From Methylophilaceae bacterium (GTDB taxonomy: Bacteria > Pseudomonadota > Gammaproteobacteria > Burkholderiales > Methylophilaceae), in NCBI GenBank assembly GCA_018398995.1, contig CP073759.1, positions 310,001 through 374,000 on the forward strand: DNA of 64,000 nucleotides, in the 5' to 3' direction. The notes beneath the pieces were generated by a model that searched no databases, had not been told where the DNA came from, and saw nothing but the letters and a program-made list of their open reading frames with translations. Position numbers and translations under genes: made by a program. Positions within the stretch are counted from its first letter, which is position 1. Every line of letters starts with the position of its first letter. Shown here in pieces: positions 1-64,000 of this stretch.

Positions 1-432
1 CAGGTTTTCATGCATCGTTGCATTATTGATACTGATTAACGGCGCGCCGCCACAAGCACCCATACATTCGCCTTCTTTGAGACAGAATCGGCCATCTTCG
101 CTTACTTCATTAAATCCAATGCCTAGCTTTTCTTGCAAATGCTCCACAATAGTATCGCTATCGCGCAACATGCAAGAAATATTAGTGCACACAGTAATTT
201 TGTATTTACCGACGGGCTCGGTATCGTACATATTGTAGAAAGTTGCTACTTCAAGTGCTGCAATTTCTGGCATCCCTAAATATGCTGCCACTTCACTGAT
301 GCTTTCTTGCGACAACCAGCCTCGTTCCATTTGCACAATACGTAAAGCAGACATGACGGCAGCTTGACGTTGATCTTTTGGATACTTCGTCAGCTCATAC
401 TCAATTTTTTCAATAGCTTCAACTGATAACAT
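1..432 (-). CDS. nuoE: NADH-quinone oxidoreductase subunit E (partial, C-terminus outside window)
   Basis: This is the [2Fe-2S] subunit (24 kDa type) of respiratory complex I, part of the peripheral arm that passes electrons from NADH. The first 144 codons are visible; the family is usually about 160-170 residues, so only the C-terminal end is missing. The N-terminus MLSVEAIEKIEYEL and the cysteine pattern VCTNISC followed by CMGACGGAP are those of NuoE. The ATG is preceded by GAGAAGG at good spacing. It is the fifth gene of a minus-strand nuo operon, 58 bases after nuoD. Confidence 0.95.
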   Translation of the reverse strand, partial: MLSVEAIEKIEYELTKYPKDQRQAAVMSALRIVQMERGWLSQESISEVAAYLGMPEIAALEVATFYNMYDTEPVGKYKITVCTNISCMLRDSDTIVEHLQEKLGIGFNEVSEDGRFCLKEGECMGACGGAPLISINNATMHENL

Positions 433-490
433 TAAACAACCTTCTCAAAATCGATTGAAAATGTGACATTCATCACGCACATTTGCATCT

Positions 491-1744
491 TCAACGATCA
501 ATTTCTCCAAATACAATATCTTGTGTGCCGATAATCGCCACCAAGTCTGCCAACATATGTCCACGGCACATTTCATCCATGGATGAAATGTGAGCAAAGC
601 CTGGCGCTCTTATTTTTAAACGATAGGGTTTGTTGGCGCCGTCAGAAATCATATAAATACCAAACTCACCTTTTGGATGCTCAACAGCAGCATAGGCTTC
701 ACTCTTAGGCACATGGAATCCTTCGGTGAATAACTTAAAGTGATGAATCATGTCTTCCATATTGGTTTTCATGTTTTCACGATTAGGCGGCGCGATTTTA
801 TTGTCGCTGGTAATGACTGGGCCAGGATTTTTGCGCAACCAGTCCACACATTGTTTAATAATATGATTCGATTGGCGAAACTCTTCCATCCGCACCAAGT
901 AGCGATCGTAACTATCACCATTCACGCCAACAGGAATATCAAAATCCAATTTGTCATACACTTCATATGGCTGTTTACGGCGCAGATCCCATTCAATACC
1001 TGAACCACGCAACATCGGACCAGTAAAGCCCAACGCCAAAGCGCGCTCTGGCGAAACAACGCCAATACCAACAGTACGTTGCTTCCAAATACGGTTATCT
1101 GTTAGCAACGTTTCATACTCATCAACATGTTTAGGAAAGCGATTGGTAAAGTCTTCGATAAAATCAAGCAAAGAACCTTGACGATTTTCATTTAACTGAT
1201 TAATTTGCGCTTTACTGCGAAACTTGGTCGTTTCGTGTTGTGGCATACGATTTGGCAAATCACGATAAACACCACCTGGGCGATAATAAGCGGCATGCAT
1301 ACGTGCCCCAGATACCGCTTCATACATATCAAACAAATCTTCACGCTCGCGGAAAGCGTAAATAAACATTGTCATCGCACCTAAATCAATACCGTGCGCA
1401 CCGATCCATAATAAATGATTCAAAATACGTGTAATTTCATCAAACATAACACGGATATATTGCGCACGAATCGGCACCTCTAATCCAAGCATTTTTTCAA
1501 TCGCCATGACATAAGCATGCTCGTTTGACATCATCGACACATAATCAAGTCTGTCCATATACGGAACAGATTGTAGATAGGTACGATTTTCAGCTAGTTT
1601 TTCTGTCGCGCGATGCAATAAACCGATATGTGGATCAGCGCGCTGAATCACTTCACCATCTAACTCCAATACCAAACGCAAAACGCCATGCGCAGCTGGA
1701 TGCTGCGGCCCAAAATTCATTGTGTAATTATGTATCTCGGCCAT
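491..1744 (-). CDS. nuoD: NADH-quinone oxidoreductase subunit D
   Basis: This is the 49 kDa-type subunit of complex I, which forms the quinone-reduction chamber together with NuoB. The 417-residue product starts [20 protein letters not shown] and ends FGEIDR, as expected for the separate (unfused) NuoD of betaproteobacteria. An in-frame TTG/ATG lies 10 codons upstream, but the ATG at 1744 has a good ribosome-binding site (GAGAAGG) and matches the family N-terminus. The start shares one base with the stop of the small ORF upstream (TAATG), which suggests translational coupling. The opening codons resemble the opening codons of that small ORF. Confidence 0.97.
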
Positions 1745-1890
1745 TACACCTTCTCGCTTACAGATTGCATACAAACATCAAAAAAATCAGGATGAATTTC
1801 AGTGTAGCCTAACTCGCGTAGCGAAGTTAAGTCCAATGTAATTGCACGGCATAAGTTAAAACTTATTGTTTTAATGTGTATCTCAGCCAT
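1744..1890 (-). CDS. small ORF (48 codons) between nuoC and nuoD
   Basis: I do not recognise this product. It starts [16 protein letters not shown] and ends CMQSVSEKV, with no obvious membrane segment. The ATG has a strong Shine-Dalgarno sequence (AAGGAG, 6 bases away). It overlaps the last codons of nuoC (ATGGCTGA), and its stop shares a base with the nuoD start (TAATG), so it fills the gap exactly. Its first 11 codons resemble those of nuoD (MAEIH, then shared Thr and Phe), which suggests a partial duplication of the nuoD 5' end. It could be a real small protein, a leader keeping nuoC-nuoD translation coupled, or a duplication scar. Standard gene callers would probably miss it. Confidence 0.5.
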
Positions 1891-2479
1891 TATGTACTCC
1901 TTCATCACGAATCACACGAGGTACATTGTTGCGTAATTCAATAGAAACCGGCTGATACACAACGCGTTGTTGCTCGGGATCGTAGCGCATTTCTACATGA
2001 CCAATCATTGGAAAGTCTTTACGGAATGGATGCCCAACAAAGCCATAGTCAGTCAGTATGCGACGCAAATCAGGATGATTTTCAAACATAATACCAAACA
2101 GATCAAAGGCTTCACGTTCAAACCAATTTGCCACTGGCCATACATCCACGAGCGTTGGTAACACAGGAAAGTCATCATCTACCGCAAACACGCGCAAACG
2201 CACACGCTGATTAAGCGAAACAGAAAGCAAGTGAAGCACTACTGCATAGCGCTGCCCATCCCACAATCCATCTTGAAATTCACTATAATCTACGCCACAT
2301 AAGTCGATTAACTGCTCAAACTTTAGCTCACCATGATCACGCAAACGAATGCAGACGTCGAGTAGGTTCTTGGCTTTACATTCTATGGTAATTTCGTTCA
2401 AATCTTCAGTTAACTTAACCAAGCCTGCATTAAGGGCTAATTTAAGTTGCGCTGATAATTCATTTAACTTTGTTGACAT
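1883..2479 (-). CDS. nuoC: NADH-quinone oxidoreductase subunit C
   Basis: This is the 30 kDa-type subunit of complex I, in the hydrophilic connecting module with NuoB and NuoD. The 198-residue protein has the signature [14 protein letters not shown] and the following [13 protein letters not shown] segment. It is a stand-alone NuoC, not the NuoCD fusion of enterobacteria. It lies 28 bases downstream of nuoB. Its last codons overlap the start of the 48-codon ORF that separates it from nuoD, an unusual spacing for this operon. Confidence 0.97.
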
Positions 2480-2507
2480 ATTTTTAACTGGTTAGTTTTC
2501 TGTATAT

Positions 2508-2984
2508 TTAGCGTGCAATTGTGTTCGTTCGTTTAATTTTTTTCTGCAATTGGATAATACCAAACAGCAATGCCTCTGCTGTTGGCGGACAGCCAGGCAC
2601 ATAAACATCAACGGGGACAATGCGGTCACAACCGCGCACCACGGCATAAGAGTAATGATAGTAACCACCGCCATTAGCACAACTACCCATAGAAATTACC
2701 CAACGCGGCTCAGCCATTTGGTCATACACTTTTCGCAAAGCAGGTGCCATTTTATTCACTAGCGTACCTGCTACAATCATCACATCAGACTGGCGCGGAC
2801 TTGGGCGAAACACAATGCCAAAACGGTCAAGATCATAGCGTGCCGCACCTGCGTGCATCATCTCAACTGCGCAGCAAGCTAAGCCAAACGTCATTGGCCA
2901 CATCGAACCTGTACGTGTGTAATTAATCACTGTATCCAGCGATGTAGTCACAAATCCTTTTTCTAATACACCTTCGATACCCAC
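2508..2984 (-). CDS. nuoB: NADH-quinone oxidoreductase subunit B
   Basis: This is the PSST-type subunit of complex I that carries the terminal [4Fe-4S] cluster N2, the direct donor to quinone. The 158-residue protein shows the four expected cysteines: the adjacent pair Cys37-Cys38 (LACCAVEMM), Cys102 (MGSCANGGG) and Cys132 (VPGCPP). Length and N-terminus [15 protein letters not shown] match betaproteobacterial NuoB. It is the second gene of the operon, 47 bases after nuoA. Confidence 0.97.
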
Positions 2985-3031
2985 TTAGATCAATCCCAAT
3001 ACAAAATGAACATTTAAATGAATCTCTATGA

Positions 3032-3388
3032 TTAATCCCATTCTAGTGCACCTTTTTTCCACTCATAGATAAAGCCGATCACCAATACGAACAAAAATAC
3101 CATCATAGCCAGAAAGCCGAAAAGTCCGATATCTTGTAAAACTACAGCCCATGGGAATAAGAATGCGATTTCTAAATCAAATAAAATAAACAGAATAGCA
3201 ACCAAATAATAACGAACATCGAACTTCATGCGCGCATCTTCGAAGGCTTCAAAGCCACATTCATATGGTGAATTTTTTTCGGCATCTGGTTTATGCGGTG
3301 AAACCAGTTTACCAAGGATAAGCGGACCTAGACCTACGCCTAACCCGACAAGTATGAACATTAAAATTGGAAAGTAGTTTTCTAGCAA
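3032..3388 (-). CDS. nuoA: NADH-quinone oxidoreductase subunit A
   Basis: This small membrane subunit of complex I lies at the interface of the membrane and peripheral arms. The 118-residue protein has three hydrophobic segments (near residues 5-27, 62-82 and 86-107) and the conserved loop around [25 protein letters not shown], where the Cys and acidic residues are characteristic. It is the first gene of the minus-strand nuo operon. The 229 bases upstream, before the tRNA gene, must hold the promoter; I see two copies of the palindrome TAACGTTA there but no clear -35/-10 pair. Confidence 0.95.
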
Positions 3389-3617
3389 AAGTGCGTCCTG
3401 AGCTTTATTACATCAATCAACAACTAAGCACATATGCGCTTAGCACAACAACTTTATTCTACCTTAAAACAGCTCACTCCCCAGAAAACTGCTATGGATC
3501 TACGTCCATTTTTTACTAACGATATAGTAACGTTAAATTATGACAATTTAATGCCATCTTTACTCAAATAACGTTAATTATCTCAAACATAAAAATTATA
3601 CTGCAAACAACTAACTT

Positions 3618-3702
3618 TGGTGCCGACGGAGAGACTCGAACTCTCACGACTTTCGTCACTACCCCCTCAAGATAGCGTGTCTACCAATTCCACCACGACG
3701 GC
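3618..3702 (-). tRNA. tRNA-Leu (anticodon GAG)
   Basis: Read on the minus strand, the sequence folds as a class II tRNA with a long variable arm. The anticodon stem is CTATC/GGTAG around the loop TTGAGGG, which gives anticodon GAG. The T-loop is TTCGAGT between GAGAG and CTCTC, and the 3' CCA is encoded. The acceptor stem pairs GCCGTCG with CGTCGGC and therefore has a U-U mismatch at the fifth pair. It lies between secG and nuoA, all on the same strand. Confidence 0.95.
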
Positions 3703-3732
3703 ATGTTAAGTTTACGACACCACCGTCCAAGA

Positions 3733-4095
3733 TTAGTTTGGCACGTCCTCAGCAGAACCAGCCGCTGGCAATGTTTCATTTGGCACCGCTTCGGCACCAG
3801 CAGATTCGGTGGGTATTGTTTGCACGACAGCCGGTACCGCCTTAATCACACTACCTGCATTTGATTTATGACTGGCTATATAAGCCAACGCCAAACTAGT
3901 CGCAAAAAAAACAATCACACTTAATGATGTTGCGCGACTTAAAAAATTTGATGAGCCACTGACCCCAAATAAACTACCAGATGCACCGCTACCAAAAGCG
4001 GCTCCCATATCAGCACCTTTGCCGTGCTGTAATAAAATTAAACCAATTAAACTTGCCGCCGCCAGCACATGGACGACTGTGATCATGTTTTCCAT
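3733..4095 (-). CDS. secG: preprotein translocase subunit SecG
   Basis: This is the accessory membrane subunit of the SecYEG protein-export channel. The 120-residue protein has two membrane segments (near residues 4-22 and 52-72) flanking the Gly/Ser-rich loop GKGADMGAAFGSGASGSLFG, the family hallmark. The C-terminal tail is rich in Ala, Pro and acidic residues and variable, as in other proteobacteria. It follows tpiA by 34 bases, the usual tpiA-secG pairing, with tRNA-Leu immediately downstream. Confidence 0.95.
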   Translation of the reverse strand: MENMITVVHVLAAASLIGLILLQHGKGADMGAAFGSGASGSLFGVSGSSNFLSRATSLSVIVFFATSLALAYIASHKSNAGSVIKAVPAVVQTIPTESAGAEAVPNETLPAAGSAEDVPN

Positions 4096-4129
4096 TTTCT
4101 ACCTATAAAATTCTCTACCAAACATCCAT

Positions 4130-4918
4130 CTATCCATTGATAGACATTTCTGCTGCTTGACAAATACCTTGAAATTCTTGTGCACTAAGCGAACACTTGC
4201 CGATTAGCCCACCATCTATATTTTCAACTCTAAATAATTGTAACGCATTTTGCGGATTTACGCTTCCTCCGTACAGAATTTTTACACTATTTTTTTCAAG
4301 CGCATTCATCTTTGTTAACTTATCTGAGATGAATTGATGCATTGCTTTTGCTTGTTCTGGCAAAGCTGCCAAGCCTGTACCAATAGCCCAAATAGGCTCA
4401 TAAGAAATAATTGCTCCAGTGAAGGCATTCGCGCCGTATAAATCAATAATTGCATCTAGTTGCTTACCGACTTTCAATTCCATAACGCCAGCTTCACGCT
4501 CAATAAGCGTTTCACCTACACACAATACAGGCGTAATGCCATGCTGTTTAGCAATCATAAATTTTTGTGCAATATTTTCATCAGACTCGCAATAAGCTGT
4601 CGCACGCTCTGAATGGCCTAATATGACATAGTCACATCCAAAATCTCGCAACATTTTGGCACTGACCTCTCCTGTAAAAGGTCCATTTTCATTTTTGGCT
4701 AAGTTTTGTGCTCCCCAAGCAATATCGGTATTTTGCAAAAGACTTTGAGCCTGGGCTAAATAAGGGTAAGGCACGCACACCACTACTTGAGTCTCTTTTA
4801 AACCATTAAGCAAATGAACATAACTGCTTAATAACGCTGCATTTTGTTGAAGATTACCATGCATCTTCCAGTTGGCAATGACAAATTTTTTAGCATTTTT
4901 TTTGATGGCTGTTTTCAT
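4130..4918 (-). CDS. tpiA: triose-phosphate isomerase
   Basis: This glycolytic enzyme interconverts dihydroxyacetone phosphate and glyceraldehyde 3-phosphate in the cytosol. The 262-residue TIM barrel shows the substrate Asn/Lys motif IANWKMHG, the electrophilic histidine in YVILGHSERA, the catalytic glutamate in ISYEPIWAIGTG and the phosphate-binding loop ILYGGSVNP. The N-terminus carries a short Lys-rich extension (MKTAIKKNAKKF), so the true start could be slightly internal. It begins a tpiA-secG unit transcribed toward the tRNA gene. Confidence 0.97.
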   Translation of the reverse strand: MKTAIKKNAKKFVIANWKMHGNLQQNAALLSSYVHLLNGLKETQVVVCVPYPYLAQAQSLLQNTDIAWGAQNLAKNENGPFTGEVSAKMLRDFGCDYVILGHSERATAYCESDENIAQKFMIAKQHGITPVLCVGETLIEREAGVMELKVGKQLDAIIDLYGANAFTGAIISYEPIWAIGTGLAALPEQAKAMHQFISDKLTKMNALEKNSVKILYGGSVNPQNALQLFRVENIDGGLIGKCSLSAQEFQGICQAAEMSING

Positions 4919-4983
4919 ACAAGCGTCATTATATAGCAGGCAAGCGCTATTTTGGCGCTAAGATTTTAAGGTTCAACAACCTA

Positions 4984-6669
4984 TCAAACTATATGCAATA
5001 ACTGTAACTGTACTGATTGAACACCGTTATAAGTGTTCACCTGCAACTGATAAACGACTTCTAGTTGTGCGGGCAATAGTTCTGTTTGTCCAAAAAAAAT
5101 TGCGTCAAAGCGCTTACCTTGCTTTTCCAACAAGACTTTTAAGTGTTTACCGCCAACGATGCGCTGGTTAATCAATGAAAACACATCACTAAATAGCGGA
5201 GGGGCAAAACCTTGCCCCCATACTTGATTAGCTAATAATTGTGCGTTTTCTAGCGTTATTTCTGACGTGTCAAAACCACCATCAGTTTCAATCAACGCTT
5301 GCAAATCAGCCGGCATCAGCAATTCACGTACTACAGCTTCAAAAGCATGCTGAAAATTAAATAACTGATCTTGGTAAATACTCAACCCTGCAGCCATGGC
5401 ATGTCCACCAAAAGTCACAACAAGGCCAGGATGACGTTTAGTGACCATATCTAAAGCATCACGTAAATGCAAACCTGGAATTGAGCGACCCGAACCTTTT
5501 AGCAAACCATCGTCGATTGCTGCAAAAGCAATCACGGGGCGATGGTATTGCTCTTTAATCCGCGACGCTAAAATACCGACCACGCCCTGATGCCAACTTG
5601 GCTCATACAGACTAATGGTATATTGATCGCCAACGCTAATCGCATCCAAACTTGCTAGCGCGTCATCTTGCATACTAGATTCAATACTACGTCGCTCTGC
5701 ATTTAAATCGTGTAACGACTGCGCAAGCACTAACGCCTCATCCTCACCCGCCAATAAACATTGAATACCCAAACGCATATCGTCCAAGCGGCCTGCCGCA
5801 TTTAAGCGCGGTCCTACATAAAAACCCAAATCCTGCGCAGTCACTTGCGCCTGCTGACGCCCTGCTACTTTTAACAAAGCACTAATACCTGGACAACAAG
5901 CACCTGCACGAATGCGGCGTAAACCTTGCTCCACCAAAATACGATTATTCGCATCTAATTTCACCAAATCTGCTACTGTGCCTAACGCCACTAAATCTAA
6001 TAACTCTGTTAAATTTGGCGCTGGCGTGCTCATAAACATACCGCGCTCGCGCAATTCAGCTCTTAAAGCAAGTAATACATAAAACATTACCCCAACGCCA
6101 GCCAGATGTTTACTGGGAAAATCACAACCTTGTTGGTTGGGGTTTACAATACAGGCAGCTTGTGGCGTTTCATCGCCCGGCAAGTGGTGATCCGTAATCA
6201 AGACTTGAATACCCAATTCATTTGCTGCTAACACGCCATCAACACTGGCAATCCCATTGTCCACTGTCACAATGACGTCGGGCTGCATTGTGGCGGCAAG
6301 CTGCACAATTTTTGGCGTTAAGCCATAGCCATATTCAAACCGATTAGGCACTAAAAAATCAACTTGCGCACCCATGCTGAGCAAGCCTTTTACAGCAACG
6401 GCCGTCGCAGTTGCCCCATCAGCATCATAGTCGCCAATAATTAAGATTTTTTTCTTATCGGCAATGGCAGCGGCCAATAGTTTTGCCATCACGACACTAT
6501 TGGTTAATTGATTCGGTGGGATAATATGATTGAGCGACGCACTTAATGTGTCATCTTCTTTAACACCACGCGCCGCATAAAGGCGGGCCAACAAAGGCGA
6601 AATGCCTGACTCAACCAACCTAGCGAACGCCACATCATTAATTTGTCTTTTTATAATTGTTTTGCGCAC
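4984..6669 (-). CDS. recJ: single-stranded-DNA-specific exonuclease RecJ
   Basis: This 5'-3' single-strand DNA exonuclease acts in recombination, mismatch and base-excision repair. DHH-family motifs are visible: GDYDADGATATA, VTVDNG, LITDHHLPGD and, later, the DHHA1 motif FGGHAMAAG. The reading frame is open upstream into the preceding gene, giving a 584-residue maximum. I prefer a GTG start (VRKTIIKRQIND) four bases after the upstream stop, giving about 561 residues, because homologous proteins begin near the PLLARLYAARG segment. The upstream ATG (6696) lacks a ribosome-binding site. The start is uncertain; the identity is not. Confidence 0.92.
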   Translation of the reverse strand: MRKTIIKRQINDVAFARLVESGISPLLARLYAARGVKEDDTLSASLNHIIPPNQLTNSVVMAKLLAAAIADKKKILIIGDYDADGATATAVAVKGLLSMGAQVDFLVPNRFEYGYGLTPKIVQLAATMQPDVIVTVDNGIASVDGVLAANELGIQVLITDHHLPGDETPQAACIVNPNQQGCDFPSKHLAGVGVMFYVLLALRAELRERGMFMSTPAPNLTELLDLVALGTVADLVKLDANNRILVEQGLRRIRAGACCPGISALLKVAGRQQAQVTAQDLGFYVGPRLNAAGRLDDMRLGIQCLLAGEDEALVLAQSLHDLNAERRSIESSMQDDALASLDAISVGDQYTISLYEPSWHQGVVGILASRIKEQYHRPVIAFAAIDDGLLKGSGRSIPGLHLRDALDMVTKRHPGLVVTFGGHAMAAGLSIYQDQLFNFQHAFEAVVRELLMPADLQALIETDGGFDTSEITLENAQLLANQVWGQGFAPPLFSDVFSLINQRIVGGKHLKVLLEKQGKRFDAIFFGQTELLPAQLEVVYQLQVNTYNGVQSVQLQLLHIV

Positions 6670-6673
6670 GTGA

Positions 6674-7177
6674 TTAATCAACCTCGCCCAAGCCATAACA
6701 CCACAAGCTATTGATAACAGGCGAACCTTGTGCTTCACGCACTTGATTCACAGGATGACTAAATAACAACATTTGAATCTCATTTTGTAATTGATGCCAA
6801 GCCAACGCACCCTTCCCCTGCGCAAAGTGGTGTGCAATATCTTGATTGCTGACTATATTAATATTTGTTGTGGTGATTTCAGGATTTTTATCCAAACCTA
6901 AAAACCAAATGTTATTAACTAAATAAAAACAAACACCTAAACAATCAAAATGTGTATTTAAACTTTCAATCAATGCCATACTTTCCTCATGGCTGACTGG
7001 GGTGGTGGCAGGGTCAGTTAGAAAATAGCTATCGCGTCCTAACACCATATTCACTGGTGTGGCAAATAGCCAAAATCGATGTTCCGCTTCTCCACCATAT
7101 AATCGCCAAGCCTGTGCGGCATTCATTTCGGGCTTTTTAAAACGTGCTCGGAGTTGTTGATAAATAGTGCTTAGCAA
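6674..7177 (-). CDS. COG4255/RpfE-type hypothetical protein
   Basis: This 167-residue protein of unknown biochemical role contains blocks such as GRDSYFL and, near the C-terminus, SPVINSLWCYGLGEVD. The latter resembles the (P)INSxWxWGxG block of COG4255 proteins, often named RpfE-type regulators or phosphoglycerate-mutase-like, which in many betaproteobacteria precede recJ. No signal peptide or membrane segment is visible. It is separated from recJ by only a few bases, so co-transcription is likely. The product name is from family memory and the function is unproven. Confidence 0.7.
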   Translation of the reverse strand: MLSTIYQQLRARFKKPEMNAAQAWRLYGGEAEHRFWLFATPVNMVLGRDSYFLTDPATTPVSHEESMALIESLNTHFDCLGVCFYLVNNIWFLGLDKNPEITTTNINIVSNQDIAHHFAQGKGALAWHQLQNEIQMLLFSHPVNQVREAQGSPVINSLWCYGLGEVD

Positions 7178-7491
7178 TTTTTTCGCCTAATTAAATGTGA
7201 TTGGATTATAAAGCAGCCGAATGCCATCTGACGGATAATAAAAAACCTATTGCAGCATCAGGATACTTTAAATTTTATTCTAAACATTGATAGATACGCC
7301 ATCGATGCACGCCCTCATCCTCAAGTTAGCTTGGCTTGACAAGTACCTAATCTGCTTTTTGAGAAACATAACAGCATTGCATGCCGTTAAGCCTATACTG
7401 ACGCTTAAAGCTAGTTCTAATCAGCGTTAATCAATTTATCAATATCTATATGTCAGCTCTGAAACACAGCCGCATGCATGAATCGGGATGA
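7178..7491. other. intergenic stretch with no recognisable gene
   Basis: These 314 bases separate the COG4255-type gene from the Crp/Fnr-type regulator gene. I find no ORF with a ribosome-binding site, no RNA fold I can name and no T-tract hairpin. A TTGACA is present near 7337, but there is no matching -10 at the right distance. The minus-strand promoter of the COG4255-recJ unit should lie in the right-hand part, nearest 7178-7260, but I cannot place it. Confidence 0.5.
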
Positions 7492-8160
7492 TTAACTTTG
7501 CGCCAATTTAGTCAAGGCAGTACGGTCGAGGATTTCTACTTGACCGCGGCCAAGCGCCACCCATTGTTTTTGTTCAAACCGCTTAACCTGTCGACTAATG
7601 ACTTCACGTGCAGTGCCTAACTCATCTGCAATTTGTTGATGCGTTCTTTTCACATGATCCGTGCCCGCTTCTAGTAATAGCTTTGCTAAACGTGTATCTA
7701 AATGATGAAATGCCACCTCATCCAACAACACAATTAAATCAATAATTAAAGCGCCATAATTCGTCATGACAAATGTACGAAATACTTTTGAATCAATCAT
7801 CAGCTGATTAAAGGCTGCAGATGGCACAATCACATCTTTAATGGCCTCTTCCACGATCGTTGAAGCCGGATAATCACTATTTCCCAATAGGCAAGTAGTT
7901 GTAATCACACATGTCTCGCCAGCTTGCACACGATAAAGTAATATTTCGCGACCACTTGATGACACTTTAAATACACGTGAGCGCCCTGCAAGACGCATCA
8001 CATAGGCGCCACAAGGGCCTCCCTCGCGATAACCAATCGTGCCAACTGGCGCTTCTACAATGCGTGCGTATCTTAGAAGAATATCTTTAGCGGGTTGTTC
8101 TAGCTGTGCCAAGTCGGGAAAAGCGGCCAGCCAGTCCAAGTTCTGTATTGCAGTTTGCAT
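7492..8160 (-). CDS. Crp/Fnr-family transcriptional regulator
   Basis: This 222-residue DNA-binding regulator has a cyclic-nucleotide-binding-like beta domain in the first half and a winged helix-turn-helix near residues 165-200 (HQQIADELGTAREVISRQVKRF). It lacks the N-terminal cysteine cluster of classical FNR. It instead has Cys50, Cys84 and Cys90, the last two as a C-x5-C pair (ETCVITTTCLL). This arrangement occurs in Crp/Fnr-type regulators linked to sulfur genes, so thiol or persulfide sensing is an inference. The ATG at 8160 follows GGAG by six bases, favoured over the in-frame TTG four codons upstream. It lies just downstream of the sulfur dioxygenase gene on the same strand. Confidence 0.85.
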   Translation of the reverse strand: MQTAIQNLDWLAAFPDLAQLEQPAKDILLRYARIVEAPVGTIGYREGGPCGAYVMRLAGRSRVFKVSSSGREILLYRVQAGETCVITTTCLLGNSDYPASTIVEEAIKDVIVPSAAFNQLMIDSKVFRTFVMTNYGALIIDLIVLLDEVAFHHLDTRLAKLLLEAGTDHVKRTHQQIADELGTAREVISRQVKRFEQKQWVALGRGQVEILDRTALTKLAQS

Positions 8161-8215
8161 GTAGTACTCCAATTGATATTGCTATGATTGTAGCCCTAAA
8201 TGTAAAAAGATAACA

Positions 8216-8917
8216 TTACCCTTGCAAAGTGCAGCTTTCGGGCAGACCGCAATATTGGTTTGCAGGCACTGCGATATCAATTAATCGAGGTTTTGGTAAG
8301 TTTAACTTGGTCATAATTGCAATAAACTCAGCTTTAGTTTTGTTTGCAAGGCGCGGATTGATTAACTTCTCTTGTGCAATATTACTGACGCGATGGCCTT
8401 GATAATCGTGTGCTGGATAAACCAAAGTTTCATTTGGCAAAACAAACAACTCATTGACTATGCTATCAAACAGCATGCCGGCATCGCCGTTCTGGAAATC
8501 AGTACGGCCACAGCCATTGATTAATAAAGCATCACCCGTAAATAATTGATTTCTCCATAAAAAAGAAACGCTTCCGGCAGTGTGTCCTGGCGTAGCAATA
8601 ACAGTTATCTGCTCTTCCCCAAAAGACAACACATCCCCATCGTTTAATTGAATATCAGCGCAGACTGCGCCACATTGCTCACCAACACCTACTTGTGCGC
8701 CTAACCGACGTCTAAGCTCGCCACCCGCCGTAATGTGGTCGGCGTGTACATGCGTTTCTAACGCATATTGAAGCTTGAGTCCATGTTGCTCAATTAACAA
8801 TAAATAGTCATCAATATGCTCACTCACTGCGTCGATAATCACCGCCTTTTTTGTTACGTCATCCGCAATTAAATACGTTAATGTAGAAGTCGCCTCATCA
8901 AATAGTTGTTTAAACAT
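8216..8917 (-). CDS. persulfide dioxygenase (ETHE1/SDO-like, MBL fold)
   Basis: This metallo-beta-lactamase-fold protein most likely oxidises glutathione persulfide to sulfite with a mononuclear iron. The 233-residue product has the metal motif THVHADH (His56, His58, Asp60, His61 from the chosen start), TPGHTAGS for the next ligand and YPAHDYQG near the C-terminus. These fit the ETHE1 group rather than glyoxalase II. The start at 8917 follows GGAGAAAGTA; an in-frame ATG four codons upstream sits inside that ribosome-binding site. It is divergent from a BigR/SqrR-like repressor, which supports a sulfide-detoxification role. Confidence 0.88.
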   Translation of the reverse strand: MFKQLFDEATSTLTYLIADDVTKKAVIIDAVSEHIDDYLLLIEQHGLKLQYALETHVHADHITAGGELRRRLGAQVGVGEQCGAVCADIQLNDGDVLSFGEEQITVIATPGHTAGSVSFLWRNQLFTGDALLINGCGRTDFQNGDAGMLFDSIVNELFVLPNETLVYPAHDYQGHRVSNIAQEKLINPRLANKTKAEFIAIMTKLNLPKPRLIDIAVPANQYCGLPESCTLQG

Positions 8918-8954
8918 TACTTTCTCCATTTCAAAATTATATTGAATAATAATA

Positions 8955-8977
8955 TATTTATATATATAATGTAAATA
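8955..8977. promoter_or_regulatory. AT-rich inverted repeat, candidate repressor operator
   Basis: The arms TATTTA and TAAATA, extended imperfectly to about 8 bases each, form a 23-bp palindrome in the 70-bp gap between the sulfur dioxygenase gene and the ArsR-family gene. BigR/SqrR-type repressors are known to bind AT-rich palindromes in this position and to control both directions. No other binding site is evident in the gap. The role is inferred from position and composition. Confidence 0.5.
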
Positions 8978-8987
8978 AGTAAATTGA

Positions 8988-9323
8988 ATGGCAACGACGA
9001 TGACACAAAAAATGACAGCTGATTATTTAGCGGTATTGCGAGAATCGGCGGATATCGCAACTAGCTTAATGAAGGTATTAGCGAACCCAGATAGGCTAAT
9101 GTTGTTATGTCAGCTTTCACAAGGCGAAAAGTCAGTAGGTGAGCTGGAAACATTAACTGGGATACAACAACCAACGCTTTCACAACAATTGACAGTACTA
9201 CGTGAGAATCAAGTGGTGCAAACACGCCGAGAAGGAAAAAATATTTTTTACACCGTTGCTAGCAAGCCAGCACTCGCGATTATTGATGTGCTAGCCGAGC
9301 AAATTTGTAAACTACATCAATAA
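8988..9323 (+). CDS. ArsR-family repressor, BigR/SqrR-like persulfide sensor
   Basis: This 111-residue winged helix-turn-helix repressor has the ArsR core LANPDRLMLLCQL and the recognition region QQPTLSQQLTVLRE. It contains two cysteines, Cys41 and Cys107, placed where the sulfide-responsive repressors SqrR and BigR carry the pair that forms a tetrasulfide or disulfide bridge. It lacks the CxC metal motif of arsenic sensors. It is divergent from the sulfur dioxygenase gene and heads an operon with a DUF442 protein and a TauE exporter. The expected behaviour is repression of both units until sulfane sulfur accumulates. A second ATG four codons in is an alternative start. Confidence 0.85.
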   Translation: MATTMTQKMTADYLAVLRESADIATSLMKVLANPDRLMLLCQLSQGEKSVGELETLTGIQQPTLSQQLTVLRENQVVQTRREGKNIFYTVASKPALAIIDVLAEQICKLHQ

Positions 9324-9336
9324 TGAAAGGAATATC

Positions 9337-9789
9337 ATGGCTTTAACAGTCACAAAACACACCGATCAATTTAGCAGCTCTCCCCAACTCAATCCAGAAG
9401 ATATGGCAGAGATTGCAAAACTTGGCTTTAAGTCTATTATCAATGCGCGTCCTGATAACGAAGGCGGCAATACGCAGCCTTCCAGTGAGATTATGCAAAA
9501 GGCAGCAGCGCAAGCTGGTTTAAGCTATGTACATATTCCTGTTGTGCCAAACAATATTCAAGCTGATGCTATTGAAGCCTGCGCGCGTTTTGTTTCTGAT
9601 GCACCCAAGCCAATGCTAGGGTTTTGTAAATCAGGTATGCGCGCCGCTAGCCTTTACAGATTTGCTGAGCAGAAAAACAATCCAAATGCAGAGAGCCAAC
9701 ATTGGCTTACGCAAAAAGTCAGTGATTTTTTTGCAAACAAGTGTTTACTCACCAAACTATATCGAAAAATCGCCAATACCAACAAATAG
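9337..9789 (+). CDS. DUF442 / TIGR01244-family sulfur-metabolism protein
   Basis: This 150-residue protein has a phosphatase-like fold with a Cys-x4-Arg loop, FCKSGMRAA (Cys97, Arg102). It is the stand-alone form of the domain fused to the beta-lactamase-like domain in Blh proteins of bigR operons, and is often described as a sulfur transferase or rhodanese-like protein. The loop is typical (C-x-S-G-x-R). The ATG follows AAGGAA. It sits between the repressor and the TauE exporter, 13 bases after the former and 3 bases before the latter. Its exact substrate is unknown. Confidence 0.8.
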   Translation: MALTVTKHTDQFSSSPQLNPEDMAEIAKLGFKSIINARPDNEGGNTQPSSEIMQKAAAQAGLSYVHIPVVPNNIQADAIEACARFVSDAPKPMLGFCKSGMRAASLYRFAEQKNNPNAESQHWLTQKVSDFFANKCLLTKLYRKIANTNK

Positions 9790-9792
9790 ATA

Positions 9793-10605
9793 ATGGTATT
9801 TTCAATAGAAATAATGAGTGCAATATTAGGCTCATTGATTGGATTGATGCTAGCGCTCACTGGCGCTGGTGGTACAATGCTGGCTATTCCTTTATTGGTA
9901 TTCTTTTTACCGATTTCTATTTTTCAAGCAGCGCCTATTGCATTAATAGCCGTTTTGATGGCCTCAGGTGTTGGCGCTATTCAGGGCTTAAGAAAAGGAA
10001 CGGTTCGTTATAAAACTGCCCTATTGATTGCATCTATCGGCATTGCATTAGCACCTATTGGGGTTAAATTAGCAGCGCATGCTTCTGACCAGCTGTTAAG
10101 TCTTGTATTAGTGACTGCACTTTTTTTTATTGGTATGCAATCGTGGCGGCAAGCAAGGCAACATGAAACTGATCACACGCTTAGGCCAACACCTGTCTGT
10201 ATGCTTAATCCAGTGACATCTCGATTATTTTGGACGGCATCTTGCACAAGAAGTCTTATCGGAACTGGGGCGATAACAGGTTTTATGTCAGGTCTATTGG
10301 GCGTTGGAGGCGGGTTTATCATTGTGCCAAGCTTGCACAAGGTGAGTAATTTCAGTCATCAAACGGTGATTGCTACCACACTCAGTATCGTTTCTATCAT
10401 TGCTATTAGTAGTGTTGCAAGTCATCTTCATAGCAATAACATTATATGGTCTGCTGCGATACCATTTGCCCTTAGCACCACACTCACCATGTTAATCATT
10501 AGCGAAAAAGTGAGCCATCAAATACCCAAACATTTTGCACAGCGCAGCTTTGCAATATTGTGTCTTATAGCAGCAGCCAGCTTAGTATTTAAACGCTTAG
10601 TTTGA
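9793..10605 (+). CDS. TauE/SafE-family sulfite/anion exporter
   Basis: This 270-residue integral membrane protein has about eight hydrophobic segments and the two repeated TauE-type motifs: a first GLMLALTGAGGTMLAIPLL and a second GLLGVGGGFIIVPSL. It probably exports sulfite (or a related sulfur anion) made by the neighbouring sulfur dioxygenase; this is inferred from context. It is the last gene of the repressor operon. A cytosolic loop around residues 118-145 interrupts the two halves. A 306-base gap to aceE follows. Confidence 0.85.
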   Translation: MVFSIEIMSAILGSLIGLMLALTGAGGTMLAIPLLVFFLPISIFQAAPIALIAVLMASGVGAIQGLRKGTVRYKTALLIASIGIALAPIGVKLAAHASDQLLSLVLVTALFFIGMQSWRQARQHETDHTLRPTPVCMLNPVTSRLFWTASCTRSLIGTGAITGFMSGLLGVGGGFIIVPSLHKVSNFSHQTVIATTLSIVSIIAISSVASHLHSNNIIWSAAIPFALSTTLTMLIISEKVSHQIPKHFAQRSFAILCLIAAASLVFKRLV

Positions 10606-10911
10606 ACAAAAATGGACTTCATTGATCACATTTAAAGCAGCATTAAATTACAAAATTTTATCTTATTACTGCATTTTACTGACATTTAGATGCTTTTAGC
10701 TCAATTTTAATGACAATTGTGAAAAAGTAATTATCACTAATCAGCCCTTAAAACATCACGAATCACGCCGGCAAACGGCTGTTTTAACTTGACCAAAATG
10801 CGTATTAAAGCGAAACTATCGCTTTAATAAAGAACAACTCAATTCACGTTATCGTTGCGTCAACCGTTCAAAAATGATTGCACCAACAACAACACGGAGA
10901 AATCTCAAAGC
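10606..10911 (+). promoter_or_regulatory. aceE upstream region with perfect hairpin
   Basis: No gene is seen in these 306 bases. The notable element is an 11-bp perfect inverted repeat, TATTAAAGCGA/TCGCTTTAATA, with a 5-base loop at 10803-10829. It has no T-tract, so it is not a simple terminator, and it lies about 80 bases before the aceE start. It could be an operator for the pyruvate dehydrogenase operon or an mRNA leader hairpin. A TTGACC stands at 10787 but no convincing -10 follows it. The aceE start is preceded by GGAG at a long spacing. Confidence 0.5.
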
Positions 10912-13581
10912 ATGGCAACGAATCCACAAACACGCTTAAGTGAAACAGACCCGCAAGAAACGCAAGAGTGGTTGGATGCCTTATCATCCGTCATTCAAAA
11001 CGAAGGTACAGAGCGCGCTCACTTTCTACTGGAAGCGATGATTGATCAAGCGCGCCGCTCAGGTAGCAACTTACCTTACAACGCAACTACTGCTTATGTG
11101 AATACCATCCCAACGCATTTACAGGCAAAACTGCCTGGCGATCCGGAAATGGAACGCCGCATTCGCGCACTGGTTCGCTGGAACGCAATTATGACGGTGC
11201 TTCGTGCCAACGAAAAATCACCTGGCGTTGGAGGACATATTGCTAGCTTTCAATCTGCAGCGACTTTATATGATGTAGGTTTTAATCACTTTTTCCGTGC
11301 CGCAAATGAAAATTTTGGCGGTGACTGTATTTATTTCCAAGGTCACTCCTCTCCCGGCGTATATGCACGTGCTTATTTAGAGGGTCGAATTTCTGAAGAA
11401 CAGCTAGACAATTTCCGCCAAGAAACGGGTGGCAATGGTTTATCAAGCTATCCTCACCCATGGCTAATGCCAGATTTCTGGCAGTTTCCAACGGTATCAA
11501 TGGGTATTGGTCCGTTGGCAGGTATTTACCAAGCACGCTTTTTAAAATATTTGCACGATCGCGGCATTGCTGACACCAGCGACCGTAAAGTGTGGGTGTT
11601 CTGTGGTGATGGTGAAATGGACGAACCTGAATCTCAAGGTGCGATCTCACTCGCTGCACGTGAAAATCTAGACAATCTTATTTTCGTTATTAACTGTAAC
11701 TTACAGCGCCTTGACGGGCCTGTTCGTGGCAATGGCAAAATTATTCAAGAGCTTGAATCAAACTTCCGCGGCGCTGGCTGGAATGCACTGAAAGTTGTTT
11801 GGGGTTCCTATTGGGATCCATTATTGGCAATGGATAAGGATGGTTTGCTCAAAAAACGCATGGAAGAGTGTGTGGATGGTGAGTATCAAAACTTCAAACA
11901 AAAAGGTGGCGCCTATACGCGTGAACATTTCTTTGGCAAATACCCAGAGCTAAAAGAAATGGTTGCGGCCATGTCTGACAGCGATATTTGGCGTTTAAAT
12001 CGCGGCGGTCATGACCCACACAAAGTGTATGCGGCCTATAATGCTGCAGTCAATCACAAAGGCCAGCCCACTGTTATTTTAGCTAAAACCGTTAAAGGTT
12101 ATGGCATGGGCGATGCGGGCGAAGGTCAAAATACCACGCATCAACAAAAGAGCATGGATATTGAGTCGTTGAAGAAATTCCGCGATCGTTTTGACTTACC
12201 TCTCACCGATGAGCAAGTTGAAAAATTGTCGTATTACAAACCAGCGCCAGATAGCCCAGAGATACAATACATTGCTGAACGCAACGCTGCGATGGGCGGA
12301 CACGTTCCTAAACGTCGTCAAAAAGGCAATGAATTAACGGTGCCGCAGTTATCAGCATTTGAGAATATGCTCGGCGATACTGGTGAGCGTGAAATCTCTA
12401 CGACCATGGCGTTTGTAAGAATTCTATCAACCTTGGTACGCGATAAAGAAATTGGCAAATTTGTTGTGCCTATCGTGCCAGATGAAGCACGCACCTTTGG
12501 TATGGAGGGAATGTTCCGTCAACTGGGCATTTACTCTTCCATTGGTCAATTATATGAGCCACAAGACTCTGACCAAGTGATGTATTACAAGGAATTGAAA
12601 ACGGGACAAATTCTTGAAGAAGGCATCAACGAAGCTGGTGCGTTTTCGAGCTGGCTGGCAGCGGCAACATCCTATAGCGTAAGCGGGACGCAGATGATTC
12701 CGTTTTATATTTACTACTCAATGTTTGGCTTCCAACGCATCGGCGACTTTGCATGGGCAGCAGGTGATAGCCGCGCACGAGGCTTCTTACTTGGCGCGAC
12801 AGCGGGTCGCACCACATTGAATGGTGAAGGTTTGCAACATGAAGATGGTCATAGCCATTTGTTATCGGCAACCATTCCGAATTGCATCTCTTACGACCCT
12901 ACCTTTTCGTATGAATTAGCCGTGATTATTCAAGAAGGTTTGCGTCGCATGGTACAAAACCAAGAAGATGTGTATTACTACATCACACTGATGAATGAAA
13001 ACTACAGCCACCCTGCCATGCCAAAAGGCTGCGAGGCTGGTATTCTTAAAGGCATGTATAGCTTTAGCAAATCAAAAGCAAAAGGTGAAAAAGTACAATT
13101 AATGGGTAGCGGTGTGATTTTACGTGAAGTGATTGCCGCTGCAGATTTATTAGAAAAAGACTGGGGCGTTGCCGCAGACGTGTGGAGCGCGCCTAGCTTT
13201 ACCGAATTACGTCGTGAAGGTTTAGATTGCGATCGTTGGAATATGTTAAACCCAGACAAAAAACAACGTGTTAGTTATGTTGCTGAATGTTTAAAAGAGG
13301 CAAAAGGCCCAGTGATTGCTTCTACGGATTACATGAAGAGCTTTGCTGAGCAAATTCAACGGTTTGTTCCTAATCGATTTGTTGCACTAGGCACGGATGG
13401 GTATGGCCGATCTGACAGTCGTGAAGCCTTGCGTGATTTTTTTGAAGTTGACCGCTACTATATCGTCATTGCAGCCTTAAAAGCGCTAAGTGATGAAGGA
13501 AAACTGCCTGCAGCGAAAGTGGCTGAAGCAGTGAAAAAATACAAGCTTAATCCAAATAAACCAAACCCAAGTACTGTTTAA
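10912..13581 (+). CDS. aceE: pyruvate dehydrogenase E1 component (homodimeric)
   Basis: This thiamine-diphosphate enzyme decarboxylates pyruvate and acetylates the lipoyl groups of E2. The 889-residue product is of the single-chain AceE type, with the TPP motif VFCGDGEMDEPESQGA followed by NLIFVINCNLQRLDGPVRG, and the loop HEDGHSHLLSATIPNC. An open frame extends 19 codons upstream from a TTG, but MATNPQTRLS is the family-like start. It is followed 22 bases later by aceF. A hairpin lies in the upstream region. Confidence 0.97.
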   Translation: MATNPQTRLSETDPQETQEWLDALSSVIQNEGTERAHFLLEAMIDQARRSGSNLPYNATTAYVNTIPTHLQAKLPGDPEMERRIRALVRWNAIMTVLRANEKSPGVGGHIASFQSAATLYDVGFNHFFRAANENFGGDCIYFQGHSSPGVYARAYLEGRISEEQLDNFRQETGGNGLSSYPHPWLMPDFWQFPTVSMGIGPLAGIYQARFLKYLHDRGIADTSDRKVWVFCGDGEMDEPESQGAISLAARENLDNLIFVINCNLQRLDGPVRGNGKIIQELESNFRGAGWNALKVVWGSYWDPLLAMDKDGLLKKRMEECVDGEYQNFKQKGGAYTREHFFGKYPELKEMVAAMSDSDIWRLNRGGHDPHKVYAAYNAAVNHKGQPTVILAKTVKGYGMGDAGEGQNTTHQQKSMDIESLKKFRDRFDLPLTDEQVEKLSYYKPAPDSPEIQYIAERNAAMGGHVPKRRQKGNELTVPQLSAFENMLGDTGEREISTTMAFVRILSTLVRDKEIGKFVVPIVPDEARTFGMEGMFRQLGIYSSIGQLYEPQDSDQVMYYKELKTGQILEEGINEAGAFSSWLAAATSYSVSGTQMIPFYIYYSMFGFQRIGDFAWAAGDSRARGFLLGATAGRTTLNGEGLQHEDGHSHLLSATIPNCISYDPTFSYELAVIIQEGLRRMVQNQEDVYYYITLMNENYSHPAMPKGCEAGILKGMYSFSKSKAKGEKVQLMGSGVILREVIAAADLLEKDWGVAADVWSAPSFTELRREGLDCDRWNMLNPDKKQRVSYVAECLKEAKGPVIASTDYMKSFAEQIQRFVPNRFVALGTDGYGRSDSREALRDFFEVDRYYIVIAALKALSDEGKLPAAKVAEAVKKYKLNPNKPNPSTV

Positions 13582-13603
13582 GTGGTTGGTTCGGAGTAAA
13601 TAA

Positions 13604-14947
13604 ATGAGTGTAAAAGATATTTTAGTGCCAGATATTGGTGATTTTGAGTCGGTTGATATTATTGAAGTGCTAGTTTCACCCGGCGACACAATCGCCGCCG
13701 ATGATTCTTTAGTCACCGTTGAATCTGATAAAGCTTCTATGGATATTCCATCACCTGAGGCCGGCGTAGTAAAAGAGGTTAAAGTTAAAGTAGGCGATAA
13801 AATTGCAGAAGGCCACTTAATCATTACGCTAGAGGTGAGTGATACGGCAGTTGAAACAAAAACAGTAGAGGTTGCTCCAGCTAAAGAAGAGGCACCAGCA
13901 CCTGTTAAGGAAATACCAAAATCGGATATTCCAGAACCAACACGCCCTGCCCCAGAACCACCAAAACAAGTACAACCAGTTGCTAAACCAGCGCCTGTTG
14001 GCGCGCATGTTGATACCAACAGAGAAGTAAGCTCGCATGCTAGCCCATCTGTCCGTAAATTTGCACGCGAGTTAGGTGTAGATCTTAAATTAGTCAAAGG
14101 CTCTGGCCCTAAAAATAGAATTTTAAATAATGACGTACAAGAATATGTAAAAGGCGAGTTAGCAAAGCCGCGTTCGGACAGCATGGCATCTGGTGGCAGT
14201 GCATTAAGTACGTTAGCCATGCCAGTCATTGATTTTAGCAAGTTTGGTTCTATCACCACGCAACCATTGTCCCGCATCAAAAAACTATCTGGTGCTAACT
14301 TACATCGCAACTGGGTCACGGCACCACATGTGACGCAATTTGACGAAGCAGACATTACGGATTTAGAAGATTTCCGCAAATCCATGCAAGCGGATGCCGA
14401 AAAACGTGGCGTAAAACTCACCATGTTGGCGTTTTTAATCAAAGCATCAGTCAATGCACTCAAAGCCTATCCAAACTTTAACGCATCGCTCTCTCCAGAT
14501 GGCGATAACCTAATCTTAAAAAGTTATTACAACATAGGTTTTGCCTGCGATACGCCAGATGGTTTAGTGGTGCCTGTTGTTAGAGACGTACAAAGTAAAG
14601 ATGTGCTCGAAATTGCTGCCGATTTAATGGATTTATCAGCTAAAGCACGTGAACGAAAATTAAAAGTAGAAGAAATGCAAGGCGGCTGTTTTACCATTTC
14701 TAGCCTAGGCGGGATTGGTGGCACTATGTTTACTCCCATCATCAATTGCCCAGAAGTCGCCATTCTAGGTGTATCAAGATCTAGCATGCAGCCAGTCTAT
14801 AACAAAGAAACAAAAGGATTTGAGCCACGCCTAATCTTGCCACTGTCTCTCTCATACGACCACCGCGTGATTGATGGAGCTGATGGCGCACGTTTCACCA
14901 GCCACTTAAGAATGATGTTAAGTGATGTTAGAAGGTTGTTGCTATAA
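13604..14947 (+). CDS. aceF: dihydrolipoamide acetyltransferase (PDH E2)
   Basis: This is the core of the pyruvate dehydrogenase complex, transferring acetyl groups from lipoyl-lysine to CoA. The 447-residue protein has one lipoyl domain (residues 1 to about 78, lipoylated Lys in VESDKASMDIPSP), an Ala/Pro-rich linker (about 85-135), a peripheral-subunit-binding domain (about 146-186, SPSVRKFARELGV) and a catalytic domain ending with DHRVIDGADGARF. The lipoyl domain is closely similar to that at the N-terminus of the E3 gene 5 kb downstream. A strong terminator follows the stop. Confidence 0.97.
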   Translation: MSVKDILVPDIGDFESVDIIEVLVSPGDTIAADDSLVTVESDKASMDIPSPEAGVVKEVKVKVGDKIAEGHLIITLEVSDTAVETKTVEVAPAKEEAPAPVKEIPKSDIPEPTRPAPEPPKQVQPVAKPAPVGAHVDTNREVSSHASPSVRKFARELGVDLKLVKGSGPKNRILNNDVQEYVKGELAKPRSDSMASGGSALSTLAMPVIDFSKFGSITTQPLSRIKKLSGANLHRNWVTAPHVTQFDEADITDLEDFRKSMQADAEKRGVKLTMLAFLIKASVNALKAYPNFNASLSPDGDNLILKSYYNIGFACDTPDGLVVPVVRDVQSKDVLEIAADLMDLSAKARERKLKVEEMQGGCFTISSLGGIGGTMFTPIINCPEVAILGVSRSSMQPVYNKETKGFEPRLILPLSLSYDHRVIDGADGARFTSHLRMMLSDVRRLLL

Positions 14948-14953
14948 ACGAAT

Positions 14954-14980
14954 AAAAAAGGCACTTTGGTGCCTTTTTTT
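14954..14980 (+). terminator. rho-independent terminator after aceF
   Basis: A GGCAC/GTGCC stem with loop TTTG is flanked by six A's and a run of seven T's, starting seven bases after the aceF stop. It ends the aceE-aceF transcript, so lpd must have its own promoter. Between it and the next gene there is also a perfect 8-bp inverted repeat (CGACTAGT/ACTAGTCG, 15083-15102) without a T-tract, whose role is unclear. Confidence 0.9.
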
Positions 14981-15199
14981 AACGTATTCATCACTAAAGT
15001 AAATCGCTTTTAACCATGTAGCTGAGTAGCTTTTAAGCAATGTGTGTTTAACAACCAAGACTGATCTGAACGACAATAAATGCGACTAGTATCAACTAGT
15101 CGGCGCTCACGGTACCTTTTGCAAAAAATTATCGGCTAGGCGCGCCATCATCACAGTAACTTAATTAAACGTGAGAAAAATAATGTGCTCAACCAAACG

Positions 15200-17158
15200 C
15201 TAGTCTTTTTGCGCAATGACTTGACACGCAACTGCACTTGCATATGGCATAGATTGTAATACTAACAATGTAACCCATAGTTGGGCATCCAAGTTAGCAA
15301 AGCCTCTGGTTAGCAACATTGCATAACCAGCAAAAATCATAGCTAACAATATCAAAAATTCTTCACGTATCGGACTTAATAAATGCCATTTACTAGAAGT
15401 GCTTTTGCCTTTAGCCGTTACAACAAAAACGCCCGCTTTTTTTGCCAATCCCATCATCACACCTCGTGCAATGGCATGTGACAATCCCAAACTTGCCAGC
15501 GAAGCGCCCCAAATATCTATCCATTTACATTGCATGGTTTTCCGATATAGCACAGGACCTAAGGCAGCCTTAATTGCTAAAAAGCAAATAATCGGCACAA
15601 TCATAATGGAGACTGGCAGGCTGAATGCTTTGGGGAAAAATAGCATTAATAATGTCCATCCAATAGAACCAATGGTGAATATTAATTGCAATGCATCACC
15701 CATCCAGCCAAACCAGCCAGTTAAGAAATGATAACGCTGGCTAAAGCTTAATGTGGATTTACCGAGTAACCTAGGTATATGTCGTTTTAAAATTTGCATT
15801 GCACCAAATGCCCATCGATAGCGCTGAGACTTTAGTGCGCTAAAACTAGCAGGCGTAAGACCTCGTCCAAAAGTATCATCAACATAACGTAACTCATAGT
15901 TTTGCTCTAATAAACGTAACCCTAACTCGGTATCTTCACAAATACACCACTCCGACCAACCGTCTAAATCTCTCAATGCTTGATGTCGTATCAACGTCAT
16001 CGTGCCGTGCTGAATTAATGCATTTCGTTCATGTCGATGATGCATACCAATACGGAAAAAACCTTCAAACTCCCAATTACACATGCGCTTGAAAAAATTA
16101 TGCTCCCACTCTCTATGCGCTTGTGGCGCCTGCACAACGGCCACTTTTGGTTCTGCGAAATGCGGAACCAAAGTGGCTAACCAATCACGCGCTACAACAT
16201 AATCCGCATCTATTACCCCAATCGCTACTGCATCTATATGTGTTTTGCTCAAGGCAAAATTAAGTGCACCAGCCTTAAATCCTGGCCATTTAGGTAAGTG
16301 ATAAAAATGGAAATTATTTGGCAAATCAGCCATGTATTTTTCTATTGGCTTCCACTTGGCTTCATCAGTCGTATTATTATCAACAACAATCACTTCATAA
16401 TGTTGGTAATCCAAATTTTTTAAGCTATCTATGGTTGCAATCACCATTTCAGCTGGTTCGTTATAGCAGGCCAAATGAATGGATACAAAAAATTCACTAT
16501 CTTCAGGCAAAGGTGTTTTGCGATGATAAATGCGTCGCCAATTTCGTTTAAACATCACTTCACTGAATTCAACGGCGTAAGTCATCAACACCAACGAGGT
16601 GAGCCCTATTGCCAGAATTAACCCCCCCAGAATAATAAAATCACGTAATGTATAGTAATAATCTCCTGGCAACTTCCAAGCAATGACCAGTGTCGTAATA
16701 CATGCTTGTAGCAATATTGCCATTGAAATAACACCACCAATGCCCCAACTCCTAAATCTCCAGCCGATAAATAGGATCGGAAACAGAGCAATCAGCGTGG
16801 CCCAAATAGCCTTTTCTGCCCAACGACCGTCTTTAGCTACCGAACCTTGCAACGAGTATTTTTCAACCCGATTTGCATCAAACATGCCCCAATAGGCACC
16901 AGCCCAACCTTCAATATTCACCTTCCAAGGCTGGTCAATCGCTTCCATTAAATAATACTCATAATGTTCTGCTTCATTTTTTGCTAAAAACTCGCGTACA
17001 AACCGTGCTTGATTCACTTCATTAGCAATCGCAGCCCCAATCGCTGGTCCACTACTAGGCCAGCCGATTTCCGCAATCACAATTCTTTTGCGAGGATAAG
17101 CTTTCATCAGCTCTTGATAACGCTCAACGGCATAGGACGACGCTTGCTCTATCGGCAC
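15200..17158 (-). CDS. beta-glucan glucosyltransferase, C-terminal part (NdvB-like GT2), separated by in-frame stop
   Basis: This is the larger part of a GH17-GT2 protein resembling NdvB cyclic beta-1,3-glucan synthases. It begins with the end of the GH17 domain, including the nucleophile motif IAEIGWPSSG (Glu30 of this part). Membrane segments follow, then a cytosolic GT2 domain with CYNEP, the DxD-type IDADY, the base region CICEDTELG and QRYRW (Q-x-x-R-W), then further membrane segments. The frame continues from the upstream N-terminal part across one TAA codon and one Gly codon; the listed GTG start has no ribosome-binding site. The gene is therefore either inactivated, read through, or a sequencing error. 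Full length would be about 850 residues, close to Pseudomonas NdvB. Confidence 0.82.
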   Translation of the reverse strand: MPIEQASSYAVERYQELMKAYPRKRIVIAEIGWPSSGPAIGAAIANEVNQARFVREFLAKNEAEHYEYYLMEAIDQPWKVNIEGWAGAYWGMFDANRVEKYSLQGSVAKDGRWAEKAIWATLIALFPILFIGWRFRSWGIGGVISMAILLQACITTLVIAWKLPGDYYYTLRDFIILGGLILAIGLTSLVLMTYAVEFSEVMFKRNWRRIYHRKTPLPEDSEFFVSIHLACYNEPAEMVIATIDSLKNLDYQHYEVIVVDNNTTDEAKWKPIEKYMADLPNNFHFYHLPKWPGFKAGALNFALSKTHIDAVAIGVIDADYVVARDWLATLVPHFAEPKVAVVQAPQAHREWEHNFFKRMCNWEFEGFFRIGMHHRHERNALIQHGTMTLIRHQALRDLDGWSEWCICEDTELGLRLLEQNYELRYVDDTFGRGLTPASFSALKSQRYRWAFGAMQILKRHIPRLLGKSTLSFSQRYHFLTGWFGWMGDALQLIFTIGSIGWTLLMLFFPKAFSLPVSIMIVPIICFLAIKAALGPVLYRKTMQCKWIDIWGASLASLGLSHAIARGVMMGLAKKAGVFVVTAKGKSTSSKWHLLSPIREEFLILLAMIFAGYAMLLTRGFANLDAQLWVTLLVLQSMPYASAVACQVIAQKD

Positions 17159-17161
17159 ACC

Positions 17162-17755
17162 TTAATGATAAGGCAACAAATGCACAGCAATGTAGTCAAC
17201 ATGCTTAACTAATTCAGGATTCTTCAACCAAATATGCCATGGCTCAGCTGTTGATATTGGCCGATCAGTTGCTTCTCGCATATCATCTAAATAGACGATT
17301 AAATCCTCTATTGATAAATCATTTCTTAACAGCACCTCATTACCAACAATGGCCGCTTCTATATTGTCATAATGGTTAATTTTTTCTTTTAAGGCAGCAA
17401 TTTCACGCTCATTAGCATCAGTATCTTGGCTAACCCAAGCACCACCAATAACTGAAATCCCCTCTTTATCAGCCAGCGCAACCACTTCGCTATTTTCAAT
17501 CGATGTGTATAAGCGAATACGATTCGTTAGTTTTTTTAATAACTTAAGATCGTGTGCTAATTCAGCCGTATTCGGATAAGTACGATCTAATGGGCTTTGA
17601 TTGGCTTGATACCCGCTATATGCAAAACCATGCAAAATGGGGGCAACATTAATTAACGGCAACGCTCTATTGGCAATCGCCCATGCACCAAAGTGCAAAA
17701 TAGCAAAAACAATAGCAAATAAAAATGGGAAATAAAAACGTTTGATTAACTGCAT
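17162..17755 (-). CDS. beta-glucan glucosyltransferase, N-terminal GH17 part, ended by premature stop
   Basis: These 197 residues contain an N-terminal membrane anchor (about 8-28) and the first two thirds of a glycoside hydrolase family 17 barrel, including the proton donor in IVGNEVLLR (Glu140). The frame stops with TAA after HLLPYH. The intact neighbouring paralogue reads HILPYWEN at this point, so a Glu codon GAA changed to TAA by one substitution is the simplest explanation. The stop separates the acid/base Glu from the nucleophile Glu in the downstream part, so the truncated domain alone should be catalytically dead. It starts 13 bases after the paralogue. Confidence 0.8.
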   Translation of the reverse strand: MQLIKRFYFPFLFAIVFAILHFGAWAIANRALPLINVAPILHGFAYSGYQANQSPLDRTYPNTAELAHDLKLLKKLTNRIRLYTSIENSEVVALADKEGISVIGGAWVSQDTDANEREIAALKEKINHYDNIEAAIVGNEVLLRNDLSIEDLIVYLDDMREATDRPISTAEPWHIWLKNPELVKHVDYIAVHLLPYH

Positions 17756-17768
17756 AATAAAAGTTGAA

Positions 17769-19340
17769 TTAAACCTGATTTTCGTTGTTTTTGTTTAATT
17801 GACTGGGCCAATTCACTACCGCGATGACCATCGCCAAGCCCAACCAAATCAGCGCTGTATTATTATTAAACTCTCTAATAGCACACAAAGCTGCAAAGAT
17901 TACCGTTAGTGCTGACGGGATGCCTACACTCAACCAACGTTGATGGCTCACATATACGCCAGCAAAATAATTGATTGCAAGCACGAGTGTTGGCAAAGCA
18001 AATATAACTATGGGAAAGTCACGATAACGGCCGTCTACAAAAATAAGATAACCTGTCATGAGTGCTGCATACAGAAAAACTAACTTCAGCAATCGCATAA
18101 CATTCAGGGCCCAAGGATTAGATTGAATAATCAACCATGGCTGTGTCAGCACAACCAATAACCCTAACAGTGCCAAACCACCCAATGAAAACCACTCTAT
18201 CCAATCTCGGCAAGCCGCAATTAAGTATTCAACTTCTAGATAGCTAGTTAGTGCTGTCAGACTGCCAAGCGCTATTAACCCAAGCAAGACATTCACTCGT
18301 CGTTCGCGCAAAGTTAACGCAATCGATAAAAAGAACAGTGCGCCAACTAAACCAATATAAACAGGTACGCGCCCATCTTTTCGCTCAGTTACTGGTTCCG
18401 TTAAAGAAAACTTTGGTTCTAAATTTGCTGATATAACACCCCAATAGCCGCCCACGGTTCCCTCTAACACACGCTTCCAAGGCTGATCAATCGCTTCGAT
18501 AATATTGTATTGCCATTGCTTCTCCTCAGCCTTTTGTAAAAACTCACGTACATAACGGGCCTGATTAACCAAGCTGGGTCTCGATTCATTACGTTGCCGC
18601 CCCACTGAGGGCCAGCCTGTTTCGCCGATTAATATCGGTTTGGTAAAGTGTATTTGCATATTTTGCATTACATTTTCAGCATGTTGCGTTGCGTCTTCGA
18701 TTGCCACAGGGTTATTTTCCCAATAAGGCAAAATGTGAACCGTATGAAAATCAACATCCTTTGCAATATCTTTGTGTTTAACCCAAAATTCCCATACATC
18801 CGCATAAGTAATTGGCGTATTTGATAGCGATTTAGCCAATCTTAAGTAGCGCCGCATTGCGTTTTCATTTTGTTCACCACGCAAAAAAACTTCGTTACCA
18901 ATAATCAATGCTTTTACTGTATCAGAATAGGCATTTGCTTTTGCGCTAGCTAATTTAATCTCTTTAATATTGTCGGCTTCGGTCCATCCAACCCAAGCAC
19001 CAAGATACACTTTCATTCCCAATTTACTTGCGGCCTCAGGCACATAATCCATGCCTTGCCCAACTGAATAAGTTCTCACGCAATGACTAATACGAGCCAA
19101 TAATGCTAAATCTTGATCAATCTGCGCGGGCGTTATCCACATACCTTCAATAAAAGGCGACTGACCTTTGCCGTAATAAGGCGCATAAGAAACGCATTGC
19201 AATTTATTGTCGACTAAATGTTGAGGCGAATGCATTTCTACTGTTTGATTTTCTTGATAAAACCAACAACCTAGCATAGTTAATAACAACATAAAAAATA
19301 GGCTGTAAGACCAAAGAAAGCTTGTTGTTTTTATTTGCAT
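17769..19340 (-). CDS. membrane-anchored GH17 family protein (beta-glucan processing)
   Basis: This 523-residue protein has an N-terminal signal anchor (about 9-26), a periplasmic GH17 domain with proton donor GNEVFLR (Glu150) and nucleophile IGETGWPS (Glu240), and seven or more hydrophobic segments from residue 335 to the end. It is paralogous over the GH17 domain to the downstream GH17-GT2 gene. GH17 proteins next to NdvB-like synthases probably act as beta-1,3-glucan transglycosylases that branch or cyclise the product; that role here is inferred. The two genes form one minus-strand operon inserted between aceF and lpd. Confidence 0.82.
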   Translation of the reverse strand: MQIKTTSFLWSYSLFFMLLLTMLGCWFYQENQTVEMHSPQHLVDNKLQCVSYAPYYGKGQSPFIEGMWITPAQIDQDLALLARISHCVRTYSVGQGMDYVPEAASKLGMKVYLGAWVGWTEADNIKEIKLASAKANAYSDTVKALIIGNEVFLRGEQNENAMRRYLRLAKSLSNTPITYADVWEFWVKHKDIAKDVDFHTVHILPYWENNPVAIEDATQHAENVMQNMQIHFTKPILIGETGWPSVGRQRNESRPSLVNQARYVREFLQKAEEKQWQYNIIEAIDQPWKRVLEGTVGGYWGVISANLEPKFSLTEPVTERKDGRVPVYIGLVGALFFLSIALTLRERRVNVLLGLIALGSLTALTSYLEVEYLIAACRDWIEWFSLGGLALLGLLVVLTQPWLIIQSNPWALNVMRLLKLVFLYAALMTGYLIFVDGRYRDFPIVIFALPTLVLAINYFAGVYVSHQRWLSVGIPSALTVIFAALCAIREFNNNTALIWLGLAMVIAVVNWPSQLNKNNENQV

Positions 19341-19400
19341 ACTGCTCCAAAAATATTATTAATCGTCATTTAATCAATCTGATCAATTAACGAGGTCAAC

Positions 19401-19469
19401 ATGAACGTTGATGAGATAGACGTAAAATTATTGATTTCATCACTAAAAAAACGTAACGAATCACTTTAA
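19401..19469 (+). CDS. possible 22-codon ORF with ribosome-binding site
   Basis: In the divergent gap between the GH17 gene and the secreted-protein gene, an ATG preceded by GAGG at five bases opens a 22-codon ORF, MNVDEIDVKLLISSLKKRNESL. I do not recognise it. It may be the remnant of the first codons of a lost regulator-type gene, or a chance ORF. The rest of this 224-base gap contains a TAACGTTA palindrome and no clear promoter. Confidence 0.2.
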   Translation: MNVDEIDVKLLISSLKKRNESL

Positions 19470-19564
19470 AACAGGCTACTAGAGCGAACTTTTAACGTTA
19501 CAATTTTTTACTACTTATAGCATAAATTACACGATACAATCACTTTTTAAGTTAGAAATAAATC

Positions 19565-20035
19565 ATGTTTAAACAGGTCGTCTGCTCTGGTTTCCTTCTG
19601 TTGACTTTAACTTCCCTGGCGCATGCAATGCCGCCCTTTATCGGCAATGACTATAGTGGAAAATACCTATGCAAAGGCAATAACTTAAACGTTGGCAACT
19701 ATGAAGTATTTGTTACCCTAAAATTAAACACAACAACAAGTCATGACTTGTACGGCATTTATAAATTTAGCGCAGAGTTTAATAACCAAGCAGCCTACAC
19801 TGGCCACATTTTAGCTAAAGGGAACAAATTTTCTATTGCATTCAAACTGTTAAATGCAAGTGACACCGACTCAAGCACAGGAGTAGGTGATTTTAGAAAG
19901 CTAGATAAAAACCGATGGTCTTTCAAACACACTTATTACGAACCTGATGGAAATGGTGGCAATTTTGGGAATGATCAATGTATTATGCAACACCCAGACA
20001 ATGCGCCGAAAAAAACCTCAACAAAACCACAATAA
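19565..20035 (+). CDS. secreted hypothetical protein
   Basis: This 156-residue protein has a classical signal peptide (MFKQVVCSGFLLLTLTSLAHA, probable cleavage after AHA). The mature part has two cysteines (in YLCKG and NDQCIM) that could form a disulfide, and a beta-rich pattern of alternating polar and hydrophobic residues (LYGIYKFSAEF, GHILAKGNKFSIAF). The C-terminal tail PKKTSTKPQ is basic. I do not recognise the family. It is isolated between the beta-glucan genes (opposite strand) and lpd, with its own leader, so context gives no firm clue to function. Confidence 0.75.
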   Translation: MFKQVVCSGFLLLTLTSLAHAMPPFIGNDYSGKYLCKGNNLNVGNYEVFVTLKLNTTTSHDLYGIYKFSAEFNNQAAYTGHILAKGNKFSIAFKLLNASDTDSSTGVGDFRKLDKNRWSFKHTYYEPDGNGGNFGNDQCIMQHPDNAPKKTSTKPQ

Positions 20036-20169
20036 CAACAATTTAAGTTGAGTATCTTCAGACTCAATTCATCTGAAAAGCACCAGTATCAACGTTTATA
20101 TGGCATGCAATAGACCACTTTAATGCTAAAATTCAGCTAATCAGATTGTTTTTATAAGTTGGGATATGC

Positions 20170-21936
20170 ATGAGTCAGTTAGTTGAAGTACGTGTGCCAG
20201 ATATTGGTGATTTTGATTCGGTCGACATTATTGAAGTCTTAGTGAATGTTGGCGATCACATTGCATTAGAAGATTCGCTGATCACGGTTGAATCTGACAA
20301 AGCATCGATGGACATTCCATCAGCACATAGCGGTATAGTCAAAGAAATTAAGGTTAAAGTGGGTGATAAAGTCGCTAAAGGCACTTTAATTTTAATGCTA
20401 GAAGCGGCGGCAAACGATGCTGAGCCAACTAGCATCCAATCATCAGTAGATGAACCCGCAAAAGAACAAACTGCAACACCCGTTGCAACGCCGTCACCTG
20501 TAACGCCAACTGGCAACAACGATATCGACACGCAACTCGTGGTGCTAGGTTCTGGGCCAGGCGGTTACACTGCAGCTTTTCGTGCAGCAGATTTAGGCTT
20601 AAAAGTTGTCTTAATCGAACGCTATCCATCTTTGGGTGGCGTTTGTCTTAATGTTGGATGCATTCCATCAAAAGCGCTACTCCATACTGCTAAGGTAATT
20701 ACTGACGCAGAAGAAACTGAAGCGCACGGCTTAAGTTTTGGCAAACCCAATATTGATTTAGATAAATTGCGTCACTGGAAATCAAACGATGTGGTTGGCA
20801 AACTGACTGGTGGCTTAGCGCAAATGGCTAAAGGTCGTGGCGTTACTGTGGTGCATGGTGTTGGTCAATTTACAGGCGCCAACCAAATCGCTGTAACGGA
20901 TGCAGAAGGTAAAGTAACAACCATAGGCTTTGAAAATGCCATTATTGCAGCAGGCTCTCAAGCAACCAAATTCCCAGGCGCTCCGGATGATGACCGTATC
21001 ATGGACTCCACAGGTGCGCTAGCACTAGCCGATATTCCAAAGCGTATGTTGGTGATTGGTGGCGGCATTATTGGTCTAGAAATGGGTACGGTTTATGATG
21101 CGCTTGGCACTAAAGTCAGTGTAGTTGAGTTTATGGATGGCTTAATCACGGGATGCGATCGCGACCTTGTGCGTCCATTGCACAAACGGATGGAAAAACG
21201 ATTCGAAAGCATCATGCTATCGACTAAAGTCGCCAAAATTGAAGCCAAAAAAGAAGGTATTCATGTGAGTTTTGAAGGTGAACATGCTCCAGAGGACGTA
21301 CAAGTATATGATCGCGTTTTAGTTTCGATTGGCCGCCGTCCAAACGGTAAAAGTATTGGTGCAGAAAACGCAGGTGTTGCCGTTGATGAACGTGGTTTTA
21401 TTGCTGTAGATAAGCAAATGCGTACCAATGTCCCGCACATTTTTGCAATTGGCGATATTGTTGGGCAACCTATGCTAGCGCACAAAGCAACACACGAAGC
21501 GAAAGTAGCCGCTGAAGTGATTGCAGGCCATAAAGTGGCATTTGTTGCTAGCGTCATTCCTAATGTGGCTTATACCGACCCTGAAATTGGATGGGTTGGC
21601 ATGACTGAAACAGAAGCAAAAGAAAAAGGCATTGCGATTGATAAAGCCTCTTTCCCTTGGGCGGCCAGTGGTCGTGCAATTTCGATTGCACGCACAGAAG
21701 GTGCGACTAAGTTAATTTTCGATAAAGAAACGCATCGTTTAATTGGTGCAGGTATTGTTGGCACCAATGCAGGCGAACTGCTAGCTGAAACCGTGTTAGC
21801 CATTGAAATGGGGGCAGATGCACACGACCTAGGCTTAACAATTCATGCACACCCAACGCTTTCAGAAACCATTTGCTTTGCAGCAGAATTAAAAGAAGGC
21901 ACCATTACCGATATGATGCCACCGAAAAGGCGATAA
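20170..21936 (+). CDS. lpdA: dihydrolipoyl dehydrogenase with N-terminal lipoyl domain (PDH E3)
   Basis: This flavoenzyme reoxidises dihydrolipoyl groups of the pyruvate dehydrogenase complex using NAD+. The 588-residue protein starts with its own lipoyl domain (1 to about 80, VESDKASMDIPS) and a short Pro/Thr linker. The FAD motif LGSGPGGYTAAFRA follows near 120, then the redox pair GGVCLNVGCIPSKAL, an NAD-binding VIGGGIIGLE, and the dimer-interface HAHPTLSE with the catalytic His. E3 with a lipoyl domain is the form known from other betaproteobacteria and Neisseria. It belongs to the aceE-aceF set but is separated from it by 5.2 kb. Confidence 0.96.
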   Translation: MSQLVEVRVPDIGDFDSVDIIEVLVNVGDHIALEDSLITVESDKASMDIPSAHSGIVKEIKVKVGDKVAKGTLILMLEAAANDAEPTSIQSSVDEPAKEQTATPVATPSPVTPTGNNDIDTQLVVLGSGPGGYTAAFRAADLGLKVVLIERYPSLGGVCLNVGCIPSKALLHTAKVITDAEETEAHGLSFGKPNIDLDKLRHWKSNDVVGKLTGGLAQMAKGRGVTVVHGVGQFTGANQIAVTDAEGKVTTIGFENAIIAAGSQATKFPGAPDDDRIMDSTGALALADIPKRMLVIGGGIIGLEMGTVYDALGTKVSVVEFMDGLITGCDRDLVRPLHKRMEKRFESIMLSTKVAKIEAKKEGIHVSFEGEHAPEDVQVYDRVLVSIGRRPNGKSIGAENAGVAVDERGFIAVDKQMRTNVPHIFAIGDIVGQPMLAHKATHEAKVAAEVIAGHKVAFVASVIPNVAYTDPEIGWVGMTETEAKEKGIAIDKASFPWAASGRAISIARTEGATKLIFDKETHRLIGAGIVGTNAGELLAETVLAIEMGADAHDLGLTIHAHPTLSETICFAAELKEGTITDMMPPKRR

Positions 21937-21954
21937 ATCGTCCGACTCACTTAT

Positions 21955-21985
21955 TAAAAAAGCCAGCATCAAGCTGGCTTTTTTA
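21955..21985. terminator. bidirectional rho-independent terminator
   Basis: A 13-bp stem (TAAAAAAGCCAGC/GCTGGCTTTTTTA) with a 5-base loop lies between the convergent lpd and SPOR-protein genes. The A- and T-runs on its two sides allow termination in both directions. Confidence 0.92.
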
Positions 21986-21998
21986 ATGCATCGCATCG

Positions 21999-22637
21999 TT
22001 ACTGACAAGCAACTGAGTTAACGTCTGTGCCCACAAACTCTGGGCGGATTTTATATAACGCCAGTGCAATTTCTGCACTCACGGCGCGCACGAGCAAACT
22101 ACTAGTCGCACTGCCTTGGTTACGTACTGATTTCACCACATATCGCACACCCTTGGCTTGTAAATTTTTTAATAAATTATTAGCCAATGTTTCGTCGCTA
22201 AACAGTCCAAAAGAAATGGCGTTACGCCATTGGGAATCTTGCACAATAAACAGTTCATCAACACCCAATTTTTTTATCTCTTCTGCTTTTTCTTTGGCTT
22301 TTTCAGCTGTTGCTAATGGTGGATAGTAAATCCAAAAACGTTTGTCTTGCTTTGGCGTTTCTTCTATCAATTCAGCAGTCAACCCCAATCGACTCAACAC
22401 ATCCTGCGCTTCACTTAAATTGGTCGTTGTAAAACGGCCCCATTTATAACAATTGGTCAGTGGTGTCGCCACAAATGTCTTTTTGTCTAAGCTAGCCAAA
22501 TCGGTGTCTATCAGCAGTTTTAGTTTTTCTGGATTTAATTCTTGATAAGTCGCTTGTTTTTTAGGGGTCATTTTATCCATGTTAAAGTAGCCAAACAGCG
22601 CAATATTCAATAACACTAACCAAATCAATAATCTCAT
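21999..22637 (-). CDS. SPOR-domain-like membrane-anchored protein
   Basis: This 212-residue protein has an N-terminal membrane anchor (about 2-17) and two stretches resembling SPOR-type beta-alpha repeats: CYKWGRFTT...AQDVLSRLG and ISFGLFSDETLANNLLKNLQAKGV. SPOR domains bind denuded septal peptidoglycan, so a cell-envelope role is likely. A lysine/glutamate-rich helix (AEKAKEKAEEIKK) lies between them. Its start overlaps the coaX stop by four bases (ATGA), giving a birA-coaX-SPOR operon, an order also seen in other betaproteobacteria. Confidence 0.78.
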   Translation of the reverse strand: MRLLIWLVLLNIALFGYFNMDKMTPKKQATYQELNPEKLKLLIDTDLASLDKKTFVATPLTNCYKWGRFTTTNLSEAQDVLSRLGLTAELIEETPKQDKRFWIYYPPLATAEKAKEKAEEIKKLGVDELFIVQDSQWRNAISFGLFSDETLANNLLKNLQAKGVRYVVKSVRNQGSATSSLLVRAVSAEIALALYKIRPEFVGTDVNSVACQ

Positions 22638-23416
22638 ATACCGTCTTTCTCTAATAAAGCCAAACCATTCAGCACCAAGTTACCCTCCACCCCAACTCTT
22701 TTTTGATATGGTGCTAACGCATGTGCAATTTTAACCGCATCGCCACCAGTAATAATCAATTTAGGTAAAAAAGCACAGTGCTTTTCTAATTGCTTTGAGG
22801 CTAATAAAATTGCACCTATTACGGCATGCATACAGCCGGATTGCATTGCATCAACCGTATTGTCTGGAAATGTTGTTATTGTGCCAGCAGAAGCATCGGC
22901 CAGTTTCGCCGTGTGATTAACCAAAGCATCGTGTATTAAATGTAATCCAGGCATAATACTGCCGCCAAGATACAAGCCTTTTTTGTTGTTACCTGACTTT
23001 AATAGCGTTGTCATTAATGAAGTATTGATGGAAATACTATCAATTGTAATGGCTGTGCCCGCACACACTACAATTGTTGGCTGCTTGTATTGATGCCAGG
23101 CCGCAATAGCAGCTGCCCAACGATCTATCCCTAACGTATCAGGTTGTTGATAACGATTAATCACGTCACAAGCTTCTTCAGTTGCCTTAGCAAAACAAGG
23201 GGTAACATGCGCAGGCATTAATGCGATTAGTTGCTGTGCAATTGCTTCGCCAGCCACATTGGCAATCACCACTTTTTCAGCTTGCACGAGTCGATTTTTT
23301 AATGCCGATTTTGCAATCGTAATATTGGGCGTCATATCAAACGCAGAGAGGCTACCATCCTCAGCAACCTCGGCCCACTTCGTCCGGGTATTTCCAATAT
23401 CAATCACCATCAACAT
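22634..23416 (-). CDS. coaX: type III pantothenate kinase
   Basis: This enzyme phosphorylates pantothenate in the first step of coenzyme A synthesis. The 260-residue ASKHA-fold protein shows the phosphate-1 motif VIDIGNTRTKWAEV, the substrate segment LGIDRWAAAIAAW, the adenosine motif IITGGDA and the loop VVCAGTAITIDSI. It lies 37 bases after birA. The first ATG is placed well relative to AAGGA, so I keep it; an in-frame ATG two codons later is possible. Confidence 0.94.
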   Translation of the reverse strand: MLMVIDIGNTRTKWAEVAEDGSLSAFDMTPNITIAKSALKNRLVQAEKVVIANVAGEAIAQQLIALMPAHVTPCFAKATEEACDVINRYQQPDTLGIDRWAAAIAAWHQYKQPTIVVCAGTAITIDSISINTSLMTTLLKSGNNKKGLYLGGSIMPGLHLIHDALVNHTAKLADASAGTITTFPDNTVDAMQSGCMHAVIGAILLASKQLEKHCAFLPKLIITGGDAVKIAHALAPYQKRVGVEGNLVLNGLALLEKDGI

Positions 23417-23453
23417 TTTTTATTGTTCCTTGTGTTTTGTGATACTGCTTTTA

Positions 23454-24440
23454 CTATGGTTCCTCAGGGGTGCTTCTTAACGAAATTTCGCCAGCTGAGA
23501 ATCGCTGTAAACCAAATGCTGTCTCAACCAATAAAATACCATCTTCGGCAACGCCCGTCACTTTTCCCTGCACGTTCCGTCCATCTGGCAATATCATCCG
23601 TACCGTTTGTTGATGATAGACATGGTAACGTAACCATTCGTCGCGCAATCCAACAAAACCATATTGCTCAAAATAGCGTAATACAGCCGCCAGATGTTTT
23701 AATACGATACCTAATAAATAACTTTGGTCAATCGCAGCGACATTAACACGTTTAATATCAATGGCAGGTTGATCAATTCGCTCTAGCACTTGCTTAGGCA
23801 AATCAACATTAATGCCAATACCAATCACCGCTGCACTTGGCCCATCCATATCGCCTTGTAAATCAATCAATATACCCGCCAGCTTTTTATTTTCTACCAA
23901 TACATCATTTGGCCATTTCAGTTGAGCCGCATCAATATCAAGCGCATGCAACGCGCGAATTAATGCTACACCAACAGCCAAGCTTAAGCCAGAAAGCGCA
24001 GCCGCACCACAATCAAAGCGCCACAACAATGAAAAGGTTAAACTAGCCCCAAGATGCGAAACCCAAGTTCTACCGCGCCTTCCGCGCCCTCCTGTTTGAA
24101 TATGTGCGGCCACACAAGTCACATGTGGCGCACCATTTGCCGCCGCTTTCATCAAATAAGTATTGGTAGAAACCACCGCATCTAGCACTTCTAAATGAAA
24201 CCATTCGCGCTCTATGCCTATCGCTTGCAACACTTTGTCTTTATTGAGCAAAGCAATCGCATACGGCAATTTATAGCCTTTTCCGCGCACGCTAAATACT
24301 GCAATGCCGATACTTTGCGCATGTTGCACAGCATTCCAAATCGTGGCGCGCGTCACACCAAATTGTTTGGCTAACGCTTCGCCCGAGTGAAATCGACCGT
24401 CGGCCAGTTGATGTAAGATAGGAAAAGTCAGTGTATTCAT
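23454..24440 (-). CDS. birA: bifunctional biotin-protein ligase / biotin operon repressor
   Basis: This enzyme attaches biotin to the acetyl-CoA carboxylase carrier protein and can act as repressor. The product has an N-terminal winged helix-turn-helix (FHSGEALAKQFGVTRATIWNAVQ), the biotin/ATP loop TGGRGRRGRTWVS, the segment LKWPNDVLVENKKLAGIL and a C-terminal SH3-like domain. I place the start at MNTLTFPIL (328 residues) because the seven upstream residues are not family-like; no ribosome-binding site decides it. It is the first gene of the birA-coaX-SPOR operon. Confidence 0.93.
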   Translation of the reverse strand: MNTLTFPILHQLADGRFHSGEALAKQFGVTRATIWNAVQHAQSIGIAVFSVRGKGYKLPYAIALLNKDKVLQAIGIEREWFHLEVLDAVVSTNTYLMKAAANGAPHVTCVAAHIQTGGRGRRGRTWVSHLGASLTFSLLWRFDCGAAALSGLSLAVGVALIRALHALDIDAAQLKWPNDVLVENKKLAGILIDLQGDMDGPSAAVIGIGINVDLPKQVLERIDQPAIDIKRVNVAAIDQSYLLGIVLKHLAAVLRYFEQYGFVGLRDEWLRYHVYHQQTVRMILPDGRNVQGKVTGVAEDGILLVETAFGLQRFSAGEISLRSTPEEP

Positions 24441-24522
24441 CGTCAATGCAAAGTTTAGCATAGGCTAACGCCAGCCATGCTCAGCTAGTGTAAAATACAC
24501 TTAATTCAATCGGAAAAGCAAC

Positions 24523-26301
24523 ATGGCAAAAGAAAACACACCACTTCCTCCAGGCTCCAACTTTATTCGCGGCATTATCGAGCGCGATTTAGCAGCCAAT
24601 AAATACGTAGCTAAACAATGGGCTGGCAGTCCTGGCGATGCCGCGCATCAAAGCACTGGTCAGGTTGATACTGCCAAAATCCGCACCCGTTTTCCACCTG
24701 AGCCAAACGGCTATTTGCATATTGGTCATGCCAAAAGTATCTTTTTAAACTTTGGCTTGGCGCAAGATTACAACGGCATTTGCCATTTGCGTTTTGATGA
24801 CACCAACCCAGAAAAAGAAAGCCAAGAATATGTCGATAGCATCACAGAAATGGTCAAATGGCTAGGTTTTGACTGGGAGAATAATGGCGCCAATAATAAC
24901 GAGTCCAATCTTTATTTTGCCTCAAATTATTTTGACGAGATGTACCGTGCGGCTGAGTTACTCATTCAACATGATTATGCGTATATTGATTCACAAACCG
25001 CCGATGAAATGCGCGAAAATCGCGGTACATTAACCGAGCCTGGTAAAGACTCACCCTTCCGCACGCGTACAGTAGAAGAAAACTTAACCTTATTCCGCGA
25101 AATGCGCGATGGCAAACACCCTGATGGTAGCCATGTGTTACGCGCCAAAATCAATATGGCATCGCCTAACTTTAATCTGCGCGACCCTGCCATTTACCGC
25201 ATCCGCCGCGCACATCATCACAATACGGGCGACAAATGGTGTATTTATCCCATGTACACGTTTGCGCACCCGATTGAAGATGCATTAGAAACCATTACCC
25301 ATTCAATTTGCACGCTAGAGTTTGAAGACCAACGCCCTTTCTACGATTGGCTAATGAAAAAGCTGGTTGAAACCGGCATGTTGGCGCAACCTGTGCCTAA
25401 ACAATATGAATTTGCGCGACTGAATTTAACTTACGTTGTGCTATCCAAACGCAAACTCATTCAATTGGTCGAAGAAAAACACGTCAATGGTTGGGATGAC
25501 CCACGCTTACCAACACTCGCAGGCGCACGCCGTCGTGGTTACACCCCAGCTGGGTTTAAATTATTTACCGATAGAATCGGCGTTTCTAAAGCCGATTCAT
25601 GGATTGAATATGTGATTTTTGAAGACTGCATGCGCGAAGTGCTCAACCTCGATGCAGAACGTCGTATTGCCGTGTTAGACCCGATTAAACTGGTGATTGA
25701 TAACTATCCAGAAGGCGAAAGCGAAGACTGCTTTACGCCAAACCATCCACTGAAAGAAGAGCTAGGCAAACGCACCGTGCAACTATCTAAAGAACTGTGG
25801 ATAGAACGCGAAGACTTTATGGAAGAACCCGTCAAAGGCTATTTCCGATTATTTCCAGGCAATATGGTGCGCCTGCGTTATGGCTATGTAGTCGAATGCA
25901 CCAGCTGCGAAAAAGATGCAGATGGCAATGTCACCGTTGTGCATTGCAATTATCTACCCGACACCAAATCAGGCACCGATGGCGCCAATAGCGTCAAAGT
26001 CAAAGGCAATATCCACTGGGTTAGCGCCAACCATGCTTACGCGGCAGAAATCAGACTATATGACCGATTATTTAAAGAAGCTCACCCAGGTGACGGCGAT
26101 AAAGACTTCTTGGATGATATTAATCCAGACTCCGTGCAAACCATTACCGCGCAATTAGAAGCCAGTTTACAAGAGGCTAAACCAGAGGACATTTTCCAGT
26201 TTGAAAGGCATGGTTACTTTGTGGCGGATAGGAAAGATAGTGTTGCGGGCAAGCCTGTGTTTAATCGGACGGTGACTTTGCGGGATGCTTGGCAGAAGTA
26301 A
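24523..26301 (+). CDS. glnS: glutaminyl-tRNA synthetase
   Basis: This class I aminoacyl-tRNA synthetase charges tRNA-Gln. The 592-residue protein shows the HIGH-type motif PPEPNGYLHIGHAKS, the glutamine/tRNA region LRFDDTNPEKE and the KMSKS-like VLSKRKL. The C-terminal beta-barrel anticodon-binding region is present (VRLRYGYVVECTSCEKD). An N-terminal segment of about 45 residues precedes the catalytic core. It is transcribed alone; remains of a toxin-antitoxin pair follow. Confidence 0.96.
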   Translation: MAKENTPLPPGSNFIRGIIERDLAANKYVAKQWAGSPGDAAHQSTGQVDTAKIRTRFPPEPNGYLHIGHAKSIFLNFGLAQDYNGICHLRFDDTNPEKESQEYVDSITEMVKWLGFDWENNGANNNESNLYFASNYFDEMYRAAELLIQHDYAYIDSQTADEMRENRGTLTEPGKDSPFRTRTVEENLTLFREMRDGKHPDGSHVLRAKINMASPNFNLRDPAIYRIRRAHHHNTGDKWCIYPMYTFAHPIEDALETITHSICTLEFEDQRPFYDWLMKKLVETGMLAQPVPKQYEFARLNLTYVVLSKRKLIQLVEEKHVNGWDDPRLPTLAGARRRGYTPAGFKLFTDRIGVSKADSWIEYVIFEDCMREVLNLDAERRIAVLDPIKLVIDNYPEGESEDCFTPNHPLKEELGKRTVQLSKELWIEREDFMEEPVKGYFRLFPGNMVRLRYGYVVECTSCEKDADGNVTVVHCNYLPDTKSGTDGANSVKVKGNIHWVSANHAYAAEIRLYDRLFKEAHPGDGDKDFLDDINPDSVQTITAQLEASLQEAKPEDIFQFERHGYFVADRKDSVAGKPVFNRTVTLRDAWQK

Positions 26302-26345
26302 TCGAAAGTGACATGATAGATGAACTATCATTAATAGGTTGATAG

Positions 26346-26558
26346 ATGAAAACATCTGAGGTTATTCAAAAACTAGCCAACTGACCGACTGATGAGCGAG
26401 CATTGGTTGCCGACAGCCTGTTGCAAACGCTTAACTCCGCGCAAGCTGATGTTGAACAGTTTGCACAACAACGTTTATTTGTAATTAGCTGTGGGAAAAT
26501 GTAAACCATCACCGCAGAAGATGTTTTGAAGAAAATTGATGAACACTCAGATGCATGA
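26346..26558 (+). pseudogene. degenerate antitoxin (addiction-module CHP02574-like)
   Basis: A 71-codon frame reads MKTSEVIQKLAN*PTDERALVADSLLQTLN and ends EDVLKKIDEHSDA, with a TGA at codon 13 and a TAA at codon 53. The PTDERALVADSLL block is typical of the putative addiction-module component family (TIGR02574), which pairs with ParE/RelE toxins. There is no frameshift. The stop overlaps the start of the following toxin remnant (ATGA), the usual arrangement of such modules. It is no longer functional as read. Confidence 0.72.
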
Positions 26559-26830
26559 AGCTTTGTTTCCACCCAGAAGCTGCATTAGCGTTATAGAAAG
26601 CGGTTTTATATGACGAAGATTACCAACGAGGTTTGGATAAACAACTTAACCAGGAAGTCAAATCTGCGTCCCAATGAATCACTATATATCTGCAAGTATG
26701 GGCAACTGTAAAAACCAACAATCATCGCATTTTAGTTCGCCGCTTTCCATACGACTTACTTTATTCGATTGGTAAAGATGATATTTATATTATTGCAGTC
26801 ATGCATTTAAATCTTGTATCAGACAATTGA
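26555..26830 (+). pseudogene. degenerate ParE/RelE-type toxin
   Basis: A 92-codon frame begins MKLCFHPEAALAL and has in-frame stops TAG at codon 14 and TGA at codon 41. It ends with the toxin core HRILVRRFPYDLLYSIGKDDIYIIAVMHL, with the LVRRFPYxLxY and IxIxAVMH pattern of ParE/RelE toxins. No indel is needed to read the whole frame. It forms, with the overlapping antitoxin remnant, a dead toxin-antitoxin pair between glnS and cysK. Confidence 0.75.
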
Positions 26831-26972
26831 AAAAATCAAACATGATTACCGATTAAAATACAGGGCATTACGCAAAACACATAGATGCTATTCCGCGTAC
26901 GACTACAGTCTAATTTTTCATCCTTCAGATGCTACAAATGAATAGCGTTTAAATTTACACTAAGGAGCCATG

Positions 26973-27908
26973 ATGAGAATCGCCAACAACACCGCCGAAC
27001 TAGTCGGCAATACCCCTCTCGTTAAACTTAACCGCGTTGCGGCTGGCATTGATGCGACGATTGCTTGCAAGTTGGAGTATTTTAATGCTGCAAGCAGCGT
27101 GAAGGATCGTATTGCGGTGGCGATGATTGATGCGTTAGAAGCGGCTGGCAAGATTAAAAACGATACGATTGTAATTGAAGCAACCAGTGGTAACACGGGG
27201 ATTGGGTTGGCGATGGTGTGTGCGGCGCGTGGCATCAAGTGTGCGGTTGTGATGCCAGACACCATGAGCCGTGAGCGTCGTTTATTGTTAAAAGCTTATG
27301 GGGCAGATTTAATCTTAACGCCAGGCGCTGAAGGCATGAATGGCGCGATTAATAAAATGGCAGCATTGGCGGCATCCGATGCCCGTTATGTGATGGCGAA
27401 GCAATTTGAAAACCTAGCCAATGTTGAGATACACCGCAAAACCACGGCACAGGAAATCTGGCGCGATACCGATGGGCGCGTGGATATATTGGTAGCGGGC
27501 GTTGGCACTGGTGGCACGATTACTGGCGTGGGTGAAGCATTAAAAGACCACAACCCTGATATTCAAATCATTGCCGTTGAGCCAGACGCGAGCCCTGTGT
27601 TGTCGGGTGGCGAAAAAGGTCCGCATGCTATTCAAGGCATTGGTGCTGGATTTGTTCCGCCGATTTTAAATACCAAGATTTATGATGAAGTGGTGCGCGT
27701 TAAAAATGAAGATGCCATGACCATTGCACGCCTTATGGCGAGTGAAGATGGTTTGCTGGTTGGCATTTCATCTGGCGCGGCGGTGTGGGCGGCAATGGAA
27801 GTAGCCAAACGCCCACAGAATAAAGGCAAGCTACTTGTGGTGATTATTCCATCATTTGGTGAGCGTTATTTATCAACGCCTTTATATAGCGAGCTTGAAG
27901 TAGATTAA
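26973..27908 (+). CDS. cysK: cysteine synthase (O-acetylserine sulfhydrylase)
   Basis: This PLP enzyme makes L-cysteine from O-acetylserine and sulfide. The 311-residue protein has the PLP lysine in [11 protein letters not shown], the substrate loop [12 protein letters not shown], the phosphate loop [10 protein letters not shown] and the SSGAAVWAA motif. It is of the CysK/CysM fold; the N-terminus [16 protein letters not shown] favours CysK. Two ATG codons are adjacent. The second has the better distance (five bases) from AGGAG and is chosen. It ends 42 bases before a palindromic repeat pair that may serve as its terminator. Confidence 0.92.
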
Positions 27909-27950
27909 TCTTTGATGGTTTTCAAAGCAAGCTCTTATTCTGGCTTTGCC

Positions 27951-28038
27951 GTCATTCCGACGAAGGTCGGAATCCAGTGACTTTGAACTAAGCTATCAAT
28001 CAACGACACTGGTTACCGACCTTCGTCGGTAAGACAGG
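27951..28038. repeat. paired REP-like palindromic repeats (left copy)
   Basis: Two units lie in opposite orientation. Each is GTC, then an 8-bp hairpin, then CCAGTG(A/T)C. The left unit (27951-27983) has stem ATTCCGAC/GTCGGAAT with loop GAAG. The right unit, read on the minus strand (28003-28038), has TTACCGAC/GTCGGTAA with the same loop. The stem differences are compensatory. A similar pair lies on the other side of the GIY-YIG gene. Function unknown; they also sit between convergent cysK and the GIY-YIG gene, where they could end both transcripts. Confidence 0.8.
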
Positions 28039-28067
28039 ATAGGAAAGCGACAATCTAACCGAAAAAA

Positions 28068-28352
28068 TTAAACAATACTGGCGTATAAGTCGTTCCAATA
28101 TGGGTTGGTTTTTTCAATCAGCGTTATCTTCCACTGACGTTTCCATTCTTTCAGTTGCTTTTCACGATTGATTGCAGCCTCCATATTGTCATGTATTTCA
28201 TACCAGACTAAATGATGGACTTTGTATTTTTTGGTAAAGCCTTCGACAAAATCGGATTGATGCTCCCATACGCGTTTTACTAAGTCTGAGGTAACGCCAA
28301 TGTAGAGCGTGCCGTTACGTTCGCTTGCTAGGATGTAGACGCAGGGTTGCAT
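28068..28352 (-). CDS. stand-alone GIY-YIG domain protein
   Basis: This 94-residue protein is essentially one GIY-YIG nuclease domain of the UPF0213/YhbQ type: CVYILASERNGTLYIGVTSDLVKRVWEH, with the catalytic Tyr/Arg positions present, and the later Glu in NREKQLKEWKR. Members of this family are small DNases of unclear role. The gene is bracketed on both sides by pairs of inverted REP-like repeats built on the same consensus. This suggests that repeat and nuclease travel or act together, but that link is inference. Confidence 0.85.
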   Translation of the reverse strand: MQPCVYILASERNGTLYIGVTSDLVKRVWEHQSDFVEGFTKKYKVHHLVWYEIHDNMEAAINREKQLKEWKRQWKITLIEKTNPYWNDLYASIV

Positions 28353-28401
28353 TATTAACGTTACTCGACAATCATCTGATTAAAGACCAACTCATTATAT
28401 C

Positions 28402-28479
28402 GTCATACCGACGAAGGTCGGTATCCAGTGACTTAACATCCTGAAAGTCGCTGGATTCCGTGTCAAGCACGGAATGACG
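28402..28479. repeat. paired REP-like palindromic repeats (right copy)
   Basis: Two inverted units use the same plan as the left pair. The plus-strand unit (28402-28434) has stem ATACCGAC/GTCGGTAT, loop GAAG and tail CCAGTGACTT. The minus-strand unit (28445-28479) has stem ATTCCGTG/CACGGAAT, loop CTTGA and tail CCAGCGACTT. They lie between the msrA stop and the GIY-YIG start, both on the minus strand, so they could terminate msrA transcription. Confidence 0.8.
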
Positions 28480-28488
28480 AGGTTGAGT

Positions 28489-29025
28489 TTACTTCATCAA
28501 CTGCGCATATTTTGCGCGTATCTTGGCCGCTTTAGGCGCGGCAACTGCCATGCAATAAGGATTGCTTGGGTTTTTGGCGAAGTAATATTGGTGATAATCT
28601 TCTGCTGGGTAAAACGTGCTGGCGGCAGTGACTTCTGTGACGATGGGGACGCTATAGACGTGGTTGTCTTCAAATGTTTTTATCATGGCATTGGCGGCTT
28701 GGCGTTGGGACTCATCTAAGTAAAAAATCACTGAACGATATTGTGTGCCGACATCGTTGCCTTGCCGGTTAAGCGTGGTTGGGTCGTGCGCGACTAAGAA
28801 CACTTCTAGCAAGGCTTCATAACTGACCAAACTTGCATCAAATGTCATTCTGATGCCTTCCGCATGACCTGTGTCGCCGTTACAAATGGTTTTATAGGTT
28901 GGGTTTTCGGTATGTCCGCCAATGTAGCCAGACTCGACTTTAATCACACCTTTTAGTTGGCTAAATACAGGCTCTGTACACCAAAAACAGCCCCCTGCGA
29001 AAATTGCAATTTGTTCGTTACTCAT
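28489..29025 (-). CDS. msrA: peptide-methionine (S)-S-oxide reductase
   Basis: This enzyme repairs oxidised methionine in proteins. The 178-residue protein has the catalytic motif FAGGCFWCTEPVF (Cys13, with Cys16 nearby), the conserved GYIGGHTENPTY and the segment GHAEGIRMTFD. A C-terminal recycling cysteine is in PYCMAVAAPK. It is transcribed alone, with the repeat pair just downstream. Confidence 0.95.
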   Translation of the reverse strand: MSNEQIAIFAGGCFWCTEPVFSQLKGVIKVESGYIGGHTENPTYKTICNGDTGHAEGIRMTFDASLVSYEALLEVFLVAHDPTTLNRQGNDVGTQYRSVIFYLDESQRQAANAMIKTFEDNHVYSVPIVTEVTAASTFYPAEDYHQYYFAKNPSNPYCMAVAAPKAAKIRAKYAQLMK

Positions 29026-29125
29026 GTTGGGTTTACCTTTAAAAAAAGCGTATTCGCTAGTCTATATCATCAGTTAATCATGACAATCAATTGGCTGAAT
29101 GATTCAAAAAAACCATACACAAGCC

Positions 29126-29386
29126 ATGTCATTAAATGCTCTATATGTTGATTTCAATTCCTACTTTGCCTCTGTAGTTGAACAGCAGTTGCAACCCGAA
29201 TTGCGTGGCAAACCCATTGGTGTATTACCTATGATGGCGGAAACAATATGTTGTATTGCTGCCAGCTATGCAGCAAAAGCGTTTGGTATTAAAGCAGGAA
29301 CCGGCGCACACGAAGCGCTCAAAGATGCACCAATGCGCATTGCCTTTAATCATATTCCTAATTTGGTGGTAGAAAATGATGATTAG
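29126..29386 (+). pseudogene. internally deleted Y-family DNA polymerase remnant
   Basis: The 86-residue product starts MSLNALYVDFNSYFASV, the N-terminal active-site strand of ImpB/UmuC-type polymerases, and continues through ETICCIAASYAAKAFGIKAGT. It then jumps to AHEALKDAPMRIAFNHIPNL, which resembles the extreme C-terminus of the same proteins (about 400 residues). The palm, catalytic acidic pair and finger regions are missing. An in-frame internal deletion of some 300 codons explains this. An upstream in-frame ATG (29099) adds nine non-family residues. It cannot be a working polymerase. Confidence 0.7.
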
Positions 29387-29426
29387 CGCAATGATCGATA
29401 TCCTTTTCTACCTGCTTTAGCTGATT

Positions 29427-30407
29427 TTACGGTGCCATCACACCAATAATAAGATAGAGGGTATAGCCAATATAAATAGCCATTAATAGACTACCGCCTA
29501 AGCGGGTGATGGTTTTTTCACCAGATTCTTTGCGCGTATAGCCAAGTGCAAACAACAAAATGGTTAGTCCCAGCATCACGGTCCAGTCGCGTGTTAATAC
29601 CTCCGTGGGTATCTGCATAGGATGAATAGCGCTCGCTAAACCAACAACTGCTAACGTGTTAAATAAGTTGGAGCCAATAATATTGCCAACGGCCAAATCG
29701 TGTTCACCTTTACGCGCAGCAGCAATGGATGACGCCAATTCAGGGAGTGAGGTACCAACGGCAACAACCGTTAAGCCAATGATTAAATCGCTAACGCCAA
29801 ACGCGTGTGCGATATTCACTGCACCCCATACCAACATGCGCGAGCTAACCACTAACAACACCAAACCCACAACGAGCATCGTCCAAGCTTTATTGGTTTT
29901 AATATGCTTAAGCTCAACTTCTAGCTCAACTTCTAGCTCGTCTTTATGCGATGATTCTTGTCGGCTTTGCACCACCATCCAAATAAAAACCAGCAATAAA
30001 ACCGCCAGTTCTATTAAACCTTCCAAGCGAGTAATTTGACTATCTTGCAAATGAAAAAAAGCAAGCAAAGTAACCGCCAATAGAATGGGTAATTCTCTTT
30101 TAAGGAGTTGAGAGCGCATTAACACCGGGCTTATTAAAGCGGTAACACCTAAAATGAGTGCAATATTGGTAATATTAGATCCATACGCATTACCCAACGC
30201 CAGTCCGGGATTACCCTGCATCGCCGCCAAAACAGATACTGTCATCTCTGGTGCAGATGTACCAAAGCCGATAATCACCATGCCCACCAGCAAGGCTGAC
30301 ATGCCAAGATTAAGCGCAACAGCAGCTGCTCCATCTACAAACAGATCGGCACTCCACACCAACACGGCCAAGCCAATCACAATCATCGCTATGGATAACA
30401 ACATCAT
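29427..30407 (-). CDS. calcium/sodium antiporter (CaCA family, YrbG-like)
   Basis: This 326-residue inner-membrane exchanger has about ten hydrophobic segments and two inverted alpha-repeats with the ion-binding signatures GFGTSAPEMTVS and AVGTSLPELASS. A cytosolic loop between the halves contains a short tandem repeat, ELEVELEVELK, from a duplicated 12-base unit near 29910-29940. The direction and ion are assumed from the family (Ca2+ out, Na+ in). It follows the methyltransferase-fusion gene by 42 bases on the same strand. Confidence 0.9.
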   Translation of the reverse strand: MMLLSIAMIVIGLAVLVWSADLFVDGAAAVALNLGMSALLVGMVIIGFGTSAPEMTVSVLAAMQGNPGLALGNAYGSNITNIALILGVTALISPVLMRSQLLKRELPILLAVTLLAFFHLQDSQITRLEGLIELAVLLLVFIWMVVQSRQESSHKDELEVELEVELKHIKTNKAWTMLVVGLVLLVVSSRMLVWGAVNIAHAFGVSDLIIGLTVVAVGTSLPELASSIAAARKGEHDLAVGNIIGSNLFNTLAVVGLASAIHPMQIPTEVLTRDWTVMLGLTILLFALGYTRKESGEKTITRLGGSLLMAIYIGYTLYLIIGVMAP

Positions 30408-30449
30408 TAGGCGTCTTTCTTTAATATGAATAAAATTATTAGGTTGTTA

Positions 30450-31484
30450 TTACAAGCTGCCCAATACATAACCCATCACTAGACCAATTATTAATGCAAT
30501 CGTGATGCCTCGGTAGGTTAGCACATCTTTGGAGTAACCACGCTTGATGGCAATATAAGCCACCAAATAGCCAACCGCATTGAGTAGCCAAATAAATGAC
30601 ATGGTCAGCACTTTCACCAGCAGTGGTCCAATAATTGGCACCATGGCAATCATGCTGAGCAACCAACTGACTACACCCGTATAGAGCCCCGCTAATACTA
30701 CGCCACTGGTAGCTAGTTTCACATCCACATTGAATTGATAAGCAAAAAAGGAACCCATGGTGAGCAAAATAAAAATTGGTAACATTATTTTCCATCGTCC
30801 GTGTGACGGCAGATGGATAGACTGTTCATCAAATACGCGTTTATTGAGTGATTTTTTTAATAACCAAACATGCTCAACTGCATCAAACTGCCCTTTTAAA
30901 CCACCTACCAACACTTCACTTGCCAACAAGTTAATCTCATAGCGAGCTTGATAATGCTGATTGATTTCTTGATTGCTAATGGCAAAGGGCGGTCCTGGTT
31001 GCAGACTTTGATCGTACTCAAAGGTAATCAACAACTGTGATGCACCATGGGTAATATCGATAATATGCTGCGTATAACGTTGTCGCATTGGCAGTGGCAA
31101 AGCAACTAAAGCAGCTCGATCATAAACCGCATCAACCTCACCTAATAATGCTTTGCTTAACTGAAAAATATCGCCGACAAAAATATCAATATTTTCTGCA
31201 CGATATTGAATAAGAGATTGTTGTTGGCTAATTGTCGGCTTTAATGCTAATTCATCAAATAATTGTTTAACCGCTATCTCGCTTAATTCGACGCCAACAA
31301 CACGATACCCATGCGCCATTAACCAAGCAATATCCAACGTTTTTCCACATAAAGGCACAAATACACGGCTATCTTTTGCTAATGAAAATAATTCAAAATG
31401 ATTAACCAATAGTGGATTGGCTACATTTTTGTGGAATCCAATCACATTATCTTTCCACTTTTGATGCCAGAAATCTGGTTCCAT
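30450..31484 (-). CDS. thiopurine S-methyltransferase-like domain fused to C-terminal membrane domain
   Basis: Residues 1 to about 215 match bacterial thiopurine/tellurite methyltransferases (TPMT), SAM-dependent enzymes: EPDFWHQKWKDNVIGFH, VFVPLCGKTLDIAWL (SAM-binding motif), GVELSEIAV and YDRAALVALP. The family normally ends near 215-220 residues. Here the frame continues without a break into about 115 residues with four hydrophobic segments (starting IMLPIFILLTMG and ending IIGLVMGYVLGSL). The fusion would tether the methyltransferase to the membrane. A fusion caused by a lost stop codon is an alternative. The N-terminus is family-like. Confidence 0.82.
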   Translation of the reverse strand: MEPDFWHQKWKDNVIGFHKNVANPLLVNHFELFSLAKDSRVFVPLCGKTLDIAWLMAHGYRVVGVELSEIAVKQLFDELALKPTISQQQSLIQYRAENIDIFVGDIFQLSKALLGEVDAVYDRAALVALPLPMRQRYTQHIIDITHGASQLLITFEYDQSLQPGPPFAISNQEINQHYQARYEINLLASEVLVGGLKGQFDAVEHVWLLKKSLNKRVFDEQSIHLPSHGRWKIMLPIFILLTMGSFFAYQFNVDVKLATSGVVLAGLYTGVVSWLLSMIAMVPIIGPLLVKVLTMSFIWLLNAVGYLVAYIAIKRGYSKDVLTYRGITIALIIGLVMGYVLGSL

Positions 31485-31528
31485 GCCTTACCTTTAAGCG
31501 ATTCTATTGAAACCTATTCTACATAAAA

Positions 31529-31552
31529 TAAAAGCCGCAAATGCGGCTTTTA
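31529..31552. terminator. rho-independent terminator after acnB
   Basis: A perfect 11-bp stem (TAAAAGCCGCA/TGCGGCTTTTA) with a two-base loop lies 19 bases beyond the acnB stop on the minus strand. Its symmetric A/T flanks fit a terminator for the long acnB-side operon. Confidence 0.85.
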
Positions 31553-31570
31553 CTAAAATAGTCTGGATTT

Positions 31571-34162
31571 TTATGAGACTGACTCAGTAATTGGAATCAC
31601 CTTTTTACCAGTACTTAAGGTATCTAATGCAGCTTTATACGCTGTCATCTGATTAAAGTTGAGGTACTTATAGATATTATCAACATCTGCCAGCTTGTCG
31701 CCTACTGTTTGCAAATACTCAGCATGCGTTGGGATTCTACCCAACTTAGCACAGACAGCAGCAAGCTCAGCAGAGCCTAGATAAACGCGTGCATCTTTAC
31801 CCATACGATTATCAAAGTTACGCGTTGATGTCGAGAACACAGTCGCTTTATCTTCTACGCGCGCTTGGTTGCCCATGCACAAGGAGCAACCAGGCACTTC
31901 TGTTCGAGCGCCTGCCTTGCCAAAGACCGAATAAACCCCTTCATCACGTAATTGCGCCTCATCCATTCTAGTGGGTGGTGCAATCCATAAACGGGTTGGA
32001 ATATTGCCTAAACCATCTAATACTTTTGCCGCGGCGCGATAATGGCCAATATTGGTCATGCAGCTGCCAATAAAGACTTCATCAATTTTGTCTCCCTGTA
32101 CGGCTGATAATGGCTTCACATCATCAGGATCATTTGGACAAGCAACCAATGGCTCTGTGATCGTTGCCAAATCGATTTCAATCACATGCGCATATTCTGC
32201 ATCATCATCTGCTGTCATTAAACTTGGGTTTGCCAACCACGCTTGCATGCTTTCAATGCGGCGCTGTATCGAACGGGCATCTTGATAGCCGTTTTCGATC
32301 ATATTTTGTAATAAGACGATATTGGAATTTAAAAACTCTTTCACCGACGCTTCACCCAACTGCACAGTACAGCCATTGGCTGAACGTTCTGCTGATGCGT
32401 CTGATAGCTCAAATGCTTGCTCGACTTTTAAATCAGGCAACCCTTGAATCTCTAATACGCGACCGTTAAAAATGTTCTTTTTACCTTGTTTTGCCACAGT
32501 TAAGCTGCCTTCTTGAATCGCCGCATAGGGAATCGCATTAACCAAATCGCGCAAAGTAATACCAGGTTGCATTTCACCTTTAAATCTTACCAGCACCGAC
32601 TCTGGCATATCCAAAGGCATTGCACCCGTTGCAGCGGCAAACGCCACCAATCCCGACCCTGCTGGAAAAGAAATGCCAATCGGGAAACGGGTATGAGAAT
32701 CACCACCAGTACCAACGGTATCAGGCAAAATCATACGGTTTAACCATGAGTGAATAATGCCATCGCCGGGCTTCAAGGTCACACCACCACGACTAGAAAT
32801 AAATTCTGGCAATGTATGTTGTAGATTAATATCAACGGGCTTAGGATAAGCGGCTGTGTGACAGAAACTTTGCATGACTAAATCGCTGCTAAAGCCTAAA
32901 CAAGCCAGCTCTTTCAATTCATCACGCGTCATACCGCCAGTCGTATCTTGTGATCCAACCGTTGTCGCTTTTGGCTCACAATACGTACCTGCTCGTACAC
33001 CTTGCCCCTCTGGTAAGCCACATGCACGACCCACCATTTTTTGCGCCAAGGTAAACCCTTTACCTGTATCTTTTGCTGGCACAGCTTGAATAAAAATATC
33101 TGTTTCTGGCAAATGCAATGCTTTTCGGGCATTGGCAGTTAAACCGCGACCAATAATCAGTGGAATACGGCCGCCAGCACGTACTTCATCCGCAATCGTC
33201 ACTGGATTCATCTTAAATTCAGCAATCATCTCATTGGCTTCATTGAAAATTTTTCCTTCAAACGGCTTAATGGTAATCACATCACCAGTGTTCATTTTTG
33301 ACACATCACATTCAATTGGAAATGCGCCTGAATCCTCTGCCGTATTAAAGAAAATAGGAGCGATTTTATTGCCAATCACTACGCCACCAGTGCGTTTATT
33401 AGGCATATTTGGAATATCTTGTCCTGTCCACCACTGTACAGAGTTAATTGCTGATTTTCGTGAAGAGCCCGTACCAACGACGTCGCCGACATAGGCAACT
33501 TGGTAGCCTTTCTTTTTTAAGGTCGCAATTGTTGCTAGACCATCTGCCATTTTATTGATTAACATGGCATTAGCATGCAATGGAATATCGGGGCGGCTCC
33601 ATGCTTCTTGTGCTGGGCTCAAATCATCGGTATTGGTTTCACCATCAACTTTAAAAACAGCCACTTTCATTTCTGCTGGCATAGCAGGTTTGTTTGTAAA
33701 CCACTCTGCATTTGCCCAAGATTCCATTAATTGTTTAGCGTATGGATTGCCCGCCTTCATTTTTGCTTCTACATCATAAAACGCGTCATACATTAAAATC
33801 GTTTTAGCCAATGCCTTTACCGCTTGCTCTGCTAAGTCGGTATCAAGCAATTCAACCAAAGCCAGTACGTTATAGCCGCCTAACATGGTACCCAGCAACT
33901 CAACTGCCTTTTCTGCACTGACTAAGGGTGAGTTTGTTTCGCCTTTGGCCAGCGCTGACAAAAATGCAGCTTTTACATACGCTGCTTGATCAACCCCAGC
34001 GGGTGTTCGGTTGGCCAACAAGTCAACCAACAAATCTTCCTGACCTTTTGGTGGGTTTTTTAATAACACAACCAACTCAGCGACTTGCTCAGCCGTTAAT
34101 GGTAGTGGTGGTAAATGCGCTTCAGAACGCTCTTTAACGTGTATTTGGTATGCTTCTATCAT
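31571..34162 (-). CDS. acnB: aconitate hydratase B (also 2-methylisocitrate dehydratase activity)
   Basis: This [4Fe-4S] enzyme interconverts citrate and isocitrate; AcnB is also known to hydrate 2-methyl-cis-aconitate in the methylcitrate cycle. The product has the AcnB N-terminal HEAT-like domain, [38 protein letters not shown] and [13 protein letters not shown], where the cluster cysteines lie. The start at [13 protein letters not shown] matches the family, giving 863 residues; an ATG eight codons upstream also exists. With prpB, prpC and prpD nearby, and no acnD/prpF seen here, AcnB probably supplies the second methylcitrate step. It is the last gene of the left operon. Confidence 0.96.
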
Positions 34163-34214
34163 ATGCTTTATTTCATTTCCTAACATTAACGTTTGATAAA
34201 ATATGTACGTCTCT

Positions 34215-34508
34215 TTATTTGACTAATTCTTTTGCAAATGATGTGCCACAACTTTTTGTATTGGCCGCAATTTCCCACCTGTCTAGCAATGCTTTTTGAT
34301 AATCAGCACCATGTTTAAGCGCTAAAAAAGCACGAACTTCAGCCACATCTGCAAAGCCATTATGATCGGTATCCATTATTGCAATATTATCTTCTACGCT
34401 AGGGCCGGTATATTTGCCGTTATCATCCGTTAGATAACCCAAGATTTCTACTGCATAGCCTAATGATGCACCCATCGACAAACCAGCCATCAATATCCAT
34501 TTAGTCAT
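34215..34508 (-). CDS. secreted EF-hand protein in the acnB operon
   Basis: This 97-residue protein has a signal peptide ([19 protein letters not shown]) and one clear EF-hand calcium loop, [13 protein letters not shown], with Asp, Asp, Asn, Gly and Glu in the expected places. A second helix-rich part follows, with one late cysteine. The ATG at 34508 follows GAGGTG at six bases; an in-frame GTG three codons upstream lies inside that site. It sits between fumA (80 bases) and acnB, an odd place for an exported calcium-binding protein. I do not know its role. Confidence 0.7.
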
Positions 34509-34597
34509 TTTTTTCACCTCGATTCATACTACCATTTTGATCGAGATTAATCTATTTACTCAGCTTGCAAGGTGACTTACAGCACATTACATTATGC

Positions 34598-36133
34598 CTA
34601 TATGGGCTTAATCGCGATTGTCTGCGCAGCCATTTTTTGTTTCCATAACGCTGGCCCAGATTGATGCACAGATTCGCCATTAGCACTTACTGCCACGGTG
34701 ACGGGCATATCAACCACATCAAATTCATAAATCGCCTCCATACCTAAGTCGGCAAATGCGATGACTTTTGCATGCTTAATGGCTTTACTCACCAGATAAG
34801 CTGCGCCACCAACTGCCATTAAATAGACAGACTGGTGCTGAGCGATAGAAGCTAATGCGGCTTCACCTCGCTCCGCCTTGCCGACTGAGCCTAACAGCCC
34901 TGCATCCAACATCACATCACTGTAACTGTCCATTCTTGTTGCCGTTGTGGGGCCTGCAGGACCAACCGCTTCACCACCAACAGCATCTACCGGCCCTACG
35001 TAATAGATAAAGCGATTACTAAAATCGACAGGTAATTGTTCACCTTTGGCAATCATGTCAGCAATGCGCTTATGAGCAGCATCGCGCCCTGTCAGCAATT
35101 TTCCAGATAGCAATAGTGTTTGTCCCGCCGCCCATGTTTGGGTTTCTTGCTTAGTCACTGTATTCAAATCCACCCGCTTAGCATGCGCATCTGGCGCCCA
35201 TGTGATGTCAGGATAAGCACCCATGTCTGGCGGCACCAATGCTGCAACGCCAGTTCCATCCAACTCAAATTCGATATGTCTTGTTGCCGCACAATTTGGA
35301 ATAATTGCCACTGGCAAACTGGCTGCGTGCGTTGGATAATCTAATATCTTTACGTCTAATACTGTTGTTAAACCACCCAAACCTTGCGCGCCAATACCTA
35401 AATTATTCACTTTTTCATATAGAGCCAACCTGAGCTCTTCAATGCGATTGCTAGCACCTTTTTCTTTTAAGAGATGAATATCAATTGGCTCCATCAATGA
35501 TTCTTTTGCCATTAGCACAGCTTTTTCTGCACTGCCGCCAATACCAATACCCAACATACCTGGCGGACACCAGCCAGCACCCATTTGGGGCACAACCTGC
35601 ATCACCCAATCTTCAATACTGTCATTCGGATTCAACATGGTTAATTTTGCTTTATTTTCCGAACCACCGCCCTTAGCAGCAATTTTTACTTCAATTTTAT
35701 TGCCAGTTACGAGCGAAATATGCACCACAGCTGGCGTATTGTCACCCGTATTGGTGCGCTTGCCAGCGGGATTTGTCACAATGGAAGCTCTGAGTTTATT
35801 TTCTGGCAATAAGTAGGCACGCCGCACCCCTTCATTGACCATTTGCTCCACATCTAAGGCCGTATTTCCCACATCACTTTCCCACTGCACATCCATGCCC
35901 ACTTTAACAAAAGCAACAACGATGCCAGTATCTTGGCAAATAGGTCGTTTGCCTTCTGCACACATGCGTGAGTTAGTCAAAATCTGTGCAATCGCATCTT
36001 TTGCCGCAGGCGATTCTTCGCGTTGATAAGCTTCAGCTAATGCTTGAATATAATCTTGCGGATGATAATAAGAAATAAATTGCAGCGCATCTGCAACACT
36101 TTGTATGAAATCTTCTTTTTTGATCAAGGTCAT
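34598..36133 (-). CDS. fumA: fumarate hydratase class I
   Basis: This oxygen-sensitive [4Fe-4S] enzyme hydrates fumarate to malate. The 511-residue protein has both the alpha part (GKRPICQDTGIVVAF, KAKLTMLNP, MGAGWCPPGMLGIGIGGSAEKA) and the beta part (GPTTATRMDSYSDVML) in one chain. It is not the class II type. It follows the acyl-CoA ligase by three bases. With SdhABCD and malic enzyme upstream, it completes a succinate-to-pyruvate path in one operon. Confidence 0.94.
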   Translation of the reverse strand: MTLIKKEDFIQSVADALQFISYYHPQDYIQALAEAYQREESPAAKDAIAQILTNSRMCAEGKRPICQDTGIVVAFVKVGMDVQWESDVGNTALDVEQMVNEGVRRAYLLPENKLRASIVTNPAGKRTNTGDNTPAVVHISLVTGNKIEVKIAAKGGGSENKAKLTMLNPNDSIEDWVMQVVPQMGAGWCPPGMLGIGIGGSAEKAVLMAKESLMEPIDIHLLKEKGASNRIEELRLALYEKVNNLGIGAQGLGGLTTVLDVKILDYPTHAASLPVAIIPNCAATRHIEFELDGTGVAALVPPDMGAYPDITWAPDAHAKRVDLNTVTKQETQTWAAGQTLLLSGKLLTGRDAAHKRIADMIAKGEQLPVDFSNRFIYYVGPVDAVGGEAVGPAGPTTATRMDSYSDVMLDAGLLGSVGKAERGEAALASIAQHQSVYLMAVGGAAYLVSKAIKHAKVIAFADLGMEAIYEFDVVDMPVTVAVSANGESVHQSGPALWKQKMAAQTIAIKPI

Positions 36134-36136
36134 GAA

Positions 36137-37795
36137 TTATCTTGTGCTCTTTGCTATTGCAATCGAAGGCGTAATATCTTTACGTAAAATTTTGCCATTT
36201 TTAGTTCTGGGAAAATCGTTAGCAAAGTAGATGACTTTTGGCACTTTATACGCGGCTAGATGCTCTTTACCAAAAGCAATTAAATCATTTGGACTAACAC
36301 TAGCATTTGGCTTCAATATTGCATAACAAGCGACTAGCACTTTATCTTTCTCTAGCGCTTCACCAATCGCTGCACAATCCGCAACGTCAGGATGTCCTTT
36401 ATACACGCGCTCAATTTCATATGGCGATACACGATAGCCAAAACTTTTGATAATGTCGTCTTTACGTCCCAAGAACCAAATGTAGCCATCTTCATCATAT
36501 TTGGCATAATCCCCTGTGAAAAAATAGCCATCGTGCTTATATTTTGCCGTTTCCTCATCCAAGTTCCAATAGCGTAAAAACACACCCGGATCGTCAAGTG
36601 GAATGCTAATCATACCTTCCTCGCCCACTGGCACTTCTGTTAAGGTTTCCGGGTCTAGTAATTTAATCGCATGTCCCGGTTGAGCAAAACCGGCTGAGCC
36701 AGCGCGTATTGGGCGATAAATGCTTTGCGACAGGTAATAAGAAAACTCGCTCATGCCTACCGCTTCGTAAATATCCAATCCAAATCGCTGTTCCCACTGA
36801 TGCAAGACTTCATCGGATAAATGCTCACCCGCACTCATAAAATGTCGAATACTCGGCAAGTCTTTTTTATCCGTTGTTGTCTTTTGTAAAATTTGACGAT
36901 AAATGGTTGGCACACCAATAAAAATAGTTGCCTTGTGTTTTTGTATTAAATCCAACCATTTTTGTGCGTCATTTTTACCTTCGTGCACAATGACTGTTTT
37001 ACCTAAATAGAGCGGGTCCATCAAACCTGAGCCCAATACATAGGTCCAATTAAACTTACCAGAGTGCATAATTCTATCTTGCGTATTCTCTGCATAATTG
37101 AACCAATATTTAGCTGCAGGTTGTCGCCCTAACATGGCGCGGTGAGCATGTAAGACGCCTTTGGGATAACCCGTTGTACCTGAGGTATAAACCAAGTAAG
37201 CGGGATCATCCGCTAGGGTTTTCTCGGCAGGCTGAATCTCTTTAATGGCCATCAACGCCGCTTTTAAACTCAATACATTGAGCACGTCATCTGTTTCAAC
37301 TTGATCTGCTTCAGTAACAAGAATATGTTTTAGATGTGGTGTTTCTTGCAGATTTTGTTTAATTTGTGCAGACATTGCCTGCCATGCTTTCGCATCGGTA
37401 ACCAAGACAGAAGCACCTGAATCCTTTGCTAAATAAGCAACTTCTTCAGCGGTCAATAATGTTGAAGTAGGCACTGCAATAGCGCCCATTTTCATGGTGC
37501 CTAAAAAAGCAATGGGATAAGCCAAACTGTTCGGCAAACGGACTAATACACGATCGCCTTTATTCAGCTTAAGATTGCGTAGCAACTGGGCAAACTGATT
37601 GGTTTTATGCGACAACTCAGTAAATGTAATGGTGTCTGTTCCTAAGGCATCATCTTCTACTATCATGGCTAACGAATCTGCAAGCGGCGTGTTTATTTGG
37701 CTATCAGCACATGCAGATCCAATATTAAAGAATGTAGGTACTTTCCATTCCCATTTTTCGAATGGTTCAAACGGTTTCAATAGGTTATGCATCAT
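36137..37795 (-). CDS. AMP-dependent acyl-CoA synthetase/ligase, substrate unknown
   Basis: This adenylate-forming enzyme would activate a carboxylate to its CoA thioester with ATP. The 552-residue protein has the P-loop-like YTSGTTGYPKGVLHAH, the segment EAVGMSEFSYYLS, FFTGDYAKYDEDGY and the terminal lysine motif PRTKNGKILRKDI. Length and motifs fit the medium-chain/benzoate-CoA ligase-like group rather than PrpE (about 630 residues). It overlaps the CitE-like gene by four bases (ATGA). In this operon a dicarboxylate such as mesaconate, or another acid feeding the methylcitrate cycle, is a plausible substrate; this is inference. Confidence 0.85.
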   Translation of the reverse strand: MMHNLLKPFEPFEKWEWKVPTFFNIGSACADSQINTPLADSLAMIVEDDALGTDTITFTELSHKTNQFAQLLRNLKLNKGDRVLVRLPNSLAYPIAFLGTMKMGAIAVPTSTLLTAEEVAYLAKDSGASVLVTDAKAWQAMSAQIKQNLQETPHLKHILVTEADQVETDDVLNVLSLKAALMAIKEIQPAEKTLADDPAYLVYTSGTTGYPKGVLHAHRAMLGRQPAAKYWFNYAENTQDRIMHSGKFNWTYVLGSGLMDPLYLGKTVIVHEGKNDAQKWLDLIQKHKATIFIGVPTIYRQILQKTTTDKKDLPSIRHFMSAGEHLSDEVLHQWEQRFGLDIYEAVGMSEFSYYLSQSIYRPIRAGSAGFAQPGHAIKLLDPETLTEVPVGEEGMISIPLDDPGVFLRYWNLDEETAKYKHDGYFFTGDYAKYDEDGYIWFLGRKDDIIKSFGYRVSPYEIERVYKGHPDVADCAAIGEALEKDKVLVACYAILKPNASVSPNDLIAFGKEHLAAYKVPKVIYFANDFPRTKNGKILRKDITPSIAIAKSTR

Positions 37796-38901
37796 AATAA
37801 TATTCCATATGGCCAGTTTTGACGGATCACCTGTTCAGGTAACATTGCAAGCACTTCAAGTGCAAATTCTGTATCACTTTTTTTCAACGCTCTCAAGGCG
37901 TGCGCCCTTAACAGAGTTTGTAAGGCTTTGCCAAACATAGGCGGATCTAACATTTCCCCCTCAAACTTGATTGCACCCCCTAATAAAGCATCGGCTTCAA
38001 TGGCTGCTTTTAAAATATTCACTTTTTTTGTCACTTCGGTAGGTGAAGGCGTATAAGCTGTTTTACATAAATGAATATGCCCAGGGTGAATGGTTTGTTT
38101 GCCAGTCAGGCCCATTGCCGCCTCTTCACAGGCGTGTTTATAAACAACACGCGCTTGATCGTCGCCATGTAAATCCAACCAACGACGCACATCGTGCGGC
38201 TCCACAAATTTCTCTGGCATGATATTAGAGCCTATCAGCGTTTCCACGCCGCCAATTACACCAACACCCGCAATACGCGACTCAAACAACAATGCGTGCA
38301 TATAGAACTGTAGCTCTGCTATCCAGTTTTCAGGTGTAATATGAATCCCCATCGCTTTTGAGAAGTCGTGAATACCAAATACCACATGTTCAACTGTTTC
38401 ATATTGCATCAGTTCTGGTGCAATTCTGAGTGATTTTGGGTGCTCTATAATCGGCTGAATGGTAATTTTCTCATTCACCTCTAATAGTAAACTGGACAAA
38501 TCACGTACTTCTGCCGCCCCATATGCCTCGCCTGCTTTTGCTAACATCACGACATTGATATAGTCGCCCATATCTCGCACTAGCTTCATATCCTCTTCAT
38601 ATTCATCTGTGCGGAACGAGTTAACACGCACGGCAATGGTGACGCGCTCATTCATTTTGCGTAATAAAGGCAGTTCTTGGCGCAATAATTGCCGACTCAT
38701 TTCTTTCTGGCGGCAGCCATCTTCTAAATCAAATATCAAGGTATGCGCATTGGTAAAATGTGCGTGTTTTTTCATACGTGCTGAAGCTTGCTCCATATCC
38801 TCATAGATACCCAGGCTTGGTGCATACTTGATTGGTGGATAATAAAGCTGTATCCCTGGCCAGTAATTGCCAAGCGATTTCATATCGTCTTGTTCTGTCA
38901 T
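37792..38901 (-). CDS. CitE-like (HpcH/HpaI) lyase, copy A
   Basis: This 369-residue TIM-barrel protein of the citrate-lyase-beta/malyl-CoA lyase family would cleave or form a 3-hydroxyacyl-CoA by aldol chemistry. All four conserved active-site positions are present: Glu60 and Asp61 in FDLEDGC, Arg92 in VRVN, Glu153 in IIEHP and Asp179 in GIHDF. It is longer than MclA (about 320), with extra residues at both ends. It starts at the sdhE stop (TAATG) and overlaps the ligase gene. Candidate activities are malyl-CoA, beta-methylmalyl-CoA or citramalyl-CoA lyase; sequence alone cannot choose. Confidence 0.85.
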   Translation of the reverse strand: MTEQDDMKSLGNYWPGIQLYYPPIKYAPSLGIYEDMEQASARMKKHAHFTNAHTLIFDLEDGCRQKEMSRQLLRQELPLLRKMNERVTIAVRVNSFRTDEYEEDMKLVRDMGDYINVVMLAKAGEAYGAAEVRDLSSLLLEVNEKITIQPIIEHPKSLRIAPELMQYETVEHVVFGIHDFSKAMGIHITPENWIAELQFYMHALLFESRIAGVGVIGGVETLIGSNIMPEKFVEPHDVRRWLDLHGDDQARVVYKHACEEAAMGLTGKQTIHPGHIHLCKTAYTPSPTEVTKKVNILKAAIEADALLGGAIKFEGEMLDPPMFGKALQTLLRAHALRALKKSDTEFALEVLAMLPEQVIRQNWPYGILL

Positions 38902-39191
38902 TAAAAGTCCCTTAAAACGTAGCTACTTACCGCATTGAGCTTTGTGATGATGTTATTTAAATGTTGGTTGTTCTGCGCTTTTTGCGATTGAATCAACGCC
39001 CAAAATTCATTGTCTGGCAGGTCTAATAAGCCATCAAACACTTCAAACTCTTTAAGCGACAAATCATTAAATTGCTCATTCACAAAACGCTGTAAAACAA
39101 TATCCAGCTCCAACATGCCACGGCGACAGCGCCAAGCCAATCGCCTTTGTTCAGCATCAAGCATTATTTCTGCATTAATCATATTAGGCAT
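38901..39191 (-). CDS. sdhE: succinate dehydrogenase assembly factor SdhE
   Basis: This small protein helps attach FAD covalently to SdhA. The motif RLAWRCRRGMLELD contains the RGxxE signature. The frame is open back into sdhB; I place the start at MPNMINAEIM, one base after the sdhB stop, giving 96 residues against a usual length near 90. The ATG 20 codons upstream would overlap sdhB by 59 bases and is less likely. The gene lies between sdhB and the CitE-like gene, overlapping the latter by one base. Confidence 0.85.
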   Translation of the reverse strand: MPNMINAEIMLDAEQRRLAWRCRRGMLELDIVLQRFVNEQFNDLSLKEFEVFDGLLDLPDNEFWALIQSQKAQNNQHLNNIITKLNAVSSYVLRDF

Positions 39192-39192
39192 C

Positions 39193-39930
39193 TCATAATG
39201 GGTTGATTGAAAATATCTTTTTATTAGATTTCTTTTCTTTTGCGCGCTCAATTTTTAAATCTTTAATCTTTGAGATAGCCGCGTTTGGGTTCAGCTGCTT
39301 TGGACAAACCTCAACGCAATTCATAATGTTATGGCACCGATATAAACGATAAGGATCTTCTAGATTTTCTAAACGCTCTTCTTCTGCTTGATCGCGCGAA
39401 TCTGCGATAAAGCGATAAGCCTGTAATAAGCCGGCTGGTCCAACAAACTTGTCTGAATTCCACCAAAAACTTGGACAAGACGTAGTACAAGCACCACACA
39501 ATATACATTCGTATAACCCATCTAACTTTGCTCTATCTTCAGGGCTTTGTAACCTTTCAGTTTCGGGTAATGGATCATTGTTTTGTAAGTAGGGCTTCAC
39601 AGAATTGTAATGCTCAAAAAACTGGGTCATATCGACCACCAAATCACGAATCACAGGCAGGCCAGGCAAAGGCCTAATGACAACAGGCTGCTCTAAATCT
39701 GCAATATTGGTAATACAAGCCAAAGCATTTTTACCATTGATATTTAACGCATCACTACCGCACACACCCTCGCGACAAGATTTGCGCACGCTCAATGTTG
39801 GATCTTGATGTTTCACCCTAAGCAAAGCATCCAACAACATATGCTCGCCTTCTTGCAGTTCAATCTCATAATCCTGCATGTAGGGCTTTTTATCGGTATC
39901 TGGATTAAATCGGTAAATCGATAGTTTCAT
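39193..39930 (-). CDS. sdhB: succinate dehydrogenase iron-sulfur subunit
   Basis: This is the electron-transfer subunit of complex II, carrying three Fe-S clusters. The 245-residue protein shows the [2Fe-2S] ligands CREGVCGSDA...LAC, the [4Fe-4S] motif CILCGACTTSCP and the [3Fe-4S]/[4Fe-4S] region CHNIMNCVEVCPKQLNP. The C-terminal tail is basic. It follows sdhA by two bases and precedes sdhE. Confidence 0.97.
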   Translation of the reverse strand: MKLSIYRFNPDTDKKPYMQDYEIELQEGEHMLLDALLRVKHQDPTLSVRKSCREGVCGSDALNINGKNALACITNIADLEQPVVIRPLPGLPVIRDLVVDMTQFFEHYNSVKPYLQNNDPLPETERLQSPEDRAKLDGLYECILCGACTTSCPSFWWNSDKFVGPAGLLQAYRFIADSRDQAEEERLENLEDPYRLYRCHNIMNCVEVCPKQLNPNAAISKIKDLKIERAKEKKSNKKIFSINPL

Positions 39931-39932
39931 GA

Positions 39933-41690
39933 TTAATATACCCTCGCTTTTGGAACAAATGACGGCACGGTCAGCGGCTGCAGCTGAACTGGTTTATATT
40001 TAAGTTGGTGATTTTCTCGATAGTAGAGTGAATGTGTGAGCCAATTCACATCATCTCGCTCTTCGTAGTCTTCACGCGCATGCGCACCACGGCTCTCGGT
40101 GCGGTTGTGTGCGGCGTGCATGGTGGCTAATGCCACTTCAATTAAGTTATCTAATTCAAGCGCTTCAATACGCGCAGTATTAAATACTTTACTGGTGTCT
40201 TTTATGACAACATTTGCTACACGCTCAGCGACCGCATTGATTTCTTGCACACCTTTTGCCAATAAATCTGGAAAACGGAAGACGCCACAATTTTCTTGCA
40301 TGATTTGACGCAGATCCAACCGCACTTGCATCAAATTCTCACCTTGTGGACGCTCATATCGTGCAAGTCGACTCATTGTTTTGTCGCCAACATCTTTGGG
40401 TAATGGCTTATGCGCTTTATGTGTCTTCACTGTGTTAACAATGTGATCGCCTGTTGATTTGCCAAAGACAACCAAATCTAGTAACGAATTTGAACCTAGA
40501 CGATTTGCACCATGTACTGATATACAAGCACATTCGCCAACCGCATATAGACCATTCACCGCTTGCTGTTGATCACCATTTGGCACAATCACTTGGCCAT
40601 TCAGATTAGTGGGCAAACCACCCATCATATAGTGGGCAGTGGGCACGACTGGAATCGGGTCTTTTACTGGATCAACATTTGCAAATGTTTTAGCAATTTG
40701 GCGAATACCAGGCAAACGCTGGTCAATCATTTCTTCACCCAAATGATCCAATTTTAAGTAGACCGCATTCTTACTTGCACCAACGCCGCGCCCTTCTTTA
40801 ATCTCGGTGGCTGAAGCGCGTGAAACGATATCTCGACTGGCAAGATCTTTTGCGGTTGGCGCATAACGTTCCATGAAGCGTTCGCCTTCAGAATTAACCA
40901 AATAGCCGCCCTCACCCCTTACCCCTTCTGTAATCAATACACCCGCATGCAAAACGCCAGTTGGGTGAAATTGCCAAAACTCCATATCTTGTAGAGGAAT
41001 CCCTGCGCGTGCCGCCATACCAAGACCATCGCCCGTGCAGGTAAATGCATTGGTACTGGCTTGAAAGATACGTCCAGCGCCCCCTGTTGCTAGCAAGGTT
41101 GCTTTCGCTTCAAATATGCGCACTTCTCCAGTTTCGATTTCAAGTGCGATCACACCAAGCACATCGCCGTCTGCATCACGAATCAAATCTAACGCGTACC
41201 ATTCGACAAAAAATTGTGTTTGCGCGCGCACATTGCGTTGGTATAAGGTATGCAACATGGCATGGCCTGTTCTGTCGGCAACAGCACAAGTGCGAGAAAT
41301 GGGTGATTCCCCAAAGTTTTGTGTCATGCCGCCAAACGGTCTTTGGAAAATTTTGCCATTGTCTAATCGGTCAAATGGCATCCCAAAATGCTCAAGCTCA
41401 ATAATGGCTTTTGCCGCGTTCTTACACATAAATTCAATTGCATCTTGATCGCCCAAAAAGTCAGACCCTTTGATGGTGTCATACATGTGCCAAAGCCATT
41501 TATCTTCGGCTACGTTACCCAAAGCAGCTGCAATACCGCCTTGTGCAGCAACGGTGTGCGAACGTGTCGGAAATACTTTGGATAACACCGCCACTTTAAC
41601 GCCAGCTTCGGCTAGTTGAAGCGCTGCACGCAAACCTGCACCGCCGCCACCTACTATCACTGTATCAAACTGATGTTTTTCTAATGCCAT
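39933..41690 (-). CDS. sdhA: succinate dehydrogenase flavoprotein subunit
   Basis: This is the catalytic subunit of complex II, oxidising succinate to fumarate with covalent FAD. The 585-residue protein begins with [16 protein letters not shown], has the FAD-attachment histidine in [13 protein letters not shown], the substrate loop [14 protein letters not shown] and the segment [17 protein letters not shown]. It abuts sdhD directly. In this operon it would oxidise succinate released by methylisocitrate lyase. Confidence 0.97.
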
Positions 41691-42038
41691 CTAAATACTC
41701 CAAAAAAGAAAAATTGACCAAGCTAATGAGGCTAATAACACCAGCTCTACTAGTATTTGCAGGTAGCGTCTTATCGTTAAATTAGGTACATAATCTCTAA
41801 ACACATCTCTGACACCAATCCATGCATGTATACACAAGCTAGCATAGAAGAGTACGTTTAAGATGCGCCACCACCATGGTGCGTTAAATGCCATCCAAGT
41901 TGCATAATCAACTGGCTTTTGTATCAAAAAATAAACTAACAATATCAATAAATATACTGTCATATAGGTTGCAGTTATTCTTTGTAGCAACCAAAATCGC
42001 ATACCAGGATATCGCTCTGTTAATAGCTCAATCAACAT
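41691..42038 (-). CDS. sdhD: succinate dehydrogenase membrane anchor subunit D
   Basis: This 115-residue membrane subunit holds part of the quinone and heme b site of complex II. It has three hydrophobic segments (near 15-40, 55-75 and 90-112) and the heme-region residues in SLCIHAWIGVRDVFRDYV. It lies seven bases after sdhC and its stop codon is directly next to the sdhA start. Confidence 0.9.
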   Translation of the reverse strand: MLIELLTERYPGMRFWLLQRITATYMTVYLLILLVYFLIQKPVDYATWMAFNAPWWWRILNVLFYASLCIHAWIGVRDVFRDYVPNLTIRRYLQILVELVLLASLAWSIFLFWSI

Positions 42039-42045
42039 AGAGTCA

Positions 42046-42420
42046 TCACCATATTAAATAAGAAAAATATAAAACAGAAAGCACAACAAGCCCCATCAAT
42101 ATGCGACTGGAATACCGCGCCTGGTGCAGGCCATGCATCCAATGTAAGTCTTGTGCTAAGTGGCGTAATCCAGCATAAAAATGATGAAAAAATGCCCAAG
42201 CAAATCCGATTATCACTAATTTCACTAACCAAAAATCCATCGCCATTAATACACGTAAGTAATCAGCCTCGCTTGCAAATGAACCCTGCAATGCAAGCAA
42301 TAGCAAAGGCAGCAATAAAAACAAACCCATGCCGCTCACGCGATGCAAAATGGAAACCAACGCATTGATTGGCAAGCGAATGGTCAATAAATTAAGATTT
42401 TTAGGTCTATTGTTATTCAT
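42046..42420 (-). CDS. sdhC: succinate dehydrogenase cytochrome b556 subunit
   Basis: This 124-residue membrane subunit of complex II has three hydrophobic segments and the SdhC signature RPKNLNLLTIRLPINALVSILHRVSGMG, followed by HHFYAGLRHLAQDLHW with the heme histidine. It overlaps the end of the malic enzyme gene by eight bases, so the two are translationally coupled. Confidence 0.94.
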   Translation of the reverse strand: MNNNRPKNLNLLTIRLPINALVSILHRVSGMGLFLLLPLLLLALQGSFASEADYLRVLMAMDFWLVKLVIIGFAWAFFHHFYAGLRHLAQDLHWMHGLHQARYSSRILMGLVVLSVLYFSYLIW

Positions 42421-43624
42421 TCGCCATACCCTTTAGTGCTGCCTCTTTTACGGCTGTTGATACTTTTTCTAACAATCTTGGATCAAATGGTTTAGGAATA
42501 ATATAGTCCGGACCAAAGGTGAGTGAAGTTAATTTGTATGCCTCAAGCACCTCGGCTGGAACAGGTTCATGTGCCAATTCACCCAGTGCTTTTGCCGCTG
42601 CAACCTTCATTTCTTCTGTGATTTTTTTGGCTTTGGCATCTAATGCGCCACGAAACAAATAAGGAAAACATAGCGCATTATTGACCTGATTAGGAAAGTC
42701 GCTACGTCCTGTCGCCATAATAATGTCATCTCGTATGGCATGTGCCACACTGGGTAACACTTCAGGATCTGGGTTTGCTAATGCAAATATAATGGGATTT
42801 TTTGCCATGCTTTTTATTAAACCAGCATCTAATGCATTCTTAGCAGAAACACCAATAAAAACATCGGCGTCTTGCATGGCATCTGCAAGGGTTTTAACAG
42901 CACTCACCTCAACCGCGAGATCGATATTATTGTCATGTAAATCTTGACGACTTTTATCAATCACCCCTTTTTTATCAACCATCGTGATATTGCTTGCCCC
43001 CATGTGCTTTAATAGTTTTGCACATGAGCAACCGGCAGCACCCGCACCCAAAAAGACAATTTTGGCCTGATGAATTGTTTTTGACTGCAATTGCAGCGCG
43101 TTCAATAACGCCGCCCCCACAATCACCGCCGTGCCGTGCTGATCATCATGAAACACAGGAATATCCAAATGTTGTTTCAGCTGTTTTTCAATATAAAAGC
43201 AATGTGGCGCCGCAATATCTTCTAAATTAATGCCCCCAAAAGTTGGCGCAATATTGATTACAGTCTGAATAAACGCGTCAGGACTAGCCGCATTTACTTC
43301 AATATCAAATACATCAATACCAGCAAAGCGTTTAAACAAAACGGCCTTACCCTCCATCACAGGCTTACTGGCTAAAGCGCCCGTGTTACCCAGACCCAAG
43401 ACAGCACTGCCATCGGTAATCACCGCAATCAGATTGCCTTTGTTGGTGTACTTGTAAGCATCCGCTGGATTATCACGAATCGCCATGACAGGTACCGCCA
43501 CGCCCGGGGTATAGGCTAACGATAAATCGTCTTGTGTTAAACATGGCTTGGTCGATTCAACACTCAACTTTCCAGGCATAGGAAACTGGTGATAATCTAA
43601 TGCACGTTTTTCTAATTCTGTCAT
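42413..43624 (-). CDS. maeB: malic enzyme (single-domain, MaeB-like)
   Basis: This enzyme decarboxylates malate to pyruvate with NAD(P)+. The 403-residue protein has [28 protein letters not shown], the metal segment [24 protein letters not shown] and the nucleotide-binding [16 protein letters not shown]. It lacks the phosphotransacetylase domain of the 750-residue MaeB type. As first structural gene after the GntR regulator, it would convert malate from FumA into pyruvate. The frequent malate dehydrogenase of betaproteobacterial TCA clusters is absent here. The gene may have its own promoter in the 51-base gap after gntR. Confidence 0.93.
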
Positions 43625-43675
43625 GGTTGCTTCTCTTTTCTATACAGGTTGAATCTATTATCTATTGACAACGCT

Positions 43676-44410
43676 TTATTCCAACTCACTCATATAATGA
43701 TGATCGTCGGTTAAACATAGTCCAAGTCGCCACTCCATCGGTTTATCGCCATAGGTAAACGATACACGCTCAATACTTAACAACGGATGACCCTGCTTCA
43801 AACCCAACGATTGTGCAACGCTTGCTTCTGCTTCCACTGCTTTTAATCGTTCTTCAGCACGCACCATTCTTACGCCAAATTGCGCCTCATACATGCTATA
43901 CATAGAGCCACTACTTTCTTCTACCTTTGCTCTATTAAGTCCTTTGAATGCTGCCGCAGGCACAATAATGTGATCATGAATCAATGGTCGGCCAGAAAAA
44001 GTAAGTAATCTTTTTACCTCTATCACACTCGCACTGGCTTTAATCTCTAGTATTTTGGCTATATAAGCACCGGCTTTTGACTTTGTGCAGGAAATAAATG
44101 CATTATTTAATAGCTCTTTATGTCCCGTTTCAGATGTTAATCGCAAGAATCGCAACTTAATATCGTCTTCTTTATGGGTTGCCACATAAGTACCTTTGCC
44201 CTGGCGCCGAATAACGATATTTTCAGTGGCTAAGCTATCAATCGCTTTTCTAACGGTGCCCTGACTGACCTTATAGCGCATTGCCAACTCAACTTCACTT
44301 GGAATCACTTCGCCTGGACGCCACTCACCGCCAATTAAGCTTTGCGTAATGAGCACTTTAATCTGATCGTAAAGAGGGCGATAACTCGGTGAATTTAATT
44401 GTTTATCCAT
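43676..44410 (-). CDS. GntR-family regulator (HutC/UTRA type)
   Basis: This 244-residue regulator has an N-terminal winged helix-turn-helix (YDQIKVLITQSLIGGEWRPGEVIPSE...AMRYKVSQGTVRKAIDSL) and a C-terminal UTRA-type ligand domain (about 85-240). UTRA regulators usually sense a small metabolite of the pathway they control. It stands between the two divergent operons, facing away from the right one, with a palindrome-rich gap upstream, so it is the natural candidate to control both. The ligand is unknown; methylcitrate, mesaconate or a CoA ester would make sense. Confidence 0.9.
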   Translation of the reverse strand: MDKQLNSPSYRPLYDQIKVLITQSLIGGEWRPGEVIPSEVELAMRYKVSQGTVRKAIDSLATENIVIRRQGKGTYVATHKEDDIKLRFLRLTSETGHKELLNNAFISCTKSKAGAYIAKILEIKASASVIEVKRLLTFSGRPLIHDHIIVPAAAFKGLNRAKVEESSGSMYSMYEAQFGVRMVRAEERLKAVEAEASVAQSLGLKQGHPLLSIERVSFTYGDKPMEWRLGLCLTDDHHYMSELE

Positions 44411-44500
44411 ATACGCAATCTATCAACCTAAAAATTTAATTTCCAATAAGCGTGTATGCAAGCCATGACACACTCTCCAATTATTTACATACTTTATATC

Positions 44501-44555
44501 ATAGATAAATATCGTTTGTCTATCTATTTTATATCTTATATAAGACATAAGATAT
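44501..44555. promoter_or_regulatory. palindrome cluster, candidate GntR operator
   Basis: The gap between gntR and the right operon has a perfect 9-bp inverted repeat, ATATCTTAT-N7-ATAAGATAT (44531-44555), enclosing a perfect 12-bp palindrome, TCTTATATAAGA. The half-site ATAAGA thus occurs three times. A second inverted repeat, ATAGATA/TATCTAT (44501-44527), overlaps a possible minus-strand promoter (TAGACA, 18 bases, TATAAA; 44493-44522). The position between divergent operons fits an operator, but no binding is shown. Confidence 0.55.
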
Positions 44556-44558
44556 ATG

Positions 44559-44586
44559 TTGACAGGCAAACAATTATCTTTATAAT
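44559..44586 (+). promoter_or_regulatory. sigma-70 promoter of the right (citE-mch-prp) operon
   Basis: A perfect -35 TTGACA is followed after 16 bases by a perfect -10 TATAAT, about 31 bases before the first start codon. The palindrome cluster ends four bases upstream of the -35. Confidence 0.8.
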
Positions 44587-44617
44587 TAATGCCAACTAAA
44601 CACTTCGAGTTAGCATA

Positions 44618-45502
44618 ATGATGAATGAGCATATAAGACCAAGGCGATCGATGCTATATGTGCCAGGTTGCAATACACACTATCTTAATCGCGCGCGTAC
44701 ACTTGCAGCTGATGCGGTTATCTTAGATTTGGGCGACCCAATCTTAATTGATGCAAAAGTACAGTCGCGTTTAAATATTGTTGAAGCAGTCAAAGAAGGC
44801 GGTTATGGCAAGCGTGAAGTGATTGTAAGGGTCAATGACTTAGACTCCGAGTGGGGGCGCGACGACATTAAGGCTGTAGCCAATATTGGTGCTGATGCCA
44901 TTCTTTTCCCTAATATAGAATCAAAAGAAGATGTATTAACTGCACAACAATTACTGGATGAAGCGGGTGGCAGTCATATGCCTATTATGGTGATGATAGA
45001 AAGTCCACTGGCTGTATTAAATGCAAAAGAAATTGCAGCGGCATCCGACCGTATTAAATGCATGGTAATCGCAACTTCAGATTTAATCACCCAACTTCAT
45101 GCACGATACACGCCAGAACGCACCGCCATTTTAACGTCGTTATCTTTGGTTGTGCTTGCTGCGCGCGCGTACAAAAGAGCCGTCGTCGATGGGATTGCCA
45201 GCGATCTTAAGAATATGCATGCTTTTGAATATGCCTGCCGCGTTGGCAGAGACCTAGGCTTTGATGGAAAGTCCATCATCCACCCAGCCCAAATTGCCTA
45301 TAGCAATGATGCCTATACGCCTAAAGCGTCTGAAGTCAGCAACGCACGTGAAGTCATTAAGGCATTAAAAGAAGCACAAGCTTCTGGTAAAGGCACTGTG
45401 ATTGTTAATGATAAGTTTGTAGAAAATCATCATATTGCAGCGGCAGAACGCATTATCCAACTAAGTGAAATGATAGACGAATTGGAAGAAGAGTTTATTT
45501 AA
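44618..45502 (+). CDS. CitE-like (HpcH/HpaI) lyase, copy B, with Glu-to-Gly change
   Basis: This 294-residue protein is the most Mcl-like of the three CitE relatives here: SMLYVPGCNTHYL at the start, GFDGKSIIHPAQI late, and the tail IVNDKFVENHHIAAAERI. Arg71 (VRVND), Glu128 (MIESP) and Asp155 (ATSDL) are in place. The first active-site motif reads LDLGDPI instead of LDLEDAV, so the conserved Glu is Gly39. That may abolish or change activity, for example to a thioesterase-like or regulatory partner. It is the first gene of the right operon and overlaps mch by one base. Confidence 0.84.
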   Translation: MMNEHIRPRRSMLYVPGCNTHYLNRARTLAADAVILDLGDPILIDAKVQSRLNIVEAVKEGGYGKREVIVRVNDLDSEWGRDDIKAVANIGADAILFPNIESKEDVLTAQQLLDEAGGSHMPIMVMIESPLAVLNAKEIAAASDRIKCMVIATSDLITQLHARYTPERTAILTSLSLVVLAARAYKRAVVDGIASDLKNMHAFEYACRVGRDLGFDGKSIIHPAQIAYSNDAYTPKASEVSNAREVIKALKEAQASGKGTVIVNDKFVENHHIAAAERIIQLSEMIDELEEEFI

Positions 45503-46572
45503 TGACAAACACAACAAAAATTAGCAGCGGCAGATTTTTTGAAGACTTCGTTTTGGATGAGGTGATTCAACACGCCACGCCGCGCACCATCACAGCGGGC
45601 GATACTGCACTTTATATCGCCCTAACTGGAGCAAGAAACCCCCTACACTGTAGCGAGCCATTTGCGCAAAGTTTAGAGTATAAAAGCACACCGATTGATG
45701 ATTTACTTGCTTTTCATATTGCCTTTGGTAAAACCGTACCAGATATTTCTGTCAACGCTGTGGCTAATTTAGGTTATGCCGATGTCAAGTTTGCTCAACC
45801 TATATTCGTGGGCGACACATTAAGCACCGCTAGCCAAGTCATTGGTTTAAAGCAGAACTCTAACGGCAAAAGTGGCGTGGTTTGGGTGCGCTCTACCACT
45901 GTTAATCAAAATAACACACCCGTATTAAGCTGGGTACGCTGGGTGATGGTACATAAAAAACAAATGAGTACCGATGCACCTACAGCAGTGATCCCCTCAC
46001 TGCCTACCCATGTGGAGGCAAGCCAGCTACACATACCAAGCTATGTGCAAACACATGATGAAATCAGCAACGTCACGGGTGGCCAATATGTTTGGGATGA
46101 CTATGCCATTGGCGAGCGACTGAATCATGTTGCAGGCATGACAATTAATGAAAGTGACCACGCATTAGCAACCAGGCTTTATCAAAATAATGCGCGCTTA
46201 CATTTTGATGCGCATCTTATGCACAATGCGCCAATTGGAAAACGCCTTGTTTATGGCGGCGTTGTGATTTCGGTTTGCCGCGCGCTGAGTTATGAAGGCT
46301 TGGAAAATGCACTGAGCATCTTAGCTATTAATGGCGGCACACATGTTAATCCAACATTCGCAGGCGACACCATCTACACCATCACTGAAGTTTTGGATAA
46401 GTGGGCCTTACCAACCCGTCAAGATATAGGCGCTTTACGGTTACGTATGGTAGGTATTAAAAATATGTCTCCTAGCGCAATTGAGGCTATTAAAACCAAT
46501 CAAGACTACCACCAACATGTGGTATTAGATCTCGACTACACAGTGGCAATGCCACGTAAAGGAAATGAATAA
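45502..46572 (+). CDS. mch: mesaconyl-CoA hydratase (beta-methylmalyl-CoA dehydratase), MaoC-type
   Basis: This double hot-dog hydratase would interconvert mesaconyl-C1-CoA and beta-methylmalyl-CoA. The 356-residue protein has the Mch start GRFFEDF followed by HATPRTIT, then DDLLAFHIAFGKTVPDIS, NAVANLGYADVKF, ATRLYQNNARLHFD, LAINGGTHVNPTFAGDTIY and the end LDLDYTVAMPRK, all strongly like the ethylmalonyl-CoA pathway enzyme. That pathway is not otherwise visible here. It sits between two CitE-like genes with one-base overlaps and upstream of prpBCD. Making or consuming propionyl-CoA through beta-methylmalyl-CoA is the obvious hypothesis. Confidence 0.88.
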   Translation: MTNTTKISSGRFFEDFVLDEVIQHATPRTITAGDTALYIALTGARNPLHCSEPFAQSLEYKSTPIDDLLAFHIAFGKTVPDISVNAVANLGYADVKFAQPIFVGDTLSTASQVIGLKQNSNGKSGVVWVRSTTVNQNNTPVLSWVRWVMVHKKQMSTDAPTAVIPSLPTHVEASQLHIPSYVQTHDEISNVTGGQYVWDDYAIGERLNHVAGMTINESDHALATRLYQNNARLHFDAHLMHNAPIGKRLVYGGVVISVCRALSYEGLENALSILAINGGTHVNPTFAGDTIYTITEVLDKWALPTRQDIGALRLRMVGIKNMSPSAIEAIKTNQDYHQHVVLDLDYTVAMPRKGNE

Positions 46573-47555
46573 TGAGTGTACATCCAAGTGAAGCTTTATT
46601 TGGCGGCGAAAAGCCGTTCCCTTTAATTCCAACTTGTGAGCATTTTGCTGGCAGTGAAAAGTTAATTTTAAAAGCGCTCGGCTTGCAAGATACGATTGGC
46701 CCAGTGTTTGACATTACTTGTGACTGTGAGGATGGCGCGGCCAGTGGACAAGAGCGTGAGCATGCACAGATGATTGTCAACGTACTGACTTCTGATGCAA
46801 ACAAACACAAGATGGCCGGCGCGCGCATTCATGATTACACGCACCCTGCTTGGAAACAAGATATTGATATATTGGTTGCTGGCGCTGGAAACGTATTAAG
46901 TTACATCACCATACCAAAATGTACCGATGTTAATCAAGCACGAGAAATGATTGCCTATCTGCAAAAAATGGCAACCTTTAGCGGTATCACGCGTGAAATT
47001 CCAGTTCATATTCTGATTGAAACGCACGGTGCATTACATCAAGTACATGACATTGCCAAACTGCCTTGGTTGCAAGTACTAGACTTTGGCTTAATGGACT
47101 TTGTCAGCGCGCATAATGGCGCAATACCTGCCAGCGCAATGCGCAGCCCTGGTCAATTTGAACACCGTTTACTAGCAAGAGCAAAAGCGGAAGTCACTGC
47201 TGCTGCGCTAGGTAATGGCATCGTGCCTGCGCACAATGTCACCTTAGATCTTAAAAATGTAGAAACAACCTATAGTGATGCATCGCGTGCCAGAAACGAG
47301 TTTGGATTTATGCGCATGTGGAGCATCTACCCCACCCAGATTCAGGCGATTGTTGATGCAATGAAGCCTAATTTTGATGAAGTGATTGATGCTGCCAATA
47401 TTTTACTAACGGCACAAGCAGCAGACTGGGGCCCTATTCAATACGCAGGAGAGTTACATGATCGTGCAACTTACCGCTATTTCTGGGAAATTTTACAAAA
47501 GGCGAGACTCACTGGCGTCACTATTCCAGAGCAAGCCGTTATCGCATTCTTTTAG
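46572..47555 (+). CDS. CitE-like (HpcH/HpaI) lyase, copy C
   Basis: This 327-residue protein of the CitE/malyl-CoA lyase family has the full active-site set: Glu53 and Asp54 in DCEDGAASG, Arg85 in GARIHDY, Glu150 in ILIETHG and Asp176 in GLMDFVSAHNG. This subtype, as I recall, occurs in TCA clusters of other betaproteobacteria near sdh and mdh genes without a proven function. It overlaps mch by one base and precedes prpB by 16 bases. It is a better candidate for an active lyase than copy B. Confidence 0.84.
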   Translation: MSVHPSEALFGGEKPFPLIPTCEHFAGSEKLILKALGLQDTIGPVFDITCDCEDGAASGQEREHAQMIVNVLTSDANKHKMAGARIHDYTHPAWKQDIDILVAGAGNVLSYITIPKCTDVNQAREMIAYLQKMATFSGITREIPVHILIETHGALHQVHDIAKLPWLQVLDFGLMDFVSAHNGAIPASAMRSPGQFEHRLLARAKAEVTAAALGNGIVPAHNVTLDLKNVETTYSDASRARNEFGFMRMWSIYPTQIQAIVDAMKPNFDEVIDAANILLTAQAADWGPIQYAGELHDRATYRYFWEILQKARLTGVTIPEQAVIAFF

Positions 47556-47571
47556 TTAATGAAGGTCTATT

Positions 47572-48450
47572 ATGAGCAATCTTGAAACAGCAGGCATGCG
47601 CTTTCGCGCCGCGCTAGAAGCAGAAAGTCCATTACAAATTATCGGGGCAATTAATGCCTATCATGCAATGCTTGCAACACAATCTGGATTCAAGGCAATC
47701 TATTTATCAGGCGGTGGCGTAGCAGCAGGTTCGCTTGGCGTGCCAGATCTGGGCATTTCAACACTAGAGGATGTATTAATCGATGTTAGACGCATCACAG
47801 ATGCCGTCGATACGCCGCTACTAGTGGATATTGATACTGGTTTTGGTGGTGCATTTAATATAGCGCGCTCCATTAAAAGTGTCCAAAAAGCCGGTGCCGC
47901 AGCCGTTCATATTGAAGACCAAGTCAGTGCCAAACGCTGTGGCCATCGGCCCAATAAAGCGATTGTTAGTCAAAATGAAATGGTTGATCGGATTAAAGCT
48001 GCTGTAGACGCGAGAACAGATGATAGCTTTGTGATTATGGCCCGTACCGATGCACTTGCAGTTGAAGGCTTGCAATCTGCAATCGATCGCGCATGCGCTT
48101 GCGTTGAGGCTGGTGCAGATATGGTTTTTCCTGAGGCCATCACCGAACTTAATATGTATCAACAATTTGCCGATGCGGTTAAAGCACCCATTTTAGCCAA
48201 CATTACCGAATTTGGCTCAACACCGCTTTTTACTGTTAAAGAGTTAGCCACCGTAGATGTCAGCATGGTGCTCTATCCGCTTTCTGCGTTCCGCGCCATG
48301 AATCAAGCAGCACTGAATGTCTATACAGCTGTTCGTCAAGATGGCACACAACAGCATGTGATCGATACGATGCAAACACGCATGGCGCTTTACGACCACT
48401 TGGGGTATCACGCATTCGAACAAAAATTAGATGCACTTTATCAAAAATAA
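47572..48450 (+). CDS. prpB: 2-methylisocitrate lyase
   Basis: This enzyme cleaves 2-methylisocitrate to pyruvate and succinate in the methylcitrate cycle. The 292-residue protein has the catalytic loop [10 protein letters not shown] (Cys123), the metal region [10 protein letters not shown], and the PrpB-specific [11 protein letters not shown] and [13 protein letters not shown]. Length fits PrpB, not isocitrate lyase. It is followed 41 bases later by prpC. Confidence 0.96.
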
Positions 48451-48491
48451 CGATTTGAATAGTAAAAGAGCTTAAAAATAGGGAGATTAAA

Positions 48492-49652
48492 ATGAATACA
48501 TCAACCGATACCATGAATGAAGCGCCTAAAAAGAAAAAGGGCGTTGCACTCGCGGGGGTTTCTGCTGGTTCTACGGCTATTTGCACGGTAGGTCATACTG
48601 GTAACGACTTACATTATCGCGGTTACGATATTACTGAACTGGCAAATTACGCTACATTTGAAGAGGTTGCCTATTTACTTATTTACGGCGAACTGCCTAC
48701 CCAGCCGCAATTGGCCGCCTACCATCAAAAACTCAGAAAGTTACGCGGCATCCCTGCTGCACTCAAAACCGTTTTAGAACAGATTCCAGCTAGCGCTCAT
48801 CCAATGGATGTGATGCGCACGGGCTGCTCTATGCTTGGCACACTAGAACCAGAATCAGAAGATCACAATATTAACGGCGCCAGACAATTAGGCGACCGTT
48901 TGATTGCTTGTTTTGGCTCCATCTTGGTTTATTGGTATCACTACAGCCATCATGACAAACGCATAGAAGTTGAAACCGATGATGATTCAATTGCTGCGCA
49001 TTTTTTACATATATTGCATGGGGAAAAGCCAAAACAACTGCATATTGACGCCATGAATACTTCTTTGGTGTTATATGCCGAACATGAATTTAATGCATCA
49101 ACATTTACTGCGCGCGTTGTATCGGGCACGCTATCAGACATGTATTCGTGCATCACCAGCGCGATTGGTGCGCTGCGCGGTCCCAAACATGGTGGCGCAA
49201 ACGAGGCGGCGATGGAGATTATTCAACGCTATCAAACGCCAGATGAAGCAGAAGCCGACATCATGGCGCGCATGGCACGCAAAGAAATTGTGATTGGCTT
49301 TGGTCATCCTGTCTATACCATTGGCGACCCGCGAAACGAGTCAATCAAAGCAGTTAGTCATGCATTAAGTACAGATGCTGGCAACATGAATCTGTTTAAT
49401 ATTTCAGCGCGAATAGAAGAAACCATGTGGCGCGAGAAAAAAATGTTCCCCAATTTAGATTGGTACAGCGCTTCTAGCTATCACATGATGGGCATTCCAA
49501 CAGGCATGTTCACCCCTATTTTTGTCATCTCGCGCACCACAGGCTGGATTGCACATGCGATAGAGCAGCGCGTTGATAATAAAATTATTCGCCCAAATGC
49601 TGAATATGTCGGTCCTGAAAACAGGCCATATACACCAATCGAACAACGCTAA
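48492..49652 (+). CDS. prpC: 2-methylcitrate synthase
   Basis: This enzyme condenses propionyl-CoA with oxaloacetate to 2-methylcitrate. The 386-residue protein has the PrpC hallmarks [32 protein letters not shown] (catalytic His) and [13 protein letters not shown], with [18 protein letters not shown] near the end. AGGGAG precedes the ATG. It lies between prpB and prpD; no separate citrate synthase gene is in this window. Confidence 0.95.
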
Positions 49653-49676
49653 TTCCAATTTATTTAAAGGTTATTT

Positions 49677-51137
49677 ATGTCAAGCCACATTTCTAATGTA
49701 AGACCAAACCCAGACCAAGTCATCGTCGATATTGCTGATTACGTCGTAAACTATGAAATACAATCTGATGAAGCCTATGACACGGCGCGCAACTGCTTAA
49801 TCGATACGCTGGGTTGCGGTTTTGAAGCACTCGATTACCCTGCCTGTAAAAAACTACTAGGCCCAGTGATAGCAGGCACTGTTGTACCTAATGGCGCAAA
49901 AGTACCTGGCACCAACTATCAGCTAGACCCTATTTTGGCTGCTTTTAATATTGGCGCCATGATTCGTTGGTTAGATTTTAACGATACTTGGTTGGCAGCA
50001 GAATGGGGACACCCTTCTGATAACCTTGGCGGTATTTTGGCGGTTGCCGATTATTTATCTCGCAAGAGTGTTGCCGAAGGAAAAGCACCGCTCACCATGA
50101 AAGACGTGCTAACCGCTATGATTAAAGCGCATGAGATACAAGGCGTTCTGGCGCTTGAAAATAGTTTTAATCGCGTTGGTTTAGATCATGTCATTTTAGT
50201 AAAAATTGCCTCCACTGCTGTTGTGACCAAGCTATTGGGTGGCACTAAAGAAGATATCATCAATGCAGTTTCTAACGCATTTGTAGACGGTCAAAGCTTA
50301 CGCACTTATCGCCACTCACCCAACACTGGCTCACGTAAATCATGGGCGGCGGGCGATGCCACATCGCGTGCAGTCCGTTTGGCATGGATGACCATGCAAG
50401 GTGAAATGGGCTATCCTGGCGCATTAACAGCCAAAACTTGGGGCTTTTATGACGTGCTATTTAAAGGTAAGCCATTCCAATTTCAACGCACGTATGGCTC
50501 ATATGTGATGGAACAAGTGTTGTTTAAAATCTCATTTCCAGCAGAGTTTCATGCACAAACTGCAGTAGAATGTGCTTTTCAATTACATGCCGAAGTTGGC
50601 AGCAAATTACAAACATTAGCGCAAATTGCAGAAATCGACAAAATCGTCATCACCACCCATGAATCTGCTATTCGCATCATTGACAAAACAGGGCCGCTAG
50701 ATAACCCAGCCGACCGCGATCATTGCATTCAATACATGGCTGCCGTGGGTTTATTAAAAGGTAGTTTAACTGCCCAAGATTATGAAGATGCTGCAGCTGC
50801 TGACCAACGTATTGACGCCATCCGCGAGAAAATGGTGTGTGTGGAAAAAGCCGAATACACCAAGGATTACCATGATCCTGAAAAACGCTCGATTGCTAAC
50901 GCTATTCAGATTTTCTTTAAAGATGGCTCTAGTTCTAGCAATATCGCGGTCGAATATCCAATTGGACACCGTCGTCGTCGTGAAGAGGGTATTCCAGAAC
51001 TGGTAAAGAAATTTAAAGTGAATCTAGCGCGTCGATTTGATCAGAACACACAACAGGCCATTTTAGATTTATGTTTAGATCAAACCAAGCTCGAAAATAC
51101 GGCTGTCAATGCGTTTGTCGATATGATGGTGTTTTAA
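49677..51137 (+). CDS. prpD: 2-methylcitrate dehydratase
   Basis: This MmgE/PrpD-family enzyme dehydrates 2-methylcitrate to 2-methyl-cis-aconitate. The 486-residue protein shows [36 protein letters not shown], and [15 protein letters not shown] and [10 protein letters not shown] near the C-terminus. The length is the usual 480-490. AcnB from the left operon would then rehydrate the product to methylisocitrate. It is the last gene of the right operon; 84 bases separate it from purB. Confidence 0.95.
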
Positions 51138-51191
51138 AAAGTTAATACACAAACCTTTACCTGAATAGATTAAGTGGCATAAAAAGCGTAA

Positions 51192-53182
<1,991 letters not shown>

Positions 53183-53184
53183 CG

Positions 53185-53886
53185 ATGGACCTTCACACAG
53201 AAGCGCAACAATTTTTATTCAGCGCGCAAAACGGTGTACTTTCCAGCCACTCAGCGCAATTTGCAGGCTATCCTTTTGGTTCGGTGACGCCTTTTGTTTT
53301 AAATCAACAAGGCATGCCTGTTATTTTAATTAGCAACTTGGCCGAGCACACAAAAAATATCACACAAAATGCCCACGTTTCTTTGTTGGTGTTTAATAAT
53401 GAAGGTGATTTACAAGCGGGCGCTAGGCTGACACTGCTTGCCACTGCAGAACAAACCGATAAAAACAACGGTTTAATTCGAGCCCGATATTTACGCTACA
53501 TGCCGCAAGCTGAATCTTATTTCGATATGCATGACTTTATGTTTTATACGCTCCATATTACCCATGCTCGCTATATTGCCGGCTTTGGTAAGATGGGTTG
53601 GGTACAAGGCGACACCTTCCACATACCAAGCAATCCCTTATTTATTGAAGAGTCGGATATTTTGGATCATATGAATGCAGACCATAGCGAAAATCTAAAA
53701 GCCTATTGTCTGCATTATCATCAAGTCGTCGCTTCAACAGTGACCATGATCGGCATTGATACTTTCGGTTTTGATGTCCGTGTCAATCACCAGCAGCAAT
53801 TACGCTTCACTTTCACCGAAAGCATCAGCAATGCACAAGAAGCAAGGGCCGCTTTGGTGGCAATGGCAAAAATATGTCGCAGTTAA
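53185..53886 (+). CDS. HugZ/PPOX-type flavin-binding split-barrel protein
   Basis: This 233-residue protein has an N-terminal pyridoxamine-phosphate-oxidase-like split barrel (FGSVTPFVLNQQGMPVILIS, LAEHTKNI) and a C-terminal DUF2470-type domain with ILDHMNADHSENL, as in HugZ heme-degradation proteins. Heme oxygenase activity cannot be assumed; many relatives are of unknown role. It overlaps the next gene by 13 bases. Confidence 0.8.
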   Translation: MDLHTEAQQFLFSAQNGVLSSHSAQFAGYPFGSVTPFVLNQQGMPVILISNLAEHTKNITQNAHVSLLVFNNEGDLQAGARLTLLATAEQTDKNNGLIRARYLRYMPQAESYFDMHDFMFYTLHITHARYIAGFGKMGWVQGDTFHIPSNPLFIEESDILDHMNADHSENLKAYCLHYHQVVASTVTMIGIDTFGFDVRVNHQQQLRFTFTESISNAQEARAALVAMAKICRS

Positions 53887-54245
53887 ATCAACCATTCAAT
53901 CTTGTTAAGAAATTGCAACTTTTTGCATCGATAAGCTTAATTGCATTGATTGTTTTGTGCTTATCTTGGGAAATTTTTCTTGCACCTCTCAAGGCTGATG
54001 GCTCATTACTTTTTCTGAAGGCTTTGCCCTTACTTGCGCCATTATTTGGCATTCTCAAAGGTCATCGTTACACGTACCAATGGGCCAGTATGCTCATTCT
54101 GCTCTACTTTATTGAAGGCGTTGTTCGCGCCTGGTCTGATCAAGGTTTCTCCGCCCAATTGGCTATGATAGAAACCCTGTTGAGTATTATCTTCTTTGGG
54201 TGTGCAATTTTTTATGCGCGGCTTACACGCAACACTGGCTTGTAA
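53874..54245 (+). CDS. DUF2069-type membrane protein
   Basis: This 123-residue protein has four hydrophobic segments (near 16-33, 44-60, 66-82 and 95-115) with short loops, including [12 protein letters not shown] and [12 protein letters not shown]. This pattern fits the DUF2069 family found next to wrbA in many proteobacteria. Function unknown. It overlaps the HugZ-like gene by 13 bases. Confidence 0.78.
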
Positions 54246-54259
54246 TTTATAATAAGCGT

Positions 54260-55000
54260 ATGCGAATTTTAATTTCCAACGATGATGGCTATTTATCTGA
54301 AGGCATTGCAACATTGGTTAACCATCTTACCGAGATTGCAGAGCTTACCGTCGTTGCTCCAGATCGCAATCGCAGTGGCGCCAGCAACTCGCTCACGCTC
54401 GATAGACCTTTGTACGTTAAACAAGCAGCGAACGGGTTCTTTTACGTAGACGGCACCCCAACAGATTGCGTACATGTTGCGTTAACAGGGTTGATGACAA
54501 CCATGCCAGATTTGGTTATTTCAGGCATTAATGATGGTGCCAATATGGGCGATGACACGATTTATAGCGGCACCGTTGCGGCTGCAATGGAAGGTTACCT
54601 ATTAAATATTCCAGCGATTGCCATTTCTATGTCACAACACAATGCCATCCACTTTGAAACAGCAGCAAGAGTTGTCGTTGAGTTAGTGAAACATTATCTG
54701 AAGAAACCTTGTCAATTACCTATGCTGCTAAACGTTAATGTGCCTGATGTGCCTTATGAGGCATTAAATGGCAAGGTGATTACGCGATTAGGTAAGCGGC
54801 ATAAAGCTGAGCCTGTGATTAAAATCAAAACACCGCGTGGTGAACAAGTCTATTGGATAGGTGCAGCAGGACAACCGAATGATGGTGGTGAAGGTACAGA
54901 CTTTTACGCAATTTCTAACAACCAAGTCTCCATTACCCCCATTCGTGCAGATTTGACTAAACATGAGCAATTAACAGAATTAAAGAGTTGGCTTGATTAA
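54260..55000 (+). CDS. surE: 5'/3'-nucleotidase SurE
   Basis: This metal-dependent phosphatase acts on nucleoside monophosphates and related compounds. The 246-residue protein starts [11 protein letters not shown] (metal Asp8, Asp9) and contains [41 protein letters not shown] and GTDFYAIS. The open frame extends 20 codons upstream, but the ATG at 54260 matches the family. It begins the surE-pcm-nlpD unit. Confidence 0.96.
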
Positions 55001-55003
55001 TTA

Positions 55004-55672
55004 ATGGCGTTAAAAACCCTAACAAAGCAATCTGGTATTGGCATGACATCGCCACGCACACGCGATCGCATGTTGGCGCGCCTGCGTGAACAAGGCATCA
55101 AAGATGAGTTTACCTTGTCTGTCATCGGCGAAATTCCAAGACATATTTTTGTCGACGAGGCCCTATCTATTCGTGCTTATGAAGATGTGTCTTTGCCAAT
55201 TGGCTACGGTCAGACCATTTCTCAACCCTACATTGTCGCGCGCATGACAGAGATTCTGCGTAATGACAAACCGCTAAATAAAGTATTAGAAATTGGAACA
55301 GGTTGTGGCTATCAAACGGCTGTTTTATCCCGTATTGCGCATGAAGTGCTGTCAGTAGAACGTATTCGTCCGTTAGTATTAAAGGCGCGTGATAATTTGC
55401 GCGCGCTGAAGTGTACTAATGTTAAACTAGACCATGTTGATGGCAGTGATGGTTTAGAAAGCCATGCCCCATTTGATGGCATCATCGTAACAGCAGCAGC
55501 GAGCCATGTGCCACAAAATCTGTTAATACAATTAGCAGAAGGTGGCAGAATGGTTATCCCAATTGGTACCGATTCGCAAACGCTGTATCTCATCGAGCGT
55601 TTAAATGATGAATTCGTAAAGACAGAATTAGAAGCAGTTAAATTCGTCCCTTTATTAGGTGGTTTAGGTTAA
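55004..55672 (+). CDS. pcm: protein-L-isoaspartate O-methyltransferase
   Basis: This SAM-dependent enzyme repairs isoaspartyl residues in aged proteins. The 222-residue protein has the SAM motif VLEIGTGCGYQTAVLS, GYGQTISQPYIVARM and the segment GIIVTAAASHVP. It lies three bases after surE and overlaps nlpD by one base. Confidence 0.95.
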   Translation: MALKTLTKQSGIGMTSPRTRDRMLARLREQGIKDEFTLSVIGEIPRHIFVDEALSIRAYEDVSLPIGYGQTISQPYIVARMTEILRNDKPLNKVLEIGTGCGYQTAVLSRIAHEVLSVERIRPLVLKARDNLRALKCTNVKLDHVDGSDGLESHAPFDGIIVTAAASHVPQNLLIQLAEGGRMVIPIGTDSQTLYLIERLNDEFVKTELEAVKFVPLLGGLG

Positions 55673-56652
55673 TGAAATATGTTTTTTTAGTTGGTTTTTT
55701 TGTTCTATTAATGGTGGGTTGTGCTAACCACACACCTGCGCCTGTGATAAATCGTTCGCCACAAGCAGCAATACCCAGCCCAACAATTAAAAGTGATGAC
55801 TGGCGACCTGATCGTTATATCGTAAAGAAAGGCGACACTTTATATAGCATAGGCCTCGAGCATGGTTACGATTATCGAGAAATTGCTGCTGCTAATAATA
55901 TTTATGACCCTTACACCATTAAAATTGGGCAGACGCTCAACTTTTCTAGCCTTAACAAAGAAACACCCAGCAATGTCAAACCTACGGCTTATGAAAATGA
56001 AAACGGTGTGATTATTTCCCCGATTGATGTTGATACAACAGCTATCCAGCAAGCAACCGATGCATCAACATCTTCGTTTACAACGCCAAAATTAGTATCT
56101 CCTAAAGCAATGCGTGAGCCTTATAGCATTGAAGCATTTAATCGCGTAGAGACCCCACCACCAGCGTCTACAGTCGAAATCGCTAACACTCAAACTAATA
56201 CAACGCCGATTACTGAGACAAAACAAGCTGCAGTCAATACTGTCAATGAACCCATAAAAAACAACATGGCCTCCACTGTTGTAGACGGCATTAGATGGTC
56301 ATGGCCTACAGAAGGCAAAGTAAGCGCAACTTTTAATGCGGCAAACAATAAGGGTATTGATATTGTTGGCAAAGAAGGACAACCGATTACCGCATCAGCC
56401 GATGGTAAAGTGATTTATACTGGCTCTGATTTACGTGGCTATGGTAAATTGGTTATTATTAAACATAGTAATACGCTGTTATCAGTTTATGCTCACAATA
56501 GCAAAATTAACATTAAAGAAGGGCAGATTGTCAAAGCTGGGCAGAAAATTGCTGAGATGGGTAACACAGATACGGATAAAACCAAGCTACATTTTGAAAT
56601 ACGCCAAAAGGGCAAGTCGGTAGACCCCGTATTATTCTTGCCCAACAGTTAA
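55672..56652 (+). CDS. nlpD: NlpD-like lipoprotein (LysM plus LytM/M23 domain)
   Basis: This outer-membrane lipoprotein probably activates a cell-division amidase. The 326-residue protein has a lipobox (LLMVGC), a LysM domain (about 44-90, RYIVKKGDTLYSIG...GQTLNF), a Thr/Ala/Pro-rich linker and a C-terminal LytM domain (about 205-320). The first LytM zinc histidine position reads NKGIDI, so the domain lacks hydrolase residues, as in NlpD. In many proteobacteria rpoS follows nlpD; here a small membrane-protein gene follows and no rpoS is seen. Confidence 0.9.
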   Translation: MKYVFLVGFFVLLMVGCANHTPAPVINRSPQAAIPSPTIKSDDWRPDRYIVKKGDTLYSIGLEHGYDYREIAAANNIYDPYTIKIGQTLNFSSLNKETPSNVKPTAYENENGVIISPIDVDTTAIQQATDASTSSFTTPKLVSPKAMREPYSIEAFNRVETPPPASTVEIANTQTNTTPITETKQAAVNTVNEPIKNNMASTVVDGIRWSWPTEGKVSATFNAANNKGIDIVGKEGQPITASADGKVIYTGSDLRGYGKLVIIKHSNTLLSVYAHNSKINIKEGQIVKAGQKIAEMGNTDTDKTKLHFEIRQKGKSVDPVLFLPNS

Positions 56653-56681
56653 TCATTTTCAATAAGGGAAATTAAACGATT

Positions 56682-57029
56682 ATGGAGCCCAACAAATACA
56701 AAAAGAACGCTGACATTCGCCCAGATTCGCTCATGCGAACCGTGACATCGACATCCTATTTTATTCTCATGCTGATCGGCATTATTGGTGTTGCGTTAGA
56801 TATGTTCAAAGAAGATGGCTTATTTACCCAAAGCCTTTTTTACCTTTTTCAATCAACGATGACGATGTTATTTATTCCTGTAATTTTTGTTACACTTTGG
56901 CTATTGAATCGCTGGATTAGCACACCCAATGCGTCTGAAACAAAAAAAAGTGGTAATTTACCCATGTACATTGTGATGCTGCTAGGCGTCTATTATATTT
57001 TTAAGTTTATTACCACCAATGCCTTTTAA
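56682..57029 (+). CDS. small membrane protein of unknown function
   Basis: This 115-residue protein has a charged N-terminus and three hydrophobic segments (near 25-45, 48-80 and 94-112). No family is recognised. AAGGGAA lies about ten bases before the ATG. It sits where rpoS is expected after nlpD, and is followed by a terminator. Confidence 0.7.
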   Translation: MEPNKYKKNADIRPDSLMRTVTSTSYFILMLIGIIGVALDMFKEDGLFTQSLFYLFQSTMTMLFIPVIFVTLWLLNRWISTPNASETKKSGNLPMYIVMLLGVYYIFKFITTNAF

Positions 57030-57053
57030 GGCTACTAGTCAGCATTAGCCATT

Positions 57054-57080
57054 AAAAAAGCCGTTTTGAACGGCTTTTTT
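57054..57080. terminator. bidirectional rho-independent terminator
   Basis: A 12-bp stem, AAAAAAGCCGTT/AACGGCTTTTTT, with loop TTG lies between the convergent small membrane-protein and thioredoxin-like genes. Confidence 0.92.
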
Positions 57081-57101
57081 TATTTTTAACAATACACTAA
57101 A

Positions 57102-57473
57102 TTATTTATTTTTTGCAGCTTCATCCGCATAATATTGATGCAATGCGCTCATGTCTTTTTCGCGTGCCCATTTGATAATCTCATCTAATGCTGGCGCACC
57201 AATTTCTCCTTGTTGCGCATGAATGCCCGCCTGTTCACGCACCACTAAAATACCTGGAATTTTATTAACATCAAAATATTCAGCTATTTCAGGATCTTGC
57301 TCTGTATCTACCATGCCAAAGACAATGTCAGGATTTTTTTCAGCAGCCGCTTCAAAAACTGGGGTAAATGCAACACAAGGGTCACACCAAGGCGCCCAAA
57401 AATCGACGATCACAAAGTCATTTTTTTCTATTGTGTCTTTAAAATTCTCTTTTGTCAGCGTTACAACTGCCAT
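57102..57473 (-). CDS. thioredoxin-family protein with CDPC active site
   Basis: This 123-residue protein has the thioredoxin fold with the active site WAPWCDPCVAF (Cys30, Cys33) instead of the usual CGPC, and the cis-proline segment NKIPGILVV. The C-terminus is extended by a helical, Lys/Asp-rich tail. It is cytosolic (no signal peptide). The altered CxxC should shift redox potential, so a specialised reductase is more likely than the main TrxA. Confidence 0.85.
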   Translation of the reverse strand: MAVVTLTKENFKDTIEKNDFVIVDFWAPWCDPCVAFTPVFEAAAEKNPDIVFGMVDTEQDPEIAEYFDVNKIPGILVVREQAGIHAQQGEIGAPALDEIIKWAREKDMSALHQYYADEAAKNK

Positions 57474-57509
57474 GGGGTGTCCTATAAAGTAAATTAAAAT
57501 AACATTTTA

Positions 57510-58109
57510 TCAGATGATAGGCTTATTCCACACACCATCGTAAAACAGCTCACCTAATGTGCTTCGCTTGCGTGGTGCTAGCGCACGCTCTTTACGCTCA
57601 TCCGATAAACTATCTATATGGGCTTCATAGCCAACAGCAAGCATCGACAATAGTTCAATCTGAGTAGGAATACCAAATTTGGTACGCGCTTGCTCGCCAT
57701 TAAAGCCACCCATTTGGTGAGTGACCAATCCCATACTGGTTGCTTGCAGACATAAGCTAACAGCAGCAGCGCCTGTATCATACGCGCTCCAGCGATTGGG
57801 TTTTTGATTATGACTAAACAAGGTGTCTGCGCAAATCAATATCAAAACAGGGGCATCTTTTGCCCAATCTTGATTGCCTGGCACAATACAATCAAAAGCA
57901 CCCTTCCAGGCTTCGGCATCCTGCGTTTTATCCCACACGATGAAACGCCAGGGCTCATCACCAAAACAAGATGGCGCCCAACGTGCAGCCTCTAACAAAC
58001 TCAGAATTTGCGTTTGGCTTACCGTTTTATGAGGATCATATGCGCGCGGACTCCAACGGTGCGCAATGATATCGTGGATGGGGGCTTGTGTTATTGCTGG
58101 TTTTTGCAT
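57510..58109 (-). CDS. nitroreductase-family flavoprotein
   Basis: This 199-residue FMN protein of the nitroreductase family shows HDIIAHRWSPRAYDP near the start, AARWAPSCFGDEPWRFIVW, DTGAAAVSLCLQATSMGL and LLSMLAVGYE. These enzymes reduce quinones, nitroaromatics or other electrophiles with NAD(P)H. It lies downstream of the old-yellow-enzyme gene (45 bases, same strand). Confidence 0.87.
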   Translation of the reverse strand: MQKPAITQAPIHDIIAHRWSPRAYDPHKTVSQTQILSLLEAARWAPSCFGDEPWRFIVWDKTQDAEAWKGAFDCIVPGNQDWAKDAPVLILICADTLFSHNQKPNRWSAYDTGAAAVSLCLQATSMGLVTHQMGGFNGEQARTKFGIPTQIELLSMLAVGYEAHIDSLSDERKERALAPRKRSTLGELFYDGVWNKPII

Positions 58110-58154
58110 GTATTCATTCCAATCAATTGTTACTATTGTTATCTATTTTTAAAA

Positions 58155-59234
58155 TCAATGCGCTAAGAAGGGATAGTCAATATAGCCTTCTGCACTACCA
58201 CCATAAAATGTATCACTATTTGCTTCATTCAATGGCGCATCTATTTTAAAGCGTGCGACTAAATCTGGATTTGCGATAAACGGCACACCAAAAGCAATAC
58301 AATCGGCGTGACCACTGGCAATCGCCGCATTTCCACGTGCTTTATCGTAACTCAAATTGGCCATGTACTTGCCTTTAAATAGCGTTCTGTAAGCAGAAAA
58401 ATCAAATGGTGCCGCCACCCCGCCGCCATGAATGCCACCTTCCACCACATGTAAATAAGCCAAATTAAATTGATTAAGCGCCATCGCAACATAATTAAAT
58501 ATGGCTTGCGGATTGCTATCCTGCATATCATTAAATGGGTTAACAGGTGAAAGTCGCACGCCCACTTTATCCGAACCAATGATACCAACTACCGCTTCTG
58601 TCACTTCTAATAATAAGCGAGCGCGATTCTCGACGCTGCCGCCATAGGCATCAATACGTTGATTGCTACCATCGCGTAAAAACTGATCCAATAAATAACC
58701 GTTGGCGGCATGAATTTCCACCCCATCAAAGCCCGCTGCAATCGCGCATTTGGTTGCATGCACATAGTCCTGCACAATCGCAGGCAACTCATGAGCTGCT
58801 AATGCACGCGGCTCCATATAGTCTTGCAAACCTTGATACGTAAACGCTTGTCCGGCAGGCTTGATAGCAGAAGGCGCCACAGGCAATGCATTATTGGGTA
58901 ATAAACTAGGATGAGAAATACGTCCGACATGCCATAACTGAATGACAATTTTTCCACCTTTGGCATGCACAGCTTCCGTCACTTTTTTCCATCCAGCCAC
59001 TTGCTCATCCGTATAAATACCAGGCAATGCAGGATAACCATGTGCCATACTAGAAATGGGCGTTGCTTCGGTCACAATGAGGCCTGCAGTCGCACGCTGT
59101 TCATAATAGCTTACGTTAATTGCTTGCGGCACACCGCCCTCGCCTGCACGGTTACGTGTAAGTGGTGCCATCACTACTCTATTACTCAAATTAATGCTGC
59201 CTAAACTAACGGCAGAAAACAAATCAGCTGTCAT
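58155..59234 (-). CDS. alkene reductase (old yellow enzyme family)
   Basis: This FMN-dependent ene-reductase of 359 residues shows VMAPLTRNRAGEGGVPQ, QLWHVGRISHPS, DGVEIHAANGYLLDQFLRDGSN (with His and Asn for substrate) and GSAEGYIDYPFL. It is like NemA/OYE proteins that reduce activated alkenes and nitro compounds. It is the middle gene of a likely pirin-yceI-OYE-nitroreductase series. Confidence 0.92.
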   Translation of the reverse strand: MTADLFSAVSLGSINLSNRVVMAPLTRNRAGEGGVPQAINVSYYEQRATAGLIVTEATPISSMAHGYPALPGIYTDEQVAGWKKVTEAVHAKGGKIVIQLWHVGRISHPSLLPNNALPVAPSAIKPAGQAFTYQGLQDYMEPRALAAHELPAIVQDYVHATKCAIAAGFDGVEIHAANGYLLDQFLRDGSNQRIDAYGGSVENRARLLLEVTEAVVGIIGSDKVGVRLSPVNPFNDMQDSNPQAIFNYVAMALNQFNLAYLHVVEGGIHGGGVAAPFDFSAYRTLFKGKYMANLSYDKARGNAAIASGHADCIAFGVPFIANPDLVARFKIDAPLNEANSDTFYGGSAEGYIDYPFLAH

Positions 59235-59258
59235 TCTTATCCCTTTATTGTGTATCGT

Positions 59259-59837
59259 TTATTTTGCTTTAATCGCTTCAATAAACAAAGTTACTTCTAT
59301 ATCGTCGCCGATTGGCGCATTGCTTTCTTTCATCCAACCAAACCCATAGTCAGAGGCTTTAATTATCGTTGCCGCTTCAAATCCAGCACGTTGTCCGCCC
59401 CATGGATCAGCGCCAAAGCCTAACACTTTAAAAGGCATCGTGATTGATTTTGTGACGCCATGCAAAGTGAAATCACCCGTCATCAGCCCTTCAGTTGCAG
59501 AAGTCGCTTTTATAGACTTGCTAATAAAGGTTATTTCACCAAAATTAACCGCATCTAAATATTCTGATTTTTGAATATGCTCATCACGTTTAGCTAATCC
59601 AGTATTCACACTCGCAACCGCAATCTTAGCTTCCACACTTGATTTTTCTAAGTGATCCCTATCAATCTTAATCACACCTGTCACATCGGTAAAGCTGCCC
59701 GCCGTTTTAGCCACCACATGGCGAATAGTAAAATTGACAAAGCTGTGTTTATTATCAATTTGATAAGTGTCTGGAGCCGCCATCACACCATGGCACATCA
59801 ATAAAAAACTCAATAGTCCTACAAGCTGTTTTTTCAT
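59259..59837 (-). CDS. YceI-family periplasmic protein
   Basis: This 192-residue protein has a signal peptide (MKKQLVGLLSFLLMCHGVMA, cleavage near AAP) and a YceI lipocalin-like barrel: DTYQIDNKHSFVNFTIRHV, GVIKIDRDHLEKSSVE, GDFTLHGVTKSITMP. The family binds isoprenoid/polyprenyl lipids. The frame is open 23 codons further upstream into the pirin gene, but the signal peptide sets the start at 59837. Confidence 0.88.
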   Translation of the reverse strand: MKKQLVGLLSFLLMCHGVMAAPDTYQIDNKHSFVNFTIRHVVAKTAGSFTDVTGVIKIDRDHLEKSSVEAKIAVASVNTGLAKRDEHIQKSEYLDAVNFGEITFISKSIKATSATEGLMTGDFTLHGVTKSITMPFKVLGFGADPWGGQRAGFEAATIIKASDYGFGWMKESNAPIGDDIEVTLFIEAIKAK

Positions 59838-59898
59838 TATTTCTACTCTTTCAAGAAAGTATCCGACCACCCATGCGGTCAAAAAGTTGCTGGTTTGT

Positions 59899-60606
59899 TT
59901 ATTCAATCACGGGCAGATCAAACCAGAGCAGCTCTGCAGCTGATTGAGCCTCTATTTCTACTGTTACTTCTTGTTCAATTTTAGCGGCGTCACCCGCTGT
60001 TAACGCAATGCCATTAACAAATACTTCACCTTTGGCAATTTGTAAATAGGCGCAACGCTTAATATACAAGTCCATCGCTACAGTAGATTGCGCTGATAAC
60101 AAGCTTGCATATAGACGTACATCTTGATGAATTTTCAACGCGTTGTCACTAAGCTCAGGCGATGCAATCAAACACCAACGATTCTTTTTTTGTTCCTGCG
60201 CAAAGTGTTTATCCTCATAACTGGGCGGCAAATTATTTTCTGCAGGCAATAACCAAATTTGCAACAAATGCACAGGCGCATCTGCCGATGCATTAAACTC
60301 GCTATGCCTGACGCCGCTACCCGCTGTCATCCGTTGCACATCACCAACACCAATCACAGCACCATTACCCAAACTGTCGCGATGGCGCAATTCGCCTGAC
60401 AAAATATAAGTAATAATTTCCATATCGCAGTGCGAATGCATGCCAAATCCGCCACCACCAGCAATCACATCCTCGTTAATCACCCGCAAAACCGAATAAC
60501 CCATATTGGCTGGATCATGATACTCAGCAAACGAAAAAGAGTGGCGTGCGTTTAACCACCCATGATCTGCATAACCACGTTCATCTGATTTTCTAATCTT
60601 TATCAT
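59899..60606 (-). CDS. pirin-family protein (YhhW-like)
   Basis: This 235-residue bicupin has the pirin motifs HGWLNARHSFSFAEYHDP, FGMHSHCDMEIITYIL (metal histidines) and GSGVRHSEFNASADAPVHLLQIWLLP. Some pirins are quercetin dioxygenases. It is divergent from a LysR regulator with two matching palindromic boxes in the 118-base gap, so it is probably that regulator's target. Confidence 0.9.
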   Translation of the reverse strand: MIKIRKSDERGYADHGWLNARHSFSFAEYHDPANMGYSVLRVINEDVIAGGGGFGMHSHCDMEIITYILSGELRHRDSLGNGAVIGVGDVQRMTAGSGVRHSEFNASADAPVHLLQIWLLPAENNLPPSYEDKHFAQEQKKNRWCLIASPELSDNALKIHQDVRLYASLLSAQSTVAMDLYIKRCAYLQIAKGEVFVNGIALTAGDAAKIEQEVTVEIEAQSAAELLWFDLPVIE

Positions 60607-60614
60607 CTAAAATT

Positions 60615-60710
60615 ATTCAATATAGTTGAATTAAAAATAGTATATTATATCGATTGAAATAGCATTCATAGCGGATATTTTTGCTTAACTTATTCAATTA
60701 ATCTGAATAA
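60615..60710. promoter_or_regulatory. twin TTCA-N7-TGAA boxes, candidate LysR operators
   Basis: Two perfect palindromes lie in the divergent gap: ATTCAATATAGTTGAAT (60615-60631) next to the pirin gene, and TTATTCA-N7-TGAATAA (60690-60710) next to the lysR gene. Both contain TTCA-N7-TGAA, which fits the T-N11-A shape of LysR-type boxes. Centres are about 77 bases apart. Binding is inferred. Confidence 0.6.
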
Positions 60711-60724
60711 AAAATGAACCCATT

Positions 60725-61627
60725 ATGTCACTTAACATATCAATAGAAGCGCTAGAAATTATTGACGCAATTGATCGCAAAGGGAGCTTTGCGGCAGCGG
60801 CAGAATCGTTATTCCGTGTCCCATCTGCGCTCACTTATAGCATTAAAAAGCTCGAAGAAGATTTAGGCGTTACTTTATTTGATCGCAGTGGGCATCGTGC
60901 CACATTAACGGCGGCTGGTGCAGCATTGCTGAAAGAAGGACGTCAGTTACTCAATGCAACGCTAGCACTGGAATCAAGAGTGAAGCGCATTGCAACTGGC
61001 ATTGAAACTGATATTAATATTTCCATCAGCGACCTATTTAGTATGTCGCCTATTTTTCATGTACTGGCTGATTTTTATGCACAAAACTTTGGCACCCGCA
61101 TTAAGCTCTCGCGCGAAGTATTTGGCGGTAGCTGGGACGCATTACTTTCAGGAGGTGCGCATATTTCCATTGGTGCCCCAGGCGACGTGCCGCCAGGTGG
61201 CGGTTATGCGACCAAACTATTAGGCCACTTGAGTTTTGTATTCGCCGTTGCACCTCATCATCCATTAGCTCAACAAGCCGAGCCCCTCAGCAATCAAGAC
61301 ATCATTGCTCATCGCGCTGTTGCTGCTGCGGACAGCTCACGCCATCTAGCGCCACGCACTTCAGGTATTTTATCAGGACAAGATGTATTAACAGTTCCAG
61401 ATATGCACGCAAAAATAATTGCACAAATCGCTGGGTTAGGTGTTGGATTTATACCCAAACAACTCGCACTACAATATCCAGACCAGCTCATCATTAAAGA
61501 GGTCGCCGAAGCAAAGCCAGTTGGCCCTATTTTTTTAGCTTGGCGTAATGACACAGAAATTGGCAAGGCACAACAGTGGTTAATTAAGCAACTGGCCCAA
61601 TTATCGCTAGAAGAGTTACTCATGTAA
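60725..61627 (+). CDS. LysR-family transcriptional regulator
   Basis: This 300-residue regulator has an N-terminal helix-turn-helix (AIDRKGSFAAAAESLFRVPSALTYSIKKLEEDLGVTLFDR) and a substrate-binding domain. It is divergent from the pirin-YceI-OYE-nitroreductase genes and likely controls them in response to electrophilic or quinone stress (inferred). The tadA gene follows 35 bases later. Confidence 0.92.
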   Translation: MSLNISIEALEIIDAIDRKGSFAAAAESLFRVPSALTYSIKKLEEDLGVTLFDRSGHRATLTAAGAALLKEGRQLLNATLALESRVKRIATGIETDINISISDLFSMSPIFHVLADFYAQNFGTRIKLSREVFGGSWDALLSGGAHISIGAPGDVPPGGGYATKLLGHLSFVFAVAPHHPLAQQAEPLSNQDIIAHRAVAAADSSRHLAPRTSGILSGQDVLTVPDMHAKIIAQIAGLGVGFIPKQLALQYPDQLIIKEVAEAKPVGPIFLAWRNDTEIGKAQQWLIKQLAQLSLEELLM

Positions 61628-61659
61628 TGCCACAATACCATTTTCCATGATTAAAATAA

Positions 61660-62135
<476 letters not shown>

Positions 62136-62136
<1 letters not shown>

Positions 62137-62160
62137 AAAAACCCGCCGAAGCGGGTTTTT
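62136..62160. terminator. rho-independent terminator after tadA
   Basis: An AAAAACCCGC/GCGGGTTTTT stem with loop CGAA begins at the tadA stop codon, between convergent tadA and the Bax-inhibitor-1 family gene. It probably serves both. Confidence 0.9.
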
Positions 62161-62174
62161 GATCAAGTTAGAAC

Positions 62175-62867
62175 CTAATCTCTGCTACCCATTAATGCCA
62201 TTAATAAATGCAATAAATGTGTAAACATATTGTGCAAGCTAATGTAAATACTTAATGTAGCCAATACATAGTTAGTTTGACCACCACGCACCACTTGGTT
62301 AATCTCATATAAGATAAAACCAGCCATCAACAACACAACCACCGCTGAAATGGTTAGCGATAGCGCAGGTACTTTGAAAAAGAAGTTAGCTAAAATGGCT
62401 AAAACAACTAACACAAAGCCAATTGTTAAAAATTTACCAAGGAAACTAAAGTCACGGTTAGTATTCGACGCAACAGCAGCCAGGGTTAGGAAGGAAGCCG
62501 CAGTACCGCCAGCTGCCAATGCAATTAACTGTGGGCCATTACTTAAACTTAAAGCGACTTGTAAGATTGGTCCTAACAATAAACCCATGATAAAAGTAAA
62601 GCCAAACAGTAGCCATACACCCGCTGGATTGTTTGCATTTTTAGTCACCAACCAACTCATGCCAAACACCGCTGCCATGATGCCGATAAAGGCAACGATT
62701 GGGCTGGCAGCAAATAAGAAAGAAAAATTAATACTCATACCGACCATTGCGCCAATCACAGTTGGAATCATGGTCAAGCCTAGCAATGCGTAAGTATTTC
62801 GCATTACTTTATTTGTAGCGCTAGAGACACTGCTCTCGCGACCTAATACTTCAATATTATCAGCCAT
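62175..62867 (-). CDS. Bax inhibitor-1/YccA-family membrane protein
   Basis: This 230-residue inner-membrane protein has seven hydrophobic segments and the family motif near the last helices, SIYISLHNMFTHLLHLL, with the acidic/His residues typical of bacterial BI-1/YccA proteins. These modulate FtsH proteolysis or calcium leak in other bacteria. It is transcribed alone. Confidence 0.9.
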   Translation of the reverse strand: MADNIEVLGRESSVSSATNKVMRNTYALLGLTMIPTVIGAMVGMSINFSFLFAASPIVAFIGIMAAVFGMSWLVTKNANNPAGVWLLFGFTFIMGLLLGPILQVALSLSNGPQLIALAAGGTAASFLTLAAVASNTNRDFSFLGKFLTIGFVLVVLAILANFFFKVPALSLTISAVVVLLMAGFILYEINQVVRGGQTNYVLATLSIYISLHNMFTHLLHLLMALMGSRD

Positions 62868-62985
62868 TAAATCAATTCCTTTATTAAAACTACCAAATGG
62901 TATTACTATCTAAGATAGCGACTATTGTTAAAAGTTTCAAGTAACAAATTGTGAATGTTTGATTAAACCTTACCAATCAATCGTA

Positions 62986-64000
62986 TTAAGCAAAAAAATC
63001 GCCTTCCGACTGCCCTACCATGGCAACGCGTTTCACGGCATCTGCAAATACGCCGCTTTCTCGCAATTGCGTTATGCTTTGCGGATGATGACCGCCATGC
63101 ATACGCGTTAATCGGATGATGCTTTGTGCAGACATTTTCCAAACCAAATTTTCTAATAGCTCATCCGCTAAATCTGGTCGATTACATAATAAAATCATAT
63201 CGCAGCCAGCGTGTAGTGCAGCCAAACTACGTGTTGTCACATCGCCACCCACGGTTGCGCCTTCCATGCTTAAATCGTCACTAAAAATCGCACCATTAAA
63301 ACCTAAACGTTCACGCAATACTTTTTGCAACCATTTTGTAGAAAAACCTGCTGGCTTATCATCCACTTTGGGATAAATCACATGCGCCGGCATCATCGCA
63401 GGCAAACCCTCATCAATCATGTGTATAAAAGGCTGCATATCATTTTGTGCGATTTGGTCAAACTCGCGCTCATCAACTGGAATGCTGACATGTGAATCGG
63501 CGACCACATAACCGTGTCCTGGAAAATGTTTACCTACTGCAGCCATACCACCTTTTTTCAGACCTTGCATTAAGCTAAACGCCAATTCATTTATCGCACG
63601 TGGATCCAAATGAAAAGCGCGGTCGCCAATCACCAAGCTATCGCCATAGTCCATATCCAAAATAGGGGTAAAACTAAAATCCACCCCATGCGCACGCAAT
63701 TCAGCCGCTAGAATCCAGCCCGCTTCAACAGCTAATGCCATCGCTTTTTTGCGGTCTTTATCCCATATTTTGCCAAACTCACGCATCGGTGGGATTTTGG
63801 TAAATCCTTCTCTAAACCTTTGTACACGCCCACCTTCATGGTCAACTGCAATCAATAATGGCGGTTGCCGCACTTTATGAATACTTGCTGTCAATGCTTT
63901 TAATTGCGCGCCATGTTCAAAATTACGCGCAAACAAAATAACACCCCCAACTAATGGGTGTTGTAAACGACGAATATCATCAGCAGTCAACTCCGTGCCG
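62986..64000 (-). CDS. nagZ: beta-N-acetylhexosaminidase NagZ (partial, N-terminus outside window)
   Basis: This family 3 glycosidase removes N-acetylglucosamine from muropeptides in peptidoglycan recycling. The visible 337 codons or so include GTELTADDIRRLQHPLVGGVILFARN, AVDHEGGRVQRFR, the catalytic loop GKHFPGHGYVVADSH and the nucleophile FSDDLSMEGATVGG. The frame is open through the right edge and probably about ten residues are missing; the TTG at 63990 is not the start. The C-terminus after about 330 residues is short, as usual for gram-negative NagZ. Confidence 0.94.
   Translation of the reverse strand, partial: GTELTADDIRRLQHPLVGGVILFARNFEHGAQLKALTASIHKVRQPPLLIAVDHEGGRVQRFREGFTKIPPMREFGKIWDKDRKKAMALAVEAGWILAAELRAHGVDFSFTPILDMDYGDSLVIGDRAFHLDPRAINELAFSLMQGLKKGGMAAVGKHFPGHGYVVADSHVSIPVDEREFDQIAQNDMQPFIHMIDEGLPAMMPAHVIYPKVDDKPAGFSTKWLQKVLRERLGFNGAIFSDDLSMEGATVGGDVTTRSLAALHAGCDMILLCNRPDLADELLENLVWKMSAQSIIRLTRMHGGHHPQSITQLRESGVFADAVKRVAMVGQSEGDFFA

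Follow-up and report, generated by a model that had tools for sequence, protein, structure and literature searches.

Because 2-oxoglutarate dehydrogenase (OGDH) is missing from the Methylophilaceae, their TCA cycle is regarded as broken. Papers on this family name a 'methylcitric acid cycle' (MCC) cluster of unknown substrate (PMC4109929, PMC3728764), listed as prpCBD, cyl1, maoC, cyl2, gntR, mdh, sdhABCD, cyl3, prpE, fum and can (PMC4109929), and report that the nature of the metabolite it processes 'still remains unknown' (PMC3728764). The citramalate cycle goes back to a proposal made for Rhodospirillum in 1997, and there are enzymes of this cycle that 'have not been identified' (PMC8490811). 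Arcobacter, which has a cluster similar to the one described here, does not grow on acetate (PMC2147049). The MCC cluster (PMC4109929), the citramalate-cycle idea (PMC2147049) and the SdhR operator motif (PMC4494728) are already known. The island analyzed here (positions 31571-51137 of the window, i.e., the whole 64-kb stretch of DNA) corresponds to the MCC cluster of the Methylophilaceae papers (PMC4109929, PMC3728764, PMC6794327, PMC5120137). In passages of these papers on the cluster, no mesaconyl-CoA or citramalate role is attached to maoC, to any of the three cyl genes or to prpE. We propose that the genes of the island make up a citramalate cycle that does without B12 and is fed by acetyl-CoA, a reading to which we give an even chance. 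The sequence itself shows the gene set, its conservation, the operator its parts share and which enzymes have no match; the direction of the cycle is what we infer.

Inspection of the window bore out the gene list, order and strands of the initial annotation, with every named gene present as an open frame. Neighboring frames on the same strand either overlap or are separated by 0 to 80 bases, and a divergent gap of 207 bases separates gntR from citE(B). On the reverse strand, gntR (43676-44410), encoding a HutC-type regulator (NF008491, 116 bits, below the cut-off of 269), is followed by a gene for a 403-aa malic enzyme (42413-43624), sdhC (42046-42420; TIGR02970, 106 bits, cut-off 52), sdhD (41691-42038; TIGR02968, 93 bits, cut-off 42), sdhA (39933-41690; TIGR01816, 947 bits, cut-off 727), sdhB (39193-39930; NF004616, 368 bits, cut-off 228), a weak sdhE candidate (38901-39251) whose listed TTG start overlaps sdhB, citE(A) (37792-38901), a gene for an AMP-forming acyl-CoA ligase (36137-37795), fumA (34598-36133), an open frame for a small EF-hand-like protein (34215-34517) and acnB (31571-34186), which encodes an aconitase/2-methylisocitrate dehydratase (TIGR00117, 1475 bits, cut-off 1287). 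On the forward strand, a sigma-70-type promoter (44559-44586; TTGACA-16-TATAAT, 12/12 consensus positions) precedes citE(B) (44618-45502), mch (45502-46572), citE(C) (46572-47555), the methylisocitrate lyase gene prpB (47572-48450; TIGR02317, 428 bits, cut-off 354), the 2-methylcitrate synthase gene prpC (48492-49652; NF009006, 681 bits, cut-off 550) and the 2-methylcitrate dehydratase gene prpD (49677-51137; TIGR02330, 864 bits, cut-off 458). The methylcitrate cycle set of PrpB, PrpC, PrpD and AcnB thus scored above curated cut-offs throughout. Three earlier labels held for the presence of their frames but not in full: the malic enzyme (labeled maeB) matches NF009501 over positions 8-404 of 764 (522 bits, below the cut-off of 1178) and therefore lacks the PTA half, the EF-hand-like protein has no NCBIfam match and no Pfam match at E <= 1e-4, and SdhE is weak (NF008130, 36 bits, cut-off 120).

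The order citE(A)-sdh-maeB-gntR-citE(B)-mch-citE(C)-prpBCD was found in 32 of the 40 relatives fetched, and the other 8 stretches, which stop at a contig end or close to one, keep it as far as they run; the order is therefore not due to chance. Mch and the CitE proteins had been suggested to be tied to the methylcitrate cycle, and 45 of the 47 genomes with mch or prpB indeed have both, genomes of 1.2-1.4 Mb included. The description of the assembly as unusual holds for its biochemistry but not within the family, which has the cluster in conserved form and for which a name is in print (PMC4109929). In genus g3, acsA and mqo lie inside the island, as does acsA in g12.

In the proposed acetyl-CoA-fed cycle, CitE(A) would join acetyl-CoA and pyruvate to form citramalyl-CoA, which CitE(B), or CitE(A) itself, would hydrolyze to citramalate. 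FumA would dehydrate citramalate to mesaconate, the ligase would convert mesaconate to mesaconyl-CoA, Mch would hydrate this to beta-methylmalyl-CoA, and CitE(C) would cleave the product to glyoxylate and propionyl-CoA. PrpC, PrpD, AcnB and PrpB would turn propionyl-CoA and oxaloacetate into pyruvate and succinate, and succinate would be returned to oxaloacetate by Sdh, FumA and Mqo (whose gene is present in the genome outside the island). Glyoxylate and a second acetyl-CoA would yield malate via malyl-CoA through a lyase and CitE(B), and malic enzyme would convert malate to pyruvate. The net outcome would be 2 acetyl-CoA to malate, or 1 acetyl-CoA to 2 CO2. A flux model that takes PDH, citrate synthase and isocitrate dehydrogenase as given closed with 0.5 malate or 2 CO2 per acetate; every island step was needed for CO2, and every step but malic enzyme for malate. 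With this model, acetyl-CoA entry cannot be told from mesaconate intake. To our knowledge, growth on acetate is not typical of Methylophilaceae, which, like the failure of Arcobacter to grow on it, speaks against this cycle.

Searches of the genome for competing routes revealed no match to the OGDH E1 family. The glyoxylate cycle was rejected because malate synthase (PF01274) was found neither in this genome nor elsewhere among the 80 genomes searched, and the sole isocitrate lyase family match in the genome (PF00463, positions 150-247 of 526) is prpB. An ethylmalonyl-CoA route elsewhere in the genome, which the initial annotation had named as a competing explanation for Mch, was likewise rejected for this genome because the B12-dependent methylmalonyl/ethylmalonyl-CoA mutase family (PF01642) has no match there. 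Among Methylophilaceae relatives, 2/80 carry a PF01642 mutase, in one case ~6 kb from the prpD of the island.

From sequence comparisons, we infer the substrates of the three CitE proteins and the ligase. The HpcH/HpaI (CitE) family has three matches genome-wide, all within the island. CitE(A), which belongs to an uncommon CitE subfamily and is our candidate citramalyl-CoA lyase/synthase, has six catalytic positions that are invariant in 33/33 alignment rows and in 22/22 rows from outside Methylophilaceae. CitE(C), a putative beta-methylmalyl-CoA/malyl-CoA lyase (PDB 3qqw, 506 bits; 3r4i, 381 bits), retains E53, D54, E150 and D297 in every row reaching them. CitE(B) is divergent and carries Glu (E269) at the lid position in 44/44 rows. 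Glu in place of the lid Asp299 is reported for the malyl-CoA thioesterase group of CitE (PMC3832036), and CitE(B), compared on that residue, has this Glu and is our candidate malyl-/citramalyl-CoA thioesterase. Given Glu in 17/20 rows outside Methylophilaceae (Gln in 3/20) and metal-site positions that vary, CitE(B) could also be inactive or regulatory. Full-length Mch matched PDB 4e3e (397 bits, 187/350 aligned residues identical) and 8hgn, which is named 'beta-methylmalyl-CoA dehydratase' (355 bits); the island thus has a predicted mesaconyl-CoA hydratase, as the proposed citramalate cycle calls for. FumA is a class I Fe-S fumarase (TIGR00722, 211 bits, cut-off 101); such enzymes of E. coli and B. 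xenovorans hydrate mesaconate (PMC4682846), and FumA may likewise serve as the mesaconase. The ligase is the proposed mesaconyl-CoA synthetase.

The gap between gntR and citE(B) contains the palindrome TCTTATATAAGA (44534-44545), which has no other exact match in the 64 kb; a one-mismatch copy at 62303, inside coding frame 62175-62867, was taken as chance. An exact copy stands in 44 of 46 distinct gntR-citE(B) gaps (one duplicate removed), and the palindrome recurs in 11 of the 12 acsA-citE(A) gaps of a family outside Methylophilaceae (f104). Loci L110 and L150 come from one genome, which was counted once for the operator. It is not a new find: the island operator exactly matches the printed SdhR motif, and the operator of the SdhR regulon (a HutC-type GntR), TCTTATGTCTTATATAAGACATAAGA, contains the island palindrome (PMC4494728). 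The passage of that paper that prints the motif gives no link to acsA-citE(A)-ligase-fumA. Since the operator is the SdhR motif, acsA may share it within a general acetate/TCA regulon, which counts against the acetyl-CoA-fed reading.

An early search placed CitE(A) in 1/398 genomes of the phylum, a figure set by the sampling of genomes; with profile searches it turned up in 22/399 genomes of the order and 6/369 of the class, so CitE(A) is not unique to this genome. Mch is present, linked or not, in 20/21 CitE(A)-positive genomes outside Methylophilaceae (in one of the 20, G800, as a partial match only). A search of plasmids with CitE(A) gave 76 records; among the best 40 of these 76, none had at least 60% identity and 2 spanned most of the query. 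In f104, acsA is divergent to citE(A)-ligase in 12/12 genomes, with fumA next in 11/12, and gntR is divergent to citE(B)-mch-citE(C)-prpB-prpC in 10/10 fetched. This split corresponds to the two halves of the proposed cycle, and fumA adjoins citE(A)-ligase rather than sdh. In one f104 locus (L140), the neighbors of sdh include citrate synthase and, truncated where the stretch ends, an OGDH E1 frame; the route in f104 is therefore no OGDH substitute. Many genes flanking the outside loci are unrelated housekeeping genes. The metabolic gene that recurs beside the core or shares its operator is acsA (f104, g3 and g12), while a sodium/solute symporter, mqo, a PEP-synthase-type gene and acetate kinase each occur once or twice. 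In L102, the f104 locus that was annotated, acsA is followed by genes for a DUF294/CBS protein, an exonuclease and a VC_2705-type symporter, L110 has a PEP-synthase-type gene, and an acetate kinase domain lies ~2.3 kb past mch in L112. Outside f104, the stretch read at 8 of 9 CitE(A)-positive loci showed no match to acsA, fumA or prp, which weighs against the acetyl-CoA-fed reading.

The initial annotation had instead taken an outside C5 acid as the entry point, and the recurrence of acsA as metabolic partner, together with the lack of a CoA-transferase among the island genes (by NCBIfam), did not support this. We consider degradation of an imported C5 acid (mesaconate, citramalate, methylmalate or itaconate) a weaker reading than the acetyl-CoA-fed cycle, and unlikely. 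The ligase would make the CoA ester, Mch and CitE(C) would split one isomer into glyoxylate and propionyl-CoA, and citramalyl-CoA would be cleaved by CitE(A) to acetyl-CoA and pyruvate. All the enzymes fit, and transporters beside the module in two outside groups would suit acid uptake, so that a C5 route may operate there: in Thalassotalea mangrovi, citE(C) is divergent to citE(A)-ligase-citE(B)-mch and a same-strand sodium/solute symporter (nearest PutP, 333 bits of 515), with no fumA, sdh or prp match nearby, and in f11 there is a metabolite/H+ symporter (TIGR00883, 434 bits of 443) past the ligase. A Cupriavidus oxalaticus plasmid also carries an mch-citE(C) pair beside a CoA-transferase, an MmgE/PrpD protein and an acyl-CoA dehydrogenase, a set that resembles the methylsuccinate/itaconate cluster described in PMC12290011. 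However, of the 32 relatives that keep the order in full, 30 have no extra frame of at least 100 aa inside it, and therefore no transporter there, and the itaconate equivalogs RipB and RipC scored far under cut-off (125 vs 340 bits and 120 vs 375 bits).

Running the loop in reverse, as proposed for Arcobacter butzleri, would take propionyl-CoA and glyoxylate via mesaconyl-CoA and citramalate to acetyl-CoA and pyruvate. A similar five-gene cluster has been so interpreted in print (PMC2147049), and malyl-CoA lyase reactions are reversible (PMC3832036). We nonetheless find this improbable: the prp genes immediately downstream already provide for the use of propionyl-CoA, and no isocitrate lyase was found in the genome to make glyoxylate. 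AMP-forming ligases are expected to favor CoA-ester formation, and that of the island would accordingly be expected to run toward the ester.

It is hardly probable that the island serves plain propionate or odd-chain acid use via the methylcitrate cycle, with the ligase as PrpE (the PMC4109929 label) and mch and citE as side branches. The prpBCD genes are unambiguous and the published annotation has prpE in the cluster (PMC4109929), but NCBIfam gives no support for PrpE: the ligase falls below the cut-off of each among the best 25 models listed, and no propionate-CoA ligase model is among these. Its nearest PDB chains are benzoate-CoA ligases. (In the ligase alignments, rows L037, L038 and L047 are AcsA, and no residue counts were drawn from them.) The joint occurrence of mch and prpB, even in the 1.2-1.4 Mb genomes noted above, also argues against side branches. 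Very improbable is a methylaspartate-type cycle that makes mesaconate from glutamate for the island to finish, which would suit a genome that has Mch and whose TCA cycle is open, but no glutamate mutase or methylaspartate ammonia-lyase is among the island genes.

The acetyl-CoA-fed cycle invites a wider claim, which we put forward tentatively and with some doubt: that Methylophilaceae oxidize acetyl-CoA fully by a citramalate-methylcitrate cycle without B12, OGDH, isocitrate lyase or malate synthase, and that one regulon holds the full citramalate cycle gene set, which substitutes for the glyoxylate cycle in other Burkholderiales. A single gene cluster makes testable both the role of the conserved MCC cluster of Methylotenera, highly expressed in situ, and whether the citramalate cycle exists anywhere. 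The island could explain how microbes thought to be without a working respiratory cycle might run one. If it does oxidize acetyl-CoA, lack of OGDH would no longer be a sign that these methylotrophs are unable to burn multicarbon compounds, and engineering would gain a B12-free route of acetyl-CoA assimilation.

Among known systems, the ethylmalonyl-CoA pathway shares Mch with the island, also has a beta-methylmalyl-CoA lyase and a CitE-superfamily malyl-CoA thioesterase, for which the island has candidates, and differs in its B12 mutase family, which is unmatched in this genome. The citramalate cycle proposed for Rhodospirillum rubrum, as described in PMC8307300 and PMC8490811, has the intermediates that we propose here from acetyl-CoA and pyruvate to glyoxylate and propionyl-CoA, and makes malate from glyoxylate, as the island would. 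It activates mesaconate by CoA transfer, whereas the island would use the proposed ligase, and it returns propionyl-CoA via methylmalonyl-CoA mutase, a form not found in this genome (PF01642), where the island would use the methylcitrate cycle. The A. butzleri locus ab1917-ab1921 (PMC2147049) likewise groups CitE, a ligase, an Mch-like hydratase, CitE and a FumA-like protein. According to that paper, its ligase is fused to a CitE domain, its prp and fumarate reductase genes are numbered elsewhere in the genome, and the reverse direction was proposed from predicted enzymes. This Epsilonproteobacterium also has a methylcitrate pathway, and it was there that the citramalate-cycle idea was stated in 2007 (PMC2147049).

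Every gene that the initial annotation had named in the island (window positions 31571-51137) was recovered in place by open frames and family models. The source genome is a single contig of 2,025,576 bases (the window being C1:310001-374000). Among named sequences, its closest relative comes from Methylotenera, a contig whose citE(B), mch and citE(C) share 77, 75 and 84% identity with those of the island. A search detected Mch in 46 of 80 family genomes, the source genome counted, and we fetched the island surroundings from 40 of the other 45 (leaving out G038, G049, G051, G052 and G059). The order citE(A)-sdh-maeB-gntR-citE(B)-mch-citE(C)-prpB-prpC-prpD is present in 32 of these 40 relatives, and the remaining 8 stretches, at or near a contig end, keep the same order up to there. 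No extra frame of at least 100 aa lies within the island in 30 of the 32 whole-order relatives; in the other two, of genus g3, gntR and citE(B) are separated by mqo, acsA and a small number of unassigned frames. Of the 80 family genomes, 45 have both prpB and mch and 33 have neither, while one genome, a draft of 76% completeness, has mch only and one has a weak PrpB-like match only. The fetched loci L039, L040 and L047 hold complete mch frames, though the matches in genomes G008, G018 and G012 each count one stop codon, probably the terminal one. Genus g15 retains the island order in six genomes of 1.2-1.4 Mb, with Mch in 6 of 7 sampled; Mch was found in 0 of 7 sampled genomes of genus g13, which fits the loss printed for Ca. 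Methylopumilus in the available text of PMC6794327. A small, secreted-looking EF-hand-like protein with zero family matches is encoded between acnB and fumA (34215-34517) and is found in many relatives (17 complete frames).

The gene content of the source genome is that already printed for Methylophilaceae, and on this and the Methylotenera match we place the genome in that family. Passages of PMC4109929 assign the cluster to the methylcitric acid cycle, with the genes prpCBD, cyl1, maoC, cyl2, gntR, mdh, sdhABCD, cyl3, prpE, fum and can. In excerpts of PMC3728764, this methylcitric acid cycle (MCC) cluster is strongly expressed in situ, opposite to the RuMP pathway, and the metabolites it handles are called still unknown; excerpts of PMC5120137 report that an OM43 strain had increased MCC transcripts in the presence of dissolved organic matter.

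Searches of the 80 family genomes found 2-oxoglutarate dehydrogenase E1 (TIGR00239) in none (controls positive in 7 of 14), malate synthase (PF01274) in none (6 of 14) and the B12 acyl-CoA mutase family (PF01642) in two, the source genome not among them (8 of 14). The isocitrate lyase family matched in 46 of the 80 (controls, 8 of 14), each match covering ~85-110 of 526 positions in frames of 293-353 aa, and the source genome's match is the island prpB itself. The source genome encodes mqo outside the island. A closed cycle via these known routes was therefore not found, and glyoxylate would have no canonical malate synthase to meet. Genome G002 carries a methylmalonyl-CoA mutase gene (L115 7199-9439; NF006944, 930 bits against a cut-off of 876) ~6 kb from the island prpD, and this species may therefore handle propionyl-CoA in two ways.

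The initial annotation had read the island as degrading a C5 acid via Mch, CitE and the methylcitrate cycle. We consider it an even call whether the island instead encodes a B12-independent citramalate cycle fed by acetyl-CoA, all of whose substrates we infer: acetyl-CoA and pyruvate would yield citramalate and then mesaconyl-CoA, which would be cleaved to glyoxylate and propionyl-CoA, the latter returning via the methylcitrate cycle. A wider and distinctly more tentative proposal is that Methylophilaceae oxidise acetyl-CoA fully via a citramalate-methylcitrate cycle, which would substitute for the glyoxylate cycle in other Burkholderiales. A flux model of the listed reactions, with PDH assumed and with no 2-oxoglutarate dehydrogenase, isocitrate lyase or malate synthase, gave 0.5 malate or 2 CO2 per acetate; CO2 needed every island step, and malate every one except malic enzyme. 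Per acetyl-CoA oxidised, the model returned 2 quinol and 2 NADH against one ATP-to-AMP step, acetate activation excluded. Since the model also closes with mesaconate as input, it cannot pick the entry point. We prefer entry at acetyl-CoA foremost because of acsA. Further reasons are the mqo, PEP-synthase-type and acetate kinase genes, which are less frequent neighbours, the shared operator, and the finding that 30 of 32 relatives have no transporter frame inside the island.

Association with acsA is clearest in family f104 (12 genomes), where acsA is divergent to citE(A)-ligase in all 12 and fumA comes next in 11, a UPF0114/TIGR00645 gene lying between ligase and fumA in both annotated loci (L095 12387-13160 and L102 6939-7595). 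In L102, acsA is followed by genes for a DUF294/CBS protein, an exonuclease and a VC_2705-type sodium/solute symporter. The second f104 locus, fetched for 10 of the 12 genomes, has gntR beside citE(B)-mch-citE(C)-prpB-prpC in all 10, and nine of them have sdhCDAB on the same side as gntR; in L140, citrate synthase and a 2-oxoglutarate dehydrogenase E1 frame, truncated where the stretch ends, lie beyond sdh. This two-locus split corresponds to the halves of the cycle proposed here. Because fumA is beside citE(A)-ligase, and not sdh, in f104, a putative mesaconase role is favoured for it. Within Methylophilaceae, acsA lies in the island in genus g12, and both acsA and mqo do so in g3 (mqo scored in L037 only). 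The g3 and g12 acsA products scored 962-965 bits against TIGR02188 (cut-off 725) and 559-561 against the PrpE model TIGR02316 (cut-off 827).

An exact match to the palindrome TCTTATATAAGA occurs once in the window, at 44534-44545, and ends 13 bases upstream of a predicted, perfect TTGACA-16-TATAAT promoter of citE(B). Among 46 distinct gntR-citE(B) gaps, 44 contain the palindrome without mismatch (the other two have one and two mismatches), as do 11 of 12 f104 acsA-citE(A) gaps (exception, L108); base-shuffled control gaps came within one mismatch of it in 0.4% and 0% of cases. In both g3 genomes the same palindrome lies in the gap that separates acsA from gntR, and it does so in g12 too, where the gntR start is less sure. 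No exact copy was found in the stretches read of gntR-less clusters (Thalassotalea, f7, f98, f114, f184, f206 and f254). We rejected TCTTATATAAGA as a new motif, since TCTTATGTCTTATATAAGACATAAGA is already printed in the accessible part of PMC4494728 as the motif of the HutC-type regulator SdhR.

In the order, a search with the CitE(A) profile gave matches in 22 of 399 genomes, Methylophilaceae contributing 6 of them; in the class it gave matches in 6 of 369, the source genome included. Outside the family, Mch accompanies CitE(A) in 20 of 21 genomes. The exception is a draft in 340 contigs, and among the Mch matches one is partial and two contain a stop codon. The genes citE(A), ligase, citE(B), mch and citE(C) are clustered in 9 of these 21 (f7, f11, f98, f114, f129, f184, f206 twice and f254), and are also together in Thalassotalea mangrovi. 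The f129 cluster runs ligase-citE(A)-maeB, gntR, citE(B)-mch-citE(C)-prpBCD; past the ligase lie genes for a kinase/pyrophosphorylase and a PEP-synthase-type protein. One f206 genome has an acetate kinase domain ~2.3 kb past mch, with unassigned sequence in the gap, and f11 has a metabolite/H+ symporter past the ligase; the remaining neighbours that we annotated have unrelated housekeeping functions (mutL, mfd, RNA helicase, purT, metG and others). Acrylyl-CoA/quinone reductase-type genes flank the module in f114 (L100 10625-11695; TIGR02823 over cut-off) and in Thalassotalea (L008 3501-4574; below cut-off). On a conjugative plasmid of Cupriavidus oxalaticus (L004 7371-13477), mch and citE(C) lie beside genes for a CoA-transferase, an MmgE/PrpD protein and an acyl-CoA dehydrogenase, a set that is perhaps a methylsuccinate or itaconate route using Mch.

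Passages of PMC3832036 name Arg76, Glu44, Asp45, Glu141, Asp168 and Asp299 as the catalytic residues of malyl-CoA lyase and, within the CitE superfamily, report Glu for Asp299 only in the R. sphaeroides malyl-CoA thioesterase group. With equivalent positions assigned by eye from alignments, CitE(A) has all six residues in 33 of 33 rows and 22 of 22 outside-family rows (the Thalassotalea row counted in both sets), and CitE(C) has Glu53, Asp54, Glu150 and Asp297 in every row reaching them and Arg85 in 20 of 20 outside-family rows. On these residues, we interpret CitE(A) and CitE(C) as lyases. The lid residue of CitE(B) is Glu269 in all 44 rows, 43 of which carry Gly at the position equivalent to Glu44. 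In the 20 outside-family rows, the lid is occupied by Glu (17 rows) or Gln (3 rows), the position equivalent to Glu44 by Gly (12), His (4), Glu (3) or Gln (1), and the metal-binding Asp is missing from three. Judged from its sequence, CitE(B) is a probable thioesterase; it is possible that it is inactive, degenerating or regulatory.

We recognised no mesaconyl-CoA/citramalate reading of the Methylophilaceae cluster in the titles, abstracts and passages covered, most subscription journals lying outside that coverage. A closely similar idea is already published for another lineage: in the available passages of PMC2147049, Arcobacter butzleri ab1917-ab1921 encode a CitE, a ligase with a CitE domain, an Mch-like hydratase, a CitE and a FumA-like protein, and are likened to segments of the 3-hydroxypropionate and citramalate cycles. 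The same passages suggest, as a proposal, mesaconyl-CoA synthetase and mesaconase roles for genes of this set, with a putative direction from glyoxylate and propionyl-CoA to pyruvate and acetyl-CoA.
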